Shown here piece by piece: positions 1 to 64,000 of a DNA stretch of 64,000 bases. Source of the stretch: Symbiopectobacterium purcellii (lineage in GTDB: Bacteria > Pseudomonadota > Gammaproteobacteria > Enterobacterales > Enterobacteriaceae); assembly GCF_019797845.1 (NCBI RefSeq), contig NZ_CP081864.1, positions 4,340,001-4,404,000 on the forward strand, written 5' to 3'. The first letter of the stretch is position 1. Each line of letters opens with the position of its first letter. Under the pieces are notes generated by a model. It was given only the letters and a program-made list of their open reading frames with translations. It ran no database searches and had not been told where the DNA came from. Both the position numbers and the translations under genes were made by a program.

Positions 1-327
1 TTCCTTTCAAAGAAATACAATAACCAATATAGCATTAACTACGAACTAAATAAAAATAAAGACACAACACACTTTATTACAGACAACGTCATCTTTATTC
101 ATTATATCGGGCCAACAAAACCTTGGCATGAATGGGCTGATTATCCTAACAGTCACTATTTTCAAATCGCGAAATCGCATTCTCCTTGGGAAAATTCACC
201 GCTGGAAAAAGCAAGATCGTCAAATCAACTAAGATACTGCGCCAAACATTATGCTCATAAAGGGAATATATTTCCATCGTTGATGAGCTACGCTAAGTAT
301 TTTACGAAGAAATTACTAGCCCGATAA
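1..327 (+). CDS. GT8 lipopolysaccharide core glycosyltransferase, C-terminal part (5' end outside window)
   Basis: The frame is open from base 1 to a TAA at 325-327 (108 residues). It contains FIHYIGPTKPW, the C-terminal H-x2-G-x-x-KPW signature of glycosyltransferase family 8 enzymes such as WaaO/WaaJ (RfaI/RfaJ), which add glucose or galactose to the outer core of LPS at the inner face of the cytoplasmic membrane. The tail is lysine-rich and basic (FTKKLLAR), as is common for these membrane-associated enzymes. The next gene is a second GT8 copy 18 bases downstream, so the two sit in one core operon. The sugar and acceptor cannot be read from this fragment. Confidence 0.85.
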   Translation, partial: FLSKKYNNQYSINYELNKNKDTTHFITDNVIFIHYIGPTKPWHEWADYPNSHYFQIAKSHSPWENSPLEKARSSNQLRYCAKHYAHKGNIFPSLMSYAKYFTKKLLAR

Positions 328-345
328 TTACGCAAGAGAGTGAAT

Positions 346-1332
346 ATGTATTTTGATAAATCAGCCATTGTAGAGCGAACGGTTGATATTATTGGTAACA
401 ATTCAGCGGTCACGTTCTTTAATATCGCCTATGGCATAGATAAAAAATTTATGTTAGGTGCCGCTATTTCCGCAACGTCAATTGTCATCAATACTACTGT
501 CCCGTTGGCATTTCATTTTTTCACAGACTATATTGACAGTGAGACCATATCCCGCTTTGAAGCCATGGCGAATCGGCATCATGTTAATATTCACATCTAT
601 AAAGTCAATACCACGTTATTAGCTGATCTGCCACAAGATAAATGGCCTTGCTCTGCGTATTTTCGCCTTATAGCCTTTGATTATCTTACAGAGAAGCTAG
701 ATACCTTGCTGTATCTTGATGCTGATGTGATGTGTAAGAACAACCTGGCAGAATTATCCACTCTCGATTTTAAAACTAACATATGCGCAGTAGTACCAGA
801 TATTAGTACCATCCAGGAACAATGTGCACTTCGCTTAGAAAACCCAGCAATGAAGACTGATTACTTCAATTCAGGCGTAATGTTTACGCACCTGAAAAAC
901 TGGACAGCGAATCAACTCACAGCAAGAACGCTGGCGTTTATTAAAGAAAACACAACACTAAAATATCCAGATCAAGATGCTCTTAATATTCTGTTGTGTG
1001 GCAAAACAATTCTCTTACCGCGAAAGTTCAATTGTATCTACAGTATCAAAAGCGAGCTTCAAGATAAGACACACCTAAAATTTAAAAAAATTATTAATGA
1101 CGAAAGTGTATTTATCCATTATGTCGGTACGACAAAACCGTGGAGCGCATGGGGACAATATCCATCAACGGTTTATTTTCAAACCGCCTACAAGGCATCC
1201 GCATGGCATGATGTCAAACTGCTAACGCCAGCAAATGCATTACAATGGAAGAAAAAATCTAAGCATGCATTTAGAAAATATCACTTTCTGGATGGTATTC
1301 TCGCTAGAATTGCCTATTACTATTTAAAATAA
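346..1332 (+). CDS. GT8 lipopolysaccharide core glycosyltransferase (WaaO/WaaJ-like)
   Basis: A 328-residue GT8 enzyme (RfaI/RfaJ/WaaO/WaaJ family). The early motif FNIAYGIDKKFM, the metal-binding DxD in LYLDADV, the DQDALNI segment and the closing FIHYVGTTKPW are all in family order. It should transfer a hexose from a UDP-sugar to the LPS outer core on the cytoplasmic face. I chose the ATG at 346 because AAGAGAG lies 5 bases upstream; an in-frame GTG at 340 is possible but overlaps that site. It follows another GT8 gene and precedes a GT-B-like gene by 23 bases, so it belongs to the core operon. The linkage and acceptor are not determinable here. Confidence 0.88.
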   Translation: MYFDKSAIVERTVDIIGNNSAVTFFNIAYGIDKKFMLGAAISATSIVINTTVPLAFHFFTDYIDSETISRFEAMANRHHVNIHIYKVNTTLLADLPQDKWPCSAYFRLIAFDYLTEKLDTLLYLDADVMCKNNLAELSTLDFKTNICAVVPDISTIQEQCALRLENPAMKTDYFNSGVMFTHLKNWTANQLTARTLAFIKENTTLKYPDQDALNILLCGKTILLPRKFNCIYSIKSELQDKTHLKFKKIINDESVFIHYVGTTKPWSAWGQYPSTVYFQTAYKASAWHDVKLLTPANALQWKKKSKHAFRKYHFLDGILARIAYYYLK

Positions 1333-1355
1333 TTTTTCACTCCAGAGAATATTTT

Positions 1356-2351
1356 ATGAATATCTACTTTATTGAGTGGAATGCTAATTATGAAAAATTA
1401 ATGCTTGCAAATTTATCAGAACTTGGCATAAAAGAAAAAAACAATGTGATGAAACACTTCACAAAAAACAATATTAAATTAAAAAAACTCGGCATCAGCA
1501 ACAAATTATTCGTAAAAATACATCATTTCCTAAAGCTGCGAGAAATTAAGCACGATGATTTGATTATTTGCAATGGCTTTAGTGTTTTAGGCTGTCTGGA
1601 TTTAATAAAAAGCATCGACTGCAAGAAGGTGTTGATCATTCGTGATACCATCGTTCATCTTGAAAAAGGGATGAAAGAAAATAAAAAATGGCTCCTTCCA
1701 AAAGATGAATTCATCAATACCGTTCGGGATCAATTTGATATAATCTATAGCTTCGATCCTGATGACTGCAAAAATTTCAATTTAACCTTTCTAAATCAAT
1801 TTTTACCCTACACGAACAAAAATGTCTCGGATATTTTGAAAGACACAAATTCAACACTATCGAATGAGAAATCGTGCTTTTTTATTGGTGAATATAGAAA
1901 GGAAAGAGAAACTTATCTTTATGAAATTCATGATTGTTTAAACAGTGTCAATTACCAAGCTGATTTTTATTTATTCGACAAGAAAAAACAATCTAAGAAT
2001 TACCCGTCGTTCTGTAAAAATGAATCGCTGAGCTATGATGAGAATGTAAGAAAAGTGATTAAAAGTGATGTCATCATAGAAATAAATCATGCCGGACAGA
2101 AGGGTGTCACATTACGTGCCATAGAAGCGCTGGTCTTTGATAAAAAATTAATAACCAATAATGTACACATTATGGAATATGATTTTTATAACCCAGACAG
2201 ATTTTTTATATTATCACACGATGATATAAAATTATTACCTAATTTCCTCGACAAAAAAACAACGCCTACTTCAGATTCAATAACGAATAAATACAGCGCT
2301 GATTATATGGTCAACACAATCATGGCTGATGTTTATCATTTAGAAAAATAA
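1356..2351 (+). CDS. Putative GT-B-like LPS core transferase, family not recognised
   Basis: A 331-residue, AT-rich gene starting 23 bases after the GT8 gene in the same direction. I do not recognise a named family. There is no signal peptide. The C-terminal part (DVIIEINHAGQKGVTLRAIE) resembles the acidic nucleotide-sugar-binding segment (E-x7-E type) of GT-B and CgeB-like glycosyltransferases, where a G-x-T-x-R-x-x-E stretch is typical. Position at the end of a core glycosyltransferase operon supports a role in LPS core assembly. The base composition is clearly lower in GC than the housekeeping genes after waaA, as is usual for LPS clusters. The function is an inference. Confidence 0.6.
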   Translation: MNIYFIEWNANYEKLMLANLSELGIKEKNNVMKHFTKNNIKLKKLGISNKLFVKIHHFLKLREIKHDDLIICNGFSVLGCLDLIKSIDCKKVLIIRDTIVHLEKGMKENKKWLLPKDEFINTVRDQFDIIYSFDPDDCKNFNLTFLNQFLPYTNKNVSDILKDTNSTLSNEKSCFFIGEYRKERETYLYEIHDCLNSVNYQADFYLFDKKKQSKNYPSFCKNESLSYDENVRKVIKSDVIIEINHAGQKGVTLRAIEALVFDKKLITNNVHIMEYDFYNPDRFFILSHDDIKLLPNFLDKKTTPTSDSITNKYSADYMVNTIMADVYHLEK

Positions 2352-2685
2352 TTGCCCTGCAAAAAAAGTGCGGTGTGATATTGGCGCATTGAAGATATTT
2401 TTTGATGACATATTTAACGCTTTTACCGCCAGCCACCGTTTACTCCCCCAGCGATGATCGAACAATAGCCAATATCGATACTTCAAGCCCTTTACACCGT
2501 TCTACTTTACCCTTAATCCCACCGATGTTCTGGCCATGTACGGGGCTGTAGGGCTCTCCCTATCGTCGTCGCTGGAGTGGCCCCCTCCCGGTTTTACCAC
2601 CATCAATACGGATATTCTTCGTTATCTTCGGTGCACTCATCGCCTTCTCATACGATGACTTCTGACTACGTTCCTAAAAGAAAAA
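2352..2685. other. Intergenic stretch holding a degenerate waaA 5' copy
   Basis: Between the GT-B-like gene and the convergent acetyltransferase there is no intact gene. Bases 2445-2580 align with the upstream region and first codons of waaA (see separate entry). The remaining 105 bases to the acetyltransferase stop show no recognisable homology and no clear terminator. Confidence 0.6.
2445..2580 (+). pseudogene. waaA 5' remnant (upstream region plus first codons, degraded)
   Basis: This stretch aligns with 5441-5580, which is the leader and the first 36 codons of the intact waaA. Shared blocks include CCCCCAGCGAT, CCCTTTACACC, CTTTACC and TATCGTCGNCGCTGGAGTG, in the same order and at nearly the same spacing (136 against 140 bases). 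Read in the waaA frame it gives LQALYTVLLYP then TAA, where waaA has LQTLYTILLYL. After a shift it gives YRRRWS, as in waaA. The start ATG has become ATA. It is therefore a dead partial duplicate. It probably marks an old recombination that placed the acetyltransferase and GT2 genes between the core operon and waaA. Confidence 0.75.
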
Positions 2686-3447
2686 TTAACACAATGATTT
2701 AAAAACATCTGATAAATGAATTTTTTTGTATTCTTGCTTAGATATATCACCCATGGAGATTTTCTTTTCAAGGCTCTCCACAAATTCATTGATATTCATT
2801 TTTTGATGAGGAAGGTCAGAGGGTTTGTAATTCCACCACTCGAGCGATAATAACTTTTGAATGACATCATTCTCAAATCTAAATCGAATTACTCTTGCTG
2901 GAACTCCACCGACGATAGCATAGGGGGGAACATCTTTCGTGACCACAGATCTCGCAGCAATAACCGCCCCATGACCAACTGTAATCCCTGTTTTCAAGGT
3001 CACATCTTCACCAATCCACACATCGTTGCCGATTATTGGTGCGGGCCGATGTAATTTTTCATATTCAGTTGGTGTTACATTGGCCATTTTGGCTTCAACA
3101 TCTATATAGGTAAACAAATGACTGGTAAATCGATCGGTGGGGTGGTCAGGCCCCATTACTTTTACTCCCCCTGCGATGCTACAGAATCGGCCTATCTGAG
3201 TGTCACCACGTAACCGACTGTTAGCATAGGAAAACGCACCCATTGAGCAAAAACTACGTTGGGGCATAGTGGCGAAGCTTTCAACCCAAACGTTCTGGGT
3301 TATTTTAACGCTCGGGCCTTTTTGAAATAACAGCAGATTTCTGGTTTTATAAACACCTTTAATATTGAATGGCTGTTGAAGAAAAATATTTTCTGAGATG
3401 CAAAAATCGTCGTGACGTTTCGTCCATCTAAATTTAAAAGGATCCAT
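2686..3447 (-). CDS. Hexapeptide-repeat acetyltransferase (xenobiotic/WbbJ type)
   Basis: A 253-residue left-handed beta-helix acyltransferase. Hexapeptide repeats run through the second half, e.g. IGNDVWIGEDVTLKTG and VGHGAVIAARSVVTKDV, and end in the family hallmark PPYAIVGGVPARVIR. The histidine in MGPDHPTD is the likely catalytic base. Proteins of this type use acetyl-CoA to O-acetylate sugars (or chloramphenicol). In an LPS cluster, sugar O-acetylation is the likely role. I chose the ATG at 3447 because GGAG lies 9 bases upstream; an in-frame GTG at 3462 has only a weak site. It is transcribed against all its neighbours, a common sign of a later insertion. Confidence 0.8.
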   Translation of the reverse strand: MDPFKFRWTKRHDDFCISENIFLQQPFNIKGVYKTRNLLLFQKGPSVKITQNVWVESFATMPQRSFCSMGAFSYANSRLRGDTQIGRFCSIAGGVKVMGPDHPTDRFTSHLFTYIDVEAKMANVTPTEYEKLHRPAPIIGNDVWIGEDVTLKTGITVGHGAVIAARSVVTKDVPPYAIVGGVPARVIRFRFENDVIQKLLSLEWWNYKPSDLPHQKMNINEFVESLEKKISMGDISKQEYKKIHLSDVFKSLC

Positions 3448-3908
3448 CTGCTTTTGCTCCACCGGCCGTAAATCGTAAATATTATGTCAGTATAACGCCA
3501 AGATTGCGTTAATGTCATAAGGTTTCTCTCGGTTGTTAGTTTATTGTTCTGCCTGGCCGCCCTGCTAGGTGTTGCGCTTTTGCCATCCGGTACACGTTCT
3601 CACGCGTCCTTAACACCCGATGGTTTTCCCCCTGGAGTTGGCCATTGGTTCATTTAACGGTGTTGATGGCTTTAATCGGGAAACACGGGCTCTCGGCATT
3701 GACTTACACCTACCGGTTCATCGTGATGTATGAGCATTAAAGCGGAGGGAGTACGGTGCAATTGATGGCGTTCGGGTTCGCAGTGACCACCTGGACAAAT
3801 CGAAACCTATACTGAGTATGACGGGTATAGAACACTTTCCAGATTCAACACGGCGAATTATACTAGCTTGCTGGGATCGGTATGGATTTTTATTGAGAGG
3901 CTGAGTTC
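3448..3908. other. Intergenic region without an intact gene
   Basis: About 460 bases between the divergent acetyltransferase and GT2 genes. No frame is open over a convincing length. A string of short, interrupted, leucine-rich readings (around 3536-3660) suggests decayed coding sequence, but I cannot name a source. The 15-base stretch AGTATGACGGGTATA near 3815-3831 matches the end of the repeat family described at 13903 and 59101. The GT2 ribosome site GAGAGGCTGAG lies at the right edge. Confidence 0.4.
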
Positions 3909-4700
3909 ATGGTTTTCTGGAAAAAATTAAGAGACTACATTAAAAACAAAGCATTGAATGAGATGGCCACTGAGCTAAAAACAGCTATAAATGGTATTGA
4001 TGTGCCAATACTAATAATATCATATAATAATTATGTGTATGTGGAAAATATGACCTTGCAGCTGAATAGACTGGGGGTCGTACCAATAATCATTGATAAT
4101 AATTCAACAGACAGTGATTCACGTAAAGCCCTGAACGATTTAAACGACAGTAAAAAGGCACGAGTTATTTTTGGGAAGTTTAATTTTGGATATAGAGTAG
4201 GTTTTATGTCTCCGATTTATGAGACGTTGCCTAATTTCTTTGGTTATACCGATCCTGACTTGGCGTTTGAGGATAATATTCCTGAAAGCTTTGTGGAGGA
4301 TTTTATTAACCTTACGGAAAAATATGAAATATATAAGGTGGGTTGTGCTTTATCACTTTCAAAAGAAATAGGAAAGGATTTGTACATGACAACACCTAAA
4401 CAACGCAAGCCATTCTATGTTGCGCCTAAAAAATTTACAGTAGCCGAATGGGAAAGTAGATTTTGGAATATGCAAATTAACGATGATTTGTTTGAGTTAT
4501 ATGCTGCCCCCATTGATACAACATTTGCCATTTATAATAAAAAATATTACTTCAATAATTTACTCGATGCAATACGGGTTGCTGGTCGTTATTCTGTTAC
4601 CCATTTACCTTGGCATCCTGATATTGATATCATGAATAAAGAACAGAGTTTAGCTTATTATCAAAATAACAACTCTAATTCATGGCGGACAAAAAAATAA
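3909..4700 (+). CDS. GT2-like (GT-A fold) glycosyltransferase, LPS core
   Basis: A 263-residue protein whose N-terminal half reads like a family 2 glycosyltransferase: VPILIISYNN, then IIIDNNSTDSDS (nucleotide-binding start of the GT-A fold), and YTDPDLAF, which supplies the metal-binding acidic pair. The C-terminal third (RYSVTHLPWHPD) is not diagnostic. There is no signal peptide or membrane segment, so it acts in the cytoplasm. GAGAGGCTGAG is 5 to 15 bases before the ATG. It stands alone, 0.77 kb upstream of waaA. Role in LPS core synthesis is inferred from position. Low GC resembles the other core genes. Confidence 0.72.
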   Translation: MVFWKKLRDYIKNKALNEMATELKTAINGIDVPILIISYNNYVYVENMTLQLNRLGVVPIIIDNNSTDSDSRKALNDLNDSKKARVIFGKFNFGYRVGFMSPIYETLPNFFGYTDPDLAFEDNIPESFVEDFINLTEKYEIYKVGCALSLSKEIGKDLYMTTPKQRKPFYVAPKKFTVAEWESRFWNMQINDDLFELYAAPIDTTFAIYNKKYYFNNLLDAIRVAGRYSVTHLPWHPDIDIMNKEQSLAYYQNNNSNSWRTKK

Positions 4701-5473
4701 TCTGCTGGTAATTACCAATAGCATATTTATGTTGTTTTTATTGAATTTATTACACGGCGTGATAGGGGTTCTCCCTCATGATATAGGTGCAGATCATGCA
4801 TCGGAACGCTGCGATCGAGGTCGCGGAGCGTCTGTAATGAAGTCTGCCTTTATTGGACCGTATCTGGCAGTGAGAAACCTCGTATCCGAGGCGACATGCT
4901 GAGATGCTCCTTTCGGTGACGACGTGGGGTTGTCTGTATTGCGCATGGGTATACCATTCACGCTCAGGCAACCAATCAGATCATCGGCCGATATATCGAA
5001 TCGCGGCACGTTCTCTTGAAAACGATAGGTATCGTCGATAATGCAGCGCAACAACGCTTTCATCAACGTTACTGATAACTCAGAAGCCGTTACCAGAACT
5101 CGCGAGTACGCACATTTAAGAATAACGCCACCGCCCACATTGTCATAAAAAAATACCCTGCCCCGTTACGTACAAGTCAACAATTTAAAATTCGAGCGTG
5201 GCGATAACTCCAGAAAATTTAAAATTCCAATGTTAATTAAGGCGATGGAGAAATATTTCCAGAAAAGAAATTTCAGATGTGCAGCATAAATAGTTATTTT
5301 ATGCAAATAATCAACTAACCACCTCAGGTATATTTATCATATTTTTATCACCAGTTTACATTTTCATGTGTATTTACAGCTTAATTAACAGGGACATCTC
5401 GATAAATCCATAGCCTTGCTCTTATTTACGCGATAAAATCCCCCCAGCGATAACCTAATAAGAGCCACTAGAG
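4701..5473. other. Long intergenic region before waaA; possible decayed gene
   Basis: No convincing gene. A 114-codon reading on the minus strand (5138 to 4794) has no recognisable motif, and an overlapping minus-strand frame is open over 73 codons. The pair could be two halves of a degraded gene. From about 5150 onward the sequence becomes very AT-rich and repetitive in short words (AATTTAAAATTC twice at 5180-5226), with no frame. The last 33 bases match the upstream edge of the degenerate waaA copy at 2445. The waaA promoter should lie in this final part, but I cannot place it with confidence. Confidence 0.4.
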
Positions 5474-7271
<1,798 letters not shown>

Positions 7272-7278
7272 GGCATCA

Positions 7279-7308
7279 TCCGGCGGGCAGAGGGGTTCTT
7301 CCGCCGGA
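7279..7308. terminator. Hairpin between convergent coaD and glycosyltransferase genes
   Basis: TCCGGCGG and CCGCCGGA form an 8-bp GC-only-ended stem around a 14-base loop, directly after the coaD stop and before the stop of the opposing gene. There is no long T run, so its efficiency as an intrinsic terminator is uncertain. Confidence 0.5.
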
Positions 7309-7322
7309 AAATGGCAACATGA

Positions 7323-8279
7323 TTAACGCGCCATAGCACCGCATAGATAGCGGAACCACCACAGTGGACGCCACCATGTCTTTAACGGAGGCAATGCCGC
7401 TGGCATTACGTTGTTACGGTATTTAATTTCCCAAGTAAAGTTGAGAAAAATACGGCTTTGCCCATATTCATCACCGAACAAGCTACATTCTTGCTTCTTA
7501 CGCTTATCAATCGGCGTATTGGCGGAAAGGTCGCGGTGTAACGTATGGTAACTCTCTTCCCGGTCCACATCCCGTTCAAAACAACGAATGTTCTTCGGCA
7601 GGTAATGTTGGCGCGAACCTTGGTATTTCTGGTATTTAACGAAGCGGAAATCTTCTGAGCCATAATTTCCGGCAAACTCCTCGTCATAGCCAAAGAAACG
7701 CATAAAGCGCGCACGCGACATAAAGAACGTGTTCGGATGACCATAATACCTGTCGCCCACGTTACACACTTGGCCGCGTTTTTTGATGCCGTCTTCACGA
7801 CTTTCCCGATAGATTTTGTAAAAATTGCGGCCTGGATTACGGCAATTGATCAAATAGCGGAATGAGGATTCCGGCAATTCGTGGTCAAGATCGGTGATAA
7901 AAATTTTGTCAGACTTAGCGTAAGTCACCCCTAAATTGCGTGCGCCAGCCTGGTTCCATGGAATATCTTCATTAATACGCAGCCAGGTGATGTTCAGAAC
8001 AAACGTGCCAATGTCGTACTTAATCGGTGAACCGTCATCAACAATAACGAACTCAACCGCAGTTCTGATATCTTCCGGCAACTGCTCATACAGCCGCAGC
8101 AACGAAAATACGGAATCCATATTGTCCTGATTGCAGTAAAAGTGCGTAACGTAGGTTAACTTTATATGCTGCTTATCAAGCGGATGCCGTGCGGCAGTAG
8201 CGTACTCGTGGTTCACCGATAAAATCCTCAGTTTTGTAATCTTGTTGGTGCTTTTCCAGATTCGCCCTTTAAACGGCAA
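7323..8279 (-). CDS. GT2-family glycosyltransferase downstream of mutM
   Basis: A 318-residue protein with a GT-A fold. KLTYVTHFYCNQ opens the domain near residue 40, VEFVIVDDGSP is the nucleotide-binding segment, FITDLDHELP the metal-binding D-x-D, and NYGSEDFRFV the ED catalytic motif. This is the layout of GT2 transferases that build surface polysaccharides. It is 21 bases downstream of mutM and likely co-transcribed with it. The start is doubtful: this reading uses TTG at 8279, while a GTG at 8216 has GAGG 9 bases upstream and would give 297 residues, still including the whole domain. The substrate is unknown; proximity to waaA hints at LPS. Confidence 0.75.
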   Translation of the reverse strand: MPFKGRIWKSTNKITKLRILSVNHEYATAARHPLDKQHIKLTYVTHFYCNQDNMDSVFSLLRLYEQLPEDIRTAVEFVIVDDGSPIKYDIGTFVLNITWLRINEDIPWNQAGARNLGVTYAKSDKIFITDLDHELPESSFRYLINCRNPGRNFYKIYRESREDGIKKRGQVCNVGDRYYGHPNTFFMSRARFMRFFGYDEEFAGNYGSEDFRFVKYQKYQGSRQHYLPKNIRCFERDVDREESYHTLHRDLSANTPIDKRKKQECSLFGDEYGQSRIFLNFTWEIKYRNNVMPAALPPLKTWWRPLWWFRYLCGAMAR

Positions 8280-8300
8280 CCTGGCGTTATTTACCCAGTA

Positions 8301-9110
8301 TCACTTCTGGCAGCAACGACAATAAAATGTACTACGCTGCCCATGTTTTTTCGTTAACAACGGCGTTCCGCATACGCGGCAACGTTCCCCCGCACGACCA
8401 TAAACCTGCAATTCCTGCGCAAAATACCCCGGTTTACCATCTGATTGTAAAAAATCCCTTAACGTCGTCCCGCCTTGCTCAATCGAACGCTGTAGTACCT
8501 GCTTTATCGACTGAACGAAATGCGCAGATTCTGATTCGCTCAGCGAGCCTGCCGCACGATCGGGATGAATACCCGCCATAAAAAGGGATTCGCTGGCATA
8601 AATGTTTCCTACGCCAACCACTACCTTGTTATCCATCACCCACTGCTTAATCGCCGTGTGTTTACCGCGAGAACGTTGGTAGAGATAGTCGGGGGAGAAT
8701 TCCTCACTCAAGGGTTCCGGGCCAAGATGAGCAAGTACGCTACTGGTTTCAAGATCCGTCGTCCATAACCAGGCACCAAAACGTCGGGGATCGGTATAAC
8801 GCAGGACATGGCCGTTGTCCATGACCATATCCACATGATCGTGCTTATCGGGAGGGAGATATTCCGGCAGAATACGTAAGCTGCCAGACATGCCCAAATG
8901 TACAATAATCCAACCGTCAGGCAGTGCAAACAGCAGGTATTTTGCCCGGCGCGCTATGCTCAAAATAGGCTGGTCACTCAACGCGAGGATCTCGTTGGAC
9001 ACGGGCCAACGCAAGCGGGGATTACGCACGTCAACGTGCAGGATAGTGTGTCCGACAAGATAGGGGGATATCCCGCGGCGGCTCGTTTCGACCTCTGGTA
9101 ATTCCGGCAT
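8301..9110 (-). CDS. mutM: Formamidopyrimidine-DNA glycosylase (Fpg/MutM)
   Basis: A 269-residue bifunctional DNA glycosylase/AP lyase that removes 8-oxoguanine and formamidopyrimidines. Proline 2 and glutamate 3, the catalytic pair, are in [13 protein letters not shown]. The H2TH region contains [20 protein letters not shown]. The C-terminus has the four-cysteine zinc finger (CRVCG ... CRCC) that inserts into the DNA groove. QGGTTLRDF is also typical. It lies downstream of rpmB-rpmG on the minus strand, the E. coli order, but a terminator at 9148-9176 separates it from rpmG. A glycosyltransferase follows it closely. Confidence 0.97.
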
Positions 9111-9147
9111 TTTCTCCTCCTGAACACGCCCGCGGCTAACGTAGCAT

Positions 9148-9176
9148 AAAAAAACCCGGCCTTGGCCGGGTTTTTA
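9148..9176. terminator. Bidirectional-looking intrinsic terminator after rpmG
   Basis: AAAAAACCCGGCC-TTGGCCGGGTTTTT is a GC stem (CCCGGCC/GGCCGGG) with A and T runs on either side. It stands just after the rpmG stop on the minus strand and before mutM, so it should end the rpmB-rpmG transcript. Confidence 0.85.
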
Positions 9177-9191
9177 ATAAGTCCACTAAAA

Positions 9192-9362
<171 letters not shown>

Positions 9363-9370
9363 TCAGTTCC

Positions 9371-9628
<258 letters not shown>

Positions 9629-9674
9629 TCAGCTCGAGCTTCGTAGAGGATGTTGGCCGCCTCGTCAGGCTTTA

Positions 9675-9740
9675 GAGCCCATCTCAGCAGCTTTACAAGT
9701 AAAGATGCTGTCATCAGGGTAAACCTGCTGAGATAGGCTC
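9675..9740 (-). promoter_or_regulatory. Inverted repeat in the radC-rpmB gap (possible structured rpmB leader)
   Basis: GAGCCCATCTCAGCAG at 9675-9690 pairs with CTGCTGAGATAGGCTC at 9725-9740 over 16 positions with one mismatch or wobble. The 34-base interior holds a further perfect CTTTAC-AA-GTAAAG dyad. It lies 68 bases upstream of the rpmB start. No T run follows on either strand, so a simple terminator is unlikely. A folded 5' leader is possible; this is inference from sequence only. Confidence 0.4.
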
Positions 9741-9845
9741 TTAACGCCACACCCAAGATTCTCAAAGGTGGCGTAGTATACGCTCTAGCGCGGATGTGCT
9801 CAAGTCCCGAGCAGCGAAAGATCTCTAAGGATCGCGGAAAATATG

Positions 9846-10508
9846 CTAAATCCAGCCTCGCTCGGCAAATGACACGTACTCACCACGCCCAATTACCAGG
9901 TGATCGAGGACGCGAATGTCCATCAATGCGCATGCCTGAATAATATGCGTCGTTATCATACGATCGGCGCTACTCGGCTCCGCATCCCCGGAAGGGTGAT
10001 TATGCGCCAGAATGAGCGCTGCCGCATTGGCTTTTAACGCTTCACGCACAATTTCTCTCGGGTGCACCTCGACGCTGGCAATAGTACCGGCAAACATCTC
10101 TTGATGTCGAATCACACGGTGCTGATTATCGAGAAATAGCACGGTAAAAATCTCTCGCGCTTGATGAGCCAACGCCGATTGCAGGTATCGCAGGGTCAGA
10201 TCGGGATTCAGCATCGCTTTTTCTTTCACCAAACGCGTGGCGTAGAGTCGCAGCGCCAACTCCGCTACCGCCTGAAATTGCACAAATTTAACAACGCCCA
10301 TCCCTTTCACGGCGCAAAATGTTCGTTGCTCTGCCATCATGACATGGTAGAGGGAGCCAAAATGATGCAGCAGTTGCTCTGACAAGGCCATCACGTGGAC
10401 ACCCGGCAACCCAGTGCGCAGAAAAATGGCCAGCAGTTCCACATCCGTAAGCGCTTCAGCCCCCGAAACAATAAGCTTTTCACGCGGAGCCTGATCGTCA
10501 ATCCACAC
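9846..10508 (-). CDS. radC: RadC family JAB/MPN-domain protein
   Basis: A 220-residue protein (E. coli RadC/YicR type) with an N-terminal helix-hairpin-helix part ([14 protein letters not shown]) and a C-terminal JAB/MPN metalloprotease-like domain whose zinc motif [11 protein letters not shown] with a following D is intact. It ends in [12 protein letters not shown]. The old link to recombination repair has been questioned, so the biochemical role remains unclear. It starts with GTG at 10508, supported by AAGGAGG 7 bases upstream. It stands alone upstream of rpmB and is divergent from coaBC, as in E. coli. Confidence 0.95.
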
Positions 10509-10706
10509 CGTTGCGCCTCCTTTCCATCGTTACCCTATCATGGCAGGCTCGCGGTGACGCGGCGAGAGCTCAAGCAAACACCTGCATAACCTCACGCAAG
10601 ACGTCCTGCAACAAAGCGTCATGAACATACACAAACGCGAGCAAGATTCCGCTCATCCGGCAAGGTTATGATAAAATGTTTCCTCTTAGGCGTTAATCGG
10701 ACAAAG

Positions 10707-11951
10707 ATGATGACGGGATTTTCCAATCAGCCTGGGCTCTCCGGTAAAAAAATCGTGCTCGGCATCAGCGGCGGTATCGCCGCTTACAAGTGCCCAGAAA
10801 TTGTCAGGCGTTTGCGCGATCGCGGTGCAGAAGTCCGCGTGGTAATGACACCTGCCGCCAAGGCATTTATTACACCGCTCACGCTTCAGGCGGTCTCAGG
10901 ATACCCAGTATCAGACGATCTGCTCGATCCTGCGGCCGAGGCGTCGATGGGGCACATTGAGCTGGGAAAATGGGCAGACCTGGTTATTCTTGCTCCCGCA
11001 ACGGCAGATGTGATTGCACGTTTAGCCGCCGGCATGGCTAACGATTTGCTCACCACGCTTTGTCTGGCAACGGCAGCCCCCATCGCTATTGCACCTGCCA
11101 TGAATCAACAGATGTATCGCGCGACGCCAACACAGGATAATCTCGCCACCTTGGCACGGCGCGGTGGCTTGGTGTGGGGTCCCGACAGCGGCAGTCAGGC
11201 CTGCGGTGATGTGGGTCCTGGTAGAATGATTGATCCGTCGGCGATCGTTGAACTTGCCGACGGATACTTCTCGCGCGTCAACGATCTGCAACATCTCAAC
11301 ATTATGATCACGGCGGGGCCAACGCGTGAGGCGCTTGATCCGGTACGTTTCATTACCAATCACAGTTCCGGCAAGATGGGATTTGCCATCGCTCAAGCGG
11401 CGGCAGAGCGTGGCGCTCACGTGACACTGGTCACCGGTCCTGTGTCATTACCAACACCCGCTGGCGTTCAGCGCATTGACGTAACCAGCGCGTTGGACAT
11501 GCAGCAAGCGGTGATGTCTCATGCGGCACAACAGCAGATTGTCATAGGCTGTGCCGCCGTAGCCGATTACCGGGCTAAACAGATAGCCAACGACAAAATT
11601 AAAAAACAGGGTGATGAAATCAGTATCACACTGGTTAAAAACCCAGATATTATTGCCGGGGTTGCAGCCATGTCAGCGGGTCGCCCTTTCGTCGTTGGAT
11701 TTGCTGCCGAAACCCAGAATGTGGAAGAATACGCGCGACAAAAACTGACGCGTAAAAATCTGGATCTGATTTGCGCGAATGATGTTTCCCTTTCAGGGCA
11801 GGGATTCAACAGTGACACCAACGCGTTGCAGCTGTTTTGGCCGGAGGGTGACACCCGTTTACCTCTGTGCGAAAAGCGCCTCCTTGGCCAACATTTAATC
11901 GATGAGATTGTCCGCCGTTATGATGAAAAAAATCGACGTAAAAATTCTTGA
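10707..11951 (+). CDS. coaBC: Bifunctional phosphopantothenoylcysteine decarboxylase / phosphopantothenate-cysteine ligase
   Basis: A 414-residue fused enzyme (Dfp) performing two consecutive steps of CoA synthesis. The N-terminal CoaC flavoprotein half has [22 protein letters not shown] and [12 protein letters not shown]. The C-terminal CoaB half has [26 protein letters not shown] and VKNPDI. The start is uncertain. I prefer ATG 10707 (or 10710), because the upstream in-frame ATG at 10668 overlaps TTATGATAAAAT, which looks like a promoter -10 element. Its 3' end overlaps dut by about 30 bases, implying coupled translation, as in E. coli. Confidence 0.95.
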
Positions 11952-12378
11952 TGCACGCATTGGTCAACAGTTCCCGTTACCGACCTATGCCACCGCAGGC
12001 TCGGCTGGCCTTGACCTTCGGGCTTGTATTGATGAAGGGATCGCGCTATCCGCTGGCGAGACGATACTGGTGCCAACGGGTATCGCTATCCATATCGCCG
12101 ATCCCAGCCTGGCTGCTGTGATCCTCCCTCGCTCAGGGCTGGGGCATAAGCACGGTGTGGTTTTAGGTAATCTGGTTGGTCTTATCGACTCTGATTATCA
12201 GGGGCAATTGATGGTTTCCGTTTGGAACCGTAGCCAGCAAGCCTTCACTATCGAACCCGGTGAACGCCTCGCGCAGATGGTGTTTGTTCCCGTCGTTCAG
12301 GCCGAATTCAACATTGTCGATGATTTTGTAGGAACAGAACGAGGAGAAGGCGGCTTCGGCCATTCTGGTCGTCGTTGA
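11920..12378 (+). CDS. dut: Deoxyuridine 5'-triphosphate nucleotidohydrolase (dUTPase)
   Basis: A 152-residue trimeric dUTPase that hydrolyses dUTP to dUMP, keeping uracil out of DNA and feeding dTMP synthesis. All five family motifs are present in order: [50 protein letters not shown] and the glycine-rich [10 protein letters not shown] at the C-terminus. The start is the ATG at 11920 or 11923 ([11 protein letters not shown]), inside the end of coaBC. A hairpin at 12411-12436 follows. Confidence 0.97.
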
Positions 12379-12410
12379 TTCGAAAAGGGGTATACCCTGC
12401 GTTGCCCTTG

Positions 12411-12436
12411 GACACGCGGCCAATCGCGTGTCTTTG
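12411..12436 (+). terminator. Hairpin between dut and slmA
   Basis: GACACGCG-GCCAAT-CGCGTGTC forms a perfect 8-bp stem with a 6-base loop followed by TTTGT. It is placed 33 bases after the dut stop and 78 before slmA. It is a plausible but weak intrinsic terminator. Confidence 0.55.
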
Positions 12437-12513
12437 TAGCGTTTATTCAAGACGTTGCCCTAAATAATTCTAAATAGTTGTCAGCTTCTTTTTGATCAAG
12501 GGTCTTTTCTGAC

Positions 12514-13110
12514 ATGGCAGAGAAAGAAAATACGAAAAGGAATCGCCGCGAGGAAATCTTGCAAGCGTTGGCGCAAATGCTGGAATCCAGTGATGGCAGC
12601 CAACGCATCACTACCGCAAAGCTTGCCGCAATGGTCGGGGTTTCCGAAGCCGCACTCTATCGGCACTTTCCCAGCAAAACGCGGATGTTTGACAGCCTTA
12701 TCGAGTTTATTGAGGATTCGCTGACAACACGTATCAATCTGATCCTGCAAGATGAGAAAGATACGTTCCAACGCTTGCGGTTGATTTTGTTACTCATGTT
12801 GGGTTTTGCTGAACGCAACCCCGGCCTGACGCGTATCCTGACTGGCCATGCGCTGATGTTCGAACAGGATCGTTTACAAGGACGCATCAACCAGCTGTTT
12901 GAGCGCATTGAATCGCAGCTCAAGCAAGTGCTGCGTGAGCACAAACTGCGAGAGGGGAAAGCCCTTGTCCATGACGAGTCACTGCTTGCCAGCCAACTGC
13001 TCGCCTTCTGCGAAGGGATGCTGTCACGCTATGTGCGCTCAGAATTTCGCTTTCGGCCTACGCAGGATTTTGAGACACGTTGGCCACTGCTTGCCGCCCA
13101 ACTCTATTAA
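12514..13110 (+). CDS. slmA: Nucleoid occlusion factor SlmA (TetR family)
   Basis: A 198-residue TetR-family DNA-binding protein that binds sites across the chromosome and blocks FtsZ ring formation over the nucleoid. The N-terminal helix-turn-helix ([20 protein letters not shown]) and the following [12 protein letters not shown] match E. coli SlmA closely, as does the C-terminal [11 protein letters not shown]. The length equals the family norm. It follows dut in the same direction, the conserved enterobacterial order, and converges with pyrE. Confidence 0.97.
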
Positions 13111-13215
13111 CTTCACCTCGCTTTTGCCTAAGAGCCTCTGCACCAAGGCCTGTTTACATAAGTAACAGGCTGGCCAGAAACCTCTCAGGCAACATCAACA
13201 CCCATGTACCGGTGA

Positions 13216-13863
13216 CTACGCCGTTATACCATACCGATCGCGATAAGCCTTCACCGCATCCAGATGCACGGCCATCTCTGGTTTTTCGGCCAAAAAGCTG
13301 ATCAGGTCTTGCAGCGCAATGATGGAAATCACCTGACACTGATAATCGCGTTCCACTTCCTGAATGGCCGAAATGGCGCCCGTACCGCGCTCTTGGCGAT
13401 CCAGTGCAATTAACACCCCGGCAAGCGTCGCGCCATTTGCCGCGATAATGCCCATGGATTCACGAATGGCGGTACCTGCGGTAATCACATCATCGACCAG
13501 CATGATACGGCCTTGCAGCGCGCTGCCAACCAGATTGCCCCCTTCCCCGTGATCTTTGGCTTCTTTACGGTTAAAGCAGTAAGGCACATCGGTTTCATGG
13601 TGCTCAGCCAGCGCCACCGCGGTGGTCGTGGCGATCGGAATCCCCTTGTAAGCCGGCCCGAACAGCACATCAAAGGTGATACTGGCATCCACTAACGCTT
13701 CAGCATAAAAACGGCCCAAAAGTGCCAGGTCGCGCCCGGTATTGAACAGCCCGGCATTGAAGAAATAGGGGCTGACACGCCCGGACTTCAATGTGAATTC
13801 GCCGAATTTTAATACCTGTTTGCTAAGCGCGAATTCAATAAATTGGCGCTGATAGGCTTTCAT
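13216..13863 (-). CDS. pyrE: Orotate phosphoribosyltransferase
   Basis: A 215-residue enzyme converting orotate and PRPP to OMP in pyrimidine synthesis. [24 protein letters not shown] (flexible catalytic loop) and the PRPP-binding [12 protein letters not shown] are intact. I chose the ATG at 13863: GAGGAG lies 8 bases upstream and [16 protein letters not shown] matches E. coli PyrE. It is downstream of rph on the same strand. An attenuator-like terminator lies between them at 14041-14068, as in E. coli where UTP levels set pyrE readthrough. Here a 121-bp repeat lies between the attenuator and pyrE. Confidence 0.97.
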
Positions 13864-13902
13864 TACTGCATCTCCTCGTATCACGGTGAGTATGGTTATG
13901 TA

Positions 13903-14023
<121 letters not shown>

Positions 14024-14040
14024 CAGCTGGAATTCCAGCC

Positions 14041-14068
14041 ATAAAAAAAGCGACGCCGAGGTCGCTTT
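14041..14068 (-). terminator. rph-pyrE attenuator
   Basis: On the minus strand AAAGCGAC-CTCGGC-GTCGCTTTTTTT forms a GC stem followed by a run of seven T. It is about 70 bases after the rph stop and 178 upstream of pyrE. This is the position of the E. coli pyrE attenuator, where coupled rph translation and UTP supply decide readthrough. That the mechanism is the same here is inference. Confidence 0.8.
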
Positions 14069-14136
14069 GCAAAAATGGACAACGCCGCTGCCAGGCAACG
14101 GCTGATGAGATGACAGGCGGTTTATGCCAGTCATGT

Positions 14137-14874
14137 TTACTTGAGGTCCGCGACCGGCGCTTGCGTCAATGCCGCTTTCTGCGCCTCGACGATAGTGTCA
14201 ATGCCACCACGCGCCAGAGCGAGCAGCGCCAGCAGCTCTTCATGGCTGAACGGCTCGCCTTCGGCGGTGCCCTGCACCTCAATCATGCGGCCATCTTCGG
14301 TCATGACCACGTTCATGTCCGTTTCCGCGGCAGAATCTTCCACATATTCGAGATCGCACACAGCTTCACCGGCAACAATCCCCACGGAAACCGCCGCAAC
14401 CATGCCTTTGAGCGGGCTGGATTTGAGTTGGCCTTTTGCCACCATGCGATTGAACGCATCCGCCAGCGCAACACACGCGCCAGTAATGGAAGCGGTACGC
14501 GTGCCACCATCAGCCTGCAACACATCGCAATCCAGCGTGATGGTGTATTCACCGAGCTTTTCCAGATCAACGGCAGCGCGCAGAGAACGTGCGATAAGGC
14601 GCTGGATTTCCAGCGTTCTTCCGCCTTGTTTCCCCCTGGCAGCCTCACGCGCATTGCGGCTATGGGTCGCACGCGGCAGCATGCCATATTCAGCGGTTAC
14701 CCAGCCTTTTCCCTGCCCTTTCAGAAAGCGCGGCACGCCTTCTTCTACCGTCGCGTTACACAGTACTTTCGTGTCGCCGAACGCGACTAACACGGAACCC
14801 TCCGCATGCTTGGTATAGCCACGCGTTAGCGTGATGGGACGCACCTGTTGTGCACTTCGGCCTGACGGACGCAT
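14137..14874 (-). CDS. rph: Ribonuclease PH
   Basis: A 245-residue phosphorolytic 3'-5' exoribonuclease that trims tRNA 3' ends. [16 protein letters not shown], the RNA-binding [20 protein letters not shown] and the phosphate/metal site region [19 protein letters not shown] and [14 protein letters not shown] are intact. I chose the ATG at 14874, with CGGAG 8 bases upstream and [13 protein letters not shown] as in E. coli. The C-terminus is about seven residues longer than in E. coli (QAPVADLK). It leads the rph-pyrE operon. In E. coli its divergent neighbour is yicC; here an 18-kb block separates the two. Confidence 0.97.
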
Positions 14875-15091
14875 GAGATTCTCCGGGTTATACGCTGTTG
14901 ATTGGCGCGCATTATACGGCCTTCGGACAACAATTCCTACTTTAGGCGCGTTTCGCGATATCGGCAAGGGAATGTTGGCGTCTGCATCAAGGTATAGCCT
15001 GAGGTTATACCCTCCCGACAAACAAGTATTCGTCAGTCATTCCCCTGCATGAAATAGTTTTGATTATTCATTCACCAGAGGGATACACGAG

Positions 15092-16057
15092 ATGCGCCAG
15101 ATGCAGGTTGAGACCGTCAAACTCTCTCTGGCACGCCCGTGCAAGCGTGCACAGGAATTGCGCAATGCCGTAAGCGTAGTCAGGATCACCGTTGAAGAAC
15201 AGGGATTTATCGGTTTAGGCGAATGTACGCCCGCGTTTGAATATCAAGAATCTGCCGCCAGTGTCTGCCGTCAACTTGACGCCGTGCGTGGTGCGGTTAC
15301 ACGTGGCGCGTCGAGGGATGAAATCCAAACGCTGCTCCCTCCTGGTGCAGCACGCAACGCACTCGATTGCGCACTGTGGCGCTTAAATGCGGCCCTGCAT
15401 AAACAAACCGTATGGCAGCAGGTGGGAATACAACCGCCTGCCTCGTTGATCACCACGGAAACGCTGAGCATTACGTCGTTGGAAAACACGGTGGCAGCCA
15501 CCCGCGATGCGATATCACGCGGGGCGCAGGTGATAAAGCTCAAACTGGATCGCAGCGACATCGTTGAGAAAATCGCCGCAGTGCGCGACGCCGCACCCCG
15601 TGCCACGCTGATGGTTGATGCCACGGAAAGCTGGGCTGGGCTCGATTTACTCAGCCTGTGTCACGCACTGCTCCCCTATAACATCGCGCTGATTGAGCAA
15701 CCGTTACCGGCAGGCAAAGATCAGGAGTTACTGCGTTTTTCGCACCCCATCCCTCTTTGCGCTGATGAAAGCTGTCGCCATGCCGGCGATATTCCCGGTA
15801 TCCGCCGTCGTTACGAGATGATCAACATCAAGCTGGATAAGTGTGGCGGATTGACAGAAGCACTGGCCATGGTGCGTGAAGCACGGCTCCATGGGCTAAA
15901 ACTGATGGTCGGTTGCCTGGTTGGCTCTTCACTGGCGATGGAAGCCGCACTACCGGTCGCTGCCGCCGCCGACTATGTCGATCTGGATGGCCCGCTCTGG
16001 CTGGCCGCCGACAGTTCACCCTACCTGACTTATCACCACGGACGCATCTGGCTATGA
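15092..16057 (+). CDS. ycjG: L-Ala-D/L-Glu (dipeptide) epimerase, enolase superfamily
   Basis: A 321-residue homologue of E. coli YcjG, which converts L-Ala-D-Glu from murein peptides to L-Ala-L-Glu. All active-site residues are in the expected places: K149 and K151 (KLK), metal ligands D176, E202 and D225, and K247 in INIKLDK. No signal peptide is present, so it acts in the cytoplasm. It is the first gene of a plus-strand operon: its TGA overlaps a possible ATG of the ABC ATPase gene. In E. coli it is paired with the murein peptide amidase mpaA; here it is paired with an importer and aminopeptidases. The start is the ATG at 15092 (GAGG 11 bases upstream). Confidence 0.92.
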   Translation: MRQMQVETVKLSLARPCKRAQELRNAVSVVRITVEEQGFIGLGECTPAFEYQESAASVCRQLDAVRGAVTRGASRDEIQTLLPPGAARNALDCALWRLNAALHKQTVWQQVGIQPPASLITTETLSITSLENTVAATRDAISRGAQVIKLKLDRSDIVEKIAAVRDAAPRATLMVDATESWAGLDLLSLCHALLPYNIALIEQPLPAGKDQELLRFSHPIPLCADESCRHAGDIPGIRRRYEMINIKLDKCGGLTEALAMVREARLHGLKLMVGCLVGSSLAMEAALPVAAAADYVDLDGPLWLAADSSPYLTYHHGRIWL

Positions 16058-16092
16058 CACAGCAAGAGTCCACACTGTTAACCGGAGTCCAC

Positions 16093-17961
16093 ATGACGCA
16101 ACTCGCACAGGCCACCCCGAACCCGGCGTCGGCCCCCCCACAAACCGCCCTGCCGGTGCTGGAGATCGATGACCTGAGCGTCAGCTTCAGCGGCAGGTCG
16201 GGCAAACATGTCGCCCTGAAAAGCGTCTCGTTTTCCGTTAACAAGGGGGAGATCGTTGCCATTGTGGGTGAGAGCGGCTCGGGAAAATCCGTGACGTCGT
16301 TAGCCGCGATGGGCTTGCTGGCCGGTTCTGCCGCCATTGAGCGCGGCAGCATGCATTTCCACTCCCGCCACGGACAGCGCCACGATCTGCTGAATATGAA
16401 AGAGGACGATCGCCGTCAACTGCGTGGACGCGATATGGCAATGATCTTTCAGGAACCGATGACCTCACTCAACCCAGTGTTGAAAGTGGGCGATCAGTTG
16501 ACGGAAGCGCTGCGCGACCATCAGCTTTGCGATACGGCCACCGCGCATAAAAAAGCGCGCGAGTTACTGCGTAAAGTGCGCATCGCGGATGTGGATCGTG
16601 TGATGAAAAGCTACCCGGCCTCCCTCTCCGGTGGCATGCGCCAACGCGTGATGATCGCGCAGGCGCTGGTATGCGAGCCGCAGTTGCTGATTGCCGATGA
16701 ACCCACCACCGCGCTGGATGTCACCGTACAAGCGCGCATTCTGCACATCCTGCGCGATCTCCAGCAGCAAAGTGATACTGCCGTGCTGTTTATTACCCAC
16801 GACATGGGCGTTGTCGCTGAAATCGCCGATCGCGTGGTAGTGATGTACCGGGGTGAAGTGGTGGAACAAGGTACGGTTGAGCAAATTTTCGCGCATCCGG
16901 AGCACCCTTATACTCAAGCCTTGTTGGCCGCAGTGCCGAAGCTGGGCGATATGCGTGACAGCGCCTGGCCGCGTCGTTTCCCGCTGCTGGGACAACAGCA
17001 ATCCAGCGATAGCGAACAGAAAACGGCGCGCTATGACGCAGAGCCGCTGCTGGACATCCGTGGTTTGCGCGTCTACTACCCGATCCGCAGCGGTATTTTC
17101 TCCGCGGTTACGCACCGCGTACATGCCGTCGAACAGATTGATTTTTGCGTGTGGCCCGGCGAAACCCTGGCGATTGTCGGGGAGAGCGGCTGTGGAAAAT
17201 CCACCACTGGGCGCGCACTGCTGCGCCTGATTCAGAGCGAATCAGAAAGTATTCTGTTTCAGGGCAATGAAATCTCCCTGATGGACGATCGCGCTTTTTT
17301 GCCGTTGCGCCGCGAAATCCAAATGGTTTTCCAAGACCCGTATGCGTCATTGAACCCGCGCTTAACCGTCGGTTTCACCATTGCTGAACCGCTGCTGCTG
17401 CACGGGCTGGCCCGATCGCTGGAGGACGCAACGCCCCGCGTGCAGGAACTGCTGAAAAGCGTCGGACTACCTCCCGAACACGCCCGTCGCTATCCGCACG
17501 AGTTTTCCGGCGGCCAGCGCCAACGTATCGCTATCGCCCGCGCCATGGCACTGCAACCTCAGGTCATTATTGCTGACGAAGCCGTCTCCGCACTGGATGT
17601 CTCGATTCAGGATCAGGTGGTAAACCTGATGATGGATCTGCAACAAAAAACCGGCGTGTCATGGATTTTCATTTCTCACGATATGGCCGTGGTCGAACGC
17701 ATCGCCAACCGCGTTGCCGTGATGTATCTCGGTCAGATTGTGGAAATCGGTCCGCGCCAGGCGGTGTTCAATAACCCTCAGCATCCTTATACGCAGCGTT
17801 TGCTGGCTTCGGTGCCGATTGCCGACCCTCAACAACGCAGCGTGCGCCAGTTTGATGACAGCGAGATCCCTTCCCCGCTGCGCAAGGCAGGCGAAGAGGT
17901 CAATAAAATGACCTATCGCGAAGTCGGCCCACACCACTGGGTCGCCAACGACAGTCATTGA
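16093..17961 (+). CDS. gsiA: Dipeptide/glutathione-type ABC importer, fused double ATPase (GsiA-like)
   Basis: A 622-residue protein with two nucleotide-binding domains, as in E. coli GsiA (623 residues). Domain 1: Walker A GESGSGKS at about residue 59, Q-loop IFQEPMTSLNP, signature LSGGMRQR, Walker B LLIADEPTTALD. Domain 2: Walker A GESGCGKS at about 363, VFQDPYASLNP, FSGGQRQR, VIIADEAVSALD. Each has the C-terminal oligopeptide-type extension (HPYTQALLA, HPYTQRLLA). It powers uptake through the two permeases downstream. I chose ATG 16093, with CGGAG 5 bases before it; an ATG at 16054 overlapping the epimerase stop would add 13 residues. Confidence 0.92.
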   Translation: MTQLAQATPNPASAPPQTALPVLEIDDLSVSFSGRSGKHVALKSVSFSVNKGEIVAIVGESGSGKSVTSLAAMGLLAGSAAIERGSMHFHSRHGQRHDLLNMKEDDRRQLRGRDMAMIFQEPMTSLNPVLKVGDQLTEALRDHQLCDTATAHKKARELLRKVRIADVDRVMKSYPASLSGGMRQRVMIAQALVCEPQLLIADEPTTALDVTVQARILHILRDLQQQSDTAVLFITHDMGVVAEIADRVVVMYRGEVVEQGTVEQIFAHPEHPYTQALLAAVPKLGDMRDSAWPRRFPLLGQQQSSDSEQKTARYDAEPLLDIRGLRVYYPIRSGIFSAVTHRVHAVEQIDFCVWPGETLAIVGESGCGKSTTGRALLRLIQSESESILFQGNEISLMDDRAFLPLRREIQMVFQDPYASLNPRLTVGFTIAEPLLLHGLARSLEDATPRVQELLKSVGLPPEHARRYPHEFSGGQRQRIAIARAMALQPQVIIADEAVSALDVSIQDQVVNLMMDLQQKTGVSWIFISHDMAVVERIANRVAVMYLGQIVEIGPRQAVFNNPQHPYTQRLLASVPIADPQQRSVRQFDDSEIPSPLRKAGEEVNKMTYREVGPHHWVANDSH

Positions 17962-18032
17962 TGAAACGCATTGATGAATAAGCCGTTTTAAACAACAACA
18001 ACGACAACCCATTCACAACCGGGAGACACAAC

Positions 18033-19574
18033 ATGAAGCCACTACGATATCGTTCCGCGCTGGCCCTCGGGCTTTCACTCTGTCTGGCCGCTGCGGCTCA
18101 GGCTCAAGATCTGCGCATCTCTATCTATGCCGATATTACCGGGCTCGACCCGCACGACACCTCAGATACCCTGAGCTACTCCATCCAGAGCGGTATCTTT
18201 GAGCGCCTGTTCCAGTTTGATAACCAAATGAAACTGTTACCGCGTCTGGCAACCGGATACACCAGCAATGACGATGCAACCGAGTTTGTGGTCACGCTGC
18301 GCGACGGCATCACCTTCCAGGACGGCGCGCCCTTTAATGCCGAAGCGGTCAAAGCCAACCTGGATCGCCTGGCCGATCAGAGCAAAGGCTTAAAGCGTAA
18401 TAGCCTGTTCAATATGGTAAAAACTGTCACCGTGCTGTCTCCGACACAGGTGAAGATTGAACTGAATAAATCATTCGGTGCTTTCGTCAACACACTGGCA
18501 CACCCGTCTGCCGTTATGCACAGCCCGGAAGCGCTGAAGAAATACCCGGATGAAGCACAACTGCGCGTCCACCCGGTCGGCACCGGTCCGTTTAAATTCA
18601 CCGAATGGCAACAGGGCAAAGACGTCAAGCTGGTCAAGAATGACAGCTACTGGCAAAAAGGCTGGCCGAAAGTGGATAGCGTGACCTTCTACCCGACGCC
18701 GGAAGACTCCACGCGCGTGGCAGCCCTGAAATCCAGTCAGGTTGATGCGATTTATCCGCTGCCGTCCGATCTGCTGGCTACCGTACAGAGCGACAGCAAA
18801 CTGGCCGTCCAACGCGACCCCGGTATCTATCAGTTCTGGTTGGCGATGAATAACCTGCGCCCGCCCATGAATGACATCCGCGTGCGTCAGGCACTCAACT
18901 ACGCCATCAACCGCGATGTGTGGCTGAAAGTCGGCTTTGCGGGCATGGGTACACCGGCAACGTCAGCCATGGCGCCGGGTGTTCAATTCTTCCACGCACA
19001 AACCACGCCGAGCTACAACTACGATCCGGCCAAAGCCAAAGCGCTGTTGAAAGAAGCGGGTTACCCGGATGGCATCAGCCTCAAGCTGTGGACCACTAAC
19101 CGCACCGATTACATCCGTAGCGCACAGTTCTTCAAACAGCAGTTGGAACAGGTAGGCATCAAGATCACCGTGACACCGATGGATTCCGGGATGCGTAACG
19201 CCAAACTGTTCGGCGTGAAAGACCCGAAAGAGGCGGAGTTCGATCTGTTCTACAACGGCTGGTCACCTTCTACCGGTGATGCTGACTGGGCGCTGCGTCC
19301 GCTGTATGCCACCGAGTCTTGGGTGCCTGCAGCTTATAACGTGGCCTACTACAGCAGTGCTGCCGCCGATAAAGCCATTATGGCTGGCTTGGCGACCGCC
19401 GATCTTGGCAAGCGCGCCGCCGCCTACGCCGAAGCACAGAAAGTGATTTGGGGTGATGCGCCCGTCGTGTTCCTGGGTACACCGGACAATCTGGTCGGTA
19501 AAGCGAAAAATCTCTCTGGCGTTTACATGCTGGCAGATGGCTCGTTGATCTTCGATCAGGCTGAATTTAAGTAA
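18033..19574 (+). CDS. gsiB: Periplasmic dipeptide/glutathione-type binding protein (GsiB-like)
   Basis: A 513-residue family 5 solute-binding protein. A Sec signal peptide (MKPLRYRSALALGLSLCL, cleavage after AAAQA) is followed by LRISIYADITGLDPHDTSD. HPVGTGPFKFTEW, VRQALNYAINR and the late FYNGWSPSTGDADWAL follow the E. coli GsiB pattern. It binds peptides in the periplasm and hands them to the permeases encoded next. It begins 71 bases after the ATPase gene with GGGAG 8 bases before its ATG. The actual ligand is unknown; operon partners suggest peptides with D- or iso-linkages. Confidence 0.9.
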   Translation: MKPLRYRSALALGLSLCLAAAAQAQDLRISIYADITGLDPHDTSDTLSYSIQSGIFERLFQFDNQMKLLPRLATGYTSNDDATEFVVTLRDGITFQDGAPFNAEAVKANLDRLADQSKGLKRNSLFNMVKTVTVLSPTQVKIELNKSFGAFVNTLAHPSAVMHSPEALKKYPDEAQLRVHPVGTGPFKFTEWQQGKDVKLVKNDSYWQKGWPKVDSVTFYPTPEDSTRVAALKSSQVDAIYPLPSDLLATVQSDSKLAVQRDPGIYQFWLAMNNLRPPMNDIRVRQALNYAINRDVWLKVGFAGMGTPATSAMAPGVQFFHAQTTPSYNYDPAKAKALLKEAGYPDGISLKLWTTNRTDYIRSAQFFKQQLEQVGIKITVTPMDSGMRNAKLFGVKDPKEAEFDLFYNGWSPSTGDADWALRPLYATESWVPAAYNVAYYSSAAADKAIMAGLATADLGKRAAAYAEAQKVIWGDAPVVFLGTPDNLVGKAKNLSGVYMLADGSLIFDQAEFK

Positions 19575-19592
19575 TCGCACGGGGAGAACGCC

Positions 19593-20513
19593 ATGTTTGC
19601 TTATATCGTCCGACGTTTGCTGGAAATGATCCCGGTGCTACTGGTGGTCTCCCTGTTAGTGTTCGGTTTTATCAAGCTGTTACCCGGCGATCCGGCGCGG
19701 ATTTATGCCGGGCCGGATGCCCCGATTGCCGCCGTGGAGGCCGCTCGCCAACTGTTAGGGCTCAACGATCCGTTGCCGCAGCAGTATGTTCGTTGGCTGG
19801 GTGGCTTGTTGCGCGGCGATCTGGGCATCACCTATCGCACGCAGCAACCCGTGATGGACGTGATCGCCAAAAGCTTTATGCCCACCATGTGGCTGGCGCT
19901 GGCAGGCTTCGCCTGGTCAGTGGTACTCGGCCTGTTGATTGGCGTGGTATCGGGACTAAAACGTGGAAAGTGGCAGGATTGGACGCTGATGAGCGCCGCT
20001 GTCGGCGGTATCTCCATGCCACCTTTCTGGCTCGGATTGCTGCTGATCCAGTTTGTGGCGATGCCGTTCGGGGTGTTTTCCGTCAGCGGTTTTAACCAGC
20101 CGAGCGATATTGTGTTACCCGCTCTGACGCTGGGTGCTTCCGTGGCCGCGGTGATGGCGCGCTTCACCCGCTCCGCCTTCCTTGAAGTGGCACAGGAAGA
20201 TTATGTCCGTACCGCACGATCTAAAGGATTACGCCAACGGCTGATCACCTGGAAGCACATCATGCGCAATGCGCTGATCCCCATCATCACCATGCTCGGC
20301 CTGCAATTTGGTTTTCTGCTGGGCGGTTCGATTGTGGTGGAAAGCGTCTTCAGTTGGCCCGGATTGGGCTGGCTGCTGATTGAATCGATCAAAACGCAGG
20401 ACCAGCCGGTGATTCAGGCGCTGGTCATGCTGTTTGTGTTCGAGTTTATTGTTATCAACCTGCTGGTCGACCTGCTCTACGCCGTGGTTAACCCAGCCAT
20501 TCGTTTACGCTAG
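19593..20513 (+). CDS. gsiC: Peptide ABC importer permease (GsiC/DppB-like)
   Basis: A 306-residue inner-membrane permease of the BPD_transp_1 type. The N-terminus (MFAYIVRRLLEMIPVLLVVSLLVFG) is the usual first membrane segment. About six membrane segments follow. The EAA loop that contacts the ATPase is seen in VRTARSKGLRQRLITWKHIMRNALIPI, and the family ending ADLLYAV-type sequence appears as VDLLYAVVNPAIRLR. It starts 18 bases after the binding-protein gene and ends 8 bases before the second permease gene. Confidence 0.92.
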   Translation: MFAYIVRRLLEMIPVLLVVSLLVFGFIKLLPGDPARIYAGPDAPIAAVEAARQLLGLNDPLPQQYVRWLGGLLRGDLGITYRTQQPVMDVIAKSFMPTMWLALAGFAWSVVLGLLIGVVSGLKRGKWQDWTLMSAAVGGISMPPFWLGLLLIQFVAMPFGVFSVSGFNQPSDIVLPALTLGASVAAVMARFTRSAFLEVAQEDYVRTARSKGLRQRLITWKHIMRNALIPIITMLGLQFGFLLGGSIVVESVFSWPGLGWLLIESIKTQDQPVIQALVMLFVFEFIVINLLVDLLYAVVNPAIRLR

Positions 20514-20521
20514 GAGCGATC

Positions 20522-21424
20522 ATGAGCCACGCTACCGATCCCACGATGACCGCCGCCGCGCAGGATAACGCCACCATCCGTTCACCGATGCGTGATTTTT
20601 GGCAGGCTTTTATCCAAAACCCGCTGGCGCTGGTGTCCGGCGGATTTATTCTGCTCTTGGTGCTGGTCGCGGCCTTCGCCCCTTGGCTAGCCCCTTATAA
20701 CCCGATGGACCCGGATTGGATGGCACTGTCCGCACCGCCTTCCGCCAGCCATTGGATGGGGACCGACGATCTGGGACGCGATGTGATGAGCCGTATTATC
20801 TACGGTTCGCGCATCTCCTTATATATTGGTCTGTTTTCCGTCACGCTTGGCATGGTTGTCGGCATTGTATTGGGTCTGCTGGCCGGGTTTTATGGCCGCT
20901 GGATTGATATGCTGATCATGCGTAGCGCCGATGTGCTGTTCGCCTTCCCCGGTATGCTGCTGGCTATCGCGGTGGTCGCCATTCTCGGCCCTGGCTTGAA
21001 TAACGTGATTATCGCCGTCGCAGTATTCAGCGTGCCGGTGTTCGCACGTATCGTACGCGCTTCTGCCTTAACCCTGAAACAAGCCGCCTACGTGGAGGCG
21101 GTGCGCAGTGCCGGTGCGCCGGATCGCATCTTGCTGATCCGCCATATTCTGCCTGCCACCTTGCCGAACGTGATCGTCTATTTCACCATGCGCATTGGTA
21201 CCAGTATTCTCACGGCGGCCAGCCTGAGCTTTATCGGTCTTGGCCCTGAGCCAGATGTGCCTGAGTGGGGGAATATCCTCGCGATGAGCCGCAGCATGAT
21301 GATGGCCGGTCAATGGCACGTCAGTGTCTTCCCCGGTCTGGCGATTTTCTTCACCGTGCTGTCATTCAATTTGTTAGGCGACGCCTTGCGCGATACGCTG
21401 GACCCAAAACTGAAGAATGCATGA
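20522..21424 (+). CDS. gsiD: Peptide ABC importer permease (GsiD/DppC-like)
   Basis: A 300-residue inner-membrane permease, partner of the preceding one. An N-terminal cytoplasmic tail leads to the first membrane segment (ALVSGGFILLLVLVAAFAPWLAPY). MGTDDLGRDVMSRIIYGSR is the hallmark of DppC-type subunits, and the EAA loop is in YVEAVRSAGAPDRILLIRHILP. It closes with NLLGDALRDTLDPKLKNA, the standard ending. The start could also be the ATG at 20546. Its stop overlaps the region where the P1 peptidase gene begins, indicating one operon. Confidence 0.92.
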   Translation: MSHATDPTMTAAAQDNATIRSPMRDFWQAFIQNPLALVSGGFILLLVLVAAFAPWLAPYNPMDPDWMALSAPPSASHWMGTDDLGRDVMSRIIYGSRISLYIGLFSVTLGMVVGIVLGLLAGFYGRWIDMLIMRSADVLFAFPGMLLAIAVVAILGPGLNNVIIAVAVFSVPVFARIVRASALTLKQAAYVEAVRSAGAPDRILLIRHILPATLPNVIVYFTMRIGTSILTAASLSFIGLGPEPDVPEWGNILAMSRSMMMAGQWHVSVFPGLAIFFTVLSFNLLGDALRDTLDPKLKNA

Positions 21425-21431
21425 GAATCCT

Positions 21432-22447
21432 ATGATGGCTTTTCAACAGGCGCAGCTGCACGCCCTATTGCAGCGCTGGCGTGACCACCAGCAAGTCGGC
21501 GTGCCACGTATGCCCAGCGGCCCAGGCAACAGCCTGTGCGATGTGCCTGGCGTGCGCGTTGGGCATGAAACGCTGGCGCAGGGCGAAGTACAAACCGGCG
21601 TTACTGCCATTGTGCCGCCCAGTGACAACCTGTTTACGCAGCCGCTGCCGTGCGGTGCCGCGGTTCTGAACGGTTTTGCCAAACCGGTGGGATTGGTCCA
21701 AGTGGAAGAGCTGGGGCAACTGCAAACCCCGATCCTGCTGAGTAATACGTTGGCTATCGGCACACTGTTTACCACGCTGGTGCGCGACGCGATTGCCAAA
21801 AACCCTGAACTCGGGCGCTCGCTGCCGACGGTGAATCCGCTGGCGCTGGAATGCAATGACGGCTGGCTGAACGACATTCAGGCATTGGCGGTGACGGAAG
21901 CCATGGCGCAGGCCGCCCTGAGCAAGGCAGATACCCACTTTGCACGCGGCAGCGTCGGTGCCGGGCGCGGTATGAGCTGCTTCGGTCTGAAAGGCAGTAT
22001 CGGCACCGCATCTCGTCTGATTCCCGAACTGAATGCCACGTTGGGTGTGTTGGTGCTGGCCAATTTTGGCACGCTGGCATCGCTCACGCTGGACGGACTA
22101 CACATCGGCCCCTTTATTGAACCGCTGCTGCCCGAGTTGGCACCACAACGCGATGCGGGGTCAATTATCATCATTATGGCAACCGATGCACCGTTGGATG
22201 CGCGCCAGCTTGGGCGCATCGCCAAACGCGCCGGTGCCGGACTGGGCCGTCTGGGCAGCTATTGGGGCCACGGTTCTGGCGACATCGCCGTCGCGTTTTC
22301 CACCCAGCCCACGCCGCCGCCGATGCCACAGAACATGCCGTACTGGATGCCCTGCTGTGCGCCGAGGCGGTGAGCGGTTTTCGCGGCCACCACCGTCCAG
22401 ACTTGCGACAGGTGTTAGATAGTCTTGCACAACACGTTTTAGCGTAA
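21432..22447 (+). pseudogene. P1 family (DmpA/S58) aminopeptidase, interrupted by a -1 frameshift
   Basis: Homologue of DmpA-type L-aminopeptidase/D-esterases and beta-aminopeptidases, self-processing Ntn-like hydrolases. The first 290 or so residues are normal: CDVPGVRVGHETL, GVTAIVPPS, GSVGAGRGMSCFGLKGSIGTASR (auto-cleavage region) and GRLGSYWGHGSGDIAVAFST. Then the frame runs to a TGA at 22371-22373. The expected family C-terminus (HAVLDALLCAEAVSGFRGH ... LDSLAQHVLA) lies in the next frame and ends with TAA at 22445-22447, 10 bases before dppA, exactly where an operon gene should end. One base is missing near 22300-22310. Start at ATG 21432 or 21435, four bases after a GAG. The 1016-bp length is consistent with loss of one base. 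Confidence 0.8.
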
Positions 22448-22457
22448 GGACATACCC

Positions 22458-23279
22458 ATGAAAGTGTTTATTTCTGCCGACATCGAAGGGATCGCCGGCG
22501 TGATGCGACCGGAACAGTGCAGCCCCGGACAAGCCGAGTACCAACTGGCTCGCGGGCTGATGGAGCAGGAAGTGAACGCCGCCATTGACGGTGCTTTCGC
22601 CGGTGGCGCAACGGAAGTGGTGGTGGCTGACAGCCACGCCGCCATGACCAATCTGCGAGCAGAGAATATTGATGCCCGCGCCCGTCTGGTTCAGGGCAAA
22701 CCGCGCATACTGTCGATGGTCGATGGGCTCGAGCAGCAGGCGTTTGATGGACTGATGTTCATCGGCTACCACAGCGCTGCCGGAGAGCACGGCGTGCTGG
22801 CGCACACCATCAATGGTCGCGCCTTCTATCGGGTGAAAATCAACGATGCAGTGATGGGTGAGAGCGATATCTACGCGGCCGCCGGTGCCGAAAAGGGCAC
22901 ACCGCTGTGGCTGGTCAGCGGCGATAATATCCTGCAACAGTGGATCGCCCGCTATTATCCCCAAACCGCCTACGCCTGCGTCAAACGCGCCATTTCACAA
23001 ACCTCGGCGGAATCGCTCAGCCCACCAGCGGCGCAACAGCTGATTCGCGCACAGGCGCAACAGGCCGTGCAGCGCGCGCACCGTGAAAACACCTCGCGCA
23101 TCGCTGCGCCCTATCATCTTGAACTGATGACCGCCAAACCGGTGCTGGCCGATCTGTTTAGCCTGATCCCCGGAGTGGAACGCGGTGATGCGGTGACGGT
23201 ACACTACACCGCATCCACCATGACAGATATCGTTCGCTTGCTAAGCACTTTTTCGTATCTGGCTACCACACAGAACTAA
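22458..23279 (+). CDS. dppA: D-aminopeptidase DppA (M55 family)
   Basis: A 273-residue zinc D-aminopeptidase like Bacillus subtilis DppA, which removes N-terminal D-alanine from D-Ala-D-Ala and related peptides and assembles as a decameric ring. The metal and active-site residues are in place: D8 and E10 in ISADIEGIAGV, the DSHAAMTNL segment, IGYHSAAGEHGVLAH and VMGESDIYAA. There is no signal peptide, so it acts on imported peptides in the cytoplasm. AAGGA lies 8 bases upstream of the ATG. In Bacillus dppA also heads an ABC importer operon, so the linkage with an importer is conserved across phyla although the importer here is GsiA-type. Confidence 0.92.
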   Translation: MKVFISADIEGIAGVMRPEQCSPGQAEYQLARGLMEQEVNAAIDGAFAGGATEVVVADSHAAMTNLRAENIDARARLVQGKPRILSMVDGLEQQAFDGLMFIGYHSAAGEHGVLAHTINGRAFYRVKINDAVMGESDIYAAAGAEKGTPLWLVSGDNILQQWIARYYPQTAYACVKRAISQTSAESLSPPAAQQLIRAQAQQAVQRAHRENTSRIAAPYHLELMTAKPVLADLFSLIPGVERGDAVTVHYTASTMTDIVRLLSTFSYLATTQN

Positions 23280-23294
23280 TAACAGGGAGATGAC

Positions 23295-24257
23295 ATGGTC
23301 AAGCCAGTCATTGTGATCCACGGAGGGGCGGGGGCATTGACCCGTTCCGCCATGAGCGCAGAAAAAGAACACGCTTACCGCGACGCGTTAAACGCCATTG
23401 TCGCCAGCGGCCAGCAGATTCTCAGCCAGGGCGGCAGTGCGCTGGATGCCGTTACCGAAGCGGTGCGTTTACTGGAAGAGTGTCCGTTGTTTAATGCCGG
23501 GCACGGTTCAGTCTTTACGCACGATGAAACCCACGAACTCGATGCCAGCATCATGGATGGCCGCACTCGGGATGCTGGGGCTATCAGTTGCGTCAGCCAT
23601 ATTCGCAATCCGGTGCTGGCAGCAAGGGCTGTCATGGAACAGAGCCAGCACGTGATGTTTACCGCGGCAGGAGCAGAAGCGTTCGCACGTAAGCAGGGGC
23701 TGGAGATGGTCGAACCCGACTTCTTCTCGACCGATGCCCGGCGTGAACAGCTACATCATGCGCAAGCAGGAGAAGGGCGTGTCGTGCTGGATCACGATGG
23801 TCAGCGCGATATGGCGCAGGGTGACCCTATCGATCCGGAACGCAAATATGGCACCGTCGGTGCCGTGGCGTTGGACAGCGCAGGCAATCTCGCCGCCGCC
23901 ACCTCAACCGGCGGCATGACCAACAAGCAGGCCGGACGCGTAGGCGATAGTCCCATCGTTGGTGCAGGCTGCTACGCCAACAACAATACCGTTGCCGTCT
24001 CTTGCACTGGCACAGGCGAAGTGTTTATCCGCTGCGTAGCGGCCTATGATGTCTCTGCGTTAATGGAGTATGCCGGGCTGACGCTGGAGCAAGCCGGCGA
24101 GCGCGTGGTGATGGAAAAACTGTTGCCGCTGGACGGCAGCGGTGGCCTGATCGCCGTCGATAAAGAAGGAAACATCGCGTTGCCGTTCAACAGTGAAGGG
24201 ATGTACCGCGGTTATGGCTATGTAGGCCAAGCCCCGTGGGTGGGCATTTACCGCTAA
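23295..24257 (+). CDS. iaaA: Isoaspartyl peptidase / L-asparaginase (IaaA, plant-type)
   Basis: A 320-residue Ntn hydrolase that cleaves beta-aspartyl dipeptides. It opens with KPVIVIHGGAGAL. The autoprocessing site is the G-T bond in KYGTVGAVALDSAGN, with the new N-terminal threonine as nucleophile. STGGMTNKQAGRVGDSPIVGAG and SCTGTGEVFIR form the substrate site. In E. coli iaaA is the first gene of the iaaA-gsiABCD operon; here it is the last gene of an expanded version. A perfect 10-bp hairpin (24268-24294) follows the stop. Confidence 0.95.
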   Translation: MVKPVIVIHGGAGALTRSAMSAEKEHAYRDALNAIVASGQQILSQGGSALDAVTEAVRLLEECPLFNAGHGSVFTHDETHELDASIMDGRTRDAGAISCVSHIRNPVLAARAVMEQSQHVMFTAAGAEAFARKQGLEMVEPDFFSTDARREQLHHAQAGEGRVVLDHDGQRDMAQGDPIDPERKYGTVGAVALDSAGNLAAATSTGGMTNKQAGRVGDSPIVGAGCYANNNTVAVSCTGTGEVFIRCVAAYDVSALMEYAGLTLEQAGERVVMEKLLPLDGSGGLIAVDKEGNIALPFNSEGMYRGYGYVGQAPWVGIYR

Positions 24258-24267
24258 CGTACAGGTA

Positions 24268-24294
24268 GCGGAATGCCCTGTGCTGGCATTCCGC
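24268..24294. terminator. Hairpin between the two convergent peptide operons
   Basis: GCGGAATGCC-CTGTGCT-GGCATTCCGC is a perfect 10-bp stem with a 7-base loop, 11 bases after the iaaA stop and 24 before the stop of the opposing hydrolase gene. No T run follows closely. GAAGTATGACGGGTATA just beyond (24300-24316) matches the end of the repeat family at 13903 and 59101. Confidence 0.55.
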
Positions 24295-24317
24295 AACGTG
24301 AAGTATGACGGGTATAT

Positions 24318-25838
24318 TTACGCCCAGTGAACGTCCCCACGCCGCGCCGTCACCACCCGACTGCGGTTAAGCAAAAACGTCATGTTGTTGCCTTCGATAT
24401 GCAACGCAAAGCGTTTCTCCCACGGGCCGTCCTGCGCGGTCGCCAATAGCCGACCTTGACCCAAACACTCCAGCGACGCAACCGGCGCCGAGGGGCCAAT
24501 TCCCATCACCAGGCGGTCGCCTTCAATCACCCATTCACTGCGCCATTCCGGACAGAACCAGCGGCCTTGCGCTTGCGCGAGAGAATCATCGCGATGTGGC
24601 AGCACAAAGCGTTTGGTGGCATGGCCTATTTCACCCTCAATCACTGTCCCTTTCTGACGCAGCTGCATCGGCAAATGGCTGGAGAGCGATATCGCTCCGT
24701 CCTCTGACGGATAGAGCGTTTCGGTCGCGCCCAACCAGCAGGCGTTGTTGCCACTGATTTCCAGCCACTCGCTGCCGTTTTCCGCCACATACAGCCCCGG
24801 CATCAGCGCATGGCCCGGTTGCGGTAACGCTTGCCCGGTCAGCGCCGCCATGATGCGCAGTGCACAATCATAGGTTGACACGTCCTCACGGTTTGCCACC
24901 AGCGCCAGCCCCACACCACGCTGCGGATCGAGCAGAAAATAGCTCTTATAACCCGCATGAGAACCCCCGTGGCCGACCCAGTGCGCATCACCAAAACGTG
25001 AATGAGCAACCCCTAAACCATAGCCAGTCACGCGGCCATCCGTTAGCTGGCGCGGTGCAGTCAGGCGCGCCACTACCCCGCGCCCCGGCCCCTCATCGCG
25101 CAATAGCGTTTGCAACCAGGTGCTCAAATCACGCACGCTGCCCGCCACACTGCCGGACGCAGAAAGATGTAGCCCGGCGCTTGCCAGTTGCCAACCGCTG
25201 TCGCTGCGCCAATACCCCGGCACCAACCCAGGCACAATATCAAACCAGGTTTCCGGTGCGAACAGGTGGATATCTAAGGGTTGGCAAATATGCTGCTGCA
25301 AGCGTTCGGCAAACAAAATGCCCTTGGCTTTCAACGCCTCCTCCACCAGCCGATAGCCGGTATTGGAATAGGAAATTTCACTGCCTGCCGGGTAGTTCAA
25401 CTTATCCAGCGCAGCAACAAACGCCAGCAAATCATCAGATTGCGTGGCGTTGTAGACCGATAACCCAAGCAACGATAGCGTTTCACGCAAATCGTGCAAC
25501 CCGGCCGTCATATCCAACGCCTGACCGACGGTAACCTGCCCGCTCGGGCCACGCAGTTGGGGCAGATGCTGCGCCAACCGGTCGTCGAGTGCGATAACCT
25601 CTGCTAACGGCCCGGTGACCAACGAAGCAAATATATGTTTGGTTACCGAGGCAAAACGCACCACGCTATCCGCGCTGAATGGCGTGCCTTGCGCCAGGTC
25701 AGCCAGACCGCCGCAGCTTAACGCCCGTAACTGATTGCCATCAAACAGCGCAATTGCGCCGCCGGGCTGCCCCTCTCCCTGCCATTGCGCCGTGATGGAC
25801 TGCGCCACCTCCGTCGCCCGCTGCCAATCAAGCGTCAT
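24318..25838 (-). CDS. S12-family serine hydrolase, D-aminopeptidase (DAP)-like
   Basis: A 506-residue penicillin-recognising serine hydrolase. The catalytic SxxK is SVTK in RFASVTKHIFA, YSNTGY supplies the YxN motif, and GHGGSHAGY the third (HxG) motif. After the catalytic domain (to about residue 330) come two beta-rich parts, matching the three-domain layout and roughly 520-residue length of D-aminopeptidase DAP from Brucella (Ochrobactrum) anthropi. No signal peptide is visible, so it is cytoplasmic and not a beta-lactamase of the usual type. Its ATG overlaps the TGA of the upstream ABC ATPase gene (ATGA), so it is translationally coupled to the importer. D-stereospecific peptide cleavage is the likely role, inferred from family and context. 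Confidence 0.8.
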   Translation of the reverse strand: MTLDWQRATEVAQSITAQWQGEGQPGGAIALFDGNQLRALSCGGLADLAQGTPFSADSVVRFASVTKHIFASLVTGPLAEVIALDDRLAQHLPQLRGPSGQVTVGQALDMTAGLHDLRETLSLLGLSVYNATQSDDLLAFVAALDKLNYPAGSEISYSNTGYRLVEEALKAKGILFAERLQQHICQPLDIHLFAPETWFDIVPGLVPGYWRSDSGWQLASAGLHLSASGSVAGSVRDLSTWLQTLLRDEGPGRGVVARLTAPRQLTDGRVTGYGLGVAHSRFGDAHWVGHGGSHAGYKSYFLLDPQRGVGLALVANREDVSTYDCALRIMAALTGQALPQPGHALMPGLYVAENGSEWLEISGNNACWLGATETLYPSEDGAISLSSHLPMQLRQKGTVIEGEIGHATKRFVLPHRDDSLAQAQGRWFCPEWRSEWVIEGDRLVMGIGPSAPVASLECLGQGRLLATAQDGPWEKRFALHIEGNNMTFLLNRSRVVTARRGDVHWA

Positions 25839-26575
25839 GCGGGTTCCTCCAATGCGATACTCAATGCATACAACTCAGCGGTATGAGGATGTTGAATCTG
25901 CCCGGCACGTAGCTGCTCGGCGCTCAGGCTTTCTACCATCTCTCCTTGCTGCATCACCCCCACCTGCTCGCACAAGTGGGTCACCACGGCCAGATTATGG
26001 CTCACCATCAGGTAGGTCAGCTTACGCTCCTGCCGGATATCTGCCAGCAGATTCAAGATTTCAGCCTGTACCGATACATCCAGCGCAGAGGTCGGTTCAT
26101 CCAACAGCAGCACTTCCGGCTCGACAATCAGCGCCCGAGCAATGGCAACGCGTTGGCGCTGTCCACCTGACAACTGGTGCGGGAAACGAAAACGCACCGC
26201 CGCAGGCAGCCCCACATCATCCAGCATTTTGGCAATGCGTTGCTCAGCATTATCGACGCAGTGCACCAACAGGGGCTCTTGTAAAATGCGATCGATGGTT
26301 TGGCGCGGATGAAGAGAACCATAAGGGTCTTGAAATACCATCTGCACTTGGCGGAAGAAGTCCCGCCCGCGTTTGGCGCCGAGGGCCATGCCCCCGAACA
26401 GCATCTCACCCTGCCAGTTATCGTTCAAACCGGCCAGCGCGCGCAGAATGGTCGATTTACCGGAACCGCTCTCGCCAACAATGCCAAAACTGCCGCCACT
26501 CTCTACCTGAAAAGAGACGCCCTTGACCACCTCGGTAGCGCCAAAAGCGATACGCAAGTTATTTAAGGTAATCAT
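25835..26575 (-). CDS. Peptide ABC importer ATPase (DppF-like)
   Basis: A 246-residue ATPase: Walker A GESGSGKST, Q-loop VFQDPYGSLHP, signature LSGGQRQR, Walker B VLLLDEPTSALD, and the H-loop region MVSHNLAVV. It is the second ATPase of a DppBCDF-type importer, shorter at the C-terminus than E. coli DppF. I chose the ATG at 26575, which overlaps the TGA of the preceding ATPase gene (ATGA). It in turn overlaps the S12 hydrolase gene by 4 bases, so three genes are coupled. Confidence 0.9.
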   Translation of the reverse strand: MITLNNLRIAFGATEVVKGVSFQVESGGSFGIVGESGSGKSTILRALAGLNDNWQGEMLFGGMALGAKRGRDFFRQVQMVFQDPYGSLHPRQTIDRILQEPLLVHCVDNAEQRIAKMLDDVGLPAAVRFRFPHQLSGGQRQRVAIARALIVEPEVLLLDEPTSALDVSVQAEILNLLADIRQERKLTYLMVSHNLAVVTHLCEQVGVMQQGEMVESLSAEQLRAGQIQHPHTAELYALSIALEEPA

Positions 26576-27402
26576 CCGTTTTTCCACGCCTCATCACGTT
26601 TCATTACCGGCAGCCGTTCACGCGGGTGTTTCAGTGACGGCAAACAGGCCAACAGTCCCTGGGTATACGGGTGCTGCGCAAGCTGGAGATCTTTGGCGGC
26701 CAGCATCTCCACCACCCGCCCGGCATACATCACCGCCACGCGATCGCAGAAATGCGACACCAGCGGCAGGTCATGGCTGATCAAAATCAGCCCCATGCCA
26801 CGCTGTGAGACCAGATCGTCGATCAGCTTGAGGATATCGGCCTGCACTGTGGCATCCAATGCGCTGGTGGGCTCGTCCGCAATCAGCAGTTCCGGGTCAG
26901 GCGCCAGCATCATGGCGATCATCGCCCGTTGCCCCATCCCGCCGGACACCTCATGCGGATAGCGTGCGGCCACCTGCTGCGGTTCGCGAATGCGCACCTG
27001 CTCTAACAAATCGGTGGCTGCCGCCAGCGCGGCACGGTGCGAGCCGCCCTTATGCTCACGCCATGCTTCAGCGATCTGTTGACCAATCGTCATCACCGGA
27101 TTGAGGGAGTATTTCGGGTCTTGCAGAATAAAGCCCACCCGCTTGCCACGAATACGACGTAAGGTTTTTTCATCCGCGCCGCGCAAATCGATGCCGTCAA
27201 AGCTAAGCTTATCCGCCTCCACGCGCGCACTGCCGGGCAGCAGTTGCATCAGGCTGCGTGCCGTCAGAGATTTGCCTGAACCGCTCTCCCCGACAATCGC
27301 GAATTTCTCTTTGCCAATACTCAGCGAAACGCCACGCACCGCTTCAAACGTCTGTGTACGGCTCGCGAACGTAATACGCAAGTTTTCAATTTCCACCAAC
27401 AT
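26572..27402 (-). CDS. Peptide ABC importer ATPase (DppD-like)
   Basis: A 276-residue ATPase of a peptide/nickel-type importer: Walker A GESGSGKS, Q-loop ILQDPKYSLNPV, signature VSGGMGQR (one substitution from the usual LSGGMRQR), Walker B LLIADEPTSALD, H-loop LISHDLPLV, and the HPYTQGLLACLPSL tail typical of oligopeptide ATPases. The ATG directly follows the TAA of the permease gene, and its stop overlaps the next ATPase start. Confidence 0.9.
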   Translation of the reverse strand: MLVEIENLRITFASRTQTFEAVRGVSLSIGKEKFAIVGESGSGKSLTARSLMQLLPGSARVEADKLSFDGIDLRGADEKTLRRIRGKRVGFILQDPKYSLNPVMTIGQQIAEAWREHKGGSHRAALAAATDLLEQVRIREPQQVAARYPHEVSGGMGQRAMIAMMLAPDPELLIADEPTSALDATVQADILKLIDDLVSQRGMGLILISHDLPLVSHFCDRVAVMYAGRVVEMLAAKDLQLAQHPYTQGLLACLPSLKHPRERLPVMKRDEAWKNG

Positions 27403-28305
27403 TTAGCGCTCCTTCGGGTCCAGTACGTCACGCAAACCGTCACCCAAAAAGTTAAACGCCAGCGAGGTCATGAAAATGGCGATACACGGCACCAACGGCA
27501 CCCACCATTCGGAGAATAAGAAACGTCGCGCAGTAGCAATCATGGTGCCCCATTCCGGCGAAGGCGGCTGTGCCCCCATGCCGAGAAAGCCCAGACTGGC
27601 CGCCGTGATGATGATAGAACTCATATCCAGCGTGATACGCACCACCAGACTCGGCACGCAGAGCGGCATAATGTGGCGCACGATAATGCGCAACGGCGTC
27701 GCCCCAGTGAGCTTGCAGGCAGCGATAAAATCACTGTGGCGAAACTGCATGGTTTCCGCCCGCGCCAGGCGCGCATAGGGCGGCCAGGACGTCAGCGCAA
27801 TCGCCAAGATGGCGCTCTCGACACCGGGCTTCAACGCAGCAACAAACGCCAACGCCAGAATCAATCGGGGGAAGGAGAGGAAAATATCCGTTACGCGCAT
27901 CAGGGTTTTGTCTACCCAGCCACCGGCATACCCGGCGACACAGCCAATCAATAACCCTAGCGGCGCGGTCAGCACCACTACGGCGATCACCATGCCGAGG
28001 GTGGTACGACCGCCATACAGAATACGGGTGTAGATATCACGCCCCAATTCATCCGTGCCGAACCAATGGGCAGCAGAAGGCGGTGCCAATCGGTTGGCCA
28101 GATCCTGAAATCCCGGCTGATAAGACGTCAGCCAAGGCGCGAGAGATGACAATACCAGTACAGCCAGAATCACCACCAACCCGATCATTGCCATCGGATT
28201 AGTCTGTAGCCCCAACCATAAGCGATAACGTCGCCCCCAGATGGCCTGACGGCGCGTCGCGGGCGTTTCGTCGAGCAACCATGCTCGTGAGACAGGAAAA
28301 ATCAT
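27403..28305 (-). CDS. Peptide ABC importer permease (DppC-like)
   Basis: A 300-residue inner-membrane permease. MAMIGLVVILAVLVLSSLAPWLTSY is the first membrane segment, FGTDELGRDIYTRILYGGR the DppC-type hallmark, and FIAACKLTGATPLRIIVRHIMP the EAA loop. It ends NFLGDGLRDVLDPKER. I chose the ATG at 28305 because it overlaps the TGA of the preceding permease (ATGA); an upstream GTG at 28323 is less likely. Adjacent to the ATPase gene with no gap. Confidence 0.9.
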   Translation of the reverse strand: MIFPVSRAWLLDETPATRRQAIWGRRYRLWLGLQTNPMAMIGLVVILAVLVLSSLAPWLTSYQPGFQDLANRLAPPSAAHWFGTDELGRDIYTRILYGGRTTLGMVIAVVVLTAPLGLLIGCVAGYAGGWVDKTLMRVTDIFLSFPRLILALAFVAALKPGVESAILAIALTSWPPYARLARAETMQFRHSDFIAACKLTGATPLRIIVRHIMPLCVPSLVVRITLDMSSIIITAASLGFLGMGAQPPSPEWGTMIATARRFLFSEWWVPLVPCIAIFMTSLAFNFLGDGLRDVLDPKER

Positions 28306-29312
28306 TTTACGCGCGGGTCCCAAAGTCGATAGAGAATGTCAGCCAGCAAATTGAGCAGCACGTATACGGTGCCCACCAGCAACGTGGCACCAATCACCGG
28401 ATTCATGTCAGCGTTCATCAATGCCGTGGTGAGGTATTGACCTAGCCCCGGCCAGGCGAACACGTTTTCCGTGACCACCGCCCCTTCCAACAGCCCGGCA
28501 TAGGTCAGTGCCAATACGGTCACCAACTGCACCGCAACGGTCGGAAAGGCGTGACGCCAGATAACCCGACGCGACGACAGCCCTTTGGCGCGCGCGGTAA
28601 TGACGAATTCACCGCTCAACGCATTGAGCATGAAGGTACGTGTCATACGGGTGATATACGCCATACTGAAATAGGCGAGGATCAAGACCGGCTGCGCCAT
28701 GTGTGCCAGCGCGTCGTGAAAGGCGGCGTAATCCCGCGCCAACAGCGAATCCACCGTGAGCAAGCCAGTGACCTGCGGCACCATATCCTGAAAAATGATG
28801 TCCTGACGCCCCGGCCCCGGCGCAATGCCGAGTACGGCATAGAAGATAAGCAAGCTAAGCAGTGCCAGCACAAACACGGGCAACGAGTGCCCCGCCAGAC
28901 AAACCATACGAATGGTTTGATCGACCCAAGTACTCTGCCTCACTGCGGCCCACACGCCGAGTGGAATACCGACCAGCGCCGCGATAATGATAGCGGCGGT
29001 AGCCAGCTCCAGCGTAGCCGGGAAGAAACGCGCGATATCCGTCATCACGGGATTGGACGTAAGGATCGAATTGCCGAGATCGCCGTGCAACAGTTGCGAA
29101 AGATAGCGGCCAAACTGCACCCACAGGGGCTGATTCAGCCCCATCTCTTCACGCACGCGTTGCACCACGTATTCCGGCGCATTGTCCCCCACCATCGCCA
29201 ACACCGGATCGGTGGGCATGATGCGACCGATAAAAAAGGTCAGCACCGACAGCCCCAACAGCGTGAGCAGCAAGCTGCCCAGGGTACTGAGAATACGTTT
29301 TGCTATCAGCAT
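28302..29312 (-). CDS. Peptide ABC importer permease (DppB-like)
   Basis: A 336-residue inner-membrane permease. The N-terminal segment LLLTLLGLSVLTFFIGRIMP is followed by TDPVLAMVGDNAP and the YVQRVREEMGLNQPLWVQFGRYL stretch typical of DppB proteins. The EAA loop is FVITARAKGLSSRRVIWRHAF. It ends LADILYRLWDPRVK. Its ATG shares one base with the TGA of the binding-protein gene, and its end overlaps the next permease. Confidence 0.9.
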   Translation of the reverse strand: MLIAKRILSTLGSLLLTLLGLSVLTFFIGRIMPTDPVLAMVGDNAPEYVVQRVREEMGLNQPLWVQFGRYLSQLLHGDLGNSILTSNPVMTDIARFFPATLELATAAIIIAALVGIPLGVWAAVRQSTWVDQTIRMVCLAGHSLPVFVLALLSLLIFYAVLGIAPGPGRQDIIFQDMVPQVTGLLTVDSLLARDYAAFHDALAHMAQPVLILAYFSMAYITRMTRTFMLNALSGEFVITARAKGLSSRRVIWRHAFPTVAVQLVTVLALTYAGLLEGAVVTENVFAWPGLGQYLTTALMNADMNPVIGATLLVGTVYVLLNLLADILYRLWDPRVK

Positions 29313-30907
29313 CAGGCTTTTTTCACCTGATCGTACGGGTTGTCACGCAGTACCGTCATGTTCACACCGCTGATGTTTTTGCGGCAGGCAATCGGCAAGG
29401 TGTTTTGCATCAGGAAAATAAACGGGCTGTGCTCACGGTGCTCACGCTGGATGGTTTCATACAGCGCGATACGCTTGGCGGAATAGCTTTCATGCAACGC
29501 CTGCTCGGTTAACGTGTTGAATTTTTCGTCAGACCAGCCGCAGCGCCATGCCAGAGTACGGCTGCGCGCATTTTCCGTGTTATCGAGATTGACGCAGAAC
29601 GCTTCGGTGTTCGAATTGGGATCGAAATAGTCAGCGCCCCAGGCCGTGATCGCCAATTGGTGCTGGCGGGCACGCATTTTGGTCAACACCGCGCGGTTTT
29701 CAGAAGAGACCAACTTCGCCTTGATCCCCACGGCACCCAGTTGAGTCTGGATGGCCTGCGCGATATCCGGATAGGGCTGTGCAGAGTAGTGATCGATGGT
29801 GATCTCGAACCCATCGGGATAACCCGCTTCTGCCAACAGCGCTTTCGCCTTGGCCACATCCTGATGGAACGGCGTATCGTCCAGTGCCGCAGGGAAGCCG
29901 CCCGGCAGGAAGCTCTGATGCACGCGGTGCGTCAGTGGAATGATGTTTTTCTGAATGGCGTCATAATCAATCGCCCATTTCAGCGCCTGCCACACCTGCG
30001 GTTTTTTCAGTAATTCATTGGTGGTGTTGCACGACATTAGCATGATGGTCGAAACGTCACGACGGATCACATTGAACTCAGGGTCGTTGACGATCGGGCG
30101 CAGTTGTTCGCTGGTCAGATCGCGCGCGATATCCACATCCCCTTTTTGCAGCATCAGCAACTGTGCCGCAGGGTCGGTGATGTGCTTCATGATCACGCGC
30201 TGAATTTTGCTGTCGGTCTGGAAGTGGGTGTTCTTCTCCAGAATGATGCTTTCGCTCGCTTTCCAACTACGCAGCGTGAACGGGCCAGACCCGGCACTGT
30301 GCTGTTTAATCCAGGCGTAGCCGAAATCGCCGTCCTGTTGGTTCGCCAGCGCGGCTTTCTTCTGCACGATGCTGCCCACTGGCGCAGAGAGGCAATAGAG
30401 CAGGAAAGATTCTGCCGCCGGCTTGTCCAGGTTCAGCACCAGCGTACTGGCATCCGGCGCGGTGATGTGCTGCTCCACGTTATCCTTGGTGAAGCCGAAC
30501 TGGTTGATAATGAAGGCGGGGCTTTTATCCATTTTAACCGCACGCTGTAACGAGAACGCTGCATCTTCTGCGGTAACTGGCGTGCCATCGGAAAATTTTG
30601 CTTTTGGATCAATATGGAAGGTAAAGGTCTTACCGTCGTTGCTCACTTCCCAGTGCGTGGCCAACTCGCCTTTCACTTCGCTGGGTTTCAACGGGTTTGG
30701 CATGACCAGACGCTGGTAGAGGTTACCCACAATCTCAGAGCCTACCGCTTCAAAACTTTCATGGGGATCAAGGCTGGTCATGTTATCCAATTGCATCGCC
30801 ATCACCAGCATGGTGGGAGGCGTGGCAGCAAAAGCGGAGTGCAGGTTCAGATAGGATAAAAAAGGTACGGCGCCGCAACCGGCGAGAAAACGTCTCCTGG
30901 TAAGCAT
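29312..30907 (-). CDS. Peptide-binding protein of the second importer, with a Tat-type signal
   Basis: A 531-residue family 5 solute-binding protein. The N-terminus MLTRRRFLAGCGAVPFLSYL has a twin-arginine motif (TRRRFLAG) followed by a moderately hydrophobic stretch and a cut site after SAFA, so export folded by the Tat route is predicted. A cysteine at residue 11 sits inside the signal, not in a clear lipobox. The mature part has TSLDPHESFEAVGSEIVGNLYQ, SAGSGPFTLRSW and WGADYFDPNS, all typical of SBP_bac_5. TTGAGGG is 5 bases upstream of the ATG. First gene of the minus-strand importer operon; ligand unknown. Confidence 0.88.
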   Translation of the reverse strand: MLTRRRFLAGCGAVPFLSYLNLHSAFAATPPTMLVMAMQLDNMTSLDPHESFEAVGSEIVGNLYQRLVMPNPLKPSEVKGELATHWEVSNDGKTFTFHIDPKAKFSDGTPVTAEDAAFSLQRAVKMDKSPAFIINQFGFTKDNVEQHITAPDASTLVLNLDKPAAESFLLYCLSAPVGSIVQKKAALANQQDGDFGYAWIKQHSAGSGPFTLRSWKASESIILEKNTHFQTDSKIQRVIMKHITDPAAQLLMLQKGDVDIARDLTSEQLRPIVNDPEFNVIRRDVSTIMLMSCNTTNELLKKPQVWQALKWAIDYDAIQKNIIPLTHRVHQSFLPGGFPAALDDTPFHQDVAKAKALLAEAGYPDGFEITIDHYSAQPYPDIAQAIQTQLGAVGIKAKLVSSENRAVLTKMRARQHQLAITAWGADYFDPNSNTEAFCVNLDNTENARSRTLAWRCGWSDEKFNTLTEQALHESYSAKRIALYETIQREHREHSPFIFLMQNTLPIACRKNISGVNMTVLRDNPYDQVKKA

Positions 30908-31107
30908 GAATCCCTCAACTTATTGATATATTTAACAATTAATTGGATTTTATTTCATATCCAGCCTTGACATAGTCAAACGGGATTGGCTTAAATGAAC
31001 GCACCAGGACATCCATTCCCTGCGCAATCATTTGTCCATTTTGGGGCAACGTGCACCTTAATGGGGCAAATACCGTTTCATCGCATCCTGAGCCGATAAC
31101 TTTGAAT
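30908..31107. promoter_or_regulatory. Divergent promoter region between importer and M19 dipeptidase genes
   Basis: Two hundred bases separate the binding-protein start (minus) and the dipeptidase start (plus). The left half is AT-rich (TTAACAATTAATTGGATTTTATTTCAT). It should contain promoters for both transcripts, and the nearby LysR regulator is the natural candidate to act here. I could not define a clear T-N11-A box. Confidence 0.4.
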
Positions 31108-32187
31108 ATGTCTAACAATTTCCTAACGGGTACGCAACGCCCTTTCCCTGTTTTTGACGGGCATAACGATGTTTTATTACGCCTTTATTCCTCCCACCGG
31201 GAGGATGCGGTCAATGCCTTTCTACAAGGCCCAGCCGCCGGTCAAATCGATTTGCCGCGTATCCGACAAGGGGGACTGGCTGGCGGATTATTCGCCGTTT
31301 ATGTCCCATCCCCTAAAGACCCAGCAAAATCTGTACCAGAAAACGACAGTTTGTTTGTAAACCATGCGACACCGTCGATGGAATCTGCCAGAGAGATAAC
31401 CTTTTCAATGATTTCCACGCTGTTGCGCATTGAGGCGGCCTCCGCTGGGCAAGCCAAAATTTGCCACAGCGTAGCCGATATTCGTCACTGCATGGCGACG
31501 GAAACCCTGGCGATGGTGTTGCACATTGAAGGTGCAGAGGCACTCGACCCCGATCTGGAACTGCTTGATATCCTTCACGCAGCGGGTTTACGCACCCTGG
31601 GTCCACTCTGGAGTCGACCGAATATCTTCGGCGACGGCGTACCGTTTCGCTTCCCTTCTTCAGCCGATATCGGTTCCGGGCTGACGGAAACCGGCCTGCG
31701 TCTGGTGAAAGCCTGTAACGCCAAACGCATCATGGTGGATTTGTCGCACATGGATGAAAAAGGGTTCTGGCAGACCGCTCGCATCAGCGATGCCCCGCTG
31801 GTTGCCAGCCACTCCAACGCCAATGCACTCTGCGCGCAGTCCCGCAATCTGACAGACAAACAGCTGGATGCCATTCGTGAAAGCAACGGCTTTGTCGGCG
31901 TGAATTTCGGTACTGCGTTCCTGCGCGCCGATGGTAAAAAAGACCCGAACGCCACGGTGGAAGAGATTGTCCGCCACGTCGATTACCTGCTCAACAAGCT
32001 GGGAGAAGACGGCGTCGGTTTCGGTTCCGATTTCGATGGCACCACCGTGCCGCCAGACCTGCATGATGTCGCAGGGCTGCCACTCCTGGTCGACGCACTG
32101 ACGCGACGCGGATACGATCGCCCATTGCTGGAAAAAATCTGCTACGGCAACTGGTTGCGTGTACTGGAAGCCACCTGGGGTAAATAA
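31108..32187 (+). CDS. M19 membrane-dipeptidase-family peptidase
   Basis: A 359-residue zinc dipeptidase of the renal dipeptidase (M19) family, which cleaves L,L- and L,D-dipeptides. Metal-site motifs are present: FDGHNDVLLR (H-x-D), VLHIEGAEAL (bridging glutamate), LSHMDEKGFW, ASHSNANALC and GFGSDFDGT. There is no signal peptide, so it is cytoplasmic like other bacterial members. I chose the ATG at 31108 (MSNNFLTGTQRPFPVFDGH); an in-frame GTG at 31051 would add 19 residues without homology. It is divergent from the second importer and followed by a LysR gene 88 bases on. Confidence 0.88.
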   Translation: MSNNFLTGTQRPFPVFDGHNDVLLRLYSSHREDAVNAFLQGPAAGQIDLPRIRQGGLAGGLFAVYVPSPKDPAKSVPENDSLFVNHATPSMESAREITFSMISTLLRIEAASAGQAKICHSVADIRHCMATETLAMVLHIEGAEALDPDLELLDILHAAGLRTLGPLWSRPNIFGDGVPFRFPSSADIGSGLTETGLRLVKACNAKRIMVDLSHMDEKGFWQTARISDAPLVASHSNANALCAQSRNLTDKQLDAIRESNGFVGVNFGTAFLRADGKKDPNATVEEIVRHVDYLLNKLGEDGVGFGSDFDGTTVPPDLHDVAGLPLLVDALTRRGYDRPLLEKICYGNWLRVLEATWGK

Positions 32188-32275
32188 CCACGGGCCAAAG
32201 TATCGGGTGGCGTGGATATTGCATGGAATTTGCTCAAGGTGAAATGATGACCTAACCAACACGGAGCACCTGTCC

Positions 32276-33184
32276 ATGCGTTTACGCCACATCGAAATCT
32301 TTCAGGCTATTCTTCAGGCTGGCACCATCAGCGGTGCTGCCCGCTTGCTGAACGTTTCGCAGCCGAACGTCAGCCGGGTGCTCAATCATGCGGAGCAACA
32401 GCTGGGATTTGCCCTGTTTGAACGCGGCGCGCAGGGCATGGTGGCAACACGCGAAGGGCGACGTCTGATCCCCGAAGTACAGGAGCTTTACATCCATCTG
32501 CAAGCCATTGGTTCACTGACGGAACAGATGAGACGCAATCGGGTACAAACGGTGCGGTTAGGGGCGGCGCATGCGTTTAGCCAAATGGTGGTTGCACCCA
32601 CCATGGTGGAATTTCACAAGCAAGAAGCGCGTGTCAACGTAGAGCTGGTGACCGAGCACTTCTCCACGCTGTGTCAAAATATCCTGCAAGACCAACTCGA
32701 TTTTGCGCTGGTCTTTGGTCAACAAGTACCCGCAGCCCTGCTGGCTGAGCCGCTGTTTCAAGCCTATATGGTCGCTGTGTTGCCCAAAGACAGCCCACAG
32801 AATGGTCCGGTATCGCTGGAGTGGCTCTGTTCCAATAACCTGCTGATGATGCAGCAGCAAGACCCGTTAGGCCAGGTGCTGCACCGTGCGTTGCGCGCCA
32901 AAGGGCTCACGCCGATGTCATCGGTGTATATTAAAACCTACTCGGTAATTGCCGACATGGTACTGGCAGGCGGCGGTGCGGGTATCGTCGATCTGTTTAC
33001 CGCGCATCGCTATGCCGATATGTTGAAAATTGTACCGATCGCACAGCCGCTGCCGTTCGAGGTGACGCTGATCAGCCGTCGCGACAACCCACAATCACGC
33101 GCCGCATTGCAATTGAAGCAACTGATGAAAAACAAGTGCTGGGAAATTGCCCGACAAAACGAAGGTCTGTTTCACGCCGCATAA
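32276..33184 (+). CDS. LysR-family transcriptional regulator
   Basis: A 302-residue LysR-type regulator. The N-terminal winged helix (MRLRHIEIFQAILQAGTISG, then AARLLNVSQPNVSRVLNHAE) is followed by the linker helix and an effector domain (VRLGAAHAFSQMVVAPTMVEF, then QDQLDFALVFGQ). Similar N-termini occur in regulators of amino acid or opine catabolism. By position at the end of the peptide block it probably controls the divergent importer and dipeptidase genes, responding to a peptide or amino acid. That role is inferred, not seen. Confidence 0.88.
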   Translation: MRLRHIEIFQAILQAGTISGAARLLNVSQPNVSRVLNHAEQQLGFALFERGAQGMVATREGRRLIPEVQELYIHLQAIGSLTEQMRRNRVQTVRLGAAHAFSQMVVAPTMVEFHKQEARVNVELVTEHFSTLCQNILQDQLDFALVFGQQVPAALLAEPLFQAYMVAVLPKDSPQNGPVSLEWLCSNNLLMMQQQDPLGQVLHRALRAKGLTPMSSVYIKTYSVIADMVLAGGGAGIVDLFTAHRYADMLKIVPIAQPLPFEVTLISRRDNPQSRAALQLKQLMKNKCWEIARQNEGLFHAA

Positions 33185-33300
33185 TGCGGTCGCGCTCTGA
33201 AATCCTCTCGTGCGCCGACGGCTCAACCGATTTTATCCTACCCTGCAAAACCACGGGCGCGTTATACTCGCCCTATCTCTTGCTAAACAGGTAAATACCG

Positions 33301-34164
33301 ATGATCCGCAGTATGACCGCCTACGCCCGCCGTGACATCAAGGGCGGCTGGGGTAACGCAGCGTGGGAGCTTCGCTCCGTTAACCAGCGTTATCTTGAAA
33401 CATACATCCGCTTACCGGAACAGTTCCGCAGCCTGGAGCCAATGATTCGTGAGCGTATTCGCGCCCGTCTGACGCGCGGAAAAATCGAATGCAACCTGCG
33501 TTTTGAACTCGATCCGAGTGCGCAAGGCAGCCTGATCCTGAATGAAAAACTGGCAAAACAGCTGGTTGAAGCCGCCAACTGGGTCAAAATGCAGAGCGAT
33601 GAAGGGGAAGTCAATCCCGTTGATATTTTGCGTTGGCCGGGCGTGATGTCCGCTCAAGATCAAGACCTTGATGCGATCAGCAAGGAGTTGATGGCCGCAC
33701 TGGAAAACGCGCTGGATGATTTTATCACCGCGCGCGAAACCGAAGGTGCCGCGCTGAAACTGCTCATTGAGCAACGCCTTGCAGGCGTGAGTGCCGAAGT
33801 GGTGAAAGTGCGCGCGCACATGCCAACTATTCTGCAATGGCAGCGCGAACGCCTGCTCAACAAGCTGGAAGAAGCGCAGGTGCAGTTGGAAAACAACCGA
33901 CTGGAACAGGAATTGGTGCTGTTGGCACAGCGTGTTGACGTTGCCGAAGAGCTGGACCGGCTCGAAGCGCACGTTAAAGAGACCTACAACATCCTGAAAA
34001 AGCCGGAAGCCGTTGGCCGCCGTCTGGACTTCATGATGCAAGAATTCAACCGCGAATCTAACACCTTGGCCTCCAAATCCATCAACGCCGACGTCACTGC
34101 CAGCGCCATTGAGCTGAAAGTGCTGATTGAGCAGATGCGTGAGCAGATTCAGAACATCGAGTAA
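33301..34164 (+). CDS. yicC: YicC family protein (endoribonuclease-associated)
   Basis: A 287-residue protein with the YicC N-terminal (MIRSMTAYARRDIKGGWGNAAWE, RLTRGKIECNLRFE) and C-terminal (GRRLDFMMQEFNRESNTLASK) domains intact. E. coli YicC has been reported to promote decay of the small RNA RyhB and to act as an endoribonuclease. In E. coli it is the direct divergent neighbour of rph; here they are 18 kb apart. A strong terminator follows at 34197-34228. Confidence 0.95.
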   Translation: MIRSMTAYARRDIKGGWGNAAWELRSVNQRYLETYIRLPEQFRSLEPMIRERIRARLTRGKIECNLRFELDPSAQGSLILNEKLAKQLVEAANWVKMQSDEGEVNPVDILRWPGVMSAQDQDLDAISKELMAALENALDDFITARETEGAALKLLIEQRLAGVSAEVVKVRAHMPTILQWQRERLLNKLEEAQVQLENNRLEQELVLLAQRVDVAEELDRLEAHVKETYNILKKPEAVGRRLDFMMQEFNRESNTLASKSINADVTASAIELKVLIEQMREQIQNIE

Positions 34165-34196
34165 CGTTTCACGCGCTCTCACCACCGCTCGTTGCT

Positions 34197-34228
34197 AAAA
34201 AAGCCATGGTAAAAAATGGCTTTTTTTT
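34197..34228 (+). terminator. Intrinsic terminator after yicC
   Basis: AAAAAAGCCAT-GGTAAAAA-ATGGCTTTTTTTT: an A-run, a 5-bp GC-containing stem extended by A-T pairs, and eight T. It lies 33 bases after the yicC stop. Confidence 0.88.
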
Positions 34229-34366
34229 CATCTCATTGAACGCATCCAAATATCCGTGCCCGAACAACGGACAGAGATCAACATCAATACCCAATCCTAT
34301 AATGAATTGAACATTGTTTATAATTGAATCAAAACAGCACTAAATGTACATTCAAGAAGACACATT

Positions 34367-34645
34367 ATGCGTATTTACACCTCAACGCAGGCACGGGCCA
34401 AAATCTCAGAGGTATTGGATGCGGCCACACATGGCGAACCCGTTGAAATCACTCGTCGAGACGGTAGCGCAGCCGTGGTTATCAGCAAGGCTGAATTTGA
34501 GGCATACCAAAACGCTAAGCTGGATGCCGAGTTTGATGTGGTGTTACTGATGTCTTTGAGCTCGCCGCCACCTACTGGGTCGCGATCGCTCGTGGACACA
34601 TTTTTAACGATAGGAATAAACGCACAGCGTTCTTTGTTACCATGA
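34367..34645 (+). CDS. Phd/YefM-type antitoxin, C-terminus lost by deletion
   Basis: The first 57 residues are a normal Phd antitoxin: MRIYTSTQARAKISEVLDAA, then GEPVEITRRDGSAAVVISKA, then EFEAYQNAKLDAEFD, which follow P1 Phd closely. Phd binds its own promoter through this N-terminal part and neutralises Doc with the C-terminus. After DAEFD the frame enters doc sequence out of register and reads on for 35 unrelated residues. The expected toxin-binding tail and the start of doc have been removed by a deletion near 34537. The protein could still bind DNA but probably not the toxin. Confidence 0.7.
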   Translation: MRIYTSTQARAKISEVLDAATHGEPVEITRRDGSAAVVISKAEFEAYQNAKLDAEFDVVLLMSLSSPPPTGSRSLVDTFLTIGINAQRSLLP

Positions 34646-34797
34646 CCTTCCTCTACCGTAACGGTATTAGCATTCGTGATACCGACAATATGTTGGAAAA
34701 CTTAACGGTAGAGGCAGCAATTGGCGAGAAAACCGTCGATCAATTAGCACAGCATTTACGTGACTTAGTGGAGAATGTTATCCCTACTCATCAATGA
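34537..34797 (+). pseudogene. doc toxin remnant (C-terminal two thirds)
   Basis: In the frame one base off from the antitoxin, 34537-34797 encodes VTDVFELAATYWVAIARGH followed by IFNDRNKRTAFF, the Fic/Doc catalytic motif (H-x-F-x-D/N-x-N-K-R), and a Doc-like tail ending in TGA at 34795. P1 Doc has EITDLFEVSATYLVATARGH at the same place, so roughly the first 50 residues of the toxin are missing and there is no start codon. Doc phosphorylates EF-Tu in intact systems. With Phd truncated by the same deletion, the pair is a dead toxin-antitoxin module. Confidence 0.75.
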
Positions 34798-34822
34798 CGA
34801 GCGAACAGCCCTGAACAGGCAA

Positions 34823-37453
34823 CTACCTGACAACCTGCAACGTCACATGCAGCAGGTATTCCACCTCAAAGTCTTCCGTGCCGCTTCTCGCAGAAAAATG
34901 AATATCGCCCACATAACGCCCTGGAGGCAAGGTTGCATTATCGTCTGCCGAGAACACCAGTTCAGCATCCATACCATTCCCGGCCTTGGCACAGCCAATC
35001 GCATCATTGAGCGGCCTGAGCTTACAACCAGAATGGCGATATCCTCTGAATTTCACCGTATAGCGATTTTCATCCGCTTGGTTGGTCAATACCACGACTA
35101 AAGCCTGATCGCTACGCGATGACCAGACCAATTGCTGGGGGCCAAGGGTCGGCGCTTTTGCGACAAACCCTAGTGATGAATACCCCTTGACCGGTACCGA
35201 GCGATATCTGACACCTTCACTGGCAATATCCCAGGAGTCTTCAATAAATCCCATGGTCTTGACGCTGACATCACTCACGCTGGAGTGGTTAATAGCGGCG
35301 GTAACCGTCACCTTACCTTTATCAACACTTTTTAAGCTGGCACTGGCGATACCCTGCGCAGATGTTACGGTCTTGCTGGCGGACAAGTGACCAAATGAAT
35401 GCCGCCATTGCACCACCGCATTGGGAACAGGGTTGCCGTGCTCATCGCTAATCAAGGCGGTAAACTGAACATAATCAATGCCATCACCTGTCAGTAAGGA
35501 TTTATCCGCAGACAGAGACTCGACCCTGGCCGTCGTCACATCGGCCTTCAGTGCGAATCTTGCCGATAATGATGCCATCGCCACACCATCAAGCCGTGGC
35601 GTTATGGAATAAACCCCCGCTTTCGTTCCCCTTACCGTAGCAATATAGCGGCCAGTCTCCCCGCTTTCACGAATTGCACTGAGAGCCACTTCACTGGCAG
35701 AGGGGTCACCTCCCTGCTGGTTTTGTAGCCGAAAGGAAAGATGGCCGGCCATGTTGCGCAGGGGTCTATCGTTACTGTCTTTTATCGTGAGGACGATGTT
35801 GATACTGCTCGTATTGTTTGCCACGGCTGAAACCGGCATCACCGATAACGTGCCACGGGGGGTATCAGAGGCTATACGCATCATGGTCATTGCGGGCGCA
35901 TGAACGCGTACCCAAGATCTCCCCTGATTGGAGCGATGTCCCTGTGTACCTACGGCAACGGCACAAACGCGATAACAATTCTGGGGCTGACCGTCTTCCT
36001 TATAGTTGGGTAACACGACCGCATAATTTTGGTAGCCACGCGGCAAAATTTTTCCGCCAGCAGCGATCAACGCCGGGGCGGACCACTCAAGACGAGAGAG
36101 CCTATCGGTGGCATTCACTTCAACATTAAGCGGTTTTTGCTCTCCGGAATACCCATCTACCGTTCGAATCATACTCAAAAAGAGGCGCTGTATCTTACGG
36201 TACTCAAGCACCAGATGATTTTTGCGAGTGACAAGATCGTAACGCTGCCTCGGCAAATGGCGAATCGAACGAACGGCTTCAGGATCAAGTTGCCGTTCCC
36301 AAGGCAAACTAAACTGATAGTGAAATTGCAGGCCAAAGCGCGTATCACCGCTTCCTGCTTTTCCACTGCGCTGCTCTGCACTCAACGTCATCAGTGGAAA
36401 GGGGGTGTAGCTTACGCCCACCCCCATGGCATGCGGGTTATGTTGGCGGTCGTCTTTACCAAACAGGACCACCTGCTCGCCATAAAATTGTTCATACGAT
36501 AGCCTTACACCAAGTTGGGGCCAATAAGGTAAATAGGCTTCTGTGCGAATGTCCCACCCATTCGCAGGACGCTCCCGTTCATTACCATACGGCGCTTTCC
36601 AATTGCTAAGGCGCAGGTAACTGTTCACACCCAGCTTCAGGAAATCACGCCAGTACTCGACGCCAATCCCCGCACGCACATGATGATGGGAAAAATCGTA
36701 GTCAAGAAAACCGTTGCCCCCCAGCACAGCGCTGTGCGTGACGTGACGCATGCCTAAACCCAGGTTTGCCTGCACACGTTTATCAATATGGTGGATACTG
36801 CCCTGGGTGAAAATAAGATTGTCCTGCCGGTCTCGCAAAGGAAGCAATAAATCAACCTGCGATTTTTTAAGCAAAGAGGCATTATTCGCATCGAGTTGCA
36901 CTCGAGCAGTACCAAAACGGCTTAGCCACTGCTGAAACCCACTACCGGCCTGATCGACAGCAATGCGATGCAGTTCAGTCATCGCGGTATCGCGCTTTGG
37001 ATCGTCAGCAAGAAAAGGGCCAATACGGAGGGCTAATTGAGCAACCTTATGCGACCGTTCATTATCTGGAATTACCAGGGAAGACTCATCACGTTGATAA
37101 TTTTTACTGTTTGATACCAAAGGTAATGCTGGGATAATCAGTTTTTCACCAGGTTGAAGATCATCAAACTCATATAATGAGGTCCGCGACGCATTTAATT
37201 GTCGCAATATCTCCAAACTGATATGCAGTTTTTTTGCCACGGATGGCGGTGACTCTCCCATTTTCAACGTATATAGCATAGTGGGTAGGGAAGCAAGGTC
37301 CTCAGTATCGTTGAAAATTTGATGAGTGGATTGTGCATGAGAGGAGAGAGGCGAACCACTCAGAGTGAGTACGAACAAGAATACGCCCGATAAGTAAATA
37401 GGGTTTACTCTCAAAAATCGTAATAAACGACAAAAGAAATCACGCATAAACAT
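34823..37453 (-). CDS. Inverse autotransporter (intimin/invasin type) with LysM and Ig-like domains
   Basis: An 876-residue predicted outer-membrane adhesin. Order: Sec signal (FLFVLTLSGSPLSSHA), a periplasmic LysM domain at about residues 59-110 (YTLKMGESPPSVAKKL, PGEKLIIPA) that may bind murein, the inverse-autotransporter beta-barrel (VDLLLPLRDRQDNLIFTQGS, YDFSHHHVRAGIGVEYWRDF) to about 430, then at least two bacterial Ig-like domains (around 530-640 and 640-740) exposed outside, and a C-terminal 150 residues with two cysteines that I do not recognise. The barrel exports the Ig-like part, which binds host or other cells in intimin and invasin. Start uncertain: ATG 37453 or 37447; no strong ribosome site. 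It lies downstream of three regulator genes on the same strand. Confidence 0.85.
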   Translation of the reverse strand: MFMRDFFCRLLRFLRVNPIYLSGVFLFVLTLSGSPLSSHAQSTHQIFNDTEDLASLPTMLYTLKMGESPPSVAKKLHISLEILRQLNASRTSLYEFDDLQPGEKLIIPALPLVSNSKNYQRDESSLVIPDNERSHKVAQLALRIGPFLADDPKRDTAMTELHRIAVDQAGSGFQQWLSRFGTARVQLDANNASLLKKSQVDLLLPLRDRQDNLIFTQGSIHHIDKRVQANLGLGMRHVTHSAVLGGNGFLDYDFSHHHVRAGIGVEYWRDFLKLGVNSYLRLSNWKAPYGNERERPANGWDIRTEAYLPYWPQLGVRLSYEQFYGEQVVLFGKDDRQHNPHAMGVGVSYTPFPLMTLSAEQRSGKAGSGDTRFGLQFHYQFSLPWERQLDPEAVRSIRHLPRQRYDLVTRKNHLVLEYRKIQRLFLSMIRTVDGYSGEQKPLNVEVNATDRLSRLEWSAPALIAAGGKILPRGYQNYAVVLPNYKEDGQPQNCYRVCAVAVGTQGHRSNQGRSWVRVHAPAMTMMRIASDTPRGTLSVMPVSAVANNTSSINIVLTIKDSNDRPLRNMAGHLSFRLQNQQGGDPSASEVALSAIRESGETGRYIATVRGTKAGVYSITPRLDGVAMASLSARFALKADVTTARVESLSADKSLLTGDGIDYVQFTALISDEHGNPVPNAVVQWRHSFGHLSASKTVTSAQGIASASLKSVDKGKVTVTAAINHSSVSDVSVKTMGFIEDSWDIASEGVRYRSVPVKGYSSLGFVAKAPTLGPQQLVWSSRSDQALVVVLTNQADENRYTVKFRGYRHSGCKLRPLNDAIGCAKAGNGMDAELVFSADDNATLPPGRYVGDIHFSARSGTEDFEVEYLLHVTLQVVR

Positions 37454-37759
37454 GTATTTCAACTGTAATTCTGAAAATAACGAATACAGGAAACGACAGA
37501 AAAATAAAAATAGGAACGAGTCACCATCACGCCACAAACTATTCTTACAATCGTGTCTTGCTATCGAGGCTTATCAGTAATTTTTCACAGAAAGATTAAA
37601 ACAAATTCAGCGGCGAATCTTTCAAAAAATGACTCAATCCCTCCATGAGAGATAAAAGTAAAAAGCAAAAGATAAAAAATCATAACTAGTTGATTAAAAA
37701 CATATTAAATTTAAACGCATTATCGTGGCTATAACACAAACAAGTTATCATCTTTTCAT
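37454..37759. other. AT-rich gap between the adhesin and the IprA-like pseudogene
   Basis: About 306 bases, very AT-rich, without a gene or clear hairpin. It must contain the adhesin's ribosome site and probably a promoter, but no element stands out. Confidence 0.4.
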
Positions 37760-38392
37760 TCAAAATTTTTCTGGCAAATCGGAAACAGAGATAAGTTTAC
37801 CCTCTTTGGTTTCAATATACCCCCCTTTTTTCAACTCAGACAGAATTCTCATGACATGGCTACGGGACAGCCCTGTTAACTTGATAATAATTGAGGCTAT
37901 GCCAAATTGCATTCTAAAGTCCAGAGGTTTATCAATATAATGTAATAATATGCTTCTTATCACCTGATAACTGTCAAACTTTCCGGATATCAAGTTTCTT
38001 CGATATAATTAATTCAGGTTGGCGATCATCACGTAGATAAGGCATTCTTCCAGATGATTCTCTTTAATTATTTTCTGTAGCGTATTAACGTCACCTTGAT
38101 AAATAACTGTATCATGGCCTCCAGTAAAATAAACGGGAAAATAGGCATCGTATAAAAAATTAACACCAAAAAAAACAGGGGCGTGTAGATGCCCAAGAAG
38201 AATATCTTCATTCTTTCTATAAACGGAGAGAAATCCAGACGATACATAGAAAAATGACATTAAATCCTGTTTACCCTTGGCATTTTTCACCCTCACCATA
38301 TGAGGCAACAAAAAACTTTTCAATATATTTATCTTACTGCTCAATTTTTCTTCAAACAATGGGCAGCGTTTGTCTTCATAATGATATAACAT
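37760..38392 (-). pseudogene. IprA/YaiV-like (Crp/Fnr-type) regulator, split by an in-frame TAA
   Basis: Two open stretches in the same frame, 38392-38009 and about 38008-37760, are separated by one TAA at 38009-38011. Read through, they give a 210-residue protein that aligns with E. coli IprA (YaiV) end to end: cyclic-nucleotide-type beta domain (SGFLSVYRKNEDILLGHLHAPVFFG in two parts) and a C-terminal winged helix (LTGLSRSHVMRILSELKKGG, then YIETKEGKLISVSDLP). The stop follows IANLN, a spot where E. coli has sense codons. The C-terminal half has its own ATG at 37993 and could be made separately. Located between the receiver gene and the adhesin, all on one strand, so it probably regulated the adhesin. 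Confidence 0.75.
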
Positions 38393-38462
38393 GCTAAATT
38401 CTTACCTTGTAATAAAAACCGGTCTTCAATTTGAAGAATAGAAAAACATAAAAACGCCAACA

Positions 38463-38840
38463 TCATATTTTATTAGCATAGATACCTATATTGAGTAACT
38501 CCAATATCTTCACAAAAATGACGGGATCAATATTTTTTTCTATTACCAAATGCGGGCAGAGTCTATTGATATAAAAATTGCTTCTATTTTTACTTTCAAT
38601 TAAGAAAACGATCTTTGTTTTTTCTGAAACAGAACGGACTGAGGCTAAAAAATCCTCCGATATAATCCAAATCCTCTGTGAAGGATCAATAATGAGGATG
38701 TCGATGCTTTGCCATTTAAGAAGCTCGATGACTTCTCGTTGTGTTGCGGCAATATAAATAGGTTCAAAGGTATCAAGCAACGCCTTGGCACCAAGAACAA
38801 AGAAAGAGTCCAAATCATAGAAAACAATATTACTCGGCAT
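38463..38840 (-). CDS. Stand-alone receiver-like domain protein
   Basis: A 125-residue protein that reads like a response-regulator receiver domain without an output domain: an early acidic residue in IVFYDLDSFFVLGAK, the phosphoacceptor-like aspartate in DILIIDPSQR, and the late lysine in LVIEKNIDP. The acidic pocket is reduced. It starts 13 bases after the restored end of the LuxR-type gene. It resembles the N-terminal halves of BglJ/RcsA-like fimbrial regulators. It might dimerise with the LuxR-type neighbour; that is inference. Confidence 0.6.
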   Translation of the reverse strand: MPSNIVFYDLDSFFVLGAKALLDTFEPIYIAATQREVIELLKWQSIDILIIDPSQRIWIISEDFLASVRSVSEKTKIVFLIESKNRSNFYINRLCPHLVIEKNIDPVIFVKILELLNIGIYANKI

Positions 38841-38853
38841 AGTGAAACTCTGA

Positions 38854-39422
38854 TTAAGGGATAATACAATCTCGAAGTTTTCTCACGCCTAATTTGGCGA
38901 AGAATCTACGCTTATAGGTCATAATTTTTTTTCCTTAATTTTCAACTGCTTTGATATATCTCTTACGCTTACTCCGCCAGTCATCATAGACAAAATAGTA
39001 TTTTCTCTTGGACTAAGCACTTTCTGTACATTCACCTTTTTATCAGGTGCGACTTTCGAATCAATAAGTCGGTAGCCCGCAACAAAAAGATCGATAATGG
39101 ACTCATAGAGATGCAGAGAGTTTCTCTTATCGACAACAGAAAGGTCTTTGCTAATACTAAGATCTATACATCCCTCGGTGAAGAGTAGGACTCTCACACC
39201 CAACGAATAGCATTTGATCTTGAAGAGTTCTATTTTCCTTTCACAATCCAATATATCATCTGTCACGATAACAAGAGATGGCGCATCATTAACAAGTTGC
39301 GTGAAAAATTGACGATAATTTTTCACATGTACATGTTGAATGTTTTTTTTCAGCAAAAGGTCAGATATGGTCTTACAAAAAAAGGAATCTTGACCAAAGA
39401 GCAAGACATTATTTATTACCAT
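38854..39422 (-). pseudogene. LuxR-type regulator with degenerate receiver, frame broken at an A8 tract
   Basis: As read, the gene stops at 38919 after 167 residues, in the middle of the LuxR helix-turn-helix (VLSPRENTILSMMTGG, VSVRDISKQLKIKEKK). On the coding strand the break falls in GG followed by eight A (38932-38925). One more A would continue the frame as ATTATGACC... giving KIMTYKRRFFAKLGVRKL, the normal recognition helix and ending, with TAA at 38854-38856. The N-terminus (VLLFGQDSFFCKTI) is receiver-like. GGAGGGG lies 3 bases before the ATG. The restored protein would be 189 residues. Transcript slippage on A8 could still yield it. Confidence 0.75.
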
Positions 39423-40266
39423 AACCCCTCCGCTACGTATTTATCGTGAGATTTAACTTTCTCACTTGCCGCACAGGCTTAACGTTGATCATCCTAAAGT
39501 TACCTATCCAACAAAGGGCAACCAAACCGATATCATGAAAAGATACGAATGAACATCTACAGCTTCAGATCGCATCCAGCTATAGCGGAAAGGATTTAAA
39601 TATTCTTCTTCTCTGCACAAGAGCACCAATCGACGCAGTGACCTAAAACAAGTGTAGCTCAAGTATCAAGATAGTGAAGCGTGACACTTTCACTCATTGT
39701 TATTATAAACATGATCCTAAAGCGTACTGTGTTTACATGATCCCTCCCCCTTGGCAAACCTCGAATCACATATAACGGTGGTTCTTATCACTCCGTTAAA
39801 AAGCTAATTTACGGCACGTCATCTCACGACGTTGTGGTCAGCCGCTTTTATACCGAGCAGTACATGCCATTCGATAAACACACATCACTTCATTCAATAC
39901 ATTCCGCCCTTCAGCAAAAACGCCAACATTTTCCCTAATCTCAATGAGGCCTTGCTGGGCGGCTTTCCTCTTTTCGTGTTCAACACAACGGCGTTCGGTG
40001 ATAAGGGCAGCGTTAATGCAAGGCTTTCCTGGCACTCAAGAAACCAACACACTCATTCGCAGCACGAACAACACCAACAAAGGTGTGATGCCTTATCACA
40101 GAAGAATAAAATATGAATTAAGATAATTCTTGATTTTAATACCTGCTCATATCAGGTTAGGTATTCGAGACTTTCACCTATATCCTGAAAAAATCAGCGG
40201 ATGTCAAAAAATACAGATTTTTACATTCAATAAAATCAAAACCAAATCGATTTTACCTGTCTGATC
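39423..40266. other. Long gap upstream of the regulator genes
   Basis: About 840 bases with no convincing gene. A 65-codon minus-strand reading (40035-39838) has no recognisable motif and no ribosome site. AGTGAA-GCGTGACACT-TTCACT at 39673-39694 is a 6-bp dyad that could be an operator. Promoters for the LuxR-type gene should lie in the left part. Confidence 0.35.
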
Positions 40267-40443
40267 CTACTGGGTCACTGTCTCATTTAAGATACAAAAA
40301 AGAAAAATATACCACAGACTTGACGATAAAAATGCGCATTGAAAACACAGCAATCGGCTAGACGAGTACCTTACTCCCTGGCTGACAATTACAACGATTA
40401 TTAATCGGTAGATAAATAAACCAATAATAATCGCTAAACTCAT
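40267..40443 (-). CDS. Possible small membrane protein (58 residues)
   Basis: An ATG at 40443 preceded by AGGGAAATAGTC (AGGG 8 bases upstream) opens a 58-codon frame. The first 20 residues (MSLAIIIGLFIYRLIIVVIV) form a strong membrane segment; a second hydrophobic stretch (FLSSSLWYIFLFCIL) lies near the C-terminus, with arginines between them. I know no homologue. Four tandem decamers (40481-40520) lie 37 bases upstream of the ATG, in what would be the leader. Whether it is expressed cannot be told from sequence. Confidence 0.4.
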   Translation of the reverse strand: MSLAIIIGLFIYRLIIVVIVSQGVRYSSSRLLCFQCAFLSSSLWYIFLFCILNETVTQ

Positions 40444-40480
40444 GACTATTTCCCTATAAAAATTTGCAATTAATTGAGCA

Positions 40481-40525
40481 AAAAATGACGAAAAATGACG
40501 AAAAATGACGAAAAATGACGAAAAA
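40481..40525. repeat. Tandem decamer AAAAATGACG, four copies plus a partial
   Basis: Four perfect, head-to-tail copies of the 10-base unit AAAAATGACG at 40481-40520, followed by a further run of A. On the minus strand they read CGTCATTTTT and stand just upstream of a small membrane-protein frame. Copy number is prone to change by slippage, and 10 bases equals about one helical turn, so changes could alter spacing of promoter elements. Confidence 0.85.
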
Positions 40526-40770
40526 AAGTTTATATTAACGACCATAAAAAGTACACATACAGAGGTTTTCCCCATTCAGCACACCTCAATAATAAAAAGA
40601 ATATCATATAGTTAGCGTTAACTTGCGGGAATGGCCGTCTTTGCAAATCGGTTATTTTTAACAAGCATGATAACGAGATTCATTTCTCACACCAACCCTA
40701 TAAAATATAAAGGTTCACAGTTCGCTATCAGTCGGCAACCCAGAAAAAATTTTACCACCAAGGCCATAAG

Positions 40771-41934
40771 ATGAAAGAGCCACATTCTATATCCAACGTT
40801 TTTGATGCAGCGTTATTACGCCTTGATATCGTTTTCAGGGATCATGAAGAAGTGTGTATCTCCTTATCTGGAGGCAAAAGCTCAACGGTATTATTACATC
40901 TTGCGGCTACGGTTGCTAAAGCTCACGGTAAAAAAATCACCGTATTATTTATTGATAAGGAAGCTCAACATTTGCAAACCATTTCGCATATACAACGCTT
41001 GAAACAGCTATATTGCGAGGTCATCGAACATTTTTATTGGATTTCGCTACCGCTCACAACTGAAAATAATCAACGCTATCATTCGCGCACCTGGATATCT
41101 TGGGAAGATAACGTTGAGTGGTGGAGAATTCCGCCAGCAGACACCATTACGGATCAAAAGCACTTTCCGTTTTACCATTATGCAATGACGGAGAGCAGCT
41201 TTACCTCTGCGTTTCTCAATTGGCTCTCCGCTGGAAAAACACTCGCCTTCGTCAAGGGAACGCTGTCCAATGAAGATGCCAACACCAACAGTCAACCGAC
41301 ACAAACAAGCTATGGCGTAGGCCGCAATGAACGCCTCTCTACATCAGAGACCAGCAGCCAGATTCATACGCTTTATCCTCTGTTTGATTGGCAATCACAA
41401 GACGTATGGTTATTTAACAGCCTGTCAAAAGCGACTTATAACCCCTTGTATGACCTCATGTATCGCTCAGGTGCACCACGTAGCAGCATGAAAATACAAG
41501 AACCCTTCGAACAACAAACCGCAGAAATTTTTCGGTGTAAGGCAGACTATGCGCAACCGGCCACGTTCAGTTGCGCTGACCCCTGTGACAACGCCCGCAA
41601 ACCCGGCGAGAGGACATGGCAAAACCATGCCACATTCCTCTTGAACTCAATGCCGCAGAAAATGGCAGATCAATTCCGCGTCAACATCGCTCAGTACCTT
41701 AGTTGGCACCGCTCACGCGGCTTTCTGACGTGCATACCGGATGAAGAGGCATGCGCTAGCGAGGAGCACGATATCGTGTCGTGGGAAAAGATATGCGCCA
41801 TGATCCTGAGTAACGATTATCGCAGCCTGGCCCTGACCGCTTCATCCTCATCTTCAGAGGACGCGACGCTTTGCTGTAGTAAAAAGAAATCACGTAGAAG
41901 GCGCAGTAATAGCAATGAAGCCATCTTTCTGTGA
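40771..41934 (+). CDS. IbrA-like PAPS-reductase-family protein
   Basis: A 387-residue member of the phosphoadenosine phosphosulfate reductase superfamily in the IbrA (DUF3440) group. The PP-loop is SLSGGKSST near residue 33. VKGTLSNEDANT, YPLFDWQSQDVWLFN and the late RCKADYAQPATFSC match the group; the tail is serine- and arginine-rich. In E. coli, IbrA works with the ParB-like IbrB to switch on eib genes for immunoglobulin-binding surface proteins. No ibrB is present on either side here. It is divergent from the regulator genes of the inverse autotransporter, an intriguing parallel. The biochemical activity is unknown. Confidence 0.72.
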   Translation: MKEPHSISNVFDAALLRLDIVFRDHEEVCISLSGGKSSTVLLHLAATVAKAHGKKITVLFIDKEAQHLQTISHIQRLKQLYCEVIEHFYWISLPLTTENNQRYHSRTWISWEDNVEWWRIPPADTITDQKHFPFYHYAMTESSFTSAFLNWLSAGKTLAFVKGTLSNEDANTNSQPTQTSYGVGRNERLSTSETSSQIHTLYPLFDWQSQDVWLFNSLSKATYNPLYDLMYRSGAPRSSMKIQEPFEQQTAEIFRCKADYAQPATFSCADPCDNARKPGERTWQNHATFLLNSMPQKMADQFRVNIAQYLSWHRSRGFLTCIPDEEACASEEHDIVSWEKICAMILSNDYRSLALTASSSSSEDATLCCSKKKSRRRRSNSNEAIFL

Positions 41935-41980
41935 TATCCATTCTCGTCGTTCAGGAAACCCAATCGCCACGGGGTATGCG

Positions 41981-42322
41981 CTACGGGTTATAGAAGTGCG
42001 CCCAGACTTTGATCAATACATAAGCAGAAGCGCTCCAACAGGCCACTGCGGATAGCAATGCCAATGGCAGCTTCATGGATGCGGTAAAATAGTAGAGTGA
42101 TATCAGATAAATCAGATAGGGAATGATAGACCAGATGCCAAACAGGATGGTGGCTCGCAGCGCTTCGGTACCGCGCTCTGTTCCTACGATGTAGTGAGCA
42201 ATTAAGGCAAAGGTAGGAAACAGCGGGATTAACCCCGCAATATAGTAGTGTCCGGTCTTAGCCAAAATACCAATCAGCACAACAATGACAGCGCCAAGAA
42301 TGGCTTTGATTAACAGAGACAT
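41981..42322 (-). CDS. glpM: GlpM family inner-membrane protein
   Basis: A 113-residue hydrophobic protein matching E. coli GlpM: LLIKAILGAVIVVLIGILA, then HYYIAGLIPLFPTFALIAHY, then ERGTEALRATILFGIWSIIPY. About four membrane segments are expected. Its function is not established despite the name. I chose the ATG at 42322 (MSLLIKAIL) because it fits the family start; the frame is open further upstream to 42430, adding a sequence without homology. It converges with the ibrA-like gene. Confidence 0.9.
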   Translation of the reverse strand: MSLLIKAILGAVIVVLIGILAKTGHYYIAGLIPLFPTFALIAHYIVGTERGTEALRATILFGIWSIIPYLIYLISLYYFTASMKLPLALLSAVACWSASAYVLIKVWAHFYNP

Positions 42323-42469
42323 TGCAGATTTACCGTGCGGTGACAAGACCATCAGGTGTAACAGAAAAGGAAGAAAAAATACAGATACAACCGCAGTGTC
42401 GCTAAACCGATACGGCATGAGGATTGCCACCCCAGCATACGCGCTGAGGTAGCATAATCGTCGGTGTGT

Positions 42470-43009
42470 TTAGACGCTCTTCAGTCGTAGCGTGGTCATA
42501 CAGGTTTGGCTGTCATCATAAGTCGCGAAAGGTGCCTGAGCGACACGCCCCTGATAGGTTACCTCAATGGTTCCCTCGGTATTTCGCGGCAACCAGCCCC
42601 CTACAAAACCATTCTGGTAGCTCGTCACGTCTTTATGCACAATGACAGCGCCCTGCTTGTCAGTAATTTTAACGTTGAATGCCGTGTTGGCCAGTTCTCC
42701 CTGACAGCCCGACAAGCTGTGATTAAAGCAAGGGTGTGTTTGCTGCACGTAGGGAGCAAACGACAAATAAAACTTGTCGCCCAGCGGATAAACATACTTC
42801 TGTTCCCCTTGGGTCAGCATCAATTGGGTCGCATTGATCGATGCAGAATAGGGAAGAGGCCGCGATTGGGTCGATTGATCAATGGTATTGACTATTTGTT
42901 CAACCGTTTTGCCCGCTAACCCCTGCTGCGCCAAAAATGATGTGGCATCAGCCTGTACTGCACCGCTCAAAGACAACGTCAGCAATATCGCCATGGTACG
43001 CGTATTCAT
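42470..43009 (-). CDS. cueP: Periplasmic copper-binding protein CueP
   Basis: A 179-residue protein with a Sec signal (MNTRTMAILLTLSLSGAVQA). The mature part begins with TSFLAQQGLAGKTVEQIV and has the CueP cysteines in HPCFNHSLSGCQGEL and SQTCMTTL, plus YQNGFVGGWLPRNTEG. In Salmonella CueP binds copper in the periplasm and supplies it to superoxide dismutase SodCII, under CueR and CpxR control. I looked for a CueR-type dyad in the 87 bases upstream and found nothing convincing. It stands alone between glpM and the pectin-oligomer locus. Confidence 0.9.
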   Translation of the reverse strand: MNTRTMAILLTLSLSGAVQADATSFLAQQGLAGKTVEQIVNTIDQSTQSRPLPYSASINATQLMLTQGEQKYVYPLGDKFYLSFAPYVQQTHPCFNHSLSGCQGELANTAFNVKITDKQGAVIVHKDVTSYQNGFVGGWLPRNTEGTIEVTYQGRVAQAPFATYDDSQTCMTTLRLKSV

Positions 43010-43096
43010 CGTAAGACTCCGTCAGTCGATATAATTAGTACCGATGCTAAACCAATACCCCGTTGAAAGACCAGGCTATTAGTCTGCTTATGTGCG

Positions 43097-43912
43097 TTAC
43101 AATTGACGCAAACGATGAATAAAAGGCCCGGACTCATCAATCACCGTCTGAGCTGATGGTCGGCAAAGGCACTCCAGCGAGATGGCACCTTGATAATGAG
43201 ACTGCCGCAATTGGCGGTAGATATCATCAAACGGCAAGTGACCATAGCCAGGAAAAGCGCGGTTAGAATCAGCAAAATGCACATGCCGCAAGCGCGGCCC
43301 CATCAATGTAATGGCCTGCGCAAAGTCACGGTCTTCGATGTTGCCATGAAACACATCCCACAAAATACCAAGCTGTGAGGGTGAGCCAATAAGATCAAGA
43401 AATTGCACCAGTTCTTCTGCACTATTAAGGTGCTCGGCCTCATAGCGGTTCAGTGCTTCAACGATCAGGGTCACGCCGCGTGCGTGCGCATAGTCCAGAC
43501 AAGGAGCGAGCCCCTGCGCCAAAAGCTGGCAATAACGCGTTGCGCTCAATGTCGTATCCGCCACGCGCAACGAACCAATCGTGACATAAGATCCTAACAC
43601 CGCTGCCGCATCGATATGCTCAAAAAGACGCTGGCGCGTGCGGCGCAGGATTTCCGGGTCTTGTGCCAGCAGCGATCACCCTTCCCGCTTACGCGCCTGT
43701 CCGCTGGCAATGGTGGTGCAGCCCAATCCGTGTGCGGCTAACGCATCGGCTATCCGTGCAATATCGATCCCCTGATAATCCGAAATACACAGTTCCGCCG
43801 CATCAAATCCACTCGCTTTCAGCCACGCAATGCCTTTATGAATATCGGCTGCGCTAAACGGGGAAAAGGGCGCATCGTACTGGCAAGTCAGTGTTGCACT
43901 AAACGTAATCAT
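43097..43912 (-). pseudogene. Sugar isomerase/epimerase-like TIM-barrel protein, split by an in-frame TGA
   Basis: Two open stretches in one frame are separated by a single TGA at 43676-43678 (GREG-stop-SLLAQDPE, after RKREG). Read through, the 271-residue product is a xylose-isomerase-like TIM barrel (AP endonuclease 2 family). Conserved metal-site pieces are GVTLIVEALNRYE, GILWDVFHGNIED, LRHVHFADSNR and AISLECLC. Such enzymes often interconvert keto-sugars. Tryptophan (TGG) is the likely original codon. It is the last gene of the minus-strand pectin-oligomer operon, 84 bases after the binding-protein gene. Confidence 0.75.
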
Positions 43913-43996
43913 TATCGTGTACCGTACCTTGGCTATCCTGGTGAAACCGTGTTCCCCGGCGCATGGCCGGGGCGTTCATTACGTGCTCGAAGGGCG

Positions 43997-45280
43997 TTAT
44001 TTCGTGGCACGTTTCAGGATGCGATCGGCGCTTTTCGCGAAGGAGGATGCCGCGTCTTTTACAGACAGGCTCCCCTGATCGATTTTCTGGATGGTTTCAT
44101 GGTAAAGCGCCACAAACTGCGGATTATCAAAATGGGGAGACGTCGGAATGGCATGCGGCAAGGCCATAAACGATTTCAGTCCGGCCACCACGATATTGTT
44201 TTCCTTGATGGTGCCATCCTGTACCAATTGTTGGTATGCCGCATTGCTGAGCGGCACGCCGCGCTCCAGCCCCATCGCCTTGACACCCGCCGCCTCATTC
44301 ATCAGGAAATTGACCAGCAAAGCCGCCTCTTCCGGATGTTTGGTGGAGCGCCCAATACTCAGCATCATGGTCGGTTTGAAGAACAGTCCTGCGTCTTTCG
44401 CTCCCGGCAGCATAAAGAAAGGCCCAAGATCCAGTTTGTTATAAGGAGGCTGTAGGTTGGCCTCATACATGGTGGCATTGGTGTTCCACATGTAGATTCC
44501 CCCCCATTGTCCACTAATCCAGGGCTTCATCTCCCAGGTATTGGCTTTTCCATAGGAGGCCAGCACACGCATCGACGGGAAAACGTGGCTGTCGACCAAA
44601 TCTTTATACAGTTGGAAGAACGCTTCCCACTGGGCTGGTGTATAGGTGAACGTCCCCGCTTTATCGTCGATCGCAGAGATGTTGTATTTCTGCACCATAT
44701 AAGAATGCAGCAGCGTTAATGACTCCATGTAATCCAGCACCAGCGGGTAGCTGTTTTCATCCTTGGCTTTGAACGCCTTACCCGCTGCTTTTAGTTCATC
44801 CCAGCTGTTGGGGTAGGCTACCCCCATCTCTTGCCACAGCTTCTGGTTGTAGTAGAAGCTACGCGCGGTGGCCGCCACGGGAATGCCGTTCAGCTTGCCC
44901 GCCACCGACACACTCTCCAGCGACTGGGGATCGTACTGCGTCAAATCCAGTGTTTTAGCCACTTTGCGTAAATCATAAAAACCATGCCCATCTTTAGAAA
45001 AAATCGGCAGCCAGTTCCAGTTAGTCTGGACGACATCTGGCTCCTGGCCACCAGCAATCTGGGTGGTAAAACGGGATAAATAGCCTTCCCATCCCGAGTA
45101 TTCCGCCTGAACTTTGATATTCGGATGTTGTTGTTCAAACGCTTTTATCGCCTGGAGCATTGCCTGGTGGCGGTTGTTTCCTCCCCACCAGGAAAATCTT
45201 AACTCCACGTTTTCCGCATACGCCATACCGGATGTGGCAAGCAGCAGGGTGGCGGCAAGCGTGACAGGTTTCATCAACAT
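43997..45280 (-). CDS. Oligogalacturonide-type ABC binding protein (TogB-like)
   Basis: A 427-residue family 1 extracellular solute-binding protein. Sec signal MLMKPVTLAATLLLATSGMA with cleavage after AYA. Mature part: LRFSWWGGNNRHQA, then VQAEYSGWEGYLSRFTTQIA, typical of sugar-binding proteins of the TogB kind, which capture oligogalacturonides in the periplasm. GAGG lies 9 bases before the ATG. No permease or ATPase gene is near, so it must work with a transporter encoded elsewhere. It follows the oligogalacturonate lyase gene by 19 bases. The ligand is inferred from that linkage. Confidence 0.8.
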   Translation of the reverse strand: MLMKPVTLAATLLLATSGMAYAENVELRFSWWGGNNRHQAMLQAIKAFEQQHPNIKVQAEYSGWEGYLSRFTTQIAGGQEPDVVQTNWNWLPIFSKDGHGFYDLRKVAKTLDLTQYDPQSLESVSVAGKLNGIPVAATARSFYYNQKLWQEMGVAYPNSWDELKAAGKAFKAKDENSYPLVLDYMESLTLLHSYMVQKYNISAIDDKAGTFTYTPAQWEAFFQLYKDLVDSHVFPSMRVLASYGKANTWEMKPWISGQWGGIYMWNTNATMYEANLQPPYNKLDLGPFFMLPGAKDAGLFFKPTMMLSIGRSTKHPEEAALLVNFLMNEAAGVKAMGLERGVPLSNAAYQQLVQDGTIKENNIVVAGLKSFMALPHAIPTSPHFDNPQFVALYHETIQKIDQGSLSVKDAASSFAKSADRILKRATK

Positions 45281-45299
45281 AGCTAAATCCTCTTATTTA

Positions 45300-46475
45300 T
45301 CATTGAATAGCGCGGAGAATAGCGTCGGGAATACAGGCCAAATACAACGCAGGCTTGCCATCCTTATCCGAGGAGAACAGCACCTGTTTCTCATCGGGCG
45401 TGAAAGACGGGTGCGGGTGGGTAACCTGACGATCGCCATCCAGCACCGCCCATGAACTGCTGTGTTTGGCAATTTTGTGGGTGTGTTGGTGCTTCAAATC
45501 AAAGAGGTACAAATAGGGATCGGTTGCATCGCCGTACTTGTCATTGTCAACAATATCAATGGGCTTGCCGGAACCATCGCCAACCGTCCAGTGCCCATTG
45601 TCATTGCTCATCACATGCGAGCACGGCGGCATGGCAATAATCTTTTCATCAACACCCGTCTCAGGATCAACCCGGCACAAATAGCGCACCGGGCTGTCCT
45701 TCACATAGGTGACATACATCATGGCAGAGCCATCTGGTACCCAAAATTCATGGGTATAACTTTCCCCTGGTGCCGGCAATTTGACGCGGCGAATATGGCT
45801 GCCATCTTCGTTCATCAGCCACATGCGGGTTTCTACCCGATCCAGTGGCCCTTCATGGCAAAATGCAACGGTATCATCATCATGAGGACGGTAAATCGGG
45901 TGTCCTAACCACTGGTTCTCTTGTAATAGCGTGGTGCGCTCACCCGTTTGCAAATCAATGCGGATCACACGGCAGAGCGGATTTTCTTCATAAAACTGCT
46001 GGAACACCGTCCAGTCACTGACGGGCCGCCAGCTATCACGGTGGATTTCCACGCCTACCAGCTTGGTGCAGGCAGAGTTGGCGACCCAGGTGCCATAACC
46101 TACCCATTCATCCGCCACCTGATAGACAGTTTCCTCGGACAAATCCTGCAAGGTAACCCGCATCAGCGCCCGTTCTCCCTTCACGTAATAGAGGTATTGC
46201 TCGTCAGGAGAGAGGAATCCGCCAAAGGTGTTATCGCCTGCACCTTGCGTTAACTGTGTCGCTTTGCCGCTAGCCAGTTCCAACAGGTAGTAGTTGCGAA
46301 ATCCATCGAATTCCGCCGCAAAAATCAGTGACCGACCTTCATCGAGAAAACATTTCTGATAAAAATAATTGCGGTGGCAGATAACGTTCGGGGGTGTCAA
46401 TCGGGTCACCCGCGCGCAGGTATCCTCATCGATAGATTCATGGTACTCGAGCTGATAAACATCGCCTTTCGCCAT
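45300..46475 (-). CDS. ogl: Oligogalacturonate lyase family protein (PL22)
   Basis: A 391-residue cytoplasmic seven-bladed beta-propeller. It aligns with Dickeya/Pectobacterium Ogl: ARVTRLTPPNVICHRNYFYQ, DNTFGGFLSPDEQYLYYVKG, DEWVGYGTWVANSACTK, NQWLGHPIYRPHDDDTVAFC, HEGPLDRVETRMW, THEFWVPDGSA and VTHPHPSFTPDEKQV. The conserved histidines that bind manganese are present. Ogl breaks digalacturonate and its unsaturated form to keto-deoxyuronate. GGGAG is 9 bases before the ATG. The pattern is less close to classical Ogl than a strict orthologue would be, so a paralogue acting on a related uronide is possible. Confidence 0.88.
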   Translation of the reverse strand: MAKGDVYQLEYHESIDEDTCARVTRLTPPNVICHRNYFYQKCFLDEGRSLIFAAEFDGFRNYYLLELASGKATQLTQGAGDNTFGGFLSPDEQYLYYVKGERALMRVTLQDLSEETVYQVADEWVGYGTWVANSACTKLVGVEIHRDSWRPVSDWTVFQQFYEENPLCRVIRIDLQTGERTTLLQENQWLGHPIYRPHDDDTVAFCHEGPLDRVETRMWLMNEDGSHIRRVKLPAPGESYTHEFWVPDGSAMMYVTYVKDSPVRYLCRVDPETGVDEKIIAMPPCSHVMSNDNGHWTVGDGSGKPIDIVDNDKYGDATDPYLYLFDLKHQHTHKIAKHSSSWAVLDGDRQVTHPHPSFTPDEKQVLFSSDKDGKPALYLACIPDAILRAIQ

Positions 46476-46477
46476 TG

Positions 46478-47788
46478 CTATTGCTCCCTGTTTCGCCGTG
46501 ACAGCAGCTTTCTGCCCACAGGCAATTCGTTGATAAATAACGGTTGATTACGTTGCATCGAGAGGTTTCCGCATACTCCCGTCAAAATCGACATAGCACC
46601 GGCATGGCTGTCAGCACGCCGCTTAAGCGGATCGGGCGCCGGGTTGCCAAACAGCTCTTCCAGGATCAGTGCGTCGCCGCCACCGTGTCCCCCTTGTCCG
46701 TAAGCCACCTCGATACGCTCCGGCGCACCAAACATCGGATACCAGGTGATATCGCAGTCCATCAGGCTGCCTTCGTGCTTGCGCTCTCCTCCGCCATTGA
46801 CGTAAGAGTTCTCGACCAGCTTCATTTCCAGCCGCCCTTTGCTGCCGTTAAAGGCGATGTTCAACCCTTCCCACGGCTGATAGGCGTTGAGGGAGTAAGT
46901 CAGCAGCGTCTTGTTGCGGTACTTCACCATCACCGCCAGGGTATCTTCGATGCTGATGCCATCGCCGAACACGCTTTGGTCGCGCAGGTAGCCATCCTCA
47001 TGCTCCGCATTCAGGTACAGCTCCTTGAGCATCGCCCGCTCCTCCATGTGCAAAGCAAACGGATCGTTACGGGCCGCCGATTGGTTATGGCAGCGGGAAT
47101 AGAACTCGCTTACACCGCGCTGCTCGGCATTTTCCTTACCGTAGAACCGCAGATCGCCCTGCGCGAAGACGAACTCCGGCACGGAGTCGAGCCAGAAATT
47201 GACTAAATCGAAGTGATGAGTGGATTTATGGACCAGCAGCCCACCGCTGTTGCGTTTATCGCGGTGCCAACGGCGAAAATAGTCAGCGCCGTGTTGGGTA
47301 TTCAGCAGCCATTCGAAATGCACCGAGAAGACATCACCGACCGTACCGTTGAGGATTAATTCGCGCAGTTTGCTGTGATGTGGCGCATAACGATAGTTAA
47401 ACGTCACACGCAGATCGCGACCGGTGCGTTCGACGGCCTCAACGATCGCCAGGCAGCGTTCTTCATCAATGGTCATTGGCTTTTCCGTGATGACATCACA
47501 GCCCAGCTCCATCGCGCGGATGATGTAGCGATCGTGCGTGCGATCCACGCTGGTGACGATCACAATGTCAGGGCGGTGCTGCGCGATCATCGTCTCAAAA
47601 TCGGTGGCTTTCCACGTCGCCACCTTCGCATGGCCCCACGTCTCCAGATTGCGATTGGCATAATCCATACGCGTCTGGTTCGTATCACAGAGCGCCACCA
47701 GACGCGCTGACTGCCGATAAGTGGTCGCAATCGCTTCCAGGTACATCCCCGAACGACCACCGGAGCCAACCAATGCATAAGTCTTCAT
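46478..47788 (-). CDS. Gfo/Idh/MocA-family oxidoreductase
   Basis: A 436-residue NAD(P)-dependent oxidoreductase. Rossmann start [16 protein letters not shown], the VITEKPMT motif with the catalytic EKP lysine, and [15 protein letters not shown] in the substrate domain. Family members oxidise or reduce sugars and sugar acids. It is the first gene of a minus-strand operon with ogl (2 bases apart) and the binding protein, so a role in uronate breakdown is likely. I chose the ATG at 47788: AAGGGAG is 6 bases upstream. An ATG at 47794 would overlap that site. Confidence 0.85.
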
Positions 47789-47917
47789 CTTCATCTCCCT
47801 TCTTTGACTCTCATTGACTACACCGCGATTAGCCCCCCTGCGATTGACTCCCCCTCCCCACCGTTCTAATATCCGCATGCTGGTATCAGCGAGCAGGACG
47901 CGTGCAGGAGATTCGCC

Positions 47918-49512
47918 ATGGGTAACCCGGTACCGCTGTTATTTCTTGAGGTAAACACCCCCGCCATCTGGCAGTGGGAGACGTTTACCGACATCATGCG
48001 TCATCTCAAAACGTTCCCGTTCAACGGGCTGATCCTGCATCAACAAACGCTGCTCGCGCTGTTGGCCAAACCTTCACCGCGATGCCCTCCCGCCACGGTG
48101 GAACATTTGCTGCTCGCTCGCAGCAATGCCCTGCACTATCTGCAAAACGTGGCGCGTTATTGCGAAGAGAACCATATTCAGCTGTGGCTACAGGGCGAAG
48201 CGACGCCAGACTGTCACGACCTGCACCGTAAATTTCCCGAGTTCTTTCTTTCCCAGGATCCACACAACGACGCGGCGTTTCTTAACCTGTTTTTTGGCGA
48301 AACCCTGCCTGAAATCCTGAGCCATTTGCCCACCGTGCGCGGCTTACGCCTCTCGCTTACTCACCTACCGTGCACCAGACAGCGTGGGAATCAGCGCTGC
48401 AACGCCTCTACCAGGGCCTGCGTTTACACGGCTGTCAGTTGGTGCTGCGCGATTATCAGGACAAAGCGTGGCCCCGCCAGCAGTTAAAGATGGCGTTGGA
48501 TGTGCTGCCTAATGATGTACGCGCTTCCGTAAAAGCAACGGAGCTGGACTATCGTCCCGGATTTGCCAACAATCCCACCCTTACTCGCCTGAGCGGCTCC
48601 CGTAAGTGGGTAGAATTCGATCTGTGGGGCATCGAATACGGCTGGACGCTGCTCCCCTGCTGCCTGTTAGACGAACTGCAAAAACGTCTTCACTGGGCCT
48701 CCCAAACGCTGGGCGATGAGCTCGAGGCAATCACCGCACGCTTAAGTTGGGAATGGCTGCCAAACAATGCACTGCTGGGCTCAGTCAACGAACTGAATCT
48801 GTACGGCCTGTCGCGCCTGATCCGCGCGCCGTCAGTTGCCCCGCAGACGCTGTTTACCGAGTGGCTGGAACCCTACGCCCTGCGTCCTCTGTCACAACAA
48901 GAGATTGACGATCTGTTTGCCATCTATACCTCCAGCCACGACTGGATGTGTAAAACGCCCAGCCTGCTGGGACGACTGCTGCAACGTCATAGCCGCCCCC
49001 CGTATGACTTTGAGCAGGCGCTACAACTGCTGCATATGGATACCCGCAGAGCCAATTGGTCTCAGGCTTTTCAGCCACTGATGCCACCAGATGATGAAGC
49101 CGTTGGTGAGCAGCAAATGCAGCTCATCATCCTGGAAAAACAGAAATCTCGTTTTCTGGCGGAATACCTGCGCGCTCAGGTGGACAAAAAATTACCCGCC
49201 ATGCCGCTCACGGACGCCTTTAAACACACGCTCACCGCTAGCTGGGAACGCGCCTTCTGGTATACCCGCGCTTACAGCCACATTACCCATGCTTTTGCGC
49301 TCCGCTTGTGGATCCACAAATACGGTAATAACCCCACGCAACACGAACAACTGCGGCAAGCGTTACATACGCTGCGGCACTTCATCACCGAGCTGGAAAC
49401 CTGGTTTTCCTCGGCGGGCACACAACAGCCTTATACCTTTCACCTACTGCTCGACCCGCAGCGTCTTCTTCATTTGGCGGCCAGTCTGGAATGCGACATC
49501 ACTGCGTCTTGA
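47918..49512 (+). pseudogene. Unrecognised protein of the pectin-oligomer locus, broken by a -1 frameshift
   Basis: From the ATG at 47918 (AGGAG 8 bases upstream) the frame encodes 150 residues ([19 protein letters not shown], then FNGLILHQQTLLALL, then LPTVRGLRLSLT) and then unrelated sequence. The next frame continues from about 48349 (PTVHQTAWESALQRLYQGL, DYQDKAWPRQQLKMAL, RKWVEFDLWGIEYGW) to TGA at 49512. Loss of one base near 48350-48362 explains this; restored length is 531 residues. The N-terminal half has an alternation of strands and helices like a TIM barrel glycosidase, but I do not recognise the family. It is divergent from the ogl operon and may act on a pectin-derived substrate. 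Confidence 0.65.
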
Positions 49513-49714
49513 CCGTGAAATGAGCATAAGCATTTCCCCACAGGTAAAACACACAGGAAAGCGACGCTCGGCATTCGGGGAGTGACTTATTGGGATAAAG
49601 TGTGCAACCACTCACATAATCAACGTTTTGTGTGTGATAACCGTCACAGGTGGCTCGACGGGAAGTGTGACAGCGGTCGTTTGTTGACCAGCATGCAGTA
49701 ACGAAAACAAGCAA

Positions 49715-49746
49715 ACAAAAAAGGGCACCCGTAGGTGCCCTTTTGC
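49715..49746 (-). terminator. Intrinsic terminator after argG
   Basis: AAAAAAGGGCACC-CGTA-GGTGCCCTTTT: a 9-bp stem with a 4-base loop. On the minus strand the stem is followed by six T. It is 24 bases after the argG stop, and the A and T runs on both sides could stop transcription from either direction. Confidence 0.88.
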
Positions 49747-49769
49747 AAAAACAGACAACCAGCAGCGCG

Positions 49770-51612
<1,843 letters not shown>

Positions 51613-52188
51613 ATGTCTAAGAAAGTCGCCGTCCTGCTGGCACCAGGCTTTGAAGAAGCAGAGGCGGTTATGGTGATAGATATCCTGCACCGTATGAAGA
51701 TCGGCGTGAAAATGCTGTCCTGCCAAGACATGCTGGAACTGCGCAGCTATCACAATATCCGTATGTTTGCCGATGCACTGCTGGAAAGAAGCATGGATGA
51801 ACTGTTCGATGCCGTGGTGATCCCAGGCGGCTTGCAAGGCACGCTGAGTCTGGCAGCAAACCCACTGGTTACCGAATTTATTCGCCGTCATGACGAGGCC
51901 GGAAAGCTGATCTGCCCGATCTGTTCGGCGGCAGCGCGCGTGCTGGGCGGCAACAAATTGCTAAAAGGCCGACGCTATGTCTGTTCTGGCGATCTCTGGA
52001 AGGATGTCACGGACGGCGTCTATGTCGATCAAAACGTGGTAGAAGATGGCAACCTGATCAGCGGCAAAGGGTTGGGTGTTGCCTTCGACTTCGCGGGTAC
52101 TATTGCCTGCCGCTTGACCGGCGATGTTGAAGACACCAACTTCCAGATCGAGCATATCTATTACGATCACTGGCGCGTACCAGCCTAA
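51613..52188 (+). CDS. DJ-1/PfpI family protein
   Basis: A 191-residue member of the DJ-1/ThiJ/PfpI family. VAVLLAPGFEEAEAVMVIDI contains the conserved acidic residue next to the active site, DAVVIPGGLQGTLSLAANP the glycine-rich turn, and CPICSAAARVLGG the nucleophilic elbow with C104 in the position of DJ-1 C106. Members act as deglycases, chaperones or redox sensors; the specific role here is unknown. I chose the ATG at 51613 (GGAG 5 bases upstream); the frame is open further upstream to 51538 without homology. It converges with xylR. Confidence 0.85.
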   Translation: MSKKVAVLLAPGFEEAEAVMVIDILHRMKIGVKMLSCQDMLELRSYHNIRMFADALLERSMDELFDAVVIPGGLQGTLSLAANPLVTEFIRRHDEAGKLICPICSAAARVLGGNKLLKGRRYVCSGDLWKDVTDGVYVDQNVVEDGNLISGKGLGVAFDFAGTIACRLTGDVEDTNFQIEHIYYDHWRVPA

Positions 52189-52197
52189 AAACCGCTA

Positions 52198-52224
52198 GCC
52201 CGGCTATCGTAAACGAGGCCGGGC
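52198..52224. terminator. Hairpin between the DJ-1 gene and xylR
   Basis: GCCCGGC and GCCGGGC form a 7-bp GC stem around a 13-base loop, 10 bases after the DJ-1 stop and 4 before the xylR stop. A short ATTTC follows; a weak terminator for both genes is plausible. Confidence 0.5.
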
Positions 52225-52227
52225 ATT

Positions 52228-53412
52228 TCACCGATTCACATCTTCACCGAAGCGGTCACGATACTCTTTCGGCGTCAAATCATACTCTTTCCTGAACACC
52301 GCATAAAAGTAAGGCAGTGACGGGTAACAGCACATCAAAGAGATCTCGTTGATCGACAGTGAGGTCGACACCAACAGATTGCGCGCGCGCTCAAGTTTTT
52401 CTGCGTGAATCACACCGTGAATGGTCTGCCCCATTTCATCTTTAAAGCGCTTTTCCAGATTGGAGCGCGACATACCGACGGCATCCAGTACCTGTTCGAC
52501 TTTGATTCCCTTACAGGCATAGCAACGAATATAGTGCATGGCCTGAATCACCGCCGGATCGTGCACCGAACGGTAATCGGTAGAACTGCGCCCCACCACC
52601 CGCACGGGGGGAACCAAAATGCGCTGAAGCGGCAGTGCGACCGGATGGTGTAATAACTGATGCAGCAATTTGGCGGCACGATACCCCATCTGCCGCGTGC
52701 CCTGCGCAACAGAAGAGAGTGCAACGCGCGACAGATAACGCGTCAGCTCTTCATTATCAATACCGATGACACAGAGTTTTTCCGGCACCGCAATGTTCAA
52801 ATATTCGCACACCTGCAATAAATGGCGAGCTCGAGCATCCGTAACGGCGATAATGCCGGTTTGTGGCGGTAAGGCTTGCACCCAGTCTGCCAGGCGATTT
52901 TGTGCGTATTGCCAGTTGTCTGGTGCCGTTTCCATCCCCTGATACACCACGCCCTGATATTGCTCCGAGGCAACCAGTTGCCGAAAAGCGTACTCCCGTT
53001 CCTGCGCCCACCCTTTGCCACCTGAAGGCGGTAAACCATAAAAGGCAAAACGATTGAGTCCTTTCTCTTTCAGATGCATAAATGCACATTGCACCAATGC
53101 ATGATTGTCGGTCGCGATGTAATGCACGGGCGGATAGTCATCGGGATCGTGATAAGAGCCGCCAACGCCCACCAAGGGTACGCCCACACGCTGCAACGAC
53201 TGAACAATTTCCCGATCGTCAAAATCGGCAATCACGCCATCGCCCAGCCAGTCTTTCACATTATCAATACGGCAGCGGAAATCCTCTTCAATAAAAATAT
53301 CCCAACCGCATTGAGAGGCCTGCAAATACTCACCTACGCCCTCCACCACTTGCCGGTCGTAGACTTTATTGGCATTAAACAACAGCGTAATACGATAGCG
53401 TTTTTCAAACAT
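52228..53412 (-). CDS. xylR: Xylose operon transcriptional activator XylR
   Basis: A 394-residue activator: an N-terminal periplasmic-binding-protein-like domain that senses D-xylose (RITLLFNANKVYDRQVVEGV, GVIADFDDREI, PPVHYIATDNHALV) and a C-terminal AraC-type DNA-binding domain (YACKGIKVEQVLDAVGMSRS, then LEKRFKDEMGQTIHGVIHAE). It closely matches E. coli XylR. It activates xylA-xylB and xylF-xylG-xylH with xylose. I chose the ATG at 53412 (GGAG 8 bases upstream). It lies 130 bases after xylH in the same direction, as in E. coli. Confidence 0.96.
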   Translation of the reverse strand: MFEKRYRITLLFNANKVYDRQVVEGVGEYLQASQCGWDIFIEEDFRCRIDNVKDWLGDGVIADFDDREIVQSLQRVGVPLVGVGGSYHDPDDYPPVHYIATDNHALVQCAFMHLKEKGLNRFAFYGLPPSGGKGWAQEREYAFRQLVASEQYQGVVYQGMETAPDNWQYAQNRLADWVQALPPQTGIIAVTDARARHLLQVCEYLNIAVPEKLCVIGIDNEELTRYLSRVALSSVAQGTRQMGYRAAKLLHQLLHHPVALPLQRILVPPVRVVGRSSTDYRSVHDPAVIQAMHYIRCYACKGIKVEQVLDAVGMSRSNLEKRFKDEMGQTIHGVIHAEKLERARNLLVSTSLSINEISLMCCYPSLPYFYAVFRKEYDLTPKEYRDRFGEDVNR

Positions 53413-53542
53413 ATTCACTGCTCCAGCCGTGGAGATGCCCTTCTCAATAGCACACCCCCACGGTGAGCAAAAATATTTTGCTGATTAATGCGAACCACAG
53501 CCGGTTTCCTGAGACCCGCTGACATCATGTCGCCAGAGACGG

Positions 53543-54745
53543 TCAGCCCTTACGCTTGGTGGCCGTGTCCATCCATACTGCCAACAGCAAAATGCCGCCT
53601 TTGACGATGTATTGCCAAAAGGTCGGAACATCCAGCATGCTCATTCCATTATCTAACGAGGCCATGATAAACGCGCCCATGACTGCCCCGGCTACGCTGC
53701 CTACGCCACCGGCCAAACTGGTGCCGCCAATCACGCACGCGGCGATGGCATCCAGCTCGGCAATATTGCCCGCAGACGGTGAGCCCGCTCCCAGACGCGA
53801 GCTTAAAATCAACCCGGCGACCGCCACCATCAGTCCGTTAATGGCAAAAACGGCCATCTTGCTGCGTGCAACATTGATGCCCGACAAGCGGGCCGCCTCG
53901 ATATTGCCGCCAATGGCATAAATGCGCCGCCCAAACGCCGTGCGCGTTGCCATAAAAATCCCGCCCAGCATCAGCAGTGTCAAAATCAACACCGGCGTTG
54001 GCACGCCACGATAGTCATTCAGCAGGTAAATCGCGCCTAACACCAGCACCGCCATGACGGCCTGACGTCCGATGTCGCTGGCCGGACGCGTTACGCTGAG
54101 CCCCAGATTGGCGCGTTTTTGCCGCCGACGCCATTGCCAGGCCACAAATATCAATAGCCCCGCCACCCCAAGCGTAAACCCGACGCCCGCGGGCAGGTAG
54201 CTTTGGCCGATCTGCGCCATGGCACTACTGGTTGGAGAGACGGTGGTACCGTTGGTAATGCCGATGAGAATGCCGCGAAAAGCCAGCATTCCCGCCAGAG
54301 TGACAATAAAAGAGGGCACTTTACGGTACGCTACCCACCAGCCGTTCCAGGCACCCAATAACAGCCCCAAAACCAGTGTCACCACGATTGTCAGCGGCAG
54401 CGGCCATCCTAACCACACGTCAAAGATAGCGGCTAATCCCCCTAACAACCCCATCATGGAGCCCACCGAGAGATCAATTTCGGCAGAGACGATCACAAAC
54501 ACCATCCCCACCGCCAGGATGCCGGTGATGGCCGTCTGGCGCAGCAGGTTAGAGACATTACGCGCGCTGAGATAGGAGCCATCGGTCATCAAGGTGAAAA
54601 ACAACATAATCGCGATGATGGCGGCAATCATGACAAACACCTGAAGATTCACCTGCTTGAACCAGCGCACGGCCTCCTCCACTGGTGCCGGTTGTTTGGG
54701 TGTCAGGGGGTCGACAGAGGCATTAGACGGTGGCGTTTTCAACAT
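53543..54745 (-). CDS. xylH: Xylose ABC importer permease XylH
   Basis: A 400-residue inner-membrane permease of the ribose/xylose (BPD_transp_2) type, with about ten membrane segments, e.g. [20 protein letters not shown] and [20 protein letters not shown]. The [19 protein letters not shown] and [19 protein letters not shown] stretches are family hallmarks. It forms the channel for D-xylose with XylF and XylG. Its start overlaps the end of xylG by 23 bases. Confidence 0.96.
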
Positions 54746-56264
54746 GTTGTTCGCTCCTCAGCGCGGCTTCCATAACCTGCTCTTGTGTCAAATCGTGATT
54801 AACCAAATCTGCTTTTATGCGTCCTTCATGCATCACCAGGACACGATCGCTCAGTCCCAGCACCTCGGGCAGCTCAGAGGAAATGACGATAATCGCCATC
54901 CCTTCTTTGGCTAACTGATTAATAAGTTTATATATTTCGTATTTTGCGCCGATATCAATACCGCGCGTAGGCTCATCGAGGATCAAAATATCGGGGTTTA
55001 ACAACAGGCATTTTGCCAACATCGCTTTTTGCTGATTCCCGCCGCTCAGACGAGCAATGGCTAAATCCTGGCTGGCCGTTTTCACTTTAAGATGAGCAAT
55101 CGACTGGCGAATCACATCCTGCTCGCGCGCGTCATCCAGCGAAGAGAACAGCCCGGAAAAGCGATCGAGCGCCGCCAGCGTGATGTTTTGCGCCACGCTC
55201 ATTACCGGAACAATGCCATCCTTTTTGCGATCTTCCGGTACCATCGCGATACCCAGCGCCATCGCCTGCTGGCAATCATTTATCGCTACAGGCAGTCCTT
55301 TAAGCACAATCTCGCCCTGCCAGCGTCCACGATAAGCACCAAACAGGCATTGCACCGTTTCAGTCCGGCCAGAGCCGACCAGCCCCGCGACACCCAGAAT
55401 TTCCCCCCGACGCAGCACGAAGGAAACATCATTGACACGACGAATATGGCGATTAACCGGATGCCACGCCGTCAGGTGTTCGACGCGCAGGATCTCCTCA
55501 CCAATGTCATGCGCCTCAGAAGGGTAGAGCTCGGTGAGCTCCCGCCCCACCATCATGGCGATGATCTGCTCCTCACTGAGCGAGCTGGCAGGATGGGTAC
55601 CAATATGCTTGCCATCGCGAATCACACAGATGACGTCTGAAATGGCTTTGACTTCATTCAGCTTGTGGGAAATGTAGATGCAGGCGATGCCGTGATTGCG
55701 TAAATCGCGAATGATATCCAGCAAAATCGCGGTTTCTCGCTCAGTGAGTGAGGCGGTGGGTTCATCCAATACCAGCAGTCGCACCTGTTTGTTAATCGCC
55801 TTGACAATCTCCACCAGTTGTTGCTGGCCCAGACCCAGTTCACCGACGCGGGTATGAGGATCGACGTCAAGCTTGACGCGCGCCAGCATGGTCTGGCAGC
55901 GCAAATACATGGCATCACTGTCCAATACGCCGCGTGTCGTCCACTCATTGCCCAGGAAGATGTTCTCCAACACGCTCATCTCTTTGACCAGCGCCAGTTC
56001 CTGATGAATGATGGCGATGCCCTTCTGCTCGGTGTCACGAATATGGCTGGCGTGCAACGGATCACCGGCGAAGACGATATCTCCGCCATAGCTACCAAAG
56101 GGATAAATGGCGCAAAGCACTTTCATCAGCGTCGATTTACCCGAACCATTCTCACCGCACAGCGATAACACTTGTCCGGCCTCTAACGTCAGGCTGACGT
56201 TATCCACCGCCTTTACGCTGCCAAACACCTTGGTGACGTTTTTCATTTCCAACAAGAACGGCAT
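54723..56264 (-). CDS. xylG: Xylose ABC importer ATPase XylG
   Basis: A 513-residue sugar importer ATPase with two nucleotide-binding domains. Domain 1: Walker [13 protein letters not shown], signature-type [14 protein letters not shown], Walker [12 protein letters not shown]. Domain 2: degenerate Walker [13 protein letters not shown], signature [16 protein letters not shown], Walker [13 protein letters not shown]. Asymmetry of this kind is normal for RbsA/XylG proteins. I chose the ATG at 56264 (GGAGG 6 bases upstream; [15 protein letters not shown] as in E. coli). Between xylF and xylH in one operon. Confidence 0.96.
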
Positions 56265-56349
56265 TCTCGCCTCCATCGTTCACTCGCCGCACACCCGGTC
56301 ACGCAGCCTGCCTAAGCCCCGGTGTCAGAAGACACACGGGGCCAGTCAC

Positions 56350-57348
56350 TCACTTCAGATCGGCAGCTTTATGGAACCCATCGGCAATCACGGTGGTTTC
56401 AATGTTGGATTTATCAACCGGCACCGGTTCTAACAAATACGACGGTACCGCTTTCAATCCATTCTCCAGCGAGGCATTGGATTTGGGGGCTTTACCCGCC
56501 CCTAACGCAACGGCAATATCAGCAGCTTCCGTCGCCAGTTTGGTGATCGGTTTATACACCGTCATGGTTTGCGTACCCGCGATAATACGTTTTATCGCCT
56601 CCAAATCCGCATCCTGCCCGGAAATCGCCACCTTACCCGCCAAGCCTTGCGCGGCCAGAGCCTGAATCGCACCGCCCGCCGTGGCATCATTGGAGGCGAC
56701 GACGGCCTGAATATTGTTATTGTTTGCCGTTAGTGCATTTTCCATAATTTTCAAGGCATTTTCTGGCAACCAGGCATCGACCCATTGATCGCCAACGACT
56801 TTTATTTTCCCAGCGTCAATCAAGGGCTTTAATATGTTCATCTGCCCTTTACGGAACAGTTTTGCATTATTGTCTACCGGCGAACCACCCATCAGGAAAT
56901 AATTCCCTTGTGGCACTTTATCAATCAGGTACTTCGCCTGTAACTCTCCCACCTTTTCATTATCAAACGAGATATAAAAATCCACATCCGCGTTATTGAT
57001 CATGCGGTCATAGGCTAAGACCTTGATACCTTGGCGTTTTGCTTCTGCAATCACATTGCTAAGCACCTGGCCGTTGTAAGGAATAATAACCAGGACGTCG
57101 ACGCCGCGATTTATCATGTTTTCTATTTGAGAAATCTGGGTTTCCTCATTGCCGTTTGAGGACTGAACAAACACCGTCGCCCCCTGCTTCTGCGCCTTGG
57201 CAACAAAGAGATCGCGATCTTTCTGCCAGCGTTCCAAACGCAAGTCATCGATTGCCATACCAATTTTTACCTCTTTGGCAAATCCGGCATGGCTTATTAA
57301 CGCAAGTGCGGCACAGGCTGACAGTAAAAAGTGTTTAACTTTCATCAT
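56350..57348 (-). CDS. xylF: D-xylose-binding periplasmic protein XylF
   Basis: A 332-residue periplasmic binding protein. Sec signal MMKVKHFLLSACAALALISH, cleavage after FA or thereabouts before KEVKIGMAIDDLRLERWQKD. NGNEETQISQIENMINRGVD, VLAYDRMINNADVDFYISFD, GGSPVDNNAKLFRKGQM and VVASNDATAGGAIQALA match E. coli XylF closely. It is the first gene of xylFGH, divergent from xylA. AAAAGG lies 6 bases before the ATG at 57348; 57345 is also possible. Confidence 0.96.
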   Translation of the reverse strand: MMKVKHFLLSACAALALISHAGFAKEVKIGMAIDDLRLERWQKDRDLFVAKAQKQGATVFVQSSNGNEETQISQIENMINRGVDVLVIIPYNGQVLSNVIAEAKRQGIKVLAYDRMINNADVDFYISFDNEKVGELQAKYLIDKVPQGNYFLMGGSPVDNNAKLFRKGQMNILKPLIDAGKIKVVGDQWVDAWLPENALKIMENALTANNNNIQAVVASNDATAGGAIQALAAQGLAGKVAISGQDADLEAIKRIIAGTQTMTVYKPITKLATEAADIAVALGAGKAPKSNASLENGLKAVPSYLLEPVPVDKSNIETTVIADGFHKAADLK

Positions 57349-57707
57349 GAGTACCTTTTCTTTTTTAACGTTTAACGTGCAGGAAAGAAACGCTACCAAG
57401 CAGAAAAAGTGTTGCTGGTAACTGGCGCAGCTTCAATTACAGATTTTCACCAAGCAATTATGTTTTTTGGTGTAATCGTAATTTTATGAAGTCGGTCATA
57501 TTTTATTGTTATTGCCCTCAACCTTTCCTCATTATTCATGAATGTGCATTCAGAATGTTTTTCTCCGTTATTTTTGCGATCGGCTGCACACTTAATAATT
57601 ATCTGAATACAAGTGTGAAATAACATAATTGAGCAAACGGCGATCCCCTCCGAAGATGAATAACAATAACCGCTTATCCGCTGAATGACTTTCTTAAGGA
57701 GTTCTCC
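57349..57707. promoter_or_regulatory. Divergent xylF / xylA control region
   Basis: About 360 AT-rich bases with no gene. The stretch 57431-57492 contains, on one strand or the other, words also found in the E. coli xyl operators as I remember them (AAAATCTGTAATTG and AATCGTAAT), so XylR probably binds there. TGTGAAATAACATAAT at 57614-57629 is a half-matching CRP site (good TGTGA, poor second half) on the xylA side. The xylA ribosome site AAGGAG is at the right edge. Confidence 0.55.
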
Positions 57708-59026
57708 ATGCCAACCTATTTTGAACAAATTGAACGTGTTCGTTATGAAGGCCGCGGCACGACAAATCCCTTCGCTTTCCGCCATTACAACCCCGAACAG
57801 GAAATTTTGGGAAAACGGATGTCAGAGCATCTGCGTTTTGCCGTCGCCTACTGGCACACCTTCTGTTGGAACGGTGCCGATATGTTTGGCGTCGGCTCCT
57901 TTGAGCGCCCTTGGCAAGCAGCAGGGGATCCCCTGGGATTGGCAAAGCAAAAAGCCGATATTGCCTTTGAGTTTTTTCAAAAACTGAACGTGCCTTACTA
58001 CTGCTTCCACGATGTGGATATCGCACCGGAAGGCAATTCATTTAATGACTATCTGTATAATTTCCAAACCATTGTCGAAAAATTTGCCGAAAAACAGCAG
58101 CAAACGGGAGTAAAACTGCTCTGGGGAACCGCCAACTGCTTTACACACCCGCGCTATGCTGCCGGTGCTGCCACCAATCCAGATCCAGAAATTTTTGCCT
58201 GGGCGGCGACACAGGTCTTTTCTGCCATGAATGCCACTCAGAAGCTCGGGGGAGAAAACTACGTGCTGTGGGGGGGCGCGAAGGCTATGAAACCTTGCTC
58301 AATACCGATTTGCGTCAAGAACGGGAACAGATTGGCCGCTTTATGCAGATGGTGGTCGAACACAAACATAAGATCGGTTTTCAGGGCACCCTGCTTATCG
58401 AACCAAAGCCGCAGGAACCCACCAAACATCAGTACGATTACGATGTGGCGACCGTTTATGGCTTCCTCAAACAGTTCGGTTTAGAAAAAGAGATCAAGGT
58501 TAATATTGAAGCAAATCACGCTACGCTGGCTGGACACACGTTCCACCATGAAATCGCCACTGCCATCGCACTGGGGATTTTTGGTTCGGTTGATGCCAAC
58601 CGTGGCGACCCACAGCTGGGCTGGGATACCGACCAGTTCCCGAACAGCGTGGAAGAAAATGCATTGATCATGTATGAGATCCTCAAAGCGGGCGGCTTCA
58701 CAACCGGTGGACTGAATTTTGACGCCAAAGTGCGTCGCCAAAGCACCGATCGCTACGATCTTTTCCACGCCCATATCGGTGCCATGGATACGTTGGCGTT
58801 GTCGCTTAAAGTCGCAGCCCGGATGCTGGAAGATGACAAGTTGAACCAATGGGTTGCCAAACGCTATGCGGGCTGGAACGGCGAACTCGGGCAGCAAATC
58901 CTGCAAGGGAAGCTTTCCCTTGAGCAGTTGGCGAAACATGTCCACGCAAAACAACTCTCACCGAAACACCAAAGCGGACATCAGGAGATGTTAGAGAATT
59001 TGATCAACGACTACCTGTATCAGTAA
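57708..59026 (+). pseudogene. xylA: Xylose isomerase XylA, frame broken by loss of one G in a G run
   Basis: The protein is normal for 187 residues: [14 protein letters not shown], catalytic H101 in [33 protein letters not shown]. At 58270-58276 the sequence is TG7 followed by CGCGAAGGC. With eight G it reads [12 protein letters not shown], as in E. coli. With seven, the frame leaves into 70 unrelated residues and stops at 58484. The rest of XylA ([56 protein letters not shown]) continues in the next frame to TAA at 59026. Restored length is 439 residues (E. coli 440). All downstream residues look under normal constraint, so the loss is recent or an assembly error. Confidence 0.88.
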
Positions 59027-59400
59027 CGGTTAAAAGCCGTCTATTCTCACGGATCTTGCTACTTATCCGTGGGAATAGCATGGTGGGAATTACAGCAATA
59101 TACCCTACATAATTCGAGTTGCAGGACAAAACGTTTACGTTTCGAACAGCGCTTGCGCTGGCCCTTTAGGGCGAGGCTCATTTATGCGTCTCGTAATGCG
59201 GCAAGGGAGAGCATCCCAATGAGCTTACTGAAGTAAGTGATTCGGGTGACAAATCTGCCAGGAGCAGATTTGAACGCTGCTTGCAGTGGCCTCGTGAGCG
59301 GTGAGGCCAGGAATGGGCCGAATAATGAGTACAGACAACGCATCTGCAACTTGAAGTATGACGGGCAAGTCGGCAGGTCTCTAACCAAGGATCTCACACT
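59027..59400. other. xylA-xylB gap filled by a structured repeat
   Basis: The 374-base gap consists almost wholly of the repeat at 59101-59366. AAGGATC shortly before 59401 is the xylB ribosome site. In E. coli the gap is short, so the repeat has expanded it. Confidence 0.65.
59101..59366 (+). repeat. Intergenic repeat, long form with extra hairpins
   Basis: The ends and centre match the reverse complement of 13903-14023: TACCCTACATAATTCGAGTT, CGGCAAG, ATGAGCTTACTGAAGTAAGT, GATTCGGGTGA, CATCTGCAACTTGAAGTATG. Two insertions of roughly 75 and 95 bases are present relative to the short form. They hold their own dyads: GCCCTTTAGGGC, AAATCTGC-CAGGA-GCAGATTT and GGCCTC-GTGAGCGGT-GAGGCC. No protein frame spans it. 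It lies inside the xylAB transcription unit and would fold strongly in RNA. Confidence 0.75.
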
Positions 59401-60870
59401 ATGTATATGGGTATCGATCTCGGCACATCCGGCGTTAAGACGCTTCTTTTGAATGAGGAAGGCAGCGTTATTGCCGCGCAAAGCGCGCCGTTAACGGTAT
59501 CCCGCCCCCATCCGCTCTGGTCTGAGCAATCGCCTGAGGCATGGTGGGCGGCAACCGATGCCACGGTGCAAGCGCTGGCAACACAGTACGATTTGCATGC
59601 CGTTAAGGCCATCGGCCTGACAGGGCAAATGCATGGCGCAACCTTGCTCGACAAACAGCATCGGGTATTGCGCCCCGCAATGCTGTGGAACGATGGCCGC
59701 AGTGCCACCCAATGCCACACATTGGAACAACGGGTGCCGGATTCTCGCCAGATTACCGGTAACCTGATGATGCCGGGCTTCACCGCCCCCAAACTGAAAT
59801 GGGTTCAGGAACATGAGCCCGCATGTTTTCGACAGATTGATAAAGTGCTGTTACCCAAAGACTACCTGCGCTGGCGTATGACGGGTGAATGTGCCAGCGA
59901 CATGTCGGATGCCGCCGGTACGATGTGGCTTGATGTCGGGAAACGGGACTGGAGTGATGCGCTGCTCGCCACCTGTTCGCTTGATCGCGAGGCCATGCCT
60001 GACTTGTTTGAGGGCAATCAGATAACCGGCTACCTTTCTGACGCACAGGCACAGCGCTGGAACATGAATAGCGTCCCGGTGGTTGCCGGTGGCGGCGATA
60101 ACGCAGCGGGTGCCGTCGGGGTCGGTCTGTGGCAAGCCGGGCAAGCCATGCTGTCACTGGGCACATCCGGCGTCTATTTTGCCGTCAGCGATGGCTTCCT
60201 CAGCAACCCGCAGCACGCGGTGCACAGCTTCTGCCATGCCTTGCCGGGCACCTGGCACTTGATGTCGGTGATGTTAAGCGCGGCATCATGTCTGGATTGG
60301 GCCGCCCGATTGACCCATGCCGAAAGCGTACCGCAATTACTGGAAGAAGCGGCACAGGCCACTGTCAATACCAGCATCCCCCCCGTCTGGTTCCTCCCCT
60401 ACCTTTCAGGCGAGCGCACCCCGCACAATAATCCGCAGGCAAAAGGCGCTTTTTGGGGGCTCACTCACCAGCATGGACGGGCAGAACTGGCGCGCGCCGT
60501 GCTGGAAGGCGTTGGGTTCGCGCTTGCCGATGGCATGGACGTGCTGCACATGACCGGGCTGCGCCCCTCCAGCATTACCTTGATTGGCGGTGGTGCGCGC
60601 AGCGCCTACTGGCGTCAAATGCTGGCGGATATCAGCGGACAGACGCTGGAATACCGCACCGGTGGCGATGTCGGCCCCGCACTGGGGGCGGCACGGCTAG
60701 CACAAAGCGCCGTGAATCCTGCTATCTCGCTGGCCGACCTGTTGCCACCGCTGCCTCTGGAGCAGGTTCACCAACCCGATGCCGCACAGCACGCCCGCTA
60801 TGCGCAGCAACGAGAAACGTTTCGTATGCTCTACCAGCAGCTGCGTCCGTTGATGAACGATACCCATTAA
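59401..60870 (+). CDS. xylB: Xylulokinase
   Basis: A 489-residue FGGY-family kinase that phosphorylates D-xylulose to xylulose 5-phosphate. MGIDLGTSGVKTLLLNEEG is the phosphate-1 motif. SEQSPEAWW, GLTGQMHGATLLD (substrate site), AMLWNDGRSATQ, VAGGGDNAAGAVGVG (catalytic aspartate region), LSLGTSGVYFA and LIGGGARSAYWRQMLADI are in order. The start is ATG 59401, with ATG 59407 as an alternative. It follows xylA, with a repeat in between, and its end overlaps wecH by 4 bases tail to tail. Confidence 0.96.
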   Translation: MYMGIDLGTSGVKTLLLNEEGSVIAAQSAPLTVSRPHPLWSEQSPEAWWAATDATVQALATQYDLHAVKAIGLTGQMHGATLLDKQHRVLRPAMLWNDGRSATQCHTLEQRVPDSRQITGNLMMPGFTAPKLKWVQEHEPACFRQIDKVLLPKDYLRWRMTGECASDMSDAAGTMWLDVGKRDWSDALLATCSLDREAMPDLFEGNQITGYLSDAQAQRWNMNSVPVVAGGGDNAAGAVGVGLWQAGQAMLSLGTSGVYFAVSDGFLSNPQHAVHSFCHALPGTWHLMSVMLSAASCLDWAARLTHAESVPQLLEEAAQATVNTSIPPVWFLPYLSGERTPHNNPQAKGAFWGLTHQHGRAELARAVLEGVGFALADGMDVLHMTGLRPSSITLIGGGARSAYWRQMLADISGQTLEYRTGGDVGPALGAARLAQSAVNPAISLADLLPPLPLEQVHQPDAAQHARYAQQRETFRMLYQQLRPLMNDTH

Positions 60871-61859
60871 CTGACCCAACGCCGAATGTCGCATCGCTGT
60901 ACCAACAGAGAGAGCAACATGCTGCACGCCACCGCGCAGGTAAAAACGTAAAAGATATCCAGTATCGGCCACCCTTTCAGGGCCAGATCGCGAGTACGAA
61001 TAAAATGAATAATCAGGGCATGGAAGCCATAAATAGCCAGAGAATGGCGGGAAATAAACGAAAATCCGGGGAAAGGGGCGCTCAATGCGGGAGCTTTGAA
61101 CAGGATCATCAGGCATACCGCCGCAATAAACACCAACGGGTTAGCATAGAGGTAGAACGTTTGGGTAAAGTTATCGTTGGCTAACGTCTGCTGCGAGGTG
61201 CCCATCGCAATCAGCAGCACGGAGGCAACGAACAACGGTGCGGCTCCCAACGTGACCCAACGCGTAGGCGTTAACGTCCCCAAAGCACGCCCCATCACCG
61301 CATACAGCAGGTAGTAAAAGGTGTCGCCCGCGATATACACATTGACCGGTAACAACGGGGTATGCCCTATCGTCAGTTCAGGCGTATTAGGATTAGCGAC
61401 AACGGCCAGAACCAATACCACTACGGCAAGGTATCGTCCTGACACCGGGGGAACCCGTATTAGCGGCGATAGCAGATAGATAACCAGAATGGCATAGAAA
61501 AACCACAGGTGATAAAAGCCCGGCTTTTGCCAGAACAATCGTAGCGCGTTGCCTGCATGAATAGGTGTCAGCAGCGCCATATACGCTAGGGCTACTGCGC
61601 TGTAAAACAGCAGGCAGAGGCCAATACGCAACAGGTGCTTTTTTTCCGCCCGCCGCTCGCCAAAAAACAGGTAGCCGGAAATCATAAAGAACAGCGGAAC
61701 ACCCACCCGGCACGCGGAATTTAGCAGGTTTGCCACATCCCAATGGCGCTCGCCCGGCATGCCTGCCGCCGTTATGTAATAGGTGGTACTGTGGATCAAC
61801 ACTACCATCAGGCAGGCTACAGCGCGTAGGTTATCGACCCAGCCTATCTTGTCCGACAT
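60867..61859 (-). CDS. wecH: Acyltransferase 3 family membrane protein WecH
   Basis: A 330-residue inner-membrane acyltransferase matching E. coli WecH (YiaH), which O-acetylates the GlcNAc of enterobacterial common antigen. VDNLRAVACLMVVLIHSTTY carries the catalytic-type histidine in the first membrane helix, then NLLNSACRVGVPLFFMISGY, FFGERRAEKKHLLRIGLCL and FISRHSLAIYGFHALIIHFI. About ten membrane segments are expected. It converges with xylB, sharing 4 bases. In E. coli yiaH lies in the same general xyl region of the chromosome. Confidence 0.92.
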   Translation of the reverse strand: MSDKIGWVDNLRAVACLMVVLIHSTTYYITAAGMPGERHWDVANLLNSACRVGVPLFFMISGYLFFGERRAEKKHLLRIGLCLLFYSAVALAYMALLTPIHAGNALRLFWQKPGFYHLWFFYAILVIYLLSPLIRVPPVSGRYLAVVVLVLAVVANPNTPELTIGHTPLLPVNVYIAGDTFYYLLYAVMGRALGTLTPTRWVTLGAAPLFVASVLLIAMGTSQQTLANDNFTQTFYLYANPLVFIAAVCLMILFKAPALSAPFPGFSFISRHSLAIYGFHALIIHFIRTRDLALKGWPILDIFYVFTCAVACSMLLSLLVQRCDIRRWVS

Positions 61860-61959
61860 GAGGCTCCCCTTTCGTCTTTAGCAGCATAAGGGTAGCCCCA
61901 CTACGGGTATGCCTCAATGGCCGGGTGTCTGGAAATGTCGTTATGGCGACCGCCTGACA

Positions 61960-62412
61960 TCACAACGCGAATGAGTAGACGCGCGATGATTCTCCCCATG
62001 GGTGATAGCCCTCTCCGGCATAGACAAATCCGGCTTGCTCGTAGAATCCAACCAGATCGGTACACAGATGCAAATGGGTGAAACCGTGTTTTCTCGCTTC
62101 ATCGGCGGCATGACGAATCAATTGGCGAGCAAGACCACGAGAACGACAGTCAGGTTCTACATAAAGCGCACAAAGCCAGGGGTAAAGCTCCATCCGGCTA
62201 ATGAAATCATTGGTAATCAGCCCAGCACAGCCAACAATCCGCTCGTCTTCAACCAGCAGATACCATTGTGGTCGCGGGTTCGCTGCCGTTAGCGAGCGTT
62301 CAATCGCATCCTGATACAACATCATCGTCTCTTCGGATGCCCACTGTTCCTGAAAATAAGCCGTAGCTTCTGCCGCCCAGTGCGGTGTTTCACGCACAGA
62401 AATTATCTTCAC
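61960..62412 (-). CDS. GNAT-family N-acetyltransferase
   Basis: A 150-residue acetyltransferase. The acetyl-CoA-binding motif is in LCALYVEPDCRSRGLARQLI (R/Q-x-x-G-x-A), preceded by VEDERIVGCAGL and followed by LHLCTDLVGFYEQAGF. Substrate unknown. The start is GTG at 62412 with AAGGA 7 bases upstream; the open frame extends to 62475 but without a site and through a terminator-like hairpin. It is monocistronic, between wecH and aldB. Confidence 0.85.
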   Translation of the reverse strand: MKIISVRETPHWAAEATAYFQEQWASEETMMLYQDAIERSLTAANPRPQWYLLVEDERIVGCAGLITNDFISRMELYPWLCALYVEPDCRSRGLARQLIRHAADEARKHGFTHLHLCTDLVGFYEQAGFVYAGEGYHPWGESSRVYSFAL

Positions 62413-62442
62413 ACAACGTTCCTTCGTGATAGAACAAAATAC

Positions 62443-62465
62443 AACGCCCGTCGTAGACGGGCGTT
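62443..62465 (-). terminator. Hairpin after aldB
   Basis: AACGCCCGTC-GTA-GACGGGCGTT is a perfect 10-bp stem with a 3-base loop. On the minus strand it is followed by GTATTTTGTTC. It stands 91 bases after the aldB stop, just before the GNAT gene, and should end the aldB transcript. Confidence 0.7.
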
Positions 62466-62555
62466 CAGACGCCACATGTCATCGTCGGTGAAAGCCGGGG
62501 ATGACGGTGACAGTAAGACAGTTTGTCAGCAACGCCCAGATCGATAACGCCCCCC

Positions 62556-64000
62556 TCAGAATAACCCGAGCGGTTTGTCGGAGTAACTCACCAACAAGCA
62601 CTTGGTTTGCTGGTAGTGCTCCAGCATCATCTTGTGATTTTCACGGCCAATGCCTGACTGTTTGTAGCCGCCAAAGGCCGCATGTGCCGGATAGGCATGA
62701 TAGCAGTTGGTCCACACACGCCCCGCCTGAATGCCCCGCCCCATACGATAGGCGATGTTGCTATTACGGCTCCACACCCCGGCGCCCAATCCATAGTGGG
62801 TATCGTTGGCGATCTCCAGCGCATCATCCATGGTTTTAAACGTGGTGACCGCGAGTACCGGACCAAAAATTTCCTCCTGAAACACGCGCATGCTGTTCTT
62901 TCCGAACAACACGGTCGGCTCCAGATAGTAGCCCTGCGTCAATGCATCCGACAACGCTTTGCGCCGCCCACCGGTCAGGATACGTGCGCCTTCCTGCTTA
63001 CCCACCTCAATATAATCAAGGATGGTTTTCAACTGGCCTTCCGATACCTGAGCCCCCATCATGGTCTGACTGTCCAGGGGGTTACCAATGCGGATGGCTT
63101 CGACCCGTCTTATCGCCCGTTCCATAAAACGGTCGTAAATAGATTCCTGAATCAATGCCCGGCTTGGGCAGGTACAGACTTCCCCCTGATTAAAGGCAAA
63201 CAGCGTGAAGCCTTCCAACACCTTATCGAAATAGCTGTCTTCTTTGTCCATCACGTCAGCAAAAAAGATATTGGGGGATTTCCCACCCAATTCCAGCGTC
63301 ACAGGCACCACATTGCGCGCCGCATAGCTCATAATTTGTTGTCCGACTTCGGTGGAGCCGGTAAACGCCACTTTAGCGATGCGCGGCGACGTCGCCAGAT
63401 ATTCACCAATCTCACTGCCAGAGCCATTCACCACGTTGACCACACCCGGTGGCAATAAATCCTGAATCAACTCCATCAGCATCAGCACGGAGAGCGGCGT
63501 CAATTTCGCCGGTTTAAGCACGATGCAATTACCTGCCGCCAGCGCCGGAGCCATTTTCCAGCAGGCCATCAGCAGGGGGAAATTCCATGGAATAATCTGC
63601 CCCACCACGCTCAGCGGTTCGTGAAAATGGTAAGCGACCGTATCCTTGTCGATTTCGCTGATCGCCCCTTCCTGCGCGCGGGCACAGGCGGCAAAGTAGC
63701 GGAAATGGTCGATGGCCAACGGCACATCAGCCCCTAAGGTTTCACGAATCGGTTTGCCGTTATCCCAGGTTTCCGCATACGCCAGCAGTTCCAGGTTCTC
63801 CTCCATGCGATCCGCAATCCGGTTCAGCAGCAAGGCGCGCTCCTGTACCGACATCTCGCCCCACTCTGCCTTGGCATTATGGGCGGCATCCAGCGCATGG
63901 TCGACATCACGCATACCGGAGCTGGCGACTTCGCACAGGGGTTGCCCGGTGACAGGCGTCAGGTTAACGAAATAGTCGCCACTGACCGGAGGCACCCAGG
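62556..64000 (-). CDS. aldB: NAD(P)-dependent aldehyde dehydrogenase AldB (5' end outside window)
   Basis: The frame is open to the window edge, so the gene is partial; about 30 N-terminal residues are missing by comparison with E. coli AldB (512 residues). Residues visible: [52 protein letters not shown], the general-base glutamate in [11 protein letters not shown], and the catalytic cysteine in [13 protein letters not shown]. It ends [11 protein letters not shown] exactly as in E. coli. AldB oxidises acetaldehyde and other small aldehydes in the cytoplasm. The GTG at 63995 is internal, not the start: the preceding codon gives the family tryptophan (WV-PP). Confidence 0.95.

Follow-up and report, generated by a model that had tools for sequence, protein, structure and literature searches.

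In Symbiopectobacterium purcellii, the interval between rph and yicC (positions 15092-33184 of the window, the whole 64,000-nucleotide stretch of DNA analysed here) contains an epimerase gene, two ABC peptide importers, five peptide hydrolase genes and a LysR regulator gene, raising the question of whether these genes serve a single pathway and, if so, for which peptides. The gene content and positions given in the original prediction were borne out for every gene, with the families backed by both Pfam and NCBIfam: the nine proteins scanned against Pfam yielded MR_MLE, SBP_bac_5 (twice), Peptidase_S58, Peptidase_M55, Asparaginase_2, Beta-lactamase (S12), Peptidase_M19 and LysR above the gathering score, and both ABC sets were recognised by NCBIfam. 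The block consists of two linked gene modules: module A, with the order epimerase-gsiABCD-S58-M55 and usually accompanied by lysR, and module B, in which an M19 gene is divergent from SBP-permeases-ATPases-S12. The dN/dS values of the window genes with respect to two sister genomes were 0.01-0.07, with the exception of S58. We put at about 55% the probability that this is a composite locus for the use of small D-amino-acid peptides, most likely D-Glu peptides.

The unusual placement to which the original prediction drew attention is real in the window. Of the 24 other yicC regions, all taken from genomes lacking module A at that position, 23 had rph and yicC side by side with nothing inserted, and the remaining one (genome G057) had module B and lysR in the gap. 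Other genomes share this placement: rph lies beside 27 of the 65 complete module A loci (80 loci examined), which rules out a peculiarity of the present genome; the other 38 were located elsewhere, including on plasmids. Module A kept its gene order both on plasmids and at various places in chromosomes, and also in a second bacterial class; Azospirillum and Skermanella have transaminase-gsiABCD-P1-M55-IaaA. A palindromic LysR-type (T-N11-A) box lies upstream of module A (14993..15009, sequence motif, no strand assigned). It is the only such site in the window (0.04 expected) and the only one in the genome with up to one mismatch allowed, and a box of this type was found, within three mismatches, upstream of module A in 70 of 70 regions. 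It is a putative operator. The LysR-family regulator gene (32276..33184, +; NCBIfam and Pfam) has a counterpart in 63 of the 65 complete module A loci. A scan of positions 14800-15300 for sigma-70 promoters and terminators gave no match of either kind. The block might alternatively be a loose collection of peptide transporters and peptidases at an insertion-prone site, with no joint pathway, as module B is absent or unlinked in many relatives and, among the 65 complete named loci, iaaA accompanies module A only beside rph; however, the conserved order of module A at such different locations, the box in every region and the purifying selection on window genes make this very unlikely.

The original prediction of one single import-and-degrade system was not upheld. 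Within the stretch examined, 40 of the 65 complete module A loci had no complete module B, and the two modules were unlinked in three genomes, lying about 770 kb apart in G115 and on different contigs in the drafts G035 and G024. None of 29 module B promoters carried the LysR-type box, ruling out a shared regulon of the two modules through this box. Scattering of the genes in close relatives, which had been named in advance as evidence against a single system, was thus found for modules A and B together in these three genomes, but not for module A. Module B also meets module A or S58 in further arrangements, including in alphaproteobacteria, in which a D-amino-acid transaminase gene was present in the stretch in six of the seven regions mapped (these regions being picked from match lists). 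The alphaproteobacterial M19/SBP-permease-permease-ATPase-ATPase-S12 cassettes of Microvirga, Paracoccus, Neorhizobium, Pseudochrobactrum and Ensifer have the order of module B, with 44-79% identity, but unlike module B in the window, most are accompanied by this transaminase, and that of Microvirga lies beside gsiABCD-M55.

The first gene of module A encodes a DgcA/YcjG-like epimerase of the enolase superfamily (15092..16057, +; identified from NCBIfam, Pfam, residues and tree). As predicted, its active site is intact, with K149, K151, D176, E202, D225 and K247, which we take to be the catalytic lysines and metal-binding acids, all found. By contrast, an N-terminal loop conserved in relatives, F-x-I-(S/A)-R-G-x-(R/K), present in YcjG, three DgcA and five aligned block relatives, is replaced in the window epimerase, in that of the sister L064 and in that of Pectobacterium. 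The protein scored below the cut-offs of both the YcjG-type model PRK15129 (324.9 bits, cut-off 343) and the DgcA model NF042940 (377.3 bits, cut-off 400). The name DgcA is not specific, because E. coli YcjG also passes NF042940 (424 bits), and identification from NCBIfam alone was dropped for this reason. The block epimerases grouped with YcjG, and not with the three DgcA (98/94), in a tree that is unrooted and has long branches. Plain decay of the gene is ruled out by a dN/dS of 0.03-0.04 with respect to the two sister genomes, indicative of purifying selection.

In most relatives, the epimerase gene is accompanied by dgcN, which is absent at the window locus. Of the 65 complete module A loci, 45 have it as the gene preceding the epimerase. 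The distance between its aligned end and the epimerase is 3-11 bases in each of the 47 loci that contain the two genes, and the dgcN of relatives passes NF041892 (525 bits, cut-off 480); the family name refers to D-glutamate catabolism. One clade, comprising Pectobacterium, Samsonia, Brenneria and Symbiopectobacterium, lost dgcN, and the conserved loop of the window and Pectobacterium epimerases was altered after this loss, under purifying selection; Brenneria, although without dgcN, still has the loop, and Dickeya retains dgcN. The origin of the epimerase may lie in a D-Glu racemase pair, and not in a murein dipeptide epimerase. The dgcN-dgcA pair is also found without peptide genes, on Vibrio and Pseudoalteromonas plasmids and at a second locus of the same genome (a dgcN-dgcA-transaminase operon at 3.06 Mb), and a Sinorhizobium plasmid has dgcN without dgcA beside it.

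The first importer comprises a GsiA-like double ATPase (16093..17961, +; start set by eye), a GsiB-like binding protein (18033..19574, +), a GsiC-like permease (19593..20513, +) and a GsiD-like permease (20522..21424, +), the two permeases being assigned by NCBIfam. All four subunits scored below their equivalog cut-offs (832.5, 486.4, 388.5 and 396.9 bits for cut-offs of 1077, 594, 463 and 484, respectively) and a separate gsi operon exists elsewhere in the genome, its GsiB being about 43% identical to that of the block; these two findings rule out a canonical glutathione importer. Downstream lies the gene for an IaaA-type isoaspartyl peptidase (23295..24257, +), with an Asparaginase_2 domain (PF01112) and the nucleophile Thr187, which follows a Gly and is the first residue of the beta subunit; its score with PRK10226 (493 bits) did not reach the cut-off of 567. 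Module A could be read as an enlarged form of iaaA-gsiABCD, presumably the order of the enterobacterial glutathione importer operon, taking up glutathione or gamma- or beta-linked peptides that the extra peptidases trim. It shares with that operon a homologous importer and IaaA, Gsi and IaaA are the best family names, among solved structures YliB/GsiB (1uqw) is the nearest to the binding protein, and genome G046 has the order iaaA-gsiABCD-S58-M55. Unlike that operon, the block joins its importer to an epimerase, S58 and M55, and the scores below all Gsi cut-offs, the separate gsi operon and the dgcN, M55 and transaminase neighbours, which would be left unexplained, render this reading distinctly unlikely.

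Among the hydrolases of module A, the P1/S58 (DmpA-type) peptidase (21417..22373, +) has the S58 domain (PF03576, 305 bits) and, aligned to DmpA (1b65), the Gly-Ser cleavage site G248-S249. The enzyme is incomplete: beyond Ser249, towards the C-terminus, the reading frame is altered by a 43-bp deletion relative to the two sister genomes, yielding a protein of 318 rather than about 350 residues. The M55 (DppA-type) D-aminopeptidase (22458..23279, +; PF04951, 319 bits) scored 173.4 bits with the Bacillus-type equivalog NF058634, not reaching the cut-off of 430. The only PDB relative found for it was DppA (1hi9), which we take to belong to the Bacillus subtilis dpp locus, and D8, E10, H60, H105, H116 and E135, presumably the zinc-site residues, align with this structure. 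In module B, a distantly DAP-like S12 serine hydrolase (24318..25838, -; PF00144) has the SxxK, YxN and HxG motifs (S64-V-T-K, Y157-S-N and H290-G-G) and scored 93.7 bits with the DAP model PRK13128 (cut-off of 443 not reached). Isolated S12 matches occur in Pseudoroseomonas and Phyllobacterium, and one in Ketogulonicigenium lies near a different transporter. Beside the S12 gene of the window, in order of increasing position, lie those for ABC ATPases of the OppF/DppF (25835..26587, -) and OppD/DppD (26572..27402, -) types, permeases of the DppC (27403..28323, -) and DppB (28302..29312, -) types, all four recognised by NCBIfam, and a second binding protein (29312..30907, -; PF00496, 284 bits). 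The divergent M19 dipeptidase gene (31051..32187, +; start uncertain) encodes a Peptidase_M19 domain (PF01244, 326 bits), with 3ly0 and 3fdg as its best solved relatives. Six enzymes have no strongly hydrophobic N-terminal stretch, in keeping with the predicted lack of signal peptides, and the two binding proteins carry Sec-like and twin-arginine-like leaders, the latter on the second protein (read by eye). The block contains no murein-specific endopeptidase.

The conservation of module A as a unit and the proximity of both modules to D-amino-acid genes (dgcN-dgcA in Enterobacterales, a D-amino-acid transaminase in alphaproteobacteria) support the predicted import and degradation of D-amino-acid peptides, with murein as a possible source. 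The true substrates might instead be non-murein peptides with D-residues, for example nonribosomal peptides or the cyclic toxins of other microbes, given the wide hydrolase set, the plasmid carriage and the inclusion, in the tabulated part of one report, of M55 and nearby ABC genes among candidate microcystin-degradation genes of Blastomonas (PMC9505733). We consider this unlikely, as the dgcN-dgcA genes, whose name refers to D-Glu, suggest peptides with D-Glu, a residue typical of murein, although microcystin contains it too. Our best reading, deduced from gene families and their neighbours, is that D-Glu peptides, perhaps from murein, would be imported and hydrolysed, feeding D-amino-acid catabolism. 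Under the control of the neighbouring LysR, the Gsi-type importer of module A would take up peptides, from which, in the cytoplasm, the S58 and M55 aminopeptidases, together with IaaA for iso-linked residues, would free amino acids. Ancestrally, free D-Glu would be acetylated by DgcN and the acetylated product inverted by DgcA. The second importer, S12 peptidase and M19 dipeptidase of module B would broaden the peptide range. Given the loss of dgcN and the retention of the epimerase with an altered loop, this enzyme in the window lineage probably inverts a residue within a dipeptide (e.g. L-Ala-D-Glu) or acts on another N-acyl amino acid, and free D-Glu would pass to the second dgcN-dgcA-transaminase operon, at 3.06 Mb. 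Points against this reading are the occurrence of dgcN-dgcA away from peptide genes and of dgcN with no adjacent dgcA, the non-specific name DgcA, the grouping of the block epimerases with YcjG, the absence of a murein-specific endopeptidase from the block and the frameshifted S58.

A search of the literature, judged by titles, the starts of abstracts and term counts, yielded no description of this combination of genes. The dpp and ykf loci of B. subtilis combine dipeptide import with an L-Ala-D/L-Glu epimerase and peptidases for murein peptides. In one account, an epimerase gene set adjoins a dipeptide ABC operon there (PMC2954226). The block similarly has an epimerase near a peptide importer, but it has two importers and no YkfA- or YkfC-type peptidase among its 16 annotated genes, and it adds S58, IaaA, S12, M19 and LysR, with dgcN in its relatives. 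DgcN-DgcA is presented in another report as a D-glutamate pathway (PMC10845958); the relatives of the block have dgcN-dgcA first in the operon but, unlike that pathway, it is tied here to peptide import, and the window has no dgcN. The set tabulated for microcystin degradation in Blastomonas fulva, with close locus tags, resembles the block, within the scope of that table, in combining an M55 aminopeptidase with dipeptide/glutathione-type ABC genes (PMC9505733).

Tentatively, and at somewhat less than even odds, we propose a horizontally spread, locally regulated D-peptide system in which a Gsi-clade importer, two D-aminopeptidases and DgcN-DgcA form one unit, a D-amino-acid transaminase replaces DgcN-DgcA in alphaproteobacteria, a second importer-peptidase cassette was added more than once, and the racemase of Pectobacterium and Symbiopectobacterium outlived DgcN and was re-specialised. 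If this is true, dgcN-dgcA would gain a peptide source, and a testable function could be assigned to the annotations "P1 family peptidase", "M55 family metallopeptidase" and "glutathione transporter", which are linked on the chromosomes of enterobacteria and on plasmids of Klebsiella and Pantoea. The single LysR box would provide a handle for an inducer search, and the loss of dgcN with the altered epimerase loop would constitute a natural experiment on substrate shift in an enolase-superfamily racemase.

The block in the window (15092-33184), carried by a single-contig genome of 4.94 Mb, is bordered by rph on the left (reverse strand, start near 14874, as judged by eye) and by yicC on the right (33301). 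Between them lie operon A on the forward strand (epimerase, gsiA-D, the P1/DmpA-type peptidase S58, the DppA-type D-aminopeptidase M55 and iaaA) and operon B on the reverse strand (binding protein, two permeases, two ATPases and the DAP-like serine hydrolase S12). The gene for the M19 dipeptidase (forward strand) is divergent from operon B and followed by a lysR gene in the same orientation. The enzyme families named in the original prediction were recovered with Pfam, all six active-site residues of the epimerase were found, and, consistent with the proposed lack of signal peptides, none of the enzymes has a strongly hydrophobic leader. The M55 protein is 97-98% identical to those of Candidatus Symbiopectobacterium strains, the nearest named relatives. 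A comparison with two sister genomes showed a 43-bp deletion in the S58 gene of the window, the product of which ends at 318 aa. Several block genes are fragmented in Ca. Symbiopectobacterium 'North America' and endolongispinus (L065 and L131), as in decaying symbiont genomes, and S58 was not found in L065. A stretch titled Serratia marcescens 1001295B (L132, JADMXW010000015.1) carries the block at 92-99% identity; this label is probably wrong. Beside yicC, a 904-aa ORF (34823-37537, reverse strand) resembles an inverse-autotransporter adhesin by eye, and G+C content falls to 34-40% after it (37000-40000).

M55 was found in 17 of 119 same-family genomes; all 17 had S58 next to it (fragmented in G104), and 12 had adjacent gsi genes. 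We examined 80 loci, adding the window and two stretches from plasmids to the 77 found by scanning named genomes, and counted genes within stretches reaching about 10 kb either side. S58 and M55 were both present in 77 loci (the exceptions being L065, L101 and L133), and 65 loci contained the whole set epimerase-gsiABCD-S58-M55 (hereafter referred to as module A). These 65 loci included lysR in 63 cases (not L069 and L072), dgcN in 45, and a complete module B (M19 divergent from binding protein-permeases-ATPases-S12) in 25. The rph gene was present in 27, and iaaA in exactly the same 27; in G043, an exception to this rule, a divergent iaaA lies near module A at a non-rph site. Module A is also plasmid-borne, for example on pKPN_CZ of Klebsiella pneumoniae (typed as conjugative) and pEA320 of Pantoea ananatis, and M55 was detected at 60-80% identity in 35 plasmid records. 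In 23 of the 24 other yicC regions fetched, rph and yicC were adjacent, with no insert; the 24th (G057) has module B and lysR, with module A and part of rph about 135 kb away. In one Pantoea locus (L089:10936-11772), a fumarylacetoacetate-hydrolase-like gene lies between M55 and S12, and other Pantoea loci have a similar gap or gene at this position.

The usual order in E. coli is iaaA-gsi. The genome of the window has a separate, canonical-like gsi operon with an in-frame TGA in gsiB (G000:C1:1659935-1661437; L161:5891-7450), this gene being open in the same-genus genome G022. No iaaA was found within the 12-13 kb fetched around the separate operon in five block-bearing genomes (L161-L165), one possibility being that iaaA was relocated to the block.

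Of the 25 complete loci with module B, 24 have lysR after M19; in Hafnia, it instead lies ahead of S12, an order also seen in Acerihabitans, in which no epimerase was found. The modules lie about 770 kb apart in G115 and on different contigs in G035 and G024. In G112 (L166, G112:C10:67500-86500), dgcN-epimerase-S58 directly adjoins module B, and gsiABCD and M55 are missing, an arrangement that would fit replacement of the first importer by the second. We also mapped seven alphaproteobacterial regions with M19 and S12 (L154-L160), which, like the other alphaproteobacterial regions described below, were picked from hit lists: six, all except Pseudochrobactrum, had a D-amino-acid transaminase in the stretch, and four had S58. 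There were no transporter matches between M19 and S12 in L160. Microvirga has M55-gsiDCBA, L-asparaginase II and module B side by side, the order is transaminase-gsiABCD-P1-M55-IaaA in Azospirillum and Skermanella, and Shinella has D-aminopeptidase-P1-M55.

In most relatives, the gene preceding the epimerase encodes DgcN (DUF1611 in Pfam), scoring 525 bits against the 480-bit cut-off of NF041892 (one protein tested). In all 47 loci holding both genes, 3-11 bases separate the aligned end of dgcN from the epimerase. This gene was absent from all 20 complete loci of Symbiopectobacterium, Pectobacterium, Brenneria and Samsonia, and from loci with little beyond S58-M55, such as those of Serratia and Vibrio. 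In a phylogeny built from 43 epimerases, one change was enough to account for the 14 block sequences from loci without dgcN (91/97; 90% of bootstrap trees). Four of five Brenneria loci retain 20-25 bases that match the beginning of dgcN (E 0.004 to 1.6e-6); no such match was found in the fifth Brenneria, two Pectobacterium, Samsonia or the window. The single change and the Brenneria matches favor loss of dgcN in the clade of the window. The genome of the window carries another dgcN-dgcA pair at 3.06 Mb, alongside a class-IV transaminase.

The epimerase of the window scored below both NCBIfam cut-offs (DgcA, 377.3/400; YcjG, 324.9/343), and three dgcN-linked orthologues passed both. E. coli YcjG passes the DgcA model (424.1), and these models therefore do not separate the activities. 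The block epimerases clustered with YcjG and not with the three DgcA proteins in the tree (98/94, unrooted, with long branches), a placement that argues against labeling them simply as DgcA. In the aligned YcjG, DgcA and other block relatives, including Brenneria, the loop F-x-I-(S/A)-R-G-x-(R/K) is conserved; a different sequence occupies this position in the window, its sister L064 and Pectobacterium. The dN/dS of the window epimerase was 0.04 against L132 and 0.03 against L064. These sequence features suggest that it changed substrate under selection.

A LysR-type palindrome upstream of module A (14993-15009) is the sole match within the window (expected 0.04) and in the genome at ≤1 mismatch. 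At this threshold, seven of eight genomes had a match at the block; the only match in G014 lay away from it, G097 had one extra match, and a reversed control pattern matched once each in G057 and G114. The box was present with 0-3 mismatches in all 70 scored module A upstream regions (from related, non-independent species); 300 simple shuffles gave 4-8 mismatches, and 29 module B promoters 5-7. Position and co-occurrence suggest that LysR acts on this palindrome. The divergent promoter of the second binding protein and M19 (30907-31051) was seen by eye to contain a conserved TTGACA element of its own, accompanied in some loci by a GGTGC-GCACC palindrome.

Each protein family of the block is already known, and a literature search covering few subscription journals yielded no paper appearing to describe their combination. 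What may be new is the way in which they are assembled, the modular organization, the link between dgcN-dgcA and peptide import, and the loss of dgcN accompanied by a shift in the epimerase. The activities of YcjG and YkfB, the ykf-dpp gene neighborhood and the DgcN-DgcA pathway are treated in sections of PMC5808125, PMC2954226 and PMC10845958, respectively. In the mechanism we propose, in which the enzymes are assigned the activities typical of their families or given by the names of the matching models, the two importers would bring in peptides with D- or iso-linked residues, for cleavage in the cytoplasm by M55, S58, IaaA, S12 and M19. The epimerase of the window would probably invert a residue within a dipeptide, and D-Glu would either be transaminated or, if DgcN-DgcA is present, be inverted by this pair. 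Murein is a plausible source of these peptides.
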